Assembly (NCBI GenBank): GCA_002840845.1
Contig: PHCS01000020.1
Coordinates: 1 to 39,487, forward strand
DNA: 39,487 bases
Direction: 5' to 3'
Origin: Betaproteobacteria bacterium HGW-Betaproteobacteria-14
Lineage (GTDB): Bacteria > Pseudomonadota > Gammaproteobacteria > Burkholderiales > Rhodocyclaceae
A model generated the notes under the pieces. That model was not told the DNA's origin. It did no database searches and worked only from the letters and a program-made list of their open reading frames with translations. Positions 1 to 39,487 of the stretch are shown here, piece by piece. How positions within the stretch are numbered: the first letter of the stretch is position 1; every line of letters starts with the position of its first letter. The translations under genes were made by a program, and so were the position numbers.

Positions 1-3000
1 GCACGCCCGGCGACGTGAGCTTGAGCAGCACCTGCGACAGGCCGTTCACGAGCCCGAAGCGGGCCAGCCGCGTTGCGGCCGGGGCGAAGTCGGCGAGGAA
101 CAGGTTCTTCTCGCCGGGCGCGAGCAGCGCCTGGACGAAGGCGGCGAGGGCGGCCTCGTAGTCGGCATTCACGTTGATCCAGCTGCTGTGGGCCTTGGCC
201 TCGCGCACGGCCTTGATCATGTACTGCTCGATGCGTGCGCGGTAGGCGGCCAGCGCGTCGTCGTCCAGGCTGCCCAGGCTACCGAGGGGCCAGGTGCCGA
301 TGAGGGTCTGGTAGAGCAGGTACTCGTCGTTGGCGCAGGGCGCCAGGGCGCCGTCGAGGCTGCGCTTCTTGCTGCGGTTCATGCGGCTCCAGCGCTTGAG
401 CGAGAGCTTCCACGCGGCGGGGATCTCGGAGAGCACGCTGATGCGCGCACGCACGTCCTCGGCGCGCTTGCTGTCGTGCGTCGAGGTGGCGAGCATGTTG
501 TGCGGCCAGCGCTCGGCGCGCAGGCGCGTGGCGGCATGGAAGGCGGAGACGGAGACGCCGAAGCGGCGCGGGTCGCCGCCGACGTCGTTGAGCGAGGCGA
601 GCCGGTTGTAGCGGTAGAAGGAGGTGTCCTCCAGTCCCTTGGCCATCACGGGCGAGGTGAACTGCTGGAACTTCATGGCGAAGGCCCAGACGCGGTCGCG
701 GTAGGCCTGGTTCTTCCCTTCGGCGATCTGCGTGGTGAGCACGCCCCTGACGAAGTCGAAGATGCTGACATCCGCCGCGGGGCTGCGCTTCTTGGCGACC
801 GCCACGGCCCATTCGATGTGGCGCTGGTCGTCGACCGAAATGCGGCCGGCGGCAAGATAGCTGCGGTAGACCGGGAAGCAGGCGACCACCTCCATGAGGG
901 CGGCGCGCAGGTTGTTCAGCGTGAAGTCGCAGGTGTAGCGGCTGGCGGAGGCGATGCGCGCCAGCCGGTTGGCGAGCACGTTGAGTTCGCTTGCCAGCGC
1001 CGAGCGCATGATGAGCTTCTTCGACTGGTACACCAGTTCGTCGAAGTCGATGCGCTCGCCGATGAAGTCGGCGTAGATGCGCGTCATCTTCTTCTCCGAT
1101 GCGGTGTCGACGAAGAGGTTGTTCGCCAGGTTGGCGAAACGATAGCCGGTGGCGCCGTGGATCGGCCAGTCGGCGGGCAGCCACTCGTGCTCGGCCATGA
1201 TCTTTTCGATGACGAGATAGAGCGGCAGGCAGCCCGGTTCGGCGGCGGTGTCCGCTGCCTGCACGTCCGCCGTCGGCCGGCCGCAGACGCGCGACTGCAC
1301 ATGCCGGAAGTAGCGGCCGGGATCGTAGAGGCCGTCCGGATGGTCGATGCGCAGGCCGTGCACCTTGTCCTGGTCGACCCAGTCGAGCACCAGGCGGTGC
1401 GTGTCCTCGAACACGGCGTCGTTCTCCATGCGCAGCGCGGCGAGGTCGTTGATGTCGAAGAAACGGCGGTAGTTGATCTCGTCGGAGGCGACCTGCCAAT
1501 AGGCCAGGCGCCAGGTCTGCGCCTTGATCAGCTCGTGCAGCAGTTCGAAGCTGTCGGCGTCGCCGGGGCGGCCGTTGAACTCGGCGACATTCTCCTCGAT
1601 GTGTTGGGCGATGTCCGCCGAGGCGTCGCACAGCTCGGCCAGCTGGCGCTTGAGCATTTCCTTGTCGCGGCTGCGCTCGGCGCAGCGGCCCGGGTCGGTC
1701 TCCGTGCGCGGCGGCAGGTGGCCGAAGGCCGTGACCAGGCTTTGCAGGCGCTGCAGCGTCCCGTGCTGCGCGCCGAGGGCGGCGACCAGCCGCTCCAGGC
1801 GGTGCGCGACGATGCGCGGATACTCGGCCGGGTCCACCGGCAGGCGGTGCTGGTAGTAGGCGAGGCTGAACTCGCCGTGCGCCGCGTCGAAGCCGAGCTT
1901 CAGCTCGCCGCGGTTGAGCACCGTGCCGTAGTGGTCGCCCAGCAGCGGCAGCAGCACCTTGCCGCACAGTTCCGCGTTGAGCGGGTCCCAGTCGATGTCG
2001 AAATAGGCGGCGTGGGCCGAGGCCTGGCCGTTCTCCAGCACGTCGAGCCACCAGCCGTTGTCGGCGCCCATCACGCCCATGTGGTTGGGCACCATGTCGA
2101 GCAGCTGGCCCATGCCGTGGGCGCGCAGCGCGGCGACGAGGCGCTCGAAATCCTCGGCGCTGCCGATCTCGGGATTGAGGGCGTTGTGGTCGACGATGTC
2201 GTAGCCGTGGCTGCTGCCCGGCCGCGCCTTCAGGTAGGGCGAAGCGTAGCAGTGGCTGATGCCGAGTTCCGCCAGGTAGGGCACCAGTTCGGTGGCCTGC
2301 GCCAGGGTGAAGTCGCGGTTGAACTGCAGGCGGTAGGTGGCGCGCGGGATGATCGCCTGGCGTTCCGCCGCCTCTTGCGTCGCATGGGGCGCGTGGGGAG
2401 ACACGGCGCTGCCGCGCTCCTGGCGCATGGCTTCGGCAAGGGCGCGCTGGCGCGGCTCCTCGCGCCAGTCTTCCAGCGGCACGGGCAGGCGGCGGCGCCA
2501 GTTGGGATGGCCCTCGTTGCTGCCCGGCAGGTTGGGCTGCTCGGCGACGCCGAAGACGTCTTCCTGCTGCACCACCATGACCTGCGAGGGCGTGCGCGCC
2601 AGGTAGCGGTGCACGGCGATGGAGAGTTCCGGCGTGATGTCGGGCACCGACACCGGATGGATGCTTGCATCCGCGGGCAGCAGGTTTTCGCGCTGCAGGG
2701 CCATGAGCAGGCGCGCGCGGTCCTGCGACCGCCCGGCTACGCTGCCCTCCTTCATCGCTTCGGTGGGGAACAGTCCGAGCGCTGCGCGCGTGTCGAGGTC
2801 GAGCCCCTTCCAGAATCCGCGCAGCGTCGGCAGGTCGTGCGTGCTGACGGCCACCAGCGCCTGGCGCGGGTAGTCCGGCGGCGGCTTGAAGGCGCCTTCC
2901 TCGCTGCGCTCGAAAAAGAACGGGCGGTAGGTGAGCACGCCGAGCTCGGCCAGGCGCGGACGCAGGGCGTCGGGCACTGTGCCGAGGTCCTCGCCGATCA

Positions 3001-4606
3001 CCAGGCAGCGGTTGCGCTGGCTCTCCAGCGCGAGGATGCCGAGCAGATCGTCGAGCGGGTAGGCGACGTAGGCGCCCTCGGCGGGCGTCGCGCCGACCGG
3101 CACCCAGTACAGGCGCATGAGCCCCATCACGTGGTCGATGCGCAGCGCGCCGCAATGGCGCATGGCGGTGCGCAGGGTGGCGATGTAAGGCGCATAGGCG
3201 CGCTCGCGCAGGCGCCAGGGATTGAAGGGGGGCAGGCCCCAGTCCTGCCCGTACATGTTGAAATCGTCGGGCGGCGCGCCGGCATGCGCGCCGACGGCAT
3301 ACACATCCCGGTTGGCCCAGGCTTCGGCGCCGCCCGGGTCGACGCCGAGGGCCAGGTCCTGGTAGAGGCCGACGCCGAGGCCGCGCGTCCACGAACGCAG
3401 GCCGGCGGCGGCGAGCTGCTGCTCGGCCAGCCACTGCAGGTAGCGATGGAAATCCACCTCCGCCGCATGCGCCGCGGCGAAGGCGGCCACCTCCGGCGCG
3501 GCAGGGTCGCGATAGGCTTCCGGCCAGGCCGGCCAGCCCCAGACGGCGGCATCCTGCTTGCGGAAATGCGCCTGCAGCGCTTCGAACAGGGCATGCATGC
3601 GCAGCGCTTCGCCCTGGTCGGCGCAGTACTGGCGGAAGGCGAGGGCGCGTTCGCTGTTCTGCGCCAGGTGGCGTTCGCTGAAATGGCGCCAGGCCAGCCG
3701 CAGCGCATCGAGCTTGGCGGCGCCGACCTCGGTGTACTCGACCAGTTCGGCGGCACGCAGCCGGCGCAGACGCGCCTGGAAACGGGGCGAGGCGAGCAGG
3801 TCGCGCGCGGCCTTCGACTCGCCAACGTCGGCGACGGCCTCGACGTCGATATAGAGCACGTTGAGGAAGAGCCGGCTCGACGGGCTGTACGGGCTGCAGT
3901 GGGCGGGATTGTCCGGGTAGAGGGCGTGCAGCGGGTTCAGGCCGACGATGCCGGCGCCGGACTCGGCCGCCAGGTCGAGCAGGGCGGCGACGTCGCCGAA
4001 GTCGCCGATGCCCCAGTTGCGCCGCGAACGCACGCCGTAGAGCTGCACTGCCGGACCCCAGACGCGGCCGCCGTTGCGCAGCGCCTCCGGCCGGTAGCAG
4101 TCGGCCGGCACGACGATCAGCGTCATCTGCGCCGGCTGCGCCGCATCCTGCCCGGGACGCTCCAGCTCCAGGCGGTGGTAGCCGGTCTCGCCGATCGGCG
4201 GCAGCGGCAGGCGGAAGCGCTGGAAGGTGGCGCCGCCGATGCTGCGCTCGCCGGCCGCCTCGAGGTCGCAGGGGCGGAACTGGCCGCCGTGGCGCGCGCC
4301 CTGCTCGAGGTTGAGTGTCCAGTTGAAGTTTTCCCGCGCCCAGCCGGCCGGCACGCTGAGCTCGATGTCGAGCGGCGCGTCCGTCTGGCGCATGACGTGC
4401 ACCGGCGGCAACGGCCGGCGCCAGTCGCGGTTCTCGATGTCCTCGGCCAGGCGCGTCGGGTCGGCATCCGGTGGTACGCCCATGGCGGCGAGCAGCAGGC
4501 GCCGCGTGCGGTCCGACGTCAGGTGGCGCTTGCCCCAGATGTCGTGGTAGTCGGCTTCGATGCCGCACAGCGCGGCCAGCCGTTCCAGCGGGGGCATGTC
4601 GCTCAC
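1..4606 (-). CDS. malQ-treY: MalQ-TreY fusion: 4-alpha-glucanotransferase / malto-oligosyltrehalose synthase (partial, runs off the left edge)
   Basis: One open frame of at least 1535 codons joins two enzymes. Residues 1 to about 735 are a GH77 amylomaltase, which disproportionates maltodextrins: the nucleophile lies in ALRIDHVMGLMRLYW near residue 490, the acid/base Glu in GEDLGTVP near 540 and the third Asp in STHDLPT near 590. From about residue 752 (RATYRLQFNRDFT) a GH13 TreY domain starts, which converts the reducing-end alpha-1,4 bond of a maltodextrin to the alpha,alpha-1,1 bond of maltooligosyltrehalose; SSHGYDIVDHN, VPNHMGV and LRIDHPDGLYDP are visible. The TreY C-terminus lies outside the window. 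I chose the GTG at 4606 because GGAGGG sits 7 bases upstream; an in-frame ATG at 4597 is the alternative. It is the last gene of the operon and supplies the substrate of TreZ. Cytoplasmic. Confidence 0.93.
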   Translation of the reverse strand, partial: MSDMPPLERLAALCGIEADYHDIWGKRHLTSDRTRRLLLAAMGVPPDADPTRLAEDIENRDWRRPLPPVHVMRQTDAPLDIELSVPAGWARENFNWTLNLEQGARHGGQFRPCDLEAAGERSIGGATFQRFRLPLPPIGETGYHRLELERPGQDAAQPAQMTLIVVPADCYRPEALRNGGRVWGPAVQLYGVRSRRNWGIGDFGDVAALLDLAAESGAGIVGLNPLHALYPDNPAHCSPYSPSSRLFLNVLYIDVEAVADVGESKAARDLLASPRFQARLRRLRAAELVEYTEVGAAKLDALRLAWRHFSERHLAQNSERALAFRQYCADQGEALRMHALFEALQAHFRKQDAAVWGWPAWPEAYRDPAAPEVAAFAAAHAAEVDFHRYLQWLAEQQLAAAGLRSWTRGLGVGLYQDLALGVDPGGAEAWANRDVYAVGAHAGAPPDDFNMYGQDWGLPPFNPWRLRERAYAPYIATLRTAMRHCGALRIDHVMGLMRLYWVPVGATPAEGAYVAYPLDDLLGILALESQRNRCLVIGEDLGTVPDALRPRLAELGVLTYRPFFFERSEEGAFKPPPDYPRQALVAVSTHDLPTLRGFWKGLDLDTRAALGLFPTEAMKEGSVAGRSQDRARLLMALQRENLLPADASIHPVSVPDITPELSIAVHRYLARTPSQVMVVQQEDVFGVAEQPNLPGSNEGHPNWRRRLPVPLEDWREEPRQRALAEAMRQERGSAVSPHAPHATQEAAERQAIIPRATYRLQFNRDFTLAQATELVPYLAELGISHCYASPYLKARPGSSHGYDIVDHNALNPEIGSAEDFERLVAALRAHGMGQLLDMVPNHMGVMGADNGWWLDVLENGQASAHAAYFDIDWDPLNAELCGKVLLPLLGDHYGTVLNRGELKLGFDAAHGEFSLAYYQHRLPVDPAEYPRIVAHRLERLVAALGAQHGTLQRLQSLVTAFGHLPPRTETDPGRCAERSRDKEMLKRQLAELCDASADIAQHIEENVAEFNGRPGDADSFELLHELIKAQTWRLAYWQVASDEINYRRFFDINDLAALRMENDAVFEDTHRLVLDWVDQDKVHGLRIDHPDGLYDPGRYFRHVQSRVCGRPTADVQAADTAAEPGCLPLYLVIEKIMAEHEWLPADWPIHGATGYRFANLANNLFVDTASEKKMTRIYADFIGERIDFDELVYQSKKLIMRSALASELNVLANRLARIASASRYTCDFTLNNLRAALMEVVACFPVYRSYLAAGRISVDDQRHIEWAVAVAKKRSPAADVSIFDFVRGVLTTQIAEGKNQAYRDRVWAFAMKFQQFTSPVMAKGLEDTSFYRYNRLASLNDVGGDPRRFGVSVSAFHAATRLRAERWPHNMLATSTHDSKRAEDVRARISVLSEIPAAWKLSLKRWSRMNRSKKRSLDGALAPCANDEYLLYQTLIGTWPLGSLGSLDDDALAAYRARIEQYMIKAVREAKAHSSWINVNADYEAALAAFVQALLAPGEKNLFLADFAPAATRLARFGLVNGLSQVLLKLTSPGV

Positions 4607-4625
4607 TGGACTACCCTCCCCCCTG

Positions 4626-4646
4626 CCCCCTGCCCGGGGCAGGGGG
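4626..4646. repeat. perfect 10-bp inverted repeat with 1-base centre between treZ and malQ-treY
   Basis: Arms CCCCCTGCCC and GGGCAGGGGG flank a single G. The repeat lies in the only sizeable gap (109 bases) of the operon, just upstream of the ribosome binding site of malQ-treY. In RNA it would form a very stable GC hairpin, but there is no T-run, so it is not a classical terminator. The C-rich flank CCCTCCCCCCTGCCCCC resembles the dispersed intergenic repeat at the right edge of the window. Possible roles are a mobile palindromic repeat, an mRNA stabiliser or a partial attenuator. Confidence 0.6.
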
Positions 4647-4715
4647 TGACGACGGTTCGCCGCTGTGCGGCTCCGGGCACTGGCTGGCGCCCCTTCGGAC
4701 GGCCGTGCGGGGCGC

Positions 4716-6551
4716 TCATGGCCTGGCGCCCCCGCGCTGCGAAGTCCATGCCAGCGTCCACGCCACCGACCACGGCGGCAACGTGCCCGCCGCAAGGTCC
4801 GCTTCGGCCAGGTGATCGCTCAGGTAGAGCGTGTCGCCCGGCGGCGGCGCGGCCTGCGCCGGTGCGTTGCCGAGATTGGCGAGCAGGGCGAGGCGGCTGC
4901 CGTCGCCCATGCGCCAGTGGGCCGAGAGCACGTGTTGCGACGGCAGCGCAAAGCTGCCCGCGTCGCCTTGCATGCCGCGCAGGCGCGGCACGATCTCGTC
5001 GCGGCGCAGCGCCAGCAGCTGCCGGTGCAGGGCCAGCATGCGCGCATGCGGCGCGCGATCCACGGCGTCCCAGTCGAGCACGCAGGCCGTGAAGGTGGCA
5101 GCATCGTTCGGGTCGGGGATGCGCGCCTGCGCCGCCGGATCGGCGAAGCGCGCGAACTCGCGGCGCCGGCCCTGCGTCACCGCATCCGCCAGCTCCGGGC
5201 CGAAGTCGCAGAAGAAGAGGAAGGGCTGCGCCGCGGCGAATTCCTCGCCCATGAAAAGCATCGGCGGCTGCGGCGCCAGCAGCAGGACGGCGGTGAGGGC
5301 CTCCAGCGCCGCCGGCTCGACAAGGTGGCAGAGGCGCTCGCCGAAGGCGCGGTTGCCGACCTGGTCGTGCGTCTGCAGGAAATCGACGAAGGCGCCCGGC
5401 GGCAAGGCGCGGCTCGGCTCGCCGCGCACCTCGCCGTCGCGGAAGGGCGAGGGGTCGCCCTGGAAGGCAAAGCCTTCGGTGAGGCAGCGGCCGAGCTGCG
5501 CCAGCGGCGCCTCGGCGTAGTCGGCGTAATAGCCGTCCCGCTCGCCGGTCGCCAACACGTGCGCCGCGTGGTGGATGTCGTCGTTCCACTGCGCCGTGGC
5601 GAGGCGCGGATGACCTTCTGCGTCGCGCGGCAGGTAGCGCGACTGGTTCTTGTCGTTCTCCAGGATGAGATGGATCAGGCGTTCGCGGCCGGGGCCGGCG
5701 CGCACGGCCGCGCAAAGCGACTCGACGATGTCGGGCTGCGAGTCGTCGCGGATGGCGTGGATGGCGTCGAGGCGCAGGCCGTCGAAATGGAACTCCTCCA
5801 GCCAGTAGAGTGCGTTGTGGATGAAGAAGTCGCGCACGACCTCGCTGCCCGGGGCGTCGAAGTTGATCGCCGCGCCCCACGGCGTGGTGTGCAGCGGATT
5901 GAAGAACGTCGGCGCGTAGGCGTGCAGGTAGTTGCCCTCCGGGCCGAAGTGGTTGTAGACGACGTCGAGCAGCATCATGAGGCCGCGCGCGTGCGCCTCC
6001 TGCACCAGCATCTTGAGGTCCTCGGGGCGGCCGTAGGCGGCGTCCGGCGCGAAGGGCAGCACGCCGTCGTAGCCCCAGTTGCGCCGGCCGGGGAAGTCGG
6101 CCACCGGCATCAGTTCGAGGGCGGTGACGCCGAGTTCGGCGAGGTCGTCGAGGCGGCGGCGGATGCCGTCATAGTTGCCGCTGCGGGAGAAGCAGCCGGT
6201 GTGCAATTCGTAGATCACCGCCTCTTCCCAGCATCGCCCGCGCCAGGCGTCGTCGCGCCAGGCGAAGGCCTGCGGGTCGATGACTTCGCTGGCGCCGTGG
6301 ATGTCGTCGGGATTGAAGCGCGAGGCAGGATCGGGCACGCGCAGGTCGCCGTCGATGAGGTAGCAGTAGCGCGTGCCGGCGCCGGCTGCGTCGAGCCGTG
6401 CCTCGTGCCAGCCGTCGTCGCCGCGGGCGAGCGGAATCCGCTTGCCGTTCAGTTCGACGTCGACCTGGCCGGCGGTCGGGGCCCAGAGGCGGAAGCGCGT
6501 GGCGCCGTCCTCGATCTGCGCGCCGAAGGGCATGTCGTGCCGCCGTATCAC
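4716..6551 (-). CDS. treZ: malto-oligosyltrehalose trehalohydrolase TreZ
   Basis: The product hydrolyses the bond next to the trehalosyl end of maltooligosyltrehalose and frees trehalose, directly after TreY. It has 611 residues, normal for TreZ. An N-terminal beta-sandwich domain (about 10-100, [17 protein letters not shown]) precedes a GH13 barrel with the nucleophile D262 in [10 protein letters not shown], acid/base E298 in LILENDKN and the stabilising D396 in LQTHDQVGN. The GTG at 6551 overlaps the glgX stop as GTGA, which suggests translational coupling; an ATG at 6533 is possible. A copy of the bipartite repeat spans the start region (6541-6565). Confidence 0.93.
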
Positions 6552-6565
6552 GGCGACTGACTTTC
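6541..6565 (+). repeat. bipartite motif copy 1
   Basis: CGCCGT, 10 bases, CTGACTTT. Spans the glgX stop and the treZ start. It matches the copy at 38983-39007 at 23 of 25 positions. Confidence 0.75.
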
Positions 6566-8680
6566 CATGAGCAATACCAGAGAGCGGCCCTGCAGCTCAT
6601 AGCCGTTGTCGCCGGCATAGCAGCCGTCTGCCGCCAGGCCGGCCATGTACTGCGTGTCGAGCAGCACCTGCCAGCAGCCGCCCTGCGGCAGCTCTGGCAG
6701 CGCGAAATGCAGGGCCTCGTGGTGGGCATTGAAGAGCACGATGAAGTTGTCGTCGCGGATCGGACGGCCGCGCCGGTCCCGCTCCTGCAGGGCGTCGCCG
6801 GAGAGGTACATGCCGAGGCTGCGGGCGAAATCGTGCTCCCACTCGTAATCGCTCATCTCCGAGCCGTCGGGTTTGAGCCAGCGGATGTCCTTGATGTCCG
6901 CGCCGTGGATGCGCTTGCCCTGCAGGAAATGGCGCCGGTGGAAGACCGGATGCTCGCGGCGCAGGCGGATCACGCGCTGCACGAAGGCCAGCAGCTCGCG
7001 ATCATCCTGAGACAGGTCCCAGTCGAGCCAGGTCAGTTCGCTGTCCTGGCAGTAGGCGTTGTTGTTGCCGGACTGGCTGTGGCCGAGTTCGTCGCCCGCC
7101 AGCAGCATCGGCACGCCCTGCGAGAAGAGCAGGGTGGCGAGCAGGTTGCGCTTCTGGCGGGCGCGCAGCGTCCGGATGGCGGCATCGTCGGTGGGTCCCT
7201 CTACGCCGCAATTCCAGGACAGGTTGTTGTCGTTGCCGTCGCGGTTGTCCTCGCCGTTGGCCTCGTTGTGCTTGCCGTTGTAGCTCACCAGGTCGTGCAG
7301 CGTGAAGCCGTCATGGGCGGTAACGAAGTTTACGCTGGCGTAGGGCTTGCGGCTGGTGTGCTCGTAGAGGTCGCTCGAGCCGGTGAGCCGCGTGGCGAAC
7401 TCGCCGATGAGGCCGCCATCGCCCTTCCAGTAGGCGCGCACGGTGTCGCGATAGCGGTCGTTCCATTCGGCCCAGCCGACGGGGAAGTTGCCGACCTGAT
7501 AGCCGCCTTCGCCGAGGTCCCACGGCTCGGCGATCAGCTTCACCTGCGACAGCACCGGATCCTGGTGCAGGATGTCGAAGAAGGCGCCGAGGCGGTCCAC
7601 ATCGTGCAGTTCGCGCGCCAGCGCTGAGGCCAGGTCGAAGCGGAAGCCGTCGACGTGCATGTCGAGCACCCAGTAGCGCAGCGAGTCCATGATCATCTGC
7701 AGCACGCGCGGGTGCTGCAGGTTGAGCGTGTTGCCGCAGCCGGTGAAATCCATGTAGAAGCGCGGATCGTCCGGCATGAGGCGATAGTAGGCGGCGTTGT
7801 CGATGCCGCGGAAGGACAGCGTCGGCCCCATGTGGTTGCCTTCGGCGGTGTGGTTGTACACCACGTCGAGGATGACCTCGATGCCGGCCGAATGCAGCGT
7901 CTTCACCATGGTCTTGAATTCACCCACGACGCCGCTGGCGCTGTAGCGATGGTCGGGCGCGAAGAAGCCGATGGAGTTGTAGCCCCAGTAATTGCTTAAT
8001 CCCTTCTCGACCAGGTGCCGGTCGTCGACGAAGGCATGCACCGGCATCAGCTCGACGGTGGTGACGCCGAGCTGCTTGAGGTGTTCGATCACCGGCCCGG
8101 TGGCGATGCCGCCGTAGGTGCCGCGTAGTTGTTGCGGCACCTCGGGATGGCGCATGGTGAGACCGCGCACGTGCAACTCGTAAATCACCATGTCGTGCCA
8201 GGGGATGCGCGGCGAGCGGTCGTCGCCCCAGGAGAAGGCCGGATCGATGACGCGGCACTTCGGCATGCCGGCGGCGTTGTCGCGCCGGTCGAAGGAGAGG
8301 TCCTCGTTGCGATGCCCGATGCGATAGCCGAAGTGCGAATCGCTCCAGCGCAGGTTGCCGACGATATCCTTGGCGTAGGGTTCGAGCAGCAGCTTGTTGG
8401 GGTTGAAGCGGTGGCCGCGCGCCGGGTCGTAGGGGCCGTAAACCCGGTAGCCGTAGAGCAGGCCCGGACGGGCATCGGGCAGGTAGCAGTGCCAGACCTG
8501 GTCGGTGTGCTCGCGCAGTTCGATGCGCTGCAGTTCGCGCCGCCCCGTCGGGTCGAACAGGCACAGCTCGACTTTTTCGGCATGCTCGGAGAACAGTGCG
8601 AAGTTCACGCCTTCGCCGTCCCAGGTGGCACCGCGCGGATAGGGGTTGCCGGGCCAGACGGCGTTGAGGATGTTTGCCAT
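6548..8680 (-). CDS. glgX: glycogen debranching enzyme GlgX
   Basis: Isoamylase-type GH13 enzyme that cleaves alpha-1,6 branches, mainly short stubs on glycogen limit dextrin. It has 710 residues. A CBM48-like N-terminal domain (about 10-110) is followed by the catalytic barrel: [13 protein letters not shown] (269-281), nucleophile D349 in [10 protein letters not shown]385 in [10 protein letters not shown]457 in TAHDGFTL. The start [11 protein letters not shown] at 8680 is supported by homology; the open frame continues upstream through glgC in the wrong frame, so the longer reading (to 10012) is not a GlgC-GlgX fusion. The start lies 11 bases after the glgC stop, with only a weak AACGGA-like ribosome site. 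Confidence 0.94.
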
Positions 8681-8691
8681 GATGTCCGTTC

Positions 8692-9908
8692 TCAGTAATA
8701 GCCGCTGACGTCGAAGACGTGCCGGCCCTTGGCCATGACGGCGATGCCGCCTTCGCTGACGCGGAAGCGTGCGCGGTCCGCTGCCGCATCGAAGCCGATC
8801 TGCGTGCCGGCTTCGAGGGTGTTGTGGCGGTCGACGATGACGCGCTTGAGGCGCGTGCCGCTGCGGATCACGGTGTAGTCCATGACGATGCTGTCGTCGA
8901 TCTCGACGTCCGGCTCGATGATGACCTCGCGCCGGATGATCGAGTTGCGGATGCGGGCGCCGTTGATGAGGGAACCGGCGCCTAGCGTGCTGTTGATGAT
9001 CTCGCCGTTGTTGACCCTGACGGAAGGGCCCTGGTAGTTGCTCGAATTGACGAACCAGCGCGGATTGAACAGGTTGAAGCGGGGTTCCCTGCCCAGCGTG
9101 TCCTGGTTGGCCGCGAAGTACGCATCGATGGTGCCCACGTCGCGCCAGTAGCCGGCCTCCTCGTAGGTGCGAATGCCGGGAATGCGATTCTGCGCGAAAT
9201 TGTAGGCGAAGACGCGGTGGGTGTTGATCATGCGCGGCAGGATGTGCTTGCCGAAATCGTTCTCGCCGCGCTGCTTGGCGCTCTCGAGCGCTTCGAGCAG
9301 CACTTGCGTGTCGAAGAGGTAGTTGCCCATCGAGGCGAAGGCGCGCGTCGGGTCGCCGGCCATCGACGGCGGATTCGCCGGCTTCTCCAGGAAGCCCTTG
9401 ATGAGCCCTTTGGCATCGGCATCGATGATGCCGAAGTCGGAGGCCTGCTGCAGCGGCACGGGAATCGCGGCGACGCTGACATGGGCATTGTTGTCGCGGT
9501 GGAAGTCGATCATCTGGCGCACGTCCATGCGGTAGATATGGTCGGCGCCGAAGACGGCGACCATGTCCGGCGCGTGGGTCTCGATCAGGTTGATGTTCTG
9601 GTAGATGGCGTCGGCCGTGCCCTGGAACCATTCCTGGCCCTCGCGCATCTGCGGCGGCACGATGGCGATGAATTGGCCGGGGAAGACGTGGGACAGGCCC
9701 CAGGCATGGCTGGCGTGCTCGATCAGCGACTGCGACTTGTACTGCACCAGCATGTAGATGGCGTGGATGTCGGAGTTGACCAGATTGGAGAGGACGAAAT
9801 CGACGATGCGGTAGCGCCCCGAGAACGGCACCGCAGGCTTCGAGCGTTCGGCCGTCAGCGGATGCAGGCGCGAGCCGATGCCACCCGCAAGCACCATGGC
9901 GAGTACCC

Positions 9909-9912
<4 letters not shown>
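8692..9912 (-). CDS. glgC: glucose-1-phosphate adenylyltransferase GlgC
   Basis: Makes ADP-glucose from ATP and glucose-1-phosphate, the committed step towards glycogen and towards GlgM-made maltose-1-phosphate. It has 406 residues, close to the 420-430 usual for the family. Visible are the nucleotide-binding loop [14 protein letters not shown] near the N-terminus, [20 protein letters not shown] and a C-terminal left-handed beta-helix ([29 protein letters not shown]). The ATG at 9912 overlaps the treS-mak stop by four bases (ATGA). No GlgA or GlgM is in the window, so the consumer of ADP-glucose must be encoded elsewhere. Confidence 0.95.
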
Positions 9913-13274
<3,362 letters not shown>

Positions 13275-13288
13275 CCGTGCCTCTCCGC

Positions 13289-15367
13289 TTACAGGAAATA
13301 GTCGAAATCGCGCTCGCTGCGCAGGCGGCGGCGCAGGCGCAGGATGTGCACCGGCGAGGACTGCGGGTCGAGGCGCACGAAGTTGCGCGGGCCCTGCCAG
13401 AGGAAGCGGGCGCCGGACAGCAGGTCATGGGCCTGGTAGGGGCGGGCGGCATCGACGCCGAGTTCGTCCAGCGGCAGTTCGATCCAGCCCGACTGGGCGT
13501 TGTGCGGGTCGAGGTTGGCGACCACGACGATGGTGCTGAGGCCCTCCGCATCTGCTGCGCCCGACTTGCTGTAGCAGAGCAGCATGTCGTTGTCGACCGG
13601 ATGGAAGCGCAGGTTCCAGTCCGTCTGCAGGGCGGGGTTCTCCTTGCGGATGCAGTTCAGGCGCGCGATGTAGTCCTTCAGGCTGTCGGCCCGCTCGAGG
13701 TCCCAGCGCCGCACCTGGTATTTCTCGGAATCGAGGTATTCCTCGCCGCCCGGGTCGCGCGCCTCGTGCTCCATCAGTTCATAGGCGGGCCCATAGATGC
13801 CGTAGTTGGCGCCCAGCGTGGCGGCCAGCGCGACGCGCAGCATGAAGGCGGGGCGGCCGCCGTATTGCAGGAACTCGGTGAGGATGTCCGGCGTGTTGGG
13901 CCACAGGTTGGGGCGGAAGTATTCGCGCGAATCGTCCTTCGTCAGCTCGGTGAAATAGTCGACCAGCTCCTGCTTGGTGTTGCGCCAGGCGAAGTAGGTG
14001 TAGGACTGCGTGAAGCCGAGCTTGGCCAGTCGATGCATGATGCGCGGCCGCGTGAAGGCTTCGGCCAGGAAGATCGCATCGGGATGCGTCAGTTTCACTT
14101 CGCCGATGAGCCATTCCCACATCGGGAAGGGCTTGGTGTGGGGGTTGTCCACGCGGAAGATGCGCACGCCCTGTTCGAGCCAGAAATCGAAGATGCTCTT
14201 CAGTTCAAGCCAGAGTTCGAGCCAATCTTCGTTCTCGAAATCGAAGGGATAGATGTCCTGGTACTTCTTGGGCGGATTCTCGGCGTACTGCACGGTGCCG
14301 TCCGGCCGCCAGCGGAACCAGGACGGATGTTCGCGCACGTAGGGGTGGTCCGGCGCGCACTGGAAGGCGATGTCCATCGCCACCTCGATGCCGTATTCGC
14401 GTGCGCGCAGCACCAGCCGGCGAAAATCGTCCAGGGTGCCGAGTTCCGCGTGAACCGCCTTGTGGCCGCCGTCGGCGGCGCCGATGGCCCACGGGCTGCC
14501 CGGATCGCCCGCCGTGACCGTGAGCGCATTGTTGGGCCCCTTGCGGAAGGCTGCGCCGATCGGGTGGATGGGCGGCAGGTAGAGCACGTCGAAGCCCATT
14601 TCGGCGATATAGGGCAGCCGCTTCTCGCATTCGGCGAAATTGCCGTGGTCGGCGCCCTCGGCAAGGCAGGAACGGGGGAACAGTTCGTACCAGGCCGAGA
14701 AGCGGGCCCGCCCAGGGTCGACCGTGACGGCGAGCACCTTGTCGTACCAGCTGGCATGGTGGCGCTCGCCGTAGGCGGCCATCAGCAGGGCCAGTTCCTC
14801 GTCCATGCCGGCTTTGCGGCTCGCAGCCGGTGTCGTGGCGCTGCGCAGTCGGGCGGCATGGTCGAGCAGGCGGCTGCCGGCCGTGCCGATCGCACGTGCG
14901 GCGGCGGCTTCGACGAGTTCGGCGCCGACCAGCATGGCGACGGCAATATCCTTCTCGTCCTCGCGCCGTGCCAGGTCGTGGCGCCAGGTCAGGAAACGGT
15001 CTATCCACGCGACCAGGGTATATTCATAAGCGCCGACCGTGTCGACGTCGAAGGCCGCCCGCCAACGATCATTGCCGAGCGGCTTCAGCGGCGTCTCGCG
15101 CCACTCCGATTCGCCGGCAGGACGATGGCACAGCATGCAGCTGATCACATCGTGGCCATCGCAGAAGATGTTCGCCTCGACCTGCACTTCCTCCCCGACG
15201 CAGCGCTTCGCCGGAAACCGGCCGGCATCCACCTCGGGCTTGACGCCTTCTATGACGACCCGCGCCCTGCCGTCGGCTTTTGAGACTTCCAGCATGGGGA
15301 TCTTGTCGGTGTCCAGAACGCGTGTGTCTGGAGTGTCCGGTATCCGGGTCTCTTCAGTTTCCATCAT
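13289..15367 (-). CDS. glgE: alpha-1,4-glucan:maltose-1-phosphate maltosyltransferase GlgE
   Basis: Extends alpha-1,4-glucan by maltosyl units from maltose-1-phosphate, releasing phosphate. It has 692 residues with the GlgE domain order: N-terminal beta-sandwich and helical part (to about 215), then a GH13 barrel. D407 in RIFRVDNPHTKPFPMWEWL is the expected nucleophile and E436 in IFLAEAFTRP the acid/base; their 29-residue spacing matches the characterised Streptomyces enzyme (D394/E423). IHPIGAAFRKGPNN and ENPPKKYQDIYP are typical GlgE stretches. Two tandem ATGs at 15367 and 15364 follow GGGAG; the gap from the glgB stop is 13 bases. Confidence 0.95.
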   Translation of the reverse strand: MMETEETRIPDTPDTRVLDTDKIPMLEVSKADGRARVVIEGVKPEVDAGRFPAKRCVGEEVQVEANIFCDGHDVISCMLCHRPAGESEWRETPLKPLGNDRWRAAFDVDTVGAYEYTLVAWIDRFLTWRHDLARREDEKDIAVAMLVGAELVEAAAARAIGTAGSRLLDHAARLRSATTPAASRKAGMDEELALLMAAYGERHHASWYDKVLAVTVDPGRARFSAWYELFPRSCLAEGADHGNFAECEKRLPYIAEMGFDVLYLPPIHPIGAAFRKGPNNALTVTAGDPGSPWAIGAADGGHKAVHAELGTLDDFRRLVLRAREYGIEVAMDIAFQCAPDHPYVREHPSWFRWRPDGTVQYAENPPKKYQDIYPFDFENEDWLELWLELKSIFDFWLEQGVRIFRVDNPHTKPFPMWEWLIGEVKLTHPDAIFLAEAFTRPRIMHRLAKLGFTQSYTYFAWRNTKQELVDYFTELTKDDSREYFRPNLWPNTPDILTEFLQYGGRPAFMLRVALAATLGANYGIYGPAYELMEHEARDPGGEEYLDSEKYQVRRWDLERADSLKDYIARLNCIRKENPALQTDWNLRFHPVDNDMLLCYSKSGAADAEGLSTIVVVANLDPHNAQSGWIELPLDELGVDAARPYQAHDLLSGARFLWQGPRNFVRLDPQSSPVHILRLRRRLRSERDFDYFL

Positions 15368-15380
15368 GCGTGGTTCTCCC

Positions 15381-17320
<1,940 letters not shown>

Positions 17321-17324
<4 letters not shown>

Positions 17325-18259
17325 GTCTGCCTCCCGACGGTTCGTTCCGGCTCGATGACGTGCGTTTCCCGGGCCAGTCTGAAGGGAGGCGCCACGCCGG
17401 CTTTCGGCTCGCCGGCATACACCGTCAGGTGGGGGAAGGGGATCTCGATGCCGGCGGCGTCGAAGGCGGCCTTCAGGCGCCGCAGGTACTCGCGGCGCAC
17501 GTTCCACTGTTCCAGCGGCGCGACCTTGAACCTGCAGCGCAGGATGACGGCGGAGTCGGCCCAGTTCTCCACCCCGACGATTTCCACGTCCTGCAATATC
17601 TTCGGCCCGAACACCGGGTCCGCCTTCAGCGCCGCGCCTGCAGCGCGCATCACCTCAAGAGCCTCGTCGGCGTTCTCGCGATAGGCGACGCCCACGTCGA
17701 CCACGGCATAGGCGAAGCCGCGCGACTTGTTGATCACGGTCACGATGCTGCCGTTGGGGATGAAGTGCACATTGCCGTCGTAGTCGCGCAGGCGCACGTA
17801 GCGCAGCGTGACTTCCTCGACGAGGCCGCCCTGTCCGCCCACTTCGACGACATCGCCCTGGCGCACCTGATCCTCCAACAGCAGGAAGAAGCCGTTGAAA
17901 TAATCCTTGATCAGGCTCTGCGCGCCGAAGCCGACCGCCAGGCCGATGACGCCGGCCGCGCCGAGGATCGGCGCGACGGAGATGCCCAGCTCGCCCAGGA
18001 TCAGCGTACCCGCGATAAGGGCGACGACGACAGAGGTGATGTAGCGGAAGACGCGGCCCAGGGTTTCGATGCGCTTGATCTCCTCTGCGCTGCGCACCGA
18101 TTTGCTGACGTAGATGCGGAATGTCCGGATCATCTTGTGCGCAACCGCAAGGATTGCCAGGGACAGCAGGACAATGACGAGAATGCGCACGCCGGTTCCG
18201 GCAAGCGCGGCCCATTCGCCGCCGCGCGCCGCGTGGATGGAGTCGATTAGAGCATTCAT
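17321..18259 (-). CDS. mechanosensitive ion channel of the MscS family
   Basis: Small inner-membrane MscS-type channel of 312 residues that would open under membrane tension and release solutes in hypo-osmotic shock. After a short periplasmic start come hydrophobic helices ([37 protein letters not shown]) and the pore-lining TM3 with its Gly/Ala-rich face ([32 protein letters not shown]), then the cytoplasmic beta domain ([40 protein letters not shown]) and alpha/beta C-terminus. ATG at 18259 follows GGGAG by 11 bases; an upstream in-frame Met at 18307 is less likely. It is the first gene of the operon and overlaps glgB by four bases, tying the channel to trehalose and glycogen enzymes. Confidence 0.88.
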
Positions 18260-18483
18260 GAGGTAACAATCTCCCGATGCAGGCCGCCCGCCTTCGACAT
18301 GAATCAAAGAATATTAAGCGACTTGATTTTCAGCTTGACGGAATTAATATGTTTGTGCAAAATATTATTGCATAAAACCTAAGAATCATCAAGGGAAACA
18401 CGCACTCAAATGACAGTTGGTTTTCTGCGCATTGATGCGTATAACTGCGGCGGGCCGTCGCAAGCAGTCGCAAGGAGCTTGAA
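18260..18483. promoter_or_regulatory. divergent regulatory region between the glg/tre operon and marR
   Basis: An AT-rich stretch in otherwise GC-rich DNA. On the plus strand TTGACG (18335-18340) and CAAAAT (18358-18363), 17 bases apart, could be a promoter for the marR gene. A palindrome overlaps the -10 (separate entry). On the minus strand TAATAT (about 18312-18317) is a -10 candidate for the operon, but no good -35 is visible. AAGGAG at 18472-18477 is the marR ribosome binding site. Confidence 0.5.
18356..18372. promoter_or_regulatory. candidate MarR-type operator palindrome
   Basis: TGCAA-AATATTA-TTGCA is an interrupted palindrome of the size and AT content bound by winged-helix MarR dimers. 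It overlaps the proposed -10 of marR and lies about 100 bases upstream of the mscS-like start, so binding could control both directions. Inferred from position and symmetry only. Confidence 0.4.
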
Positions 18484-18990
18484 ATGGAAGGAAATGTGAT
18501 CACCCCGCGAAGCAGGGTCCGGCGCGCGAAAGGCGAGAGCCGCGCGGAGGAGGTGTTTGCCAAGATGCTGACGATCCAGCGCGCCATTCAGTCCGGCATG
18601 CAGGCGATGGATGGCAGCGTGGGCATGAGCGGATCGCAGCTGTCGGCCATGTGGCATATCTCCGCTACGCCGGGCCTGCGCGTCACCGCACTGGCCACGG
18701 CGATGTGCGTGCAGCATTCCACGGCAAGCAACCTGCTCGACAAGCTGGAGAAACGCGACCTGATTCGGCGCGAACGCAACTCGCAGGACCAGCGCGTGGT
18801 CAGCGTATTCCTGACGGATCGCGGCCACGAGATCGTGAAGAAGATGCCCGGCCCCTTGCACGGCAAGCTGCGCAATGCCCTGCGCGACCTGCCGGAAAGC
18901 GTGCTGGACAGCCTGGGGACGGGCATGACCGCCCTGCTGGCCAGTCTTTCATCGGCGACGAAAGAGAAGGAAAATGGGAAACCACGTTAA
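18484..18990 (+). CDS. MarR family winged-helix transcriptional regulator
   Basis: A 168-residue protein with the MarR layout: an N-terminal dimerisation helix (EEVFAKMLTIQRAIQSGMQAM), a winged helix (SGSQLSAMWHISATPGLRVTALATAMCVQHSTASNLLDKLEKRDLIRRERNSQDQRVVSVFLTDRG written in pieces: recognition helix around VQHSTASNLLDKLE, wing RRERNSQDQRVVSVFLT) and C-terminal helices. AAGGAG 6 bases before ATG 18484 supports the start. It is divergent from the glg/tre operon and 27 bases upstream of the lapA-like gene, so it may control either unit or itself. Effector unknown. Confidence 0.88.
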   Translation: MEGNVITPRSRVRRAKGESRAEEVFAKMLTIQRAIQSGMQAMDGSVGMSGSQLSAMWHISATPGLRVTALATAMCVQHSTASNLLDKLEKRDLIRRERNSQDQRVVSVFLTDRGHEIVKKMPGPLHGKLRNALRDLPESVLDSLGTGMTALLASLSSATKEKENGKPR

Positions 18991-19017
18991 AACATCATTG
19001 CGGAAAGGCAGGGCATC

Positions 19018-19410
19018 ATGCAGCTCATCGTGATTCTGGGGATCATCGTGGCGATCGGCGGCGTCTCCTTCGCGCTGCAGAACACCGTTCCCGTGACCGT
19101 GACTTTCCTGGTCTGGCGCTTCGACAGCTCGCTGGCCATGGTGCTGCTCCTCTCGCTCGCGCTGGGCGCCCTGATGGTGGCGCTGGTATCCACGCCGGCG
19201 ACGCTGAAGGCGCAATGGGCGGCGGCGCGGCTGCGCAAGCAGCTCGACACGGCGCAATCCGCCAACCAGGCCCTGGAGAAGCGCATTACCCAACTGGAAG
19301 GCAAGCTGGCTGCGCTGCCGCAGCCGGCCGCTGCGCAGCCGGTGGCGTCGGCGCCGATCATGCCGACCTTCCCGATGACCGATTCAGCGCATGACAGGGA
19401 CCGCCTATGA
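19018..19410 (+). CDS. LapA-domain (DUF1049) inner membrane protein
   Basis: A 130-residue protein with two hydrophobic helices (about 3-21, LIVILGIIVAIGGVSFALQN; about 37-60, SLAMVLLLSLALGALMVALVS) separated by a short TVPVTVTFLVWRF segment that is characteristic of the LapA/YciS domain. A soluble, probably coiled-coil region follows (about 66-103, AAARLRKQLDTAQSANQALEKRITQLEGKL), then a Pro/Ala tail. E. coli LapA works with LapB in controlling lipopolysaccharide synthesis; whether this one does is unknown because no lapB neighbour is present. Its last four bases overlap the next start. Confidence 0.8.
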   Translation: MQLIVILGIIVAIGGVSFALQNTVPVTVTFLVWRFDSSLAMVLLLSLALGALMVALVSTPATLKAQWAAARLRKQLDTAQSANQALEKRITQLEGKLAALPQPAAAQPVASAPIMPTFPMTDSAHDRDRL

Positions 19411-20123
19411 GCAGTGTGCTGAATGCAGGCAGGGAGGTGGTCGGCAAATCGGGCAGGTCAGGCCTGAGCTTTCGGCTGCGCAACCTGACCGAAGCCGATT
19501 TCGGTCAGGTCATCGACCTGCAGACCCGCGTCTATCCCGACATCCCGGCCTTCCGCAGTGACCATCTCGGGCACCAGCTCGAGGTCTTTCCCCAGGGCCA
19601 GTTCGTCGTCGAGGATGGCGATCACATCGTCGGCGCCGCCAGCTCGCTGGTGGTGCTGTGGGACGACTACGGCCTGCACCACACCTGGAAGAGCGTGACG
19701 GGGGAAGGCACCTTCTCCACGCACAACATGCAGGGGCGCACGCTCTACGGCGCGGAGGTCTGCGTCGACCCGGCGATCCGCAAGAGCGGCATCGGCCACC
19801 TGATCTACCAGGCCCGGCGGCGCCTGTGCCGCGAGATGAACCTCAAGCGCATCATCGCCGCCGGCCGCCTGCCGGGCTACCACAACCATGCGAACCAGAT
19901 GTCGGCGGAACTGTATGCGCAGAAAGTGGTCTGGGGAGACATCTACGATCCGGTGCTGCGCTTCCAGGTCGGCGAGGGCTTCCAGTATTGCGGGGTGATC
20001 GAGGGCTACCTGCCCAGCGACGCCGACTCGCTGGGCAATGCCGCGCTGATCGTCTGGCTGAACCCGCGCTACAACCCGAACAAGCCGACTCTGGCGCCGC
20101 CCGAGATAAGGAGCTTCAGATGA
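19407..20123 (+). CDS. GNAT family N-acetyltransferase
   Basis: A 238-residue protein. The GNAT fold is visible as FRLRNLTEADFGQVIDLQTRVYPD near the N-terminus, then VGAASSLVVLW, and the acetyl-CoA pyrophosphate loop region EVCVDPAIRKSGIGHLIYQARRRLC (about 112-136), a variant of the R/Q-x-x-G-x-G/A motif. It starts in an ATGA overlap with the lapA-like gene and ends in an ATGA overlap with the nitrilase gene. In many bacteria a GNAT domain and a nitrilase domain of this kind are fused in one protein; here they are two overlapping genes. Substrate unknown. Confidence 0.85.
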   Translation: MSSVLNAGREVVGKSGRSGLSFRLRNLTEADFGQVIDLQTRVYPDIPAFRSDHLGHQLEVFPQGQFVVEDGDHIVGAASSLVVLWDDYGLHHTWKSVTGEGTFSTHNMQGRTLYGAEVCVDPAIRKSGIGHLIYQARRRLCREMNLKRIIAAGRLPGYHNHANQMSAELYAQKVVWGDIYDPVLRFQVGEGFQYCGVIEGYLPSDADSLGNAALIVWLNPRYNPNKPTLAPPEIRSFR

Positions 20124-21043
20124 GAGTCCGCATTGCGTCGGTCCAGTACCGCTTCCGCCAAATCGACGACTGGGAGGGTTTCGCCCGGCAGGTCGGCTTC
20201 GTCCTGCACGCCGCGGCCGACTACAAACCGCAGTTCGTCCTGCTGCCGGAGATTTTCACGACCCAGCTGCTCTGCTATATGGACAACGACGATGTCCATT
20301 CCGCGGTGCGCGCGCTGGCCGGCTACACGGAGCGCTACATCGCACTGATGCGCGAATTCGCCGTCGCCGACAACTACTACCTGATCGGCGGCAGCCATCC
20401 GACCCTGCGCGACGGCAAGCTCTACAACACCGCGTACCTATTCACCCCGAAGGGCGAAGTGTTCACCCAGGACAAGCTGCACCGCACGCGCTGGGAGAAG
20501 GACGAATGGAAGACGGAGCACGGCGACAGCCTGCAGGTCTTCGAGACCGAGCACGGCCGCATCGCCATCCTCATCTGCTACGACATCGAGTTCCCCGAAC
20601 TGGCGCGCCGCGTTTCCGAACTGGGCACCGAAATCATCTTCGTGCCCTCGTGCACCGACGACCGCCAGGGTTTCCTGCGCGTGCGCTACTGCTGCCATGC
20701 CCGCGCCATCGAAAACCAGGTGTATGTCGCCATGACCAGCACCGTCGGCAACCTGGGCGCGGAAGGCTTGCGGCTGCACTACGGCCAGGCCGCCATCATC
20801 ACGCCTTCGGACTTTCCCTTCGCCCGCGACGGCATCGCCGCCGAGGGCGTCATCAACGAGGAACAGATTATCGTCGCCGACGTCGACCTGCGCCTGCTCG
20901 ACGAGAACCGCCTGAAAGGCACCACCATCCCGCTGCTCGACAAGCGCACGGACTTCTATTCACTTACCGCACCGGTGATTGTCGATGTCCGCGGCGCCGT
21001 TGAAGCCCCGCAAGCGCTGGAAGCCGCCTCCACGCCGATCTGA
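20120..21043 (+). CDS. carbon-nitrogen hydrolase (nitrilase superfamily amidase)
   Basis: A 307-residue cytoplasmic hydrolase with the complete catalytic triad of the superfamily: E44 in LLPEIFTTQ, K119 in TQDKLHRTRWE and C153 in LICYDIEFPE. It would cleave a small amide or N-carbamoyl substrate; specificity cannot be read from the sequence. The ATG at 20120 overlaps the stop of the GNAT gene (ATGA). The longer frame that opens at 19658 overlaps GNAT out of frame and is not coding. The pairing suggests that the acetyltransferase and amidase act on the same metabolite. Confidence 0.9.
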   Translation: MRVRIASVQYRFRQIDDWEGFARQVGFVLHAAADYKPQFVLLPEIFTTQLLCYMDNDDVHSAVRALAGYTERYIALMREFAVADNYYLIGGSHPTLRDGKLYNTAYLFTPKGEVFTQDKLHRTRWEKDEWKTEHGDSLQVFETEHGRIAILICYDIEFPELARRVSELGTEIIFVPSCTDDRQGFLRVRYCCHARAIENQVYVAMTSTVGNLGAEGLRLHYGQAAIITPSDFPFARDGIAAEGVINEEQIIVADVDLRLLDENRLKGTTIPLLDKRTDFYSLTAPVIVDVRGAVEAPQALEAASTPI

Positions 21044-21169
21044 AAGCCCCGAAGCGCACATCATCCCGCGCTGCCCCAAGGCAGCACGGGTGCGTGCTTT
21101 CGCTCCGCGCATGGCAGTCAACCAGGAAAGAATTTATCGGGAATCGGATAAATGACTGGCACGCCCCAC

Positions 21170-21226
21170 GTAGGTCGGGCTTCAGCCCGACAACAGCGTT
21201 CGAAGTCGGCCTGAAGGCCGACCTAC
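21170..21226. repeat. REPIN-like pair of hairpins in inverted orientation
   Basis: Two short hairpins, GTCGGGC-TTCA-GCCCGAC (21175-21192) and GTCGGCC-TGAA-GGCCGAC (21205-21222), each next to a GTAGG/CCTAC end, face each other across a 12-base spacer. The arms match as inverted repeats except at two positions that compensate within each hairpin. This is the layout of REP doublets spread by REP-associated tyrosine transposases. It lies in the 192-base gap between the nitrilase gene and tamA. No transposase for it is in the window. Confidence 0.8.
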
Positions 21227-21235
21227 ATCCGACAG

Positions 21236-23041
21236 ATGCATATACGAGACTCAATAATGAGATTTTCCCCGGCAGTCCTATTTCCGGCGCACATGCTCGC
21301 CGTAGTGCAGCGGCTGACTTTTGCCGCATTGCTGGGGGTGTTCCTGGGCAGTGTCACGGCCGGTCACGCCGAGCCATTCCGCTACGAGCTCGTGCTGCAG
21401 GCGCCCGAGGCGGTGACCCCGATGCTGGAGCAGCACCTGGATGTCGCCCGCTGGCGCGACAATTCGCGCATGTCGCTGTCGCAGTTGCGCGTGGCGCATC
21501 GCGAGGCCGGGCGGCAGATCGCAGACCTGCTTGCCACCGAAGGCTATTTTTCCCCGCGCATCGAGGCCGTCCTCGACGAATCCGGCGCGGTGCCGACGGC
21601 GCGCTACAAGATCGATGCGGGGCCGCGCGCACGCGTCGCCGCCGTCGAGCTCGTCCTGGCCGGGGAGGACGCCGCAGCCGCCGACGCCATGGCGCAGGCG
21701 CGCGAGGACTGGTCGCTGCCCGTCGGCCAGCCCTTCCGCCAGGCCGACTGGGACGAGGCCAAGCGCGCGCTGCTGCAACGCTTCATCGCCGAGCGCTACG
21801 CCACCGCGCGCATCGCGTCGAGCCGCGCCGACGTCGACCCGGCGCAGGCGCAGGTTCGATTGCGCGTCGAGATCGACAGCGGCGCGTCGCACGCCTTCGG
21901 CGAACTGAACATCAGCGGCCTGCAGCGCTATCCCGAGCACATCGTGCGCCGCCTCAGCCCGATCCAGCCGGGCGATCCCTATTCCCTGGCGCAGGTGCTG
22001 AAGTTCCAGACGCGCCTGCAGGACAGCGGCTATTTCGAAAGCGTCGAGGTCCAGGCCGTGCCGCAGCCCGGCCGGCCCGAGGCGGTGCCGGTGACGGTCG
22101 CCCTGCGCGAGGCGAAGAGCAGCAAGGTCGGCCTCGGCGTCGGCTTCAGCACCAACACCGGCGCGCGCGGCCAGCTCGCCTACGACGACCACAACCTGCT
22201 CGATCGCGGCTGGCGCCTGCGCAGCGCGCTCTCCATCGAGCAGAAGCAGCAGTCGCTCGGCCTCGACATCGGCTTGCCGATCAGCGCAGAGGGCTGGCGC
22301 GACAGCTTCGGCGCCACCCTGCTGCGCAGCGACGTGCAGAACGAGACTACCGGCAGCCTGGGCCTGCGCGCCCGCCGCGCCTGGGGCAGCGAGCGCACCG
22401 AGCACGCCATGCGCATCGAATACCTCGCTGAAACCCGGCGCGTCGAAGGCTTCGGCGAGAGCAGCAGTTCCGCCATGACCTTCGGCTACTCGCTGACCCT
22501 GCGCCGGGTGGACACGCCGAGTTTCCCCAGCCGCGGCTATCTCGCCGGCATCGACCTCGACACGGCGCCGCTGTCCGCATTGGCCGACACGCCCTTCGTG
22601 CGCGCGCGCGGCCGCCTCTCGCACTTCACGCCGCTGGGCGAGCGCGGCACGCTGATCCTGCGCGGCGAACTGGGCGCCGTCTTTGCCAGCCGCCGCCAGG
22701 GCATCCCGCAGGCCTTCCTCTTCCGTGCCGGCGGCGACCAGTCGGTGCGCGGCTATGCCTACCAGAGCATCGGCGTCAAGGAAGGCCGCGCCATCGTCGG
22801 CGGGCGCTACCTCGCCCTTGGCAGCGCCGAGTACGTGCACTGGCTCGACAGGAAATGGGGCGCCGCCGTCTTCCTCGACGCCGGCACCGCCGTCGACGAC
22901 CTGGATCGGCGCAAGCTCTACGCCGGCTACGGCGTCGGCGTGCGCTGGAAGAGCCCGGTCGGCCCCTTGAGCGTCGACCTGGCGCGCGGCCACGACACCG
23001 GCAAGTTCCGCCTGCACTTTTCCGTGGGCTTCGCCTTCTGA
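21236..23041 (+). CDS. tamA: TamA-like Omp85 family outer membrane assembly protein
   Basis: Outer-membrane subunit of the translocation and assembly module. It has up to 601 residues: a signal peptide (hydrophobic stretch RLTFAALLGVFLGSVTAGHA, cleavage probably before EPFRYEL), POTRA domains (about 45-280, including SHAFGELNISGLQRYPEHIVRRLS) and a C-terminal 16-strand barrel with the RAGGDQSVRGYAYQSIG motif of Omp85 proteins and a final Phe (HFSVGFAF). Start is uncertain: ATG 21236 gives an extra N-terminus, while ATG 21257 or 21293 puts the signal peptide nearer the start. tamB follows with a one-base overlap. Bipartite repeat copy at 21298-21322. Confidence 0.9.
   Translation: MHIRDSIMRFSPAVLFPAHMLAVVQRLTFAALLGVFLGSVTAGHAEPFRYELVLQAPEAVTPMLEQHLDVARWRDNSRMSLSQLRVAHREAGRQIADLLATEGYFSPRIEAVLDESGAVPTARYKIDAGPRARVAAVELVLAGEDAAAADAMAQAREDWSLPVGQPFRQADWDEAKRALLQRFIAERYATARIASSRADVDPAQAQVRLRVEIDSGASHAFGELNISGLQRYPEHIVRRLSPIQPGDPYSLAQVLKFQTRLQDSGYFESVEVQAVPQPGRPEAVPVTVALREAKSSKVGLGVGFSTNTGARGQLAYDDHNLLDRGWRLRSALSIEQKQQSLGLDIGLPISAEGWRDSFGATLLRSDVQNETTGSLGLRARRAWGSERTEHAMRIEYLAETRRVEGFGESSSSAMTFGYSLTLRRVDTPSFPSRGYLAGIDLDTAPLSALADTPFVRARGRLSHFTPLGERGTLILRGELGAVFASRRQGIPQAFLFRAGGDQSVRGYAYQSIGVKEGRAIVGGRYLALGSAEYVHWLDRKWGAAVFLDAGTAVDDLDRRKLYAGYGVGVRWKSPVGPLSVDLARGHDTGKFRLHFSVGFAF
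21298..21322 (+). repeat. bipartite motif copy 2
   Basis: CGCCGT, 10 bases, CTGACTTT, within the signal-peptide coding part of tamA. It matches copy 6 at 20 of 25 positions. Confidence 0.65.
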
Positions 23042-26000
23042 TGCGGCCCCTGCGCATCCTCTCGCTGGCGTTCTTCGCGCTGCTCGCCATCGCCGCCGCC
23101 GTGCTGGGGTGGCTGACTTTCAGCGAAGCCGCGCCGCGCTGGTTGGCGCAGGTGGCGAGCGAGCGTTCCGCAGGACGGCTGACGATCGAGGGCGTCGATG
23201 GCCGCCTGCTCGGGCCGCTGCGCGCCGCGCGCATCGCCTGGCGCGATGCCGGCACGACGGTCGAGGTCGACCAGGCCGTCGTCGAATGGACACCCGGCGC
23301 ATTGCTGGGCGGCCGCATCGCGGTCCGCCGCCTCACGGCAAAGCGCATCGACGTCGCGCTCGCCGCCGCATCGGACGCGCCGCTCCGGCTGCCGCCCTCG
23401 CTGGAGCTGCCGCTGCCCCTGCGCGTGGACGCGGTCGAGGTCGCGGAGATCATGATCCGGCCGCACGCCGGGGCGCAGCCGGAGAAGGTCGGCGGGCTGC
23501 GCTTCGCCCTCACCGCGGGGCGCGATGCCTGGCAGGTGGCCGGCCTGCGCCTGCAGTACCGCGCGTGGACGCTGGGCGGCAATGCCAGCCTGGCCGCGCA
23601 GGCGCCCTTCGGCGTCGAGGGTGCCTTCGACCTCGACGGCAAGCTGGAAGGCATCGAGCTCAAGGCCCGGCTGGCCGTGACGGGCATCCTCGAAGCGCTG
23701 CAACTGAAGGCGACGGCGCAAGCCGCGCAGTCCACCGCGACGGTGACGGCCATGCTGAGGCCCCTCGACGCGCAGCCGCTGCGCGAAGTGAAGGCGCAGC
23801 TCGCCGGCCTGAATCCCGCGCAATGGCAGAAGGGCGCGCCGCAGGCGGACATCGGCGTCGACCTCGCCGTGGCGCTGGACGCCGCCGGCAGCCTGCGCGG
23901 CGAATACGCGCTTGCCAACGCACAGCCGGGCGCGCTCGACGCCAAAAAGCTTCCCCTCGCCGCCGGACGCGGCGCCTTCAGCGGCCGCCTTGGCGAACTG
24001 CAGTTCGACGCGCTGGCGGCGGACCTGGCCGGCGGCGGAAAACTCTCCGGCACCGGCCGCATTCAGGCGGGGCGGATGGAACTCGCGCTGAAGGCGGCGC
24101 GCGTCGACCTGAGCGCGGTGTCCTCCGCGCTCCTGCAAACCCGGCTCGACGGCGACTTGTCCCTGAGCGTGGTGCCGGAAGCCGACGCGCCGGCCCTGCA
24201 GGCCACCTTCGATTTGCGCGACAGCCGCAACCATGCCAAACCCATCCACGGCAAGGGCAGCGTCGAGCTGCGCGGCCGCCGTCTCGCACAGGCTGACTTT
24301 ACGCTGCGCCTCGCCGACAACACCCTGCAGGCGGCGGGTCGCCTCGGCGAGCCGGGCGACAGCCTGACGTGGCGCCTCGACGCGCCGCGCCTCGACGCGC
24401 TCGGCCCCGGCTTCGGCGGCCGCCTGCAAGCGTCGGGCACGCTCACCGGGCGCTACGACGACCCGGCGCTCGCGTTCGAGCTGAACGGGCGTCGCCTGGC
24501 ATTCCCCGGCGGCCACGCCTTCGGCGCCGTCGAGGCCAGCGGCCGCCTCAAGGCCGGTGCCGACGACGCCCTGCGGCTCGACGCGCGCGCCGACGACATC
24601 GCCAGCGGCGGCCAGAAGCTGAAGGCCTTGCGCCTGCAGGCTTCCGGCACGCGGCGCCGCAACGACATCGACCTCACGCTCGACGTGGCCGGCTCGCGCA
24701 TCGTGGCGGCCCTCTCCGGCAGCTATGCCGAGGGCGCCTGGAAGGGCCGCCTGAACAAGCTCGACGGCAGCGGCCGCCACGCCTTCGCGCTGCGCGCGCC
24801 GGCCGAACTGGCGGTGTCGGCGCAGCGCCAGAGCGCGCGCGGCCTGCAACTGGATTTCACCGGCGGCGCGTTCACGCTGGAAGTCGTCGAACACGAACAG
24901 GGCCGCCTGAAGAGCGCCGGCGCGGCGCAGGGTGTGCCGCTGGCGTGGCTGCTGCCCGACGCAACGGCGCAGGCCGTGGCGTCCACCGTCACGCTCGGCG
25001 CGCAATGGTCGCTCGCCGCCGGGCAGTCGGTCGACGGCAGCGCGCGGCTCTGGCGCGAGCAGGGCGATGTCCGCGTCTGGCCCGAGGCCGGCCCGGCGCT
25101 CGGCTTGCAGCAGGCCGAGGCGCAACTGCGCGCCGCCGATGGCCGCCTCAGCGGCACGCTGGTGCTGCGCGGCAGCGAGTTGGGCCGTCTCGATGTCGAA
25201 GCCGAGGCCGGCCTCGCGCAAAGCCAGGGGCGCTGGGGCATTGCGGCGGACGCGCCGCTGCAGATGCGCGCGCGGGGCGCCATGCCGGACCTGGCCTGGC
25301 TCGCCCGACTGGCGCCGCGGCTCGGGCTGGAGAGCGCGGGCAGCCTCGAACTCGATGCGCGCGCGTCAGGCACGCCGCGCCGGCCGCAGCTCTCCGGCGC
25401 GCTGCGCGGCGCGGCCCTGGCCCTGCGCATGCCGACCGAGGGCGTCGACCTCCACGAAGGCGTGCTCGAGGTGCAGTTCGATGCCGACCGCATCGCGCTG
25501 TCGCGCTTTACCCTGAAGGGCGGCGAAGGCAGCCTCACCGCGCAGGGCGAGATGACGCTGGGTGAAGCGGCGCGGCCGGCGCAGGCCACGCTGCGCCTCG
25601 ACCGCCTGCAACTGGTGTCGCAGCCGGAGCGCCAGCTGATCCTCAGCGGGGAGACGAAACTGGACTGGTCCGAGGCCGGCGCCGTGCTGGCCGGAAAACT
25701 GCGCGCCGACCGCGGCCTGATCGTGTTGCCCGAAGCCGGCACGCCCGTGCTGGGCGAAGACGTCGTCGTCGCCGGTCGCGAAAAACCGCAGGAGGACGGC
25801 CGTCCACCGGTCAAGGCCAAGATCGACCTCGCGCTCGACCTCGGCGACGATTTCCGCGTGCGCGGCAGCGGCCTCGACGCGCGGCTCGCCGGCGAGCTGC
25901 GCCTGCGCGCCACGCACGACACCTCGCCGACGGCGCACGGCAGCATCCGCGTCGCCGCGGGCAGCTACAGCGCCTACGGCCAGAAGCTCGCCATCGAGCG

Positions 26001-26517
26001 CGGCGTGCTCAGCTTCGCCGGCCCCGTCGACAACCCCGGCCTCGACATCGTCGCCCTGCGCAAGAACCAGACGGTGGAAGCCGGCGTCGAGATCCGCGGC
26101 ACGGCGCAGGCGCCCAGCGTGCGCCTCGTCTCCAACCCTTCCGTGCCGGACAGCGACAAACTCTCCTGGCTGGTGCTCGGCCGCGGCATCGACGACGCCG
26201 GCCAGGGCAACCTCGGCCTGCTCAACGCCGCCGCCGGCGCGCTGCTCGGCTCCAGCCAGGCCGCCTCGCTGCAGGCGCGCATGGCCTACTCGCTCGGCCT
26301 CGACGAGCTTTCATTGAGCGGGGAAGGGCTGGAAGGCACAGTGCTGACGCTGGGCAAGCGCATCTCCTCCGACGTGCGCCTCAGCGTCGAGCAGGCCGTC
26401 ACCGGCACCGGCACCCTGGTCGGCCTGCACTACCAGCTCGGGCGCGGCTTCAGCGTGCGCACCCGGGCCGGCAGCGAGACGGCGGTGGACCTCTTCTACA
26501 CCTGGTCCTTCGACTGA
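23041..26517 (+). CDS. tamB: TamB-like translocation/assembly module protein (DUF490)
   Basis: A 1158-residue periplasm-spanning protein anchored by an N-terminal helix (about 5-25, RILSLAFFALLAIAAAVLGWL). The long middle part is repetitive beta structure typical of AsmA/TamB bridges, and the C-terminal DUF490 domain (about 850-1158) ends in DLFYTWSFD. It is expected to work with TamA in moving proteins or lipids to the outer membrane. ATG 23041 overlaps the tamA stop by one base (TGATG). Two copies of the bipartite repeat lie inside the coding sequence, in different frames (23097-23121 and 24277-24300). Confidence 0.92.
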   Translation: MRPLRILSLAFFALLAIAAAVLGWLTFSEAAPRWLAQVASERSAGRLTIEGVDGRLLGPLRAARIAWRDAGTTVEVDQAVVEWTPGALLGGRIAVRRLTAKRIDVALAAASDAPLRLPPSLELPLPLRVDAVEVAEIMIRPHAGAQPEKVGGLRFALTAGRDAWQVAGLRLQYRAWTLGGNASLAAQAPFGVEGAFDLDGKLEGIELKARLAVTGILEALQLKATAQAAQSTATVTAMLRPLDAQPLREVKAQLAGLNPAQWQKGAPQADIGVDLAVALDAAGSLRGEYALANAQPGALDAKKLPLAAGRGAFSGRLGELQFDALAADLAGGGKLSGTGRIQAGRMELALKAARVDLSAVSSALLQTRLDGDLSLSVVPEADAPALQATFDLRDSRNHAKPIHGKGSVELRGRRLAQADFTLRLADNTLQAAGRLGEPGDSLTWRLDAPRLDALGPGFGGRLQASGTLTGRYDDPALAFELNGRRLAFPGGHAFGAVEASGRLKAGADDALRLDARADDIASGGQKLKALRLQASGTRRRNDIDLTLDVAGSRIVAALSGSYAEGAWKGRLNKLDGSGRHAFALRAPAELAVSAQRQSARGLQLDFTGGAFTLEVVEHEQGRLKSAGAAQGVPLAWLLPDATAQAVASTVTLGAQWSLAAGQSVDGSARLWREQGDVRVWPEAGPALGLQQAEAQLRAADGRLSGTLVLRGSELGRLDVEAEAGLAQSQGRWGIAADAPLQMRARGAMPDLAWLARLAPRLGLESAGSLELDARASGTPRRPQLSGALRGAALALRMPTEGVDLHEGVLEVQFDADRIALSRFTLKGGEGSLTAQGEMTLGEAARPAQATLRLDRLQLVSQPERQLILSGETKLDWSEAGAVLAGKLRADRGLIVLPEAGTPVLGEDVVVAGREKPQEDGRPPVKAKIDLALDLGDDFRVRGSGLDARLAGELRLRATHDTSPTAHGSIRVAAGSYSAYGQKLAIERGVLSFAGPVDNPGLDIVALRKNQTVEAGVEIRGTAQAPSVRLVSNPSVPDSDKLSWLVLGRGIDDAGQGNLGLLNAAAGALLGSSQAASLQARMAYSLGLDELSLSGEGLEGTVLTLGKRISSDVRLSVEQAVTGTGTLVGLHYQLGRGFSVRTRAGSETAVDLFYTWSFD
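23097..23121 (+). repeat. bipartite motif copy 3
   Basis: CGCCGT, 10 bases, CTGACTTT, within the anchor-helix coding part of tamB. The spacer is diverged (17 of 25 positions match copy 6). Confidence 0.55.
24277..24300 (+). repeat. bipartite motif copy 4
   Basis: CGCCGT, 10 bases, CTGACTTT, inside tamB and in another reading frame than copy 3. It matches copy 6 at 19 of 24 positions. Confidence 0.6.
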
Positions 26518-26543
26518 CACCCGTCTTTCCCGCGAAAGCGTGA

Positions 26544-27164
26544 TCAAATCGCCGTCGCCACGCCCCAGTAGTGGTAGGAGGCGATGCGCGGGCCGGGAAT
26601 GTACATCGCCTCCACCTGCGGATCGAAGCCTGCTTCGCGCAGGATGGCCGGGATGTCGCGGCCGAGGTGGCAGCCACCCGAGAACACGCCCCACAACGGC
26701 TGGATGCGGTCCTGCCAGCGGCGCACGCTTTCGTCCGGCGCGCGGCCGTGCTCGGAGAACAGCAGCCGGCCGCCCGGCGCCAGCACGCGCCGCGCTTCGC
26801 GCAATGCCGCCACCGGATCGGGAATCGTGCATAGCGTGTAGGTACTGACCACCGTGTCGAAGGCCGCGTCCGCCAGCGGCAGCCGTTCCGCCGTGATGCC
26901 GACGATCTCCACCGGCAGCCGCGCCGCGCGGCTGCGCTTCAGCACCAGGCGATGCATACGCAGCGAAGGCTCCACGCCGACGAGCTCGCTCACGCGACCC
27001 GCGTCGTAGAAGGGCAGGTTCAGCCCCGTGCCGATGCCGATCTCCAGCACCCGCCCGTGCGCCTGCGGGATCACCTTCATGCGCTGCTTGCCCACCGACT
27101 TCATGCCGCAGGCGAAGTCGATCAGCCAGGGCAGGATGTGGCGTTCGTACCAGTTACTGTGCAT
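26544..27164 (-). CDS. class I SAM-dependent methyltransferase
   Basis: A 206-residue protein with the SAM-binding motif I VLEIGIGTGLNLPFY (39-53), an acidic residue at the end of strand 2 (VGVEPS), post-motif TAERLPLADAAFDTVVSTYTLCTI and motif LREARRVLAPGGRLLFSEHG. It resembles the small UbiE/COQ5-like group often annotated as phospholipid or quinone methyltransferases, but the substrate cannot be assigned. It converges on tamB with a 26-base gap and is the last gene before the accessory island. Confidence 0.88.
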   Translation of the reverse strand: MHSNWYERHILPWLIDFACGMKSVGKQRMKVIPQAHGRVLEIGIGTGLNLPFYDAGRVSELVGVEPSLRMHRLVLKRSRAARLPVEIVGITAERLPLADAAFDTVVSTYTLCTIPDPVAALREARRVLAPGGRLLFSEHGRAPDESVRRWQDRIQPLWGVFSGGCHLGRDIPAILREAGFDPQVEAMYIPGPRIASYHYWGVATAI

Positions 27165-27225
27165 GCGTGGATTCCGTTGTTGCCAGATTGGAGTATAGGG
27201 GTGATTGCCTTGCGGGCGGCGGGAT

Positions 27226-27250
27226 GAAAGTCAGTCGCTGGAATACGGCG
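27226..27250 (-). repeat. bipartite motif copy 5 (inverted), left island border
   Basis: The only copy on the minus strand. It is intergenic, between the methyltransferase and hicA, and matches copy 6 at 24 of 25 positions. Confidence 0.78.
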
Positions 27251-27409
27251 GGGGAATTCTTGGAGGGATGGTTTTGGCCTTGGGGGGAGCTCGCGGGTTG
27301 TTTTCGCTCTGCGGGAAAATGGAGCTGTTATACGGACCCTAGCCAACAATTCAAGTACCATGTCATTTCAACATCGTCGATAGGGGTATGGGCAATCATC
27401 AACCGCCTG

Positions 27410-27438
27410 TTGCGATGTAACCATTTTTCAGTTACATT
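27410..27438 (+). promoter_or_regulatory. hicAB promoter with operator-like inverted repeat
   Basis: TTGCGA (27410-27415) and TACATT (27433-27438) are 17 bases apart and precede hicA by about 25 bases. The inverted repeat ATGTAAC-N9-GTTACAT (27415-27421 and 27431-27437) fills the spacer and overlaps the -10. HicB antitoxins repress their own operons through a C-terminal DNA-binding domain, so this is the natural operator candidate. Confidence 0.55.
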
Positions 27439-27462
27439 TGTTTTCCAAACCGGCGGTGATAC

Positions 27463-27720
27463 ATGGCCAAGCATGACAAAGTCCTTGATAAGTTGTGTGC
27501 GAAGCCGCCCCCTGCCGATATCAAATGGGACGAATTGAAAGGTCTCTTGGAGCATCTGGGATATACGATGCAAAAAAACAGTGGGTCGCGCAGGAAGTTC
27601 TTCCATAAAGAGAAGGATGCCTTGATCTGCTGCCACCAACCGCACCCGTCGCCGGACGTGGATAAGGGTTGCATCGCTGATGTGGCCGAGCATCTGAGAA
27701 CACATGGATTCACCAAATAG
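27463..27720 (+). CDS. hicA: HicA family mRNA interferase toxin
   Basis: An 85-residue protein with the HicA double-stranded-RNA-binding-like fold: KWDELKGLLEHLGYTMQKNSGSRRKFFHKEKDALICCHQPHP. GSRRKF replaces the GSHxxY/F motif of classical HicA, as in a subfamily with the same ending pattern (HxPHPxxxxxxxxIxxxxEHL). It would cleave mRNA when freed from HicB. First gene of a three-gene operon; hicB follows after 8 bases. The toxin-first order is usual for hicAB. Confidence 0.82.
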   Translation: MAKHDKVLDKLCAKPPPADIKWDELKGLLEHLGYTMQKNSGSRRKFFHKEKDALICCHQPHPSPDVDKGCIADVAEHLRTHGFTK

Positions 27721-27728
27721 AGGACAGC

Positions 27729-28205
27729 GTGGACATTCTTAAGTACGGGGAATATGAGGGTACGGCCGAGTTGGATATGGACCGCCATGTTTGCCGCGGA
27801 AAGATCCTATTCATCGATGATCTCGTTACATACGAGGCTGAGTCGCCAGCGGATCTCCAGAAGGAATTTCAGGCGGCTGTTGATGACTACATTGAAACCT
27901 GTGCATCCTTGGGTCGGCAACCACAAAAACCCTTGAAGGGCTTATTTCAGGTTCGCGTTCCACCAGCGCTGCACAAAGCTGTAGTTCGAAGGGCGATGGC
28001 CGACAACGTTACACAAAACGATGTGACGGTGCGAGCTCTGGATGCCTTTGTTAACGCGAAGCTCGATGTGAATCACAATGTGCAAGTGACGCTCAATATT
28101 CCTACAGAATCACTGAAGACGCTTGCGTCTAGCGTGTCGGCACCGGAACAATGGGGTGTTGCGTTGGCGCAAACTCAAAGGATGCCTGCTCATGGCCACC
28201 ACTAA
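27729..28205 (+). CDS. hicB: HicB family antitoxin with extended C-terminus
   Basis: A 158-residue protein that starts with GTG. Residues 1-75 are the HicB partial RNase-H-like fold (YEGTAELDMDRHVCRGKILFIDDLVTYEAES-LQKEFQAAVDDYIETC), and about 80-120 form a ribbon-helix-helix-like DNA-binding segment (GLFQVRVPPALHKAVVRRAMADNVTQNDVTVRALDAFV). HicB proteins of this group usually end near here at about 110-115 residues; about 40 further residues (NHNVQVTLNIPTESLKTLASSVSAPEQWG...) are of unknown role. It neutralises HicA and probably represses the operon. Its 3' end overlaps the next gene by 14 bases. Confidence 0.82.
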   Translation: MDILKYGEYEGTAELDMDRHVCRGKILFIDDLVTYEAESPADLQKEFQAAVDDYIETCASLGRQPQKPLKGLFQVRVPPALHKAVVRRAMADNVTQNDVTVRALDAFVNAKLDVNHNVQVTLNIPTESLKTLASSVSAPEQWGVALAQTQRMPAHGHH

Positions 28206-28542
28206 CAGCGCCGCTGCCATAGTCGCCCCAGTGGCGCCAATTCCTGTTAAAGCGCCAGTTTCGATGAATGAGTTGACGACAATCCTGATTAAACACTACG
28301 GTCTGCATAAGGGTCGATACGATCTGTTAGTCGAATACCAGATCGGGGTTGGGCCAGTCGGTCCCAACCCCGCGAGTCTTGTCCCGGGGGTGATGTTTGG
28401 ATTTGGGAGAGTCGGGCTGCTAGAGGCGAAGGGCGATGGACCTACGTCCGTGGACGCAGCCGTAGTCAATCCGGCACCTGTAAAGCAGAAAAAGGTTGCA
28501 GTAGCAGCGACAAAGGCATCGCGGAAGAAGCCAGCCGGCTGA
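28192..28542 (+). CDS. unrecognised small protein, third gene of the hicAB operon
   Basis: A 116-residue protein I do not recognise. The N-terminus is Ala/Val/Pro-rich (MATTNSAAAIVAPVAPIPVK), the middle is a possible globular part (MNELTTILIKHYGLHKGRYDLLVEYQIGVGPVG) and the tail is Lys/Ala-rich and basic (KQKKVAVAATKASRKKPAG), suggestive of nucleic-acid contact. AAAGGA lies 9 bases before ATG 28192, inside the hicB coding region. The terminator that follows includes it in the hicAB transcript. It could be an accessory of the toxin-antitoxin system or an unrelated passenger. Confidence 0.65.
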   Translation: MATTNSAAAIVAPVAPIPVKAPVSMNELTTILIKHYGLHKGRYDLLVEYQIGVGPVGPNPASLVPGVMFGFGRVGLLEAKGDGPTSVDAAVVNPAPVKQKKVAVAATKASRKKPAG

Positions 28543-28561
28543 TCGTTGTGCCTTTCTATGG

Positions 28562-28590
28562 TTGCCCGCTGAGAGCGGGCAATTTTCTTT
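28562..28590 (+). terminator. Rho-independent terminator of the hicAB operon
   Basis: A perfect 9-bp stem TTGCCCGCT / AGCGGGCAA with loop GAG, followed by TTTTCTTT. It sits 19 bases after the third gene and 17 bases before the IS5 element. Confidence 0.9.
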
Positions 28591-28606
28591 GGTGCGCGAG
28601 GCCTAA

Positions 28607-29944
28607 CAGGCTGTTGAAATTCGACCCCGTATCCGTGTAAGCGAAATGTCCAGGGTCGACGTTATGGATACGGTGTTCATAACTACCTCGGAGTGAGCGG
28701 GATGCGTGGGACGGACGGAATGCAGGAAAGCCTTTTCACGGTGGCGAAGCTCGAGGACTTCGTGCCGGGCGACCATCCCTTGCGCAATGTCCGCGTGCTC
28801 GTCAATGAAGCCCTTGTCCGTCTCAATGGCCTGTTCAACTCGATCTACGCCGACACCGGCCGCGAATCCATCGCCCCGGAGAAGCTGGTCCGGGCGTTGC
28901 TGCTGCAAGTGTTCTACTCGGTGCGCTCGGAACGGCAACTGATGGAGCAGATGCGCTACAACCTGTTGTTCCGCTGGTTCGTCGGCCTGGCCATCGACGA
29001 TGAAGTCTGGGACCACTCGGTGTTCTCCAAGAACCGCGACCGGCTGCTGGCCCACGAGGTCGTCGAATCCTTCTTTGCCGAAGTGATGGCCTTGGCCGAC
29101 CAGAAGGGGCTCCTCTCCAAGGAACACTTCTCCGTCGACGGCACCCTGATCCAGGCCTGGGCGGGCCAGAAGAGCTTTCGCCCCAAGGACGGCTCGGACG
29201 AGCAGACGCCGTCGGGGGGTGGGCGCAACGCCCTGGCGGACTGGAAAGGCCGGCCGCGCAGCAACGACACCCACGCCAGCACGACGGACCCCGATGCGCG
29301 GCTCTACCGCAAGAGCCACAACACTGCCTCGATCCTCTGCTACCAAGGCCACGTCCTGATGGAGAACCGCACCGGTCTGGTGGTCGGCGCGATCGTCTCC
29401 CATGCGGACGGCACCGGCGAGCGGGCGGCCGCACTGGCGATGCTCGACACGGTGCCGGGCACTCACCCCAAGACGGTGGGCGCCGACAAGGCTTACGACA
29501 CCGCCGACTTCATCGCCGCCTGCCGCAGCCGCAACGTGACGCCGCACGTCGCCCAGAACGATGGCCGGCGCGGGGGCAGCGCCATCGACGGACGCACCAC
29601 CCGGCACGACGGGTACCGGCTGAGCCAGATGATCCGCAAGCGCATCGAGGAACACTTCGGCTGGGGCAAGACGGTGGGCCGGATTCGGCAGACGGCGTTC
29701 CGGGGAATCCAGCGGGTCGACCAGCACTTCAAGCTGACCATGACCGCCAGCAACATCGTGCGCATGGCCCGAATACTGTTCGCGGTACCCCAAGGAGCGC
29801 TGCAATGAGGCGCGCAGGCGACCTCGGTGCCCTGAGTGGCACCGAGGCGAAGGTCGAAATGATGAAAATCTACCATCGCTTCGCATTCGATCAGCTCGTC
29901 GATGGGCTCGGGGTTTGCGAATTCGGGCGAATTTCAACAGCCTG
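28607..29944 (+). mobile_element. IS5-family insertion sequence, 1338 bp
   Basis: Terminal inverted repeats CAGGCTGTTGAAATTCG match perfectly over 17 bases (28607-28623 and 29928-29944). The element holds one intact transposase gene. Flanking bases are CTAA on the left (28603-28606) and CTAG on the right (29945-29948): both fit the CTAR target of IS5-group elements, but they are not identical, and the right flank is a cut IS256-family gene whose remainder is absent on the left. Confidence 0.9.
28702..29808 (+). CDS. IS5-family DDE transposase
   Basis: A 368-residue intact transposase. An N-terminal DUF772-type region (FTVAKLEDFVPGDHPLRNVRVLVNEAL...RQLMEQMRYNLLFRWFVGL) precedes the DDE domain: first Asp in HFSVDGTLIQAWAGQKSF, second in TVGADKAYDT and the Glu in RIEEHFGWGKTVGRIRQ. 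ATG 28702 has GGAG 8 bases upstream, better than the GTG at 28693. It lies between the terminal repeats of its element and appears functional. Confidence 0.92.
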   Translation: MRGTDGMQESLFTVAKLEDFVPGDHPLRNVRVLVNEALVRLNGLFNSIYADTGRESIAPEKLVRALLLQVFYSVRSERQLMEQMRYNLLFRWFVGLAIDDEVWDHSVFSKNRDRLLAHEVVESFFAEVMALADQKGLLSKEHFSVDGTLIQAWAGQKSFRPKDGSDEQTPSGGGRNALADWKGRPRSNDTHASTTDPDARLYRKSHNTASILCYQGHVLMENRTGLVVGAIVSHADGTGERAAALAMLDTVPGTHPKTVGADKAYDTADFIAACRSRNVTPHVAQNDGRRGGSAIDGRTTRHDGYRLSQMIRKRIEEHFGWGKTVGRIRQTAFRGIQRVDQHFKLTMTASNIVRMARILFAVPQGALQ

Positions 29945-30216
29945 CTAGGAATCTCTATCGGCAGTTCGCCAAACTCGCCCTTCAGCGTCTTACGGCTCTT
30001 GCCGTTGCGGGTGTTGCCTGCGGCGTTCTCGACGGGTTCGTTCTTGCCGTGGCCAAGGTGATCGGCCATCTCGGCTTCCAGCGCCTTCTCGACCAGCAAC
30101 TTGGTGAGTTGCTTGAGCAACCCATTTTCGCCAATCAGGTCTTCCGGCTTTCGGTAATCAGCCAACAGGCTGTCCAGCAACTCCTGGGGTACGGCTTTCT
30201 TCGCTACGGTCATCAT
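29945..30216 (-). pseudogene. IS256-family transposase, N-terminal fragment
   Basis: About 90 residues of an otherwise roughly 400-residue transposase: TVAKKAVPQELLDSLLADYRKPEDLIG, LVEKALEAEMADHLGHGK, NTRNGKSRKTLKGEFGELPIEIP. The reading frame runs straight into the IS5 end (PSRLLKF). The DDE catalytic domain is absent, so it is inactive. AGGAG lies a few bases before the tandem ATGs at 30216 and 30213. Confidence 0.88.
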
Positions 30217-30279
30217 CGCTCCTGGCAATGCGGCAGTTTCCTGCTGTGTGACCGTGTACACAAACATTCTTACACCCCC
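29945..30279 (-). mobile_element. truncated IS256-family element (5' end only)
   Basis: Contains the start of an IS256-family transposase and, at its upstream end on the minus strand, a GGGTGTAAGAATGTTTGTGT terminus (about 30258-30277) that looks like an IS256-type inverted-repeat end. The exact outer boundary is uncertain by a few bases. The downstream part is missing beyond the IS5 junction at 29945. Confidence 0.75.
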
Positions 30280-30526
30280 GGTCCTCAGCCGCGAGGAAGT
30301 GGGGGCGATTGATCGCTGCTGCCGGAAACCTGAAGCACCAGATAGCACTCGCGGTTGCCTACGTTGCCGGACTGCGGGCCAGCGAAGTGGGCGCTGAAGG
30401 TTGGTGACATCGACAGCGAGAGAATGACGCTGCGCGTCGAACAGGGCAAAGGCCGCAAGGATCGTTACGCCATGCTCTCCCCTGTGTTGCTCGAGCGCCT
30501 GCGCATATGGTGGAAAATGGCGCGCG
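30280..30526 (+). pseudogene. tyrosine recombinase/integrase fragment with two frameshifts
   Basis: Pieces of one integrase occur in three frames: PVLSREEVGAID, then AAAGNLKHQIALAVAYVAGLRASEVG, then LKVGDIDSERMTLRVEQGKG-RKDRYAMLSPVLLERLRIWWKMAR. They resemble the tyrosine-type recombinases that accompany IS91-like elements (GLRxSEV carries the first catalytic Arg). The N-terminal domain and the C-terminal His-x-x-Arg/Tyr part are missing; the fragment ends where the Fic fragment begins. Shifts lie near 30315 and 30400. Confidence 0.78.
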
Positions 30527-30739
30527 TTCGGCAGCCTGGCGCCGGACCGGCACCCGGCGTTGCTGCACGTCGCCACCATCGAAAGCATCGGCTCGTCCAC
30601 CCGCATCGAGGACCGTCGGCTGTCGGACCGTGAAATCGAATGCCTGCTGTCCAGCCTTCTGATCAAGTCCTTCACGACCCGCGAAGAACAGGAGGTGGCG
30701 GGCTACGCCAAGGTCATGGAACCGGTCTTCTCGTCCTAG
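30527..30739 (+). pseudogene. Fic family protein, N-terminal fragment
   Basis: A 70-codon frame, FGSLAPDRHPALLHVATIE then SIGSSTRIEDRRLSDREIE, then FTTREEQEVAGYAKVMEPVF, ending in TAG. The SSTRIEG-like inhibitory helix motif (here SSTRIED) and REEQEVAGYA are typical of the N-terminal region of Fic AMP-transferase proteins; the catalytic HxFxxGNGR motif is absent. It has no own start and is fused out of frame to the integrase fragment, so it is a leftover. Confidence 0.75.
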
Positions 30740-30850
30740 CCGGATATCGCGCTGACCGAGAACTCTGGAGCAGTCAGTCCGATTGGCACTTGAGGATATC
30801 AGCTTTTCGCCAGTGATCTTGAGGAAGAATGCTTGGAACGCCGATGGCAT
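30740..30850. other. junction between mobile-element debris and the ABC cluster
   Basis: 111 bases with no recognisable gene, terminator or repeat. The end of the ABC permease gene on the minus strand is at 30851. No T-tract hairpin is visible for that operon. Confidence 0.4.
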
Positions 30851-31627
30851 TCACTTCCAGTAGAGCAACCGCTTCTCGAGCTTAGCCATCAGCACGCCGA
30901 TTGCCGAGCCGAGTAACGCCAGAAGCAGGAGAATAGCGAACACTCCATCGGTGTTGAACGTCCCGGCCAATAGGGCCAGATACTGGCCAAGACCCTGCTC
31001 GGCCGCGATGATTTCGGCGCCAATGACACCCAGTAGGGCATAAATCAATCCGAGCCGCAGTCCGGAAAATATGGTTGGCATCGCGGACACGAGCGCAACA
31101 TGTCGGAAGATCCAGCCAGGACTGGCGCCGATCATCCGCGCTAGCGTAACGTGGTCGCTCTCAACACTGCGCATGCCGGCCACAGTAGCGTCGAGCACGA
31201 TGAAGAAGGTCAGCGTAAATGCGAGCGCGATTTTTGAGGCTATACCCAGTCCAAACCAGAGTAGGAACAAAGGAGCCAAGGCGATGCGCGGCAAGGCATT
31301 TAGGCCAATCATGATGGGATGAAGAAACAATTCCGTACGCGGGCTGACGGCGAAGAGCATTCCGGTAGCTATGGCCAGGATCGAGCCGAGCAGGAAGGAG
31401 ATGAGAACCGCGCTCATGCTCCAAAATCCATTCAGCCACAGCAGGCCGTCGTCGAAGAGCCCGTCCCAAAGAAACTTGACGATACCGGAGGGTTGGCCCA
31501 CATAGAGCCGCAGTTCAGGTCTGCGCAGGGTCGCCCATTCCCACAGAAGGCAGAAAGCAGTAATGACGACCAGTCGCGCCAGCCATAGCGGTATGCCAAG
31601 TACCGTATGTGTTTGCTTGAAATTCAT
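30851..31627 (-). CDS. ABC transporter permease, NitT/TauT (SsuC-like) family
   Basis: A 258-residue inner-membrane protein with about six hydrophobic helices (LVVITAFCLLWEWA; SMSAVLISFLLGSILAIATG; IALAFTLTFFIVLDATVAG; IFSGLRLGLIYALLGVIGAEIIAA; FAILLLLALLGSAIGVLMA) and the EAA-type coupling loop GASPGWIFRHVALVSAMPTIFSG that docks on the ATPase. ATGA overlap with the ATPase gene. Third and last gene of the importer unit after the binding protein and the ATPase. Confidence 0.9.
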   Translation of the reverse strand: MNFKQTHTVLGIPLWLARLVVITAFCLLWEWATLRRPELRLYVGQPSGIVKFLWDGLFDDGLLWLNGFWSMSAVLISFLLGSILAIATGMLFAVSPRTELFLHPIMIGLNALPRIALAPLFLLWFGLGIASKIALAFTLTFFIVLDATVAGMRSVESDHVTLARMIGASPGWIFRHVALVSAMPTIFSGLRLGLIYALLGVIGAEIIAAEQGLGQYLALLAGTFNTDGVFAILLLLALLGSAIGVLMAKLEKRLLYWK

Positions 31628-32430
31628 ATCGAGTCTTCCACAAACTCCTCAGTGAGTGCCTGCTCAAGCAGGGTCCACAGCTGGGCGTAAATCTCATGAA
31701 ACTGGGGATCCTTCTGCATCGCACGCACCGATCGCGGCCGCGGAAGCGGAATCTTGACGTTGGCGATAATACGTCCCGGGCGTCGGCTCATTACGATGAC
31801 CCGGTCTGACAGTGCGATCGCTTCGGCAAGGTCGTGGGTGATGAACAACACCGTTCGCTGCTCGTGCTCCCACAAGCGATCGAGCAGTTCGCCCAGAACT
31901 AACTTGGTCTGGGCATCGAGGGCACCAAAAGGTTCGTCCATCAACAGCACGGGTGACAACATAGCGAAGGTGCGGGCGAGCGCGGCACGCTGACGCATAC
32001 CGTGCGAGAGCTGCTTCGGATAGGAATCCTCGAAGCCCTTTAAGCCGACGGCATGCAGCAGCGCACGAGCGCGATGGCTGCACTCGGCGGGCTTCATTCG
32101 CCTCACCCGGTTGCCCATCTCGGCGTTCTGCTGCGCCGTCAGCCATGGGTAAAGACAATCCCTGGCCAGCATGTAGGCGACGTCGTGATGGCCGGCTGTG
32201 GGCGCCGCTCCGGCTACGATGATGGTGCCAGTCTGCACGGGTAGCAGGCCTGCCACTAGATTGAGGACCGTGGTCTTGCCGCAATCCGAGGGCCCGATGA
32301 TGGAGACGAACTCTCGCGGGGCAATGCTCAGCGTGAAATCGGACAGTGCCAGCACGTCGGTGCTGAAGGCGTGCCGTACCTCCAGCAATTCGATGGATGC
32401 GCTAGCTACCTCTGCGCTTATCGAACCCAT
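31624..32430 (-). CDS. ABC transporter ATP-binding protein, NitT/TauT family, with unusual Walker A and Q-loop
   Basis: A 268-residue ATPase. Walker A is GPSDCGKTT (46-54); D49 stands where Gly is usual. The Q-loop region reads YMLARDCLYPW (86-96), with Ala at position 89 where the conserved Gln is expected. Signature LSHGMRQRAALAR (141-153), Walker B VLLMDEPFGALD (161-172), and switch His199 in FITHD are present. One base separates the start from the binding-protein stop; the 3' end overlaps the permease. Energises uptake with its two neighbours. The Walker A change may lower activity. Confidence 0.9.
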   Translation of the reverse strand: MGSISAEVASASIELLEVRHAFSTDVLALSDFTLSIAPREFVSIIGPSDCGKTTVLNLVAGLLPVQTGTIIVAGAAPTAGHHDVAYMLARDCLYPWLTAQQNAEMGNRVRRMKPAECSHRARALLHAVGLKGFEDSYPKQLSHGMRQRAALARTFAMLSPVLLMDEPFGALDAQTKLVLGELLDRLWEHEQRTVLFITHDLAEAIALSDRVIVMSRRPGRIIANVKIPLPRPRSVRAMQKDPQFHEIYAQLWTLLEQALTEEFVEDSI

Positions 32431-32431
32431 A

Positions 32432-33457
32432 CTACAGTGCCTTTGCCCAGACGACGCGATTGAGATCGATGGGCTCGGTTATGAGCTTGTTTCGCAACGC
32501 GTAGTCATGGATGGCCTTCAGTGCCACACGGTTCAGGCGCACGCTGATCTGCAGCATATCCGACTTGAGCCAAGAGCGCAGGATCTGTTGAGCGTTGGCG
32601 ATCCCGGTCAGCGGAATGTGCTTGCTGTAGATGGCAACCACTTCGTCGAAATTAGCTGGGTCTTTCATCCATTTCTCGGTATCCAGCATCGCCCGTTGTA
32701 GCGCATCCAGGACCTTGGGATTGGCCTCGATGTAATCGCGACGCATCCACATTGGCACTGAGGCCCCGATCATTTCGCGAATAGCAGGCGGGCCCTCACC
32801 GCGGGAGAGGTCGAGTACAGTAGTGCACGTCTTGCCAACGTTACACATGTCGGCAAGAGGCGGGAAATTGATCATGGCATCGATGGTCTTGCCGACCACG
32901 AGCGCCGGGTAGCCTGTATTGGGTGCACCCACAGCGACGATGGTCACGTCGGTCGGCTTGAGCCCGGCAAGGTTGAGCAGTTCGACAAGGTGCAGTTCGG
33001 CTCCGCTGCCTCTCGACGGCACGCCGATCTTGAGACCTTTGAGTCCCTTGAGCGCGGCCATCGAGTTACCTTCCCCCTTCGGCAGAGAGATATCGTTGCG
33101 TACCACCAGTGCGTACGGCTGGGATCCGTAGCCGCCCATCACAACCTGAATGTCGGCACCCTTGGCGATGCCGCCGAATGCGACTTCGGGAACGAACATC
33201 CCCACTTCCATAGACTTGCCGAGCAGCGTCTGAAGTGCCATCGGCCCAGAGGTCACGGTGACCAGTTGGCACTTTATGCCATAGGTATCACAAAAGCCTT
33301 TTTCGACTGCAATCTGGGCGTGCATGTTGCCAACCGTTCCGGGATATTGACCAAGGCGGATGACCGGCTTGCTGTCCTGCGCAACCGCCGAGAACGGCAG
33401 TAGTACGGATGCCATGATGACAGCGGCCATTGCGATGAATCTCTGATTGATTTTCAT
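32432..33457 (-). CDS. ABC transporter substrate-binding protein, NMT1/THI5-like
   Basis: A 341-residue periplasmic protein. The signal peptide is about 26 residues (KINQRFIAMAAVIMASVLL then PFSAVA before QDSK). The mature part has the two-lobed NitT/TauT layout: IRLGQYPGTVGNMHAQIAVEKGF, ALQTLLGKSMEVGMF, LKGLKIGVPSRGSGAEL, and PALVVGKTIDAMINFPP. Ligand unknown; the family binds sulfonates, nitrate, thiamine precursors and aromatic acids. GGAGG lies about 10 bases before ATG 33457. Encoded 63 bases downstream of tetR, probably in the same transcript. Confidence 0.9.
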   Translation of the reverse strand: MKINQRFIAMAAVIMASVLLPFSAVAQDSKPVIRLGQYPGTVGNMHAQIAVEKGFCDTYGIKCQLVTVTSGPMALQTLLGKSMEVGMFVPEVAFGGIAKGADIQVVMGGYGSQPYALVVRNDISLPKGEGNSMAALKGLKGLKIGVPSRGSGAELHLVELLNLAGLKPTDVTIVAVGAPNTGYPALVVGKTIDAMINFPPLADMCNVGKTCTTVLDLSRGEGPPAIREMIGASVPMWMRRDYIEANPKVLDALQRAMLDTEKWMKDPANFDEVVAIYSKHIPLTGIANAQQILRSWLKSDMLQISVRLNRVALKAIHDYALRNKLITEPIDLNRVVWAKAL

Positions 33458-33520
33458 TTCCTCTTCTCCTCCAAGAGTGTTGCGATCAAGATTGCGTGAG
33501 ATACCGCGCCTGGCCGTCGA

Positions 33521-34288
33521 TCATCGGATGCGGCGCTTGCTGTTGCTCGGTTTGGTGCCAGCCCGGCGCAGGTGCTTTTCCTTCGCCAAGGCTTCCGCGG
33601 TGTCGCTGGAAATGGGCACGTCGATGGCCGCGCTGACCATGTCTATCAATTGCTCGACGGCGCGGTTGAGCGGAAATGGCTGCTCCGTAGCGCTTCGTTC
33701 TCCGACCAGTCGCTCCATCGACGCCAACGAGTAGATGACGAAGTCGACAACAATGGCATAGCGCTGGCGGAAGAGTGCTGGAGGCACGTGCTTGATCCGG
33801 GCCTGCAGGATTGCTTCAAACTTGATCAGCGCGGCGCCGAAGTGCTTGAGCCAGAGCTCGCGCAGCTCCGGGTTGCCGGACAGCGTTGCCTGCGCCAGGA
33901 AACGGTTGTAGTGATAACCAGAGCCTTCCGCCAGCAGAATCTCGAGTTGCGGACGGATAAGTGCAGCCACCAGCGACCTAATCGAAATAGGCCTGCTATC
34001 GGCTGTTAGCGCTTCCAGTAGTTGGCGACGCCGTGTGTCGAGGCGGGCGGCGCGCATTTCAAAGATGCCTTCGATGATGGCCTCACGCGAACCGAAGTGG
34101 TAATGGATCGCCGAAGCATTCTTCTGGTTGGCGTGCCGATTGATTTCTCGCAACGACACACCCTCGATGCCGTGGCGTGCGAAAAGTTGTTCCGCGGTAC
34201 GCAGCAGCGCCTCTCTCGTCGATAGAGACTGGCCATCGACCTCGTCAGCGTTTGACGCGATGCGTTTGGATGAAAGCTTGGTTACCAA
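33521..34288 (-). CDS. TetR/AcrR family transcriptional regulator
   Basis: About 255 residues. The N-terminal helix-turn-helix is STREALLRTAEQLFARHGIEG-VSLREINRHANQKNASAIHYHFGSREAIIEGIFE; the C-terminal ligand domain has no recognisable specificity. I prefer the TTG start at 34288: GGGGGT lies 7 bases upstream, and the only upstream ATG (34336) is inside the palindrome and upstream of the predicted transcription start. It probably binds the 45-bp palindrome and controls both the ABC unit downstream of it and the divergent catabolic genes. Confidence 0.85.
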   Translation of the reverse strand: MVTKLSSKRIASNADEVDGQSLSTREALLRTAEQLFARHGIEGVSLREINRHANQKNASAIHYHFGSREAIIEGIFEMRAARLDTRRRQLLEALTADSRPISIRSLVAALIRPQLEILLAEGSGYHYNRFLAQATLSGNPELRELWLKHFGAALIKFEAILQARIKHVPPALFRQRYAIVVDFVIYSLASMERLVGERSATEQPFPLNRAVEQLIDMVSAAIDVPISSDTAEALAKEKHLRRAGTKPSNSKRRIR

Positions 34289-34330
34289 AAGATTACCCCC
34301 GGTTGACGATGCTAGGGAAACGATTAAAGC

Positions 34331-34375
34331 ACACATTAATTCAGTTGACTTAGTAAGTCAACTGAATTAATGTGT
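34331..34375. promoter_or_regulatory. 45-bp perfect palindrome with mirrored divergent promoters (TetR operator)
   Basis: 22-bp arms (34331-34352 and 34354-34375) are exact inverted repeats around one G. Rightward: TTGACT (34345-34350), 17 bases, TAATGT (34368-34373). By symmetry, leftward: TTGACT (34361-34356), 17 bases, TAATGT (34338-34333). The core TTGACTTAGTAAGTCAA has the size of a TetR site. A bound repressor would shut both overlapping promoters at once. Confidence 0.75.
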
Positions 34376-34456
34376 TCGCTGATCGCAGCCCGCCAAACTT
34401 ATGCGGACTCGACTGCGCACGGGCTGGAATCTAACTTTAGACATGGAGAACCGGAC

Positions 34457-35338
34457 ATGAAACCGAATCTGCTATCAACTGACAAAGTGATCATTACCGT
34501 CGCCATTACCGGCGGACTGCATGGCAAGGAGGCGAATCCCAATCTACCGACGAGCGCCGAGGAACAGGCGCAGGCGGCGTACGACGCCTACAACGCCGGC
34601 GCCTCGATCGTGCACATCCACGTCCGCGACGAGCAGGGGATCAATACTCCGTCGCTCGACTACTACAACAAGACGGTACGCCTGATTGGCGAGCGTTCCC
34701 CGCTGATCCGGCAGATCGGCAACGGCATTGGCATGCGGGCCAAAACGCCTGGCGCTAAGCCGACGTCGGCGAGCCTAGAAGAGCGCATGAACCTGCTCAA
34801 TATCACGCCTCGGCCGGAAATGATGACGGTGAACGCCGGCAGCTTCGAGTTTCGCAGTCCGGTCGGCAACGACATTTTCGACAACAGCCTCGAGTTCAAC
34901 AGGCAATTTATCGATGGCTGCCGTACCAAGGGATACGGGTTGGAACTAGAGGTCTACGACCCGAGCCACATCGCCAACATGGTGGAACTGCATGAGCGCG
35001 GGGTGCTCGAGTCTCCGATGCACTTCAGCATCGTACTCGGTATCAAGGGTGGAGCACCGGCCAGCGTCAGCAACCTGACGCACATGGTGAGTGAGTTGCC
35101 GGACGACTCGGGCTGGCAGGTGGTTACTGTCGGCCGCTACCACTTCCGCTCCAATGCCATGGCGCTGGCCATGGGCGGCAACGTGCGCACTGGCATGGAA
35201 GATACAGTATTCATCGACAAGGCCACTCCAGTGACAAGCAACGCGCAATTGGTCGAGCGCATGGTGGCACTGGCGCGCGCCATGGGCCGTGAGCCGGCTA
35301 CCGTCGAAGAGGCGCGCGCGGCGGTCGGCATTCGTTAA
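34457..35338 (+). CDS. 3-keto-5-aminohexanoate cleavage family enzyme (BKACE, DUF849)
   Basis: A 293-residue TIM-barrel enzyme of the family that cleaves beta-keto acids with acetyl-CoA to acetoacetate (or an analogue) and a new acyl-CoA. Metal ligands are visible as H53 and H55 in IVHIHVRDEQG and E248 in GGNVRTGMEDT. The His usual before VR in GGHVRVGLED is Asn here. VNAGSFEFRSP and FSIVLGIKGGAPAS are further family stretches. ATG 34457 has GGAG 8 bases upstream; the frame opens at 34370 but that part has no homology. Substrate unknown; neighbouring dehydrogenases could make the keto acid. Confidence 0.9.
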   Translation: MKPNLLSTDKVIITVAITGGLHGKEANPNLPTSAEEQAQAAYDAYNAGASIVHIHVRDEQGINTPSLDYYNKTVRLIGERSPLIRQIGNGIGMRAKTPGAKPTSASLEERMNLLNITPRPEMMTVNAGSFEFRSPVGNDIFDNSLEFNRQFIDGCRTKGYGLELEVYDPSHIANMVELHERGVLESPMHFSIVLGIKGGAPASVSNLTHMVSELPDDSGWQVVTVGRYHFRSNAMALAMGGNVRTGMEDTVFIDKATPVTSNAQLVERMVALARAMGREPATVEEARAAVGIR

Positions 35339-35370
35339 GTCGCGATTATGGCATTCAGGGGGAACAGGTA

Positions 35371-36165
35371 ATGGCGGAACATAGCAAAAGGCGGCTGGCG
35401 GACAAGGTTGCGGTGGTAACCGGTGCGGCCAGCGGCATCGGACGGCAGATCGCATTGGCCATGGCCGCCGAGGGAGCGATTGTTGGCATTGCCGATATCA
35501 ACGCCGGTGGTGCTCAAGACGTAGAGGGGGAGATTCGCAAGGCCGGGGGTCGCGCCGAGGCCATCCACATGGATGTCCGGATAGAGCGTATGGTGGATGA
35601 CGGGATCAACGGCTTCGCCGCTAAGCATGGACGCCTCGATGTAGCCGTTGCCAACGCCGGCATACAGCATCTGGACACGATAGCCGATGTCTCCTTTGAA
35701 CATTGGAAGGACATGCTTGCCGTCCACTTGGATGGCAGCTTTCTCACGGCGTGCGCTGCCCTACGTTACATGGTTCCGGCGAAGCGAGGCAGCATCATCT
35801 TCATGGGCTCCATTCATTCCTACATGGCGTCGGAAAAGAAAGGTCCTTATGTGGCGGCCAAGCACGGCATTGTCGGCTTGTGTCGGGCGATCGCTAAGGA
35901 AAACGGCCGACACGGCATACGCGCCAATACCATCTGTCCTGGATTTGTCCGCACGCCGCTGATCGAATTTCAACTGCCACTGCTGGCCAAGGAGCGAGGT
36001 GTCAGCGAAGAGGAGGTGGTGCAGGGCTTCTTGCGTTACACGGTAGACGGCGAGTACACGACCATGGCGGAACTAGCCGAGCTGGCTGTGTTTCTAGCCG
36101 CATTCCCGACCAACCTTTTCAACGGACAGTCGATTGGCGCCAGCCATGGCATCCATATGCTTTAG
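35371..36165 (+). CDS. short-chain dehydrogenase, 3-hydroxybutyrate dehydrogenase-like
   Basis: A 264-residue NAD(P)-dependent SDR: cofactor loop TGAASGIG (17-24), N95 in ANAG, catalytic S147, Y160 and K164 (YVAAK). The stretch CPGFVRTPLIEFQLPLLAKERGVSEEEVV matches the substrate-lid region of 3-hydroxybutyrate dehydrogenases, and the C-terminus SIGASHGIHML is a variant of their DGGWTAQ end. ATG 35371 follows GGGGAA, 32 bases after the BKACE gene. It may oxidise a beta-hydroxy acid to the BKACE substrate or reduce acetoacetate. Confidence 0.87.
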   Translation: MAEHSKRRLADKVAVVTGAASGIGRQIALAMAAEGAIVGIADINAGGAQDVEGEIRKAGGRAEAIHMDVRIERMVDDGINGFAAKHGRLDVAVANAGIQHLDTIADVSFEHWKDMLAVHLDGSFLTACAALRYMVPAKRGSIIFMGSIHSYMASEKKGPYVAAKHGIVGLCRAIAKENGRHGIRANTICPGFVRTPLIEFQLPLLAKERGVSEEEVVQGFLRYTVDGEYTTMAELAELAVFLAAFPTNLFNGQSIGASHGIHML

Positions 36166-36188
36166 GCCGCAGGCCAGAGAGACGACGA

Positions 36189-36938
36189 GTGCAAGAGGAA
36201 CCAACCGGGAGAGTAGTGGTCGTCACCGGAGCGGCCCGCGGCATAGGTGCCTGTATCTCCCACCGTTTTGTGGATGAAGGCTGCTCCGTCTACGTCACCG
36301 ATATCGACCTAGAAGGCTCGGGCGCCCAATGTTCGCTCCTGGGGCCGAAGGCGATCGCTCGTAAGATGGACGTGTGCGATCGAAGCGAAGTTAGGGCCAT
36401 CATCGCAGGCATCCAGCGCGAAGCGGGTGGTATCGACGTGCTGGTGAACAACGCTGGGCTGATGACCACGGGACCGTCTATGGCGACGACCGATTCCGAG
36501 TGGGACGATCTGCTTTCCGTGAATGTCGGGGGCATCTACAACTGTATTCATGCCGCTGCACCCCACATGCTGAGGCGAAAGCAGGGCGTCGTTATCAACA
36601 TCGCTTCGATCTCGGCGTACAAGGGCGGCGGCACATTTGGCAATGTCTGGTACGGCGCCACCAAAGCCGCTGTGATAGCCATTACCAAAGGGCTTGCCCG
36701 TGAGTTCGGTAAGCATGGGGTTCGCGTCAACGCCATCGCACCAAGCGTCGTCGAAACAGAGATGGTCAAGACGTTACTCAGCCTCGATATTCGAGCCCAG
36801 ATACTGCCACGCTTTCCCCTAGGCAGGCTAGCGACCACCGACGACATCGCGAGCCTGGCAGTGTTTCTAGCGTCTGACCAGGCCTCGTTCATCACGGGCG
36901 AAACGGTTGCCGTCGACGGTGGACTGCTGAAAACATGA
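36189..36938 (+). CDS. short-chain dehydrogenase/reductase
   Basis: A 249-residue classical SDR: TGAARGIG (13-20), NNAG (87-90), catalytic S142, Y155 and K159 (YGATK) and a normal C-terminus ITGETVAVDGGLL. D38 or D40 at the end of the second strand (VTDID) suggests NAD rather than NADP. GTG start, 23 bases after the previous gene. Substrate unknown. Two different SDRs beside a BKACE enzyme suggest successive oxidations of a hydroxylated acid. Confidence 0.87.
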   Translation: MQEEPTGRVVVVTGAARGIGACISHRFVDEGCSVYVTDIDLEGSGAQCSLLGPKAIARKMDVCDRSEVRAIIAGIQREAGGIDVLVNNAGLMTTGPSMATTDSEWDDLLSVNVGGIYNCIHAAAPHMLRRKQGVVINIASISAYKGGGTFGNVWYGATKAAVIAITKGLAREFGKHGVRVNAIAPSVVETEMVKTLLSLDIRAQILPRFPLGRLATTDDIASLAVFLASDQASFITGETVAVDGGLLKT

Positions 36939-36947
36939 CCCCAAGCT

Positions 36948-38030
36948 ATGCTGCCGGTACGTGATCTCCTGCTAACTCTGGTTGTGGTGTTGACTTGGGG
37001 TGTCAGCTTCACGGTCATCAAGCTGGTACTGAACGATGTGCCGCCGATGTTAATGGGAGCATTGCGTTTCCTGCTGTCGGCGTTTCCTGCAATTTTCCTC
37101 GTGCCCAGACCACGAATCATGCTGCGCTGGTGGTGGGCATATGGAATGACAGTAGGGGTGGGCCAGTTGGCGTTGCTCTTTGTCGCTATTCGTTTGGGCA
37201 TGCCTGCCGGCGCCGCCTCAGTGATCCTTCAGTCACAGTCTTTCTTCACCTTGATCTTTGCCGCGCTTCTGCTCGGTGAGCGCTGGCACTGGCCGCAATT
37301 CGCCGGCCTGACCGTAGCCGCTGTCGGTATCGCCATGCTGGCTGGGGCCGCCGAGACGGCCACCTCGACCATCACCCTGCGGACATTCGCGCTAACGCTC
37401 GGGGCGGCTGCATTCTGGGGTCTATCTAACGTCATCGTGCGCTTGGCCGCCGACAGTATGCCGCCGGGAGAACACCTCGACCCATTGGCCTTCCTTGTCT
37501 GGACCAGTCTGATTCCTCCGCTTCCCTTCACGGCTCTGTCACTGTGGTTCGACGGCCCGCATGCTATTGCCTATGCTTTGGGGCATTTCAGTTGGGGATC
37601 TCTGGCGGGCGTGGCGTACTTGGCGTTCGGTGGCACATTGCTCGGGTCTGGCATCTTCACGGCGCTACTAACGCGGCATCCGAGCGGGCGAGTCGCGCCT
37701 TTCACTCTCCTAGTTCCCCTAGTTGGATTGGCGACAGCGTCTCTGGTTCTTGGCGAGCGGTTGGTATTGGTGCAATGGGTGGGTTGCTCGCTGGTTTTGT
37801 TTGGACTTGTCGTTAACATGTTCGGTGCATCGGAAAGAAGCTACTGGCTTGAACCTAAGGGCTGTCAAAGTAGTCCTATTGCGCTTCCATCCTGCAATTT
37901 GGACAAAGGAAATGGATCAGCGAATATTGGGGTGTTTACAGTGCTCGCGGTGAATGATCGCTTATCAAATCTGACTATTTCCGCTTTGGGCACGAAACCG
38001 TCAAGCTCGCCACCGGAGAGCGGCCATTGA
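36948..38030 (+). CDS. EamA/DMT family transporter with an unusual C-terminal extension
   Basis: A 360-residue inner-membrane protein with ten hydrophobic helices in two EamA repeats (TWGVSFTVIKLVLNDVPPMLMGALRF; second repeat FWGLSNVIVRLAADSM). Family members are usually about 300 residues and would end near VGCSLVLFGLVVNMFGASER (residue 300, base about 37848). The remaining 60 residues (YWLEPKGCQSSPIALPS...) are polar, Ser/Pro-rich and without resemblance to the family. They may be read-through into foreign sequence after a recombination. Last gene of the plus-strand unit, 9 bases after the SDR; role would be export or uptake of a small metabolite. Confidence 0.83.
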   Translation: MLPVRDLLLTLVVVLTWGVSFTVIKLVLNDVPPMLMGALRFLLSAFPAIFLVPRPRIMLRWWWAYGMTVGVGQLALLFVAIRLGMPAGAASVILQSQSFFTLIFAALLLGERWHWPQFAGLTVAAVGIAMLAGAAETATSTITLRTFALTLGAAAFWGLSNVIVRLAADSMPPGEHLDPLAFLVWTSLIPPLPFTALSLWFDGPHAIAYALGHFSWGSLAGVAYLAFGGTLLGSGIFTALLTRHPSGRVAPFTLLVPLVGLATASLVLGERLVLVQWVGCSLVLFGLVVNMFGASERSYWLEPKGCQSSPIALPSCNLDKGNGSANIGVFTVLAVNDRLSNLTISALGTKPSSSPPESGH

Positions 38031-38066
38031 ACCAATCTCCAGCCTGCGCCCAATCCTCAATCCGAG

Positions 38067-38777
38067 ATGACTCTCGCCGATGCGGCTTGTGGAAGAGACA
38101 GGTTCACGGCCTTCCTCATTCAGAACTATGGCAAATCCATTGGATACAAGGCGGCGCTTACGAATCCGGCGTTACAGAAATTCCTCAACTATCCAAACCC
38201 AGTGCGAGGAACGCTGTTTGGGAAGATGCTCCATAATGGGGTGGTAGTACCCGCCAGTTTCGCGTCGCAGCCCCGCTTTGAAGCCGACATAGTCGTGGAA
38301 GTAGCGAACGATGCCATCAATCAAGCAACGACGACGCTCGAAGCCTTGCTACACATTTCGCGTATTTATCCATTTATCGAACTGCCGGACATGATCGTGG
38401 AGAATCCCCGAAATCTCACGGGTCCGAACTTGGTGTACTTGAACGCCGGTGCAAGGCTCGGTGTCCTCGGCAAGCCATTTGAGGTGAAGGCAACACCTGA
38501 ATTGGTAGAGGCGCTCGCAAACATGACGGTGAGGCTTGCCGATCAGGATGGAAAGGAACTTGAAGCGAGTAAAGGTACTGCAATCCTTGGGCAACCGTTT
38601 AACGCCGTTCTATGGCTTGTCAAGGATTTGAAGGCAAGCGGCATTCGTCTCAAGAAGGGTGACCTGCTCAGCCTCGGCTCCTTTTCGGGACCGCAACCGC
38701 CAAAGCCCGGAACTGGAGTAAAGGTGACCTACGAAGGTCTGCCTGGAACTCCAACGGTAAGCGTTCGGTTCAAGTGA
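38067..38777 (+). CDS. 2-keto-4-pentenoate hydratase-like protein, probably N-terminally truncated
   Basis: A 236-residue protein of the MhpD/fumarylacetoacetase-related family: SIGYKAALTNPALQKFL, PVRGTLFGKML, FEADIVVEV, PFIELPDMIVENP, NAGARLGVLG, LGQPFNAVLWLVKDL, LGSFSGPQPPKPG and YEGLPGTPTVSVRFK. Relatives carry about 40-50 more residues before the TLADAxxxxxRF stretch that here begins the frame, and there is no clear ribosome site before ATG 38067. The missing part is not visible upstream in any frame. Likely the remnant of an island or core gene cut by a recombination; it might still fold. Confidence 0.7.
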   Translation: MTLADAACGRDRFTAFLIQNYGKSIGYKAALTNPALQKFLNYPNPVRGTLFGKMLHNGVVVPASFASQPRFEADIVVEVANDAINQATTTLEALLHISRIYPFIELPDMIVENPRNLTGPNLVYLNAGARLGVLGKPFEVKATPELVEALANMTVRLADQDGKELEASKGTAILGQPFNAVLWLVKDLKASGIRLKKGDLLSLGSFSGPQPPKPGTGVKVTYEGLPGTPTVSVRFK

Positions 38778-39053
38778 TAGGCGGCAGAGCCTGCAATCTG
38801 TGCGCGGCGCGGATGGATTGAGAGCGTCGGCTTTTTGAATCAGGCTACTTCCGCTTCACGCCCTGAGGCAGCTCTTCCGTTGGCTTAACGCCTCAACGGC
38901 AGCAACCTGCCGGAAAAGGCCATTCACCTGACCCGAGGCCAACGGCGGCAATGGCCGATAACCCGCCTTGGCATACCCACCGCGCCGTATCCCAGCGACT
39001 GACTTTCCCCGGCGCCTTGCTATAGTTCCACAAAGCATCATCAAGGCCGCGCC
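38778..39053. other. 276-base intergenic region at the right island border
   Basis: Holds a bipartite-repeat copy (38983-39007) and returns to the GC-rich composition of the core. No gene, tRNA or terminator with a T-tract is recognisable. Confidence 0.4.
38983..39007 (+). repeat. bipartite motif copy 6, right island border
   Basis: Intergenic, 46 bases upstream of the TPR gene. CGCCGT, spacer ATCCCAGCGA, CTGACTTT, then C. With copy 5 it forms an inverted pair around 11.7 kb. Confidence 0.78.
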
Positions 39054-39401
39054 ATGACCACCCTCGACAATCTGCTCAAGCTCGTCGGCACGCCGCGCGA
39101 CGGGGCGCTGCTGCGCTTTTCGCTGGGCAGCGAGTACCTGAAGGCGGGGGAGGCGGCGCAGGCGGCGGTGCAGTTCCGTGCGGCGGTGGAAAAAGACCCG
39201 AAGTACTCGGCGGCGTGGAAGCTGCTCGGCAAGTCGCTGGCCGAGGCGGGGCAGGCGGAGGCGGCGCTGGCGGCCTACCGCGAGGGCATCGCGGTGGCGG
39301 AGGCCAAGGGCGACCTCCAGGCGGCGAAGGAGATGAAGGTCTTTGCGCGGCGGCTGGAGCGCGACGCGGCGGGCGGCAAGGACTCCGGCGCCGTCTCGTA
39401 G
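39054..39401 (+). CDS. small TPR-repeat protein
   Basis: A 115-residue, helix-rich cytoplasmic protein with two to three tetratricopeptide repeats: LLRFSLGSEYLKAGEAAQAAVQFRAAVEKDPKYSAAWKLLGKSLAEAGQAEAALAAYREGIAVAEAKGD (about 20-88, interpretable as A/B helix pairs with the W-LG-A-Y-P pattern). Such proteins act as binding platforms; the partner is unknown. It is high-GC like the core region. The stop lies inside a bipartite-repeat copy. Confidence 0.85.
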   Translation: MTTLDNLLKLVGTPRDGALLRFSLGSEYLKAGEAAQAAVQFRAAVEKDPKYSAAWKLLGKSLAEAGQAEAALAAYREGIAVAEAKGDLQAAKEMKVFARRLERDAAGGKDSGAVS

Positions 39402-39413
39402 GGACTGACTTTT
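39389..39413 (+). repeat. bipartite motif copy 7
   Basis: CGCCGT, 10 bases, CTGACTTT, spanning the stop codon of the TPR gene. It matches copy 6 at 20 of 25 positions. Confidence 0.65.
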
Positions 39414-39454
39414 GGCGGAAGCCGTCTCCGCTTCATTGCGACTGTACCGGTTGC

Positions 39455-39487
39455 CCCTCACCCCAACCCTCTCCCCGGCGGGGAGAG
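39455..39487. repeat. dispersed C-rich intergenic repeat (cut by the window end)
   Basis: CCCCTCACCCCAACCCTCTC followed by CCCGGCGGGGAGAG, with arms CTCTCCCC / GGGGAGAG forming a hairpin. This type of sequence is a common intergenic repeat in proteobacterial genomes. The window ends inside it. Confidence 0.65.

What the first reader, a model, noticed from the sequence alone, without database searches (positions are those of the whole stretch)
6541..39413. Unrecognised bipartite DNA motif CGCCGT-N10-CTGACTTT, seven copies with fixed spacing
By eye, every CTGACTTT I found in the window, on either strand, is preceded by CGCCGT at exactly the same distance (6541, 21298, 23097, 24277, 38983, 39389 on plus; 27226-27250 on minus). 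The spacer always ends in G then A/G, giving CGCCGT-N8-GR-CTGACTTT. Copies lie in genes of both strands, in different reading frames, across start and stop codons and in intergenic DNA, so the constraint is on DNA, not on protein. Six of seven point the same way. Fixed half-sites with a variable spacer suggest a site read by a protein, such as an uptake signal, a replichore-polar motif like Chi or KOPS, a nucleoid or restriction site, or else a very short mobile repeat. I know of no described element with this form.
Basis: seen in the sequence. Interest (0 to 1): 0.8.

Follow-up and report, generated by a model that had tools for sequence, protein, structure and literature searches.

The report
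Self-DNA tag in Rhodocyclaceae genomes
Hundreds of copies of a strictly spaced 25-letter DNA word mark the chromosomes of one group of environmental bacteria in several dialects, and look like a label by which cells recognise DNA of their own kind, something so far described in only two other bacterial families.

Summary
All 7 CTGACTTT in the window carry CGCCGT exactly 10 bases upstream. The window's genome has 349 copies (175/174 by strand; reversed-pattern control 0); 13 of 16 genomes of its genus have 146-433. A genus member is Candidatus Desulfobacillus denitrificans. The motif is about 25 bp with a partly constrained spacer. Related genera carry dialects: CGCCGT-NYCGCCAGCR-CCGACTTTT and CGGCGT-NYCGCCAYGR-CTGACTTT. 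Outside the family, dialects A and B are nearly absent from 386 sampled genomes of the order.

Sites are unpolarised (57:48, p 0.44), evenly spread, enriched between genes and depleted in GC-poor DNA. They are often kept at the same gene position in relatives and arise by substitution, not as a 24-bp insertion. These are sequence hallmarks of DNA uptake sequences (DUS/USS), known from Neisseriaceae and Pasteurellaceae; the motif matches neither.

I read it as a third uptake-specificity system (about 0.6). Missing: any uptake experiment, a receptor, and a recognisable short ComEA in 16 of 17 carriers tested. Chi/KOPS and mobile-repeat readings are not supported.

The parts
6541..6564 (+). motif copy, CGCCGT-ATCACGGCGA-CTGACTTT; straddles the end of the minus-strand gene called at 6548-8680 (glgX by family match)
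21298..21321 (+). motif copy inside the start of a tamA-like gene (Omp85/POTRA), preferred reading frame, peptide MLAVVQRLTF
23097..23120 (+). motif copy inside tamB, preferred reading frame, peptide AVLGWLTF
24277..24300 (+). motif copy inside tamB, another frame, peptide RRLAQADF
27227..27250 (-). motif copy in DNA without a called gene, beside a methyltransferase gene (26544-27164)
38983..39006 (+). motif copy in DNA without a called gene
39389..39412 (+). motif copy straddling the stop codon of the gene called at 39054-39401

Best explanation
The motif is a DNA uptake sequence: a self-DNA tag of about 25 bp, read as double-stranded DNA by a surface receptor of a natural-transformation machine, so that cells of these species preferentially take up and recombine DNA of their own group. 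Biased uptake then makes the tag accumulate: any allele that mutates to a perfect tag is taken up more often and replaces untagged alleles. That would explain a very strong consensus, positions tolerated by the encoded protein, both orientations, spread over the core chromosome, and clade-specific dialects. Shown here: motif, abundance, spacing, dialects, distribution, mode of origin, and presence of ComEC and type IV pilin genes. Inferred: that DNA carrying the tag is taken up preferentially, that uptake bias built the pattern, and that a pilin-like protein reads it.
For: Abundance and exact spacing. More perfect than singly mismatched copies (G000 43 vs 22; G002 105 vs 43), a pattern that Redfield et al. 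2006 call a puzzling attribute shared by USS and DUS (PMC1626085, passages). Equal strands, no polarity, even spread. Intergenic and gene-end enrichment with strong frame preference inside genes. Fixed positions 99.1% identical in 16 conserved orthologous pairs against 81% in the spacer and 81% in flanks (where one pair was counted twice); no gap inside the site in 23 unbiased pairs. At least three dialects within one family, as in Frye et al. 2013 for DUS (PMC3630211, abstract and sections 6 and 11). Depletion in the GC-poorest fifth (8 of 105 sites in G002). ComEC in 30 of 30 family genomes tested; type IV pilin genes.
Against: No uptake or transformation test exists here. ComEC, and a minor pilin of the Pfam DUS-receptor family PF16732, are equally present in genomes without the motif. 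With TIGR00426 a short open frame (ComEA-like) was found in 1 of 17 carriers (G102) and 2 of 7 non-carriers; the others gave nothing or about 800-aa open frames; PF12836 gave the same picture in 16 genomes. The PilE-like, FimT-like, PilV-like and PilW proteins of the type IVa cluster are barely alike between G000 and G002 although both carry dialect A, so a ComP-like receptor there is doubtful. Density, one per 7-9 kb, is well below the about one per kb of DUS/USS (PMC1626085). Inverted pairs, common in DUS genomes, are rare here. Carriers and non-carriers occur within one genus (g19, g47, g90, g1). Some phage contigs carry dialect B sites.
Confidence: 0.6

Rival explanations
1. The motif is the site of an intracellular chromosome protein (nucleoid organiser, segregation or repair factor, a Chi-like recombination stimulator) that is not sensitive to orientation.
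For: Strong positional conservation and even spread, restriction to one family with dialects, occurrence in some phages, and no complete classical competence gene set recognised.
Against: Known Chi and KOPS are short and polarised (general knowledge); here 57:48. matS and parS sites are palindromic and regional (general knowledge); here non-palindromic and even. Most sites lie inside genes, and 14 fixed plus about 8 preferred positions is long for such factors. Dialects and an excess of perfect copies are typical of uptake sequences.
Confidence: 0.22
2. The motif is a self mark for a defence or modification system: methylated or otherwise read to spare own DNA.
For: High copy number in chromosomes; rarer in viral contigs: 34 further sites in 1.1 Mb around hits, against 42 in 240 kb of host G023.
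Against: I know of no modification system that reads a 24-25 bp non-palindromic site, and a sparing mark at one per 7-9 kb would leave most DNA unmarked (recall, inference). No methylation data were available.
Confidence: 0.08
3. A very short mobile or copied repeat.
For: Many near-perfect copies. In comparisons across dialects (or with G009) 5 of 16 alignments had a gap inside the site (4 different sites), against 4% of control windows.
Against: In the genus 0 of 23 unbiased orthologous pairs had a gap in the site. The gaps are one to four residues long, none spans the eight residues of the motif, and they fit placement in variable segments. Flanks outside positions 1-25 share nothing.
Confidence: 0.03
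4. A regulatory or terminator element acting on genes.
For: About threefold (G002: 33 against 9.9) and twofold (G000: 10 against 5.4) enrichment in intergenic DNA.
Against: 64 of 105 (G002) and 28 of 43 (G000) sites lie inside genes, in both orientations; inverted pairs are rare.
Confidence: 0.03

Closest known systems
DNA uptake sequence (DUS) of Neisseriaceae with receptor ComP
   Same: Many near-perfect copies on both strands, in and between genes, strong consensus, dialects within one family. The pieces GCCGT and CTGA, adjacent in the canonical DUS GCCGTCTGAA, both occur in dialect A, 10 bases apart.
   Different: About 25 bp instead of 10-13; several times less dense; dialect B has CCG where all DUS dialects have CTG; few inverted pairs; receptor unknown, and the ComP-family pilin is not tied to motif presence.
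Uptake signal sequence (USS) of Pasteurellaceae
   Same: Long discontinuous motif (USS up to about 32 nt, PMC12616744, passage), more perfect than singly mismatched copies, origin by substitution, two types (Hin, Apl) within one family.
   Different: No AAGTGCGGT or ACAAGCGGT core and no AT-rich downstream segments; GC-rich spacer; lower density; different family.
Chi / KOPS / matS
   Same: Over-represented chromosomal sequences read by proteins.
   Different: No strand polarity, no regional concentration, not palindromic, much longer.

Membership tests
DUS (Neisseriaceae) | 10-12 bp motif with CTG conserved in all dialects (PMC3630211) | tested here: not met
   Dialect A has CTGA, dialect B has CCGA; motif is about 25 bp
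DUS (Neisseriaceae) | Receptor ComP, a DUS-specific minor pilin | tested here: inconclusive
   PF16732 pilin in 37 of 37 family genomes, with or without motif; poorly conserved between G000 and G002
DUS (Neisseriaceae) | Many inverted pairs, associated with terminators | tested here: not met
   Pairs closer than 400 bp: one inverted and one direct in G002, one direct in G000; two inverted pairs are visible in the listing of G013
uptake sequences in general (DUS/USS) | Strong genome-wide enrichment, both strands, perfect copies outnumber single mismatches | tested here: met
uptake sequences in general (DUS/USS) | About one copy per kb | tested here: not met
   349 in 3.23 Mb, 433 in 3.15 Mb
uptake sequences in general (DUS/USS) | Origin by point substitution, not insertion (Redfield et al. 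2006 test) | tested here: met
   0 of 23 with a gap; 5 of 16 with gaps across dialects, none of motif length
uptake sequences in general (DUS/USS) | Dialects within one family | tested here: met
uptake sequences in general (DUS/USS) | Transformation machinery (type IV pilus, ComEA, ComEC, DprA, ComM) | tested here: inconclusive
   ComEC 30 of 30, pilins present, short ComEA-like frame in 1 of 17 carriers; DprA and ComM not tested
uptake sequences in general (DUS/USS) | Preferential uptake of DNA carrying the motif | not testable with these tools
   Needs a wet experiment
USS (Pasteurellaceae) | GCGG-containing 9-mer core with two AT-rich downstream segments | tested here: not met
   Motif profile: no AT-rich downstream segment in 15 positions after the motif
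Chi / KOPS | Strand polarity relative to replication | tested here: not met
   57 leading, 48 lagging, p 0.44; up to one mismatch 84:64, p 0.12 (origin and terminus placed by GC skew of the sampled stretches)
matS / parS / Noc-type sites | Palindromic and confined to a chromosome region | tested here: not met
   Non-palindromic; counts per 20 kb stretch have mean 2.40 and variance 2.39 over 43 stretches
Mobile repeat / REP | Copies inserted as a unit, shared flanks | tested here: not met
Restriction-modification site | Few (about 4-8) specified bases, methylated | tested here: not met
   14 fixed and several preferred positions; the methylation part could not be tested

The most novel reading that the evidence does not exclude
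Rhodocyclaceae hold a third DNA-uptake-specificity system, evolved independently of DUS and USS, with a 25-bp tag in at least three dialects and a receptor that is not the ComP-type pilin of the type IVa cluster; perhaps a pilin of the MSHA-type or solitary pilin clusters that are conserved among dialect A species.
Probability: 0.5. Interest if true: 0.9.

Novelty: new variant of a known kind. Interest (0 to 1): 0.8.

Why it matters
In the papers seen, sequence-specific DNA uptake is described for two families only; Redfield et al. [quoted passage not shown] A third case in environmental bacteria (bioreactor, groundwater and lake bins) would let one ask how uptake specificity and its dialects arise, by comparison of three origins. 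It would also predict which uncultured Rhodocyclaceae exchange DNA, and give a watermark that flags foreign or misbinned contigs in metagenome bins.

Tried and rejected
Polarity: the G002 list shows plus-strand sites only for the first 924 kb; this is an ordering of the output, not polarity, as the sampled stretches show. Double counting: two of the 44 G002 stretches overlap by 8 kb, so searches count two G002 sites twice, and one search counts one orthologous pair twice; one search repeats the counts without these, and its numbers are used for G002 (no conclusion changed). Trees used wrongly read frames and are discarded; one search replaces them (G029, a long branch, left out). In one search the rows of loci lying on the minus strand were read in the wrong direction and are not used. 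Literature: no paper of the library holds both 'DNA uptake sequence' and 'Rhodocyclaceae'; searches of motif pieces as text listed papers that, by title, are unrelated (15 of 1,212 and 20 of 127 seen); dialect and uptake searches listed Neisseriaceae, Pasteurellaceae and other transformation work besides unrelated papers, none on Rhodocyclaceae by title; the Ca. D. denitrificans genome paper has no occurrence of competence, natural transformation, pili, DNA uptake or repeat (find in text). Only open-licence PMC papers were searched. Relatedness to DUS through GCCGT and CTGA was considered and left open: dialect B lacks CTG. By an order-6 Markov ranking of 8-mers the motif pieces are not at the top (GGGACTGA is the fifth pair); by base composition TGACTTTT, CTGACTTT and ACTGACTT are the top three. 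One search keeps pairs with at least 55% protein identity (23 of 25; the two dropped had 0 and 7 mismatches). None of the 23 had 2-5 mismatches, but in the larger sample one genus pair had 3 of 12. Pairs are not independent: two of the three G009 pairs concern one G009 position.
Full report
OBSERVATION. The window holds seven exact copies of CGCCGT-N10-CTGACTTT, and they are all of its CTGACTTT. CTGACTTT itself is 7 against 0.47 expected. Up to three mismatches add only two more matches (4.4 expected in all), so near misses are few. In the whole genome of the window (G000, 3.23 Mb, 104 contigs) there are 349 copies, 175 forward and 174 reverse, with none of the reversed pattern.

WHERE IT OCCURS. 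Of 60 genomes (the own one and its relatives) all 16 of the genus have a match: 13 have 146-433 copies, three have few (G009 3, G012 20, G013 42). The 20 other-genus family members and 24 other-family members have 0 or 1. The copies in G013 and G012 may be contaminant contigs: three G013 sites mirror the sequence and nearly the spacing of three G002 sites (inference). Their titles are nearly all Rhodocyclaceae, Rhodocyclales, Sulfuritalea or unclassified betaproteobacterial bins and Candidatus Desulfobacillus denitrificans (AP021857.1, 3,145,360 bp, the same length as G002). Exceptions by title are a Castellaniella genome, a Bacteroidia bin, a Gemmatimonadetes bin, a Burkholderiales bin and a Pseudomonadota bin. 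NCBI places Desulfobacillus in Betaproteobacteria incertae sedis; that the family is Rhodocyclaceae is inferred from these titles.

DIALECTS. A family scan with one mismatch allowed (199 genomes drawn from a larger group, 68 genera) shows 25 genomes with 85-642 copies, in 9 genera (g1, g2, g9, g19, g47, g62, g70, g88, g90). The reversed control never exceeds 5 on a strand, and no other genome has more than 26. Some of these genera also hold genomes without the motif (g19: G033, G117, G194; g47: G121; g90: G214; g1: G009). Sampled DNA and the listing show dialect B, CGCCGT-NYCGCCAGCR-CCGACTTTT, in g2, g9, g62, g70 and g88 and, on very few sites, g19; the dialect of g47 was not seen. With CGCCGT-N12-GACTTT it has 42 copies in 240 kb of G023 and 35 in 260 kb of G076, against 1 and 0 at spacing 11, and 0 and 0 at spacing 13. 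Genus g90 has dialect C, CGGCGT-NYCGCCAYGR-CTGACTTT (G151: 323 copies with the pattern, which also admits A and B). The window's dialect A is CGCCGT-NYYGCRGNGR-CTGACTTTY; position 16 is A in 98% of G002 sites but mostly G in G000. In 399 genomes of the order (13 of them of this family) a combined A/B pattern is found in 18 genomes; outside the family the largest counts are 7 and 3. That pattern finds only 150 of the 349 sites of G000 and not dialect C, and other dialects would be missed.

ANATOMY. In 359 kb of G000 there are 43 perfect sites, 22 with one mismatch and 10 with two, against 0, 0 and 8 for the reversed pattern. In 872 kb of G002 there are 105, 43 and 23, against 0, 0 and 7. Spacings 8, 9, 11 and 12 give no perfect site. 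One-mismatch sites concentrate at positions 3, 6 and 24. Outside positions 1-25 there is no consensus. In G002, 105 sites lie at spacing 10 and 4 at all other spacings up to 60.

DISTRIBUTION. With a simple gene caller, the 105 G002 sites are 64 inside genes, 33 intergenic and 8 across gene ends, against 92.0, 9.9 and 3.1 for random placement; G000 has 28, 10 and 5 against 36.3, 5.4 and 1.3. Inside genes 36 of 42 same-strand sites in G002 and 13 of 16 in G000 use one frame (peptide AVLxGLTF and like), and 16 of 22 and 8 of 12 opposite-strand sites another (KVSxxETA). So the DNA word is kept where its peptide is tolerated. Orientation against replication: 57 leading, 48 lagging, with origin and terminus placed by GC skew; counts per 20 kb stretch are Poisson-like (mean 2.40, variance 2.39). 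GC quintiles from low to high hold 8, 18, 19, 20 and 40 sites in G002, and 5, 1, 7, 12 and 16 in G000. In the window the 11.7 kb without sites (27251-38982) falls in a GC 0.58-0.60 stretch with IS5-like and Mutator-like transposase matches, but two sites lie at its far end.

ORIGIN AND UPKEEP. Orthologous positions were compared through protein alignments, with targets fetched without regard to the motif. There are 23 distinct site pairs at 55% identity or more: 0 with gaps inside the site, 16 with 0-1 mismatches and 7 with 6 or more. In the 16 kept pairs the 14 fixed positions are 99.1% identical and the spacer 81%; flanks are 81%. The three pairs with G009 (two positions) had lost the site. 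Across dialects no site position was shared in 10 gap-free comparisons, while two of three comparisons among dialect B genera were shared. In 16 comparisons with another dialect or with G009, 5 had gaps in the site against 4% of control windows; the gaps were one to four residues long, never the eight residues of the motif. So sites arise by substitution, often in variable segments. This is the test by which Redfield et al. (PMC1626085, section 7) concluded that USS are not insertions.

MACHINERY. ComEC is present in 15 of 16 genus genomes and in 30 of 30 family genomes tested, with and without motif. Type IV pilin genes are present. In G002 a minor pilin matches PF16732, the ComP DUS-receptor family, but so do pilins in 37 of 37 family genomes. 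Between G000 and G002 the type IVa minor pilins align only over 61-75 residues at 34-48%, while neighbouring genes are 80-94% identical. Pilins that I call MSHA-type (up to 77% over 301 residues between G000 and G002) and a solitary pilin (49-80%) are conserved over four dialect A genomes. A short ComEA-like frame was recognised in 1 of 17 carriers and 2 of 7 non-carriers (alike). A ComEC tree places the motif-poor G009 among motif-rich species with moderate support.

PHAGES. Dialect A was found in 12 and dialect B in 118 stretches of viral contigs. Of two loci scanned, both hold clear phage genes: a primase and an exonuclease, and an anti-repressor, an endolysin and a tail protein. Given one site, further sites come at about one per 32 kb (34 in 1.1 Mb), against one per 5.7-7.4 kb in hosts. 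So phages are poorer in sites but not free of them.

READING. Of the sequence features tested that mark uptake sequences, enrichment, strand balance, excess of perfect copies, origin by substitution and dialects are met; inverted pairs and a density near one per kb are not. The defining features tested for Chi, KOPS, matS and a mobile repeat are not met. The function itself is inference. I put uptake specificity at 0.6, an intracellular chromosome protein at 0.22, and the remainder on other readings.

Noticed in passing
window 21160-21235: A separate dispersed palindromic repeat (GTAGGTCGGGCTTCAGCCCGAC ... GTCGGCCTGAAGGCCGACCTAC), strong hairpin (z -6.6), with many copies in G000 and relatives; REP/BIME-like, about 60 bp upstream of a motif copy.
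   Followed up: partly
window 27500-39487: GC-poor stretch (0.58-0.60 against 0.63-0.74 elsewhere) with IS5-like and Mutator-like transposase matches; most of it lacks the motif.
   Followed up: partly
L140 (JAJVIC010000036.1, titled Bacteroidia bin) and L169 (Gemmatimonadetes bin): Contigs in bins of other phyla carry the motif (four and one perfect copies); perhaps misbinned, though no close match to held genus DNA was found.
   Followed up: partly
L361, L368 and other viral contigs: Phage contigs with dialect B sites, some inside predicted phage genes; hosts probably Rhodocyclaceae (inference). Why phages keep the word is open.
   Followed up: partly
L068 and L080, type IVa minor pilin cluster: Minor pilins and PilY1 are extremely divergent between two species whose neighbouring genes are 80-94% identical.
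   Followed up: partly
L067 12205-12942: A pilin-like gene of G002 whose start encodes a peptide of the motif's preferred frame, AVPQRLTF (seen).
   Followed up: no
G009, G012, G013: Genus members almost without the motif; loss or contamination not resolved.
   Followed up: partly
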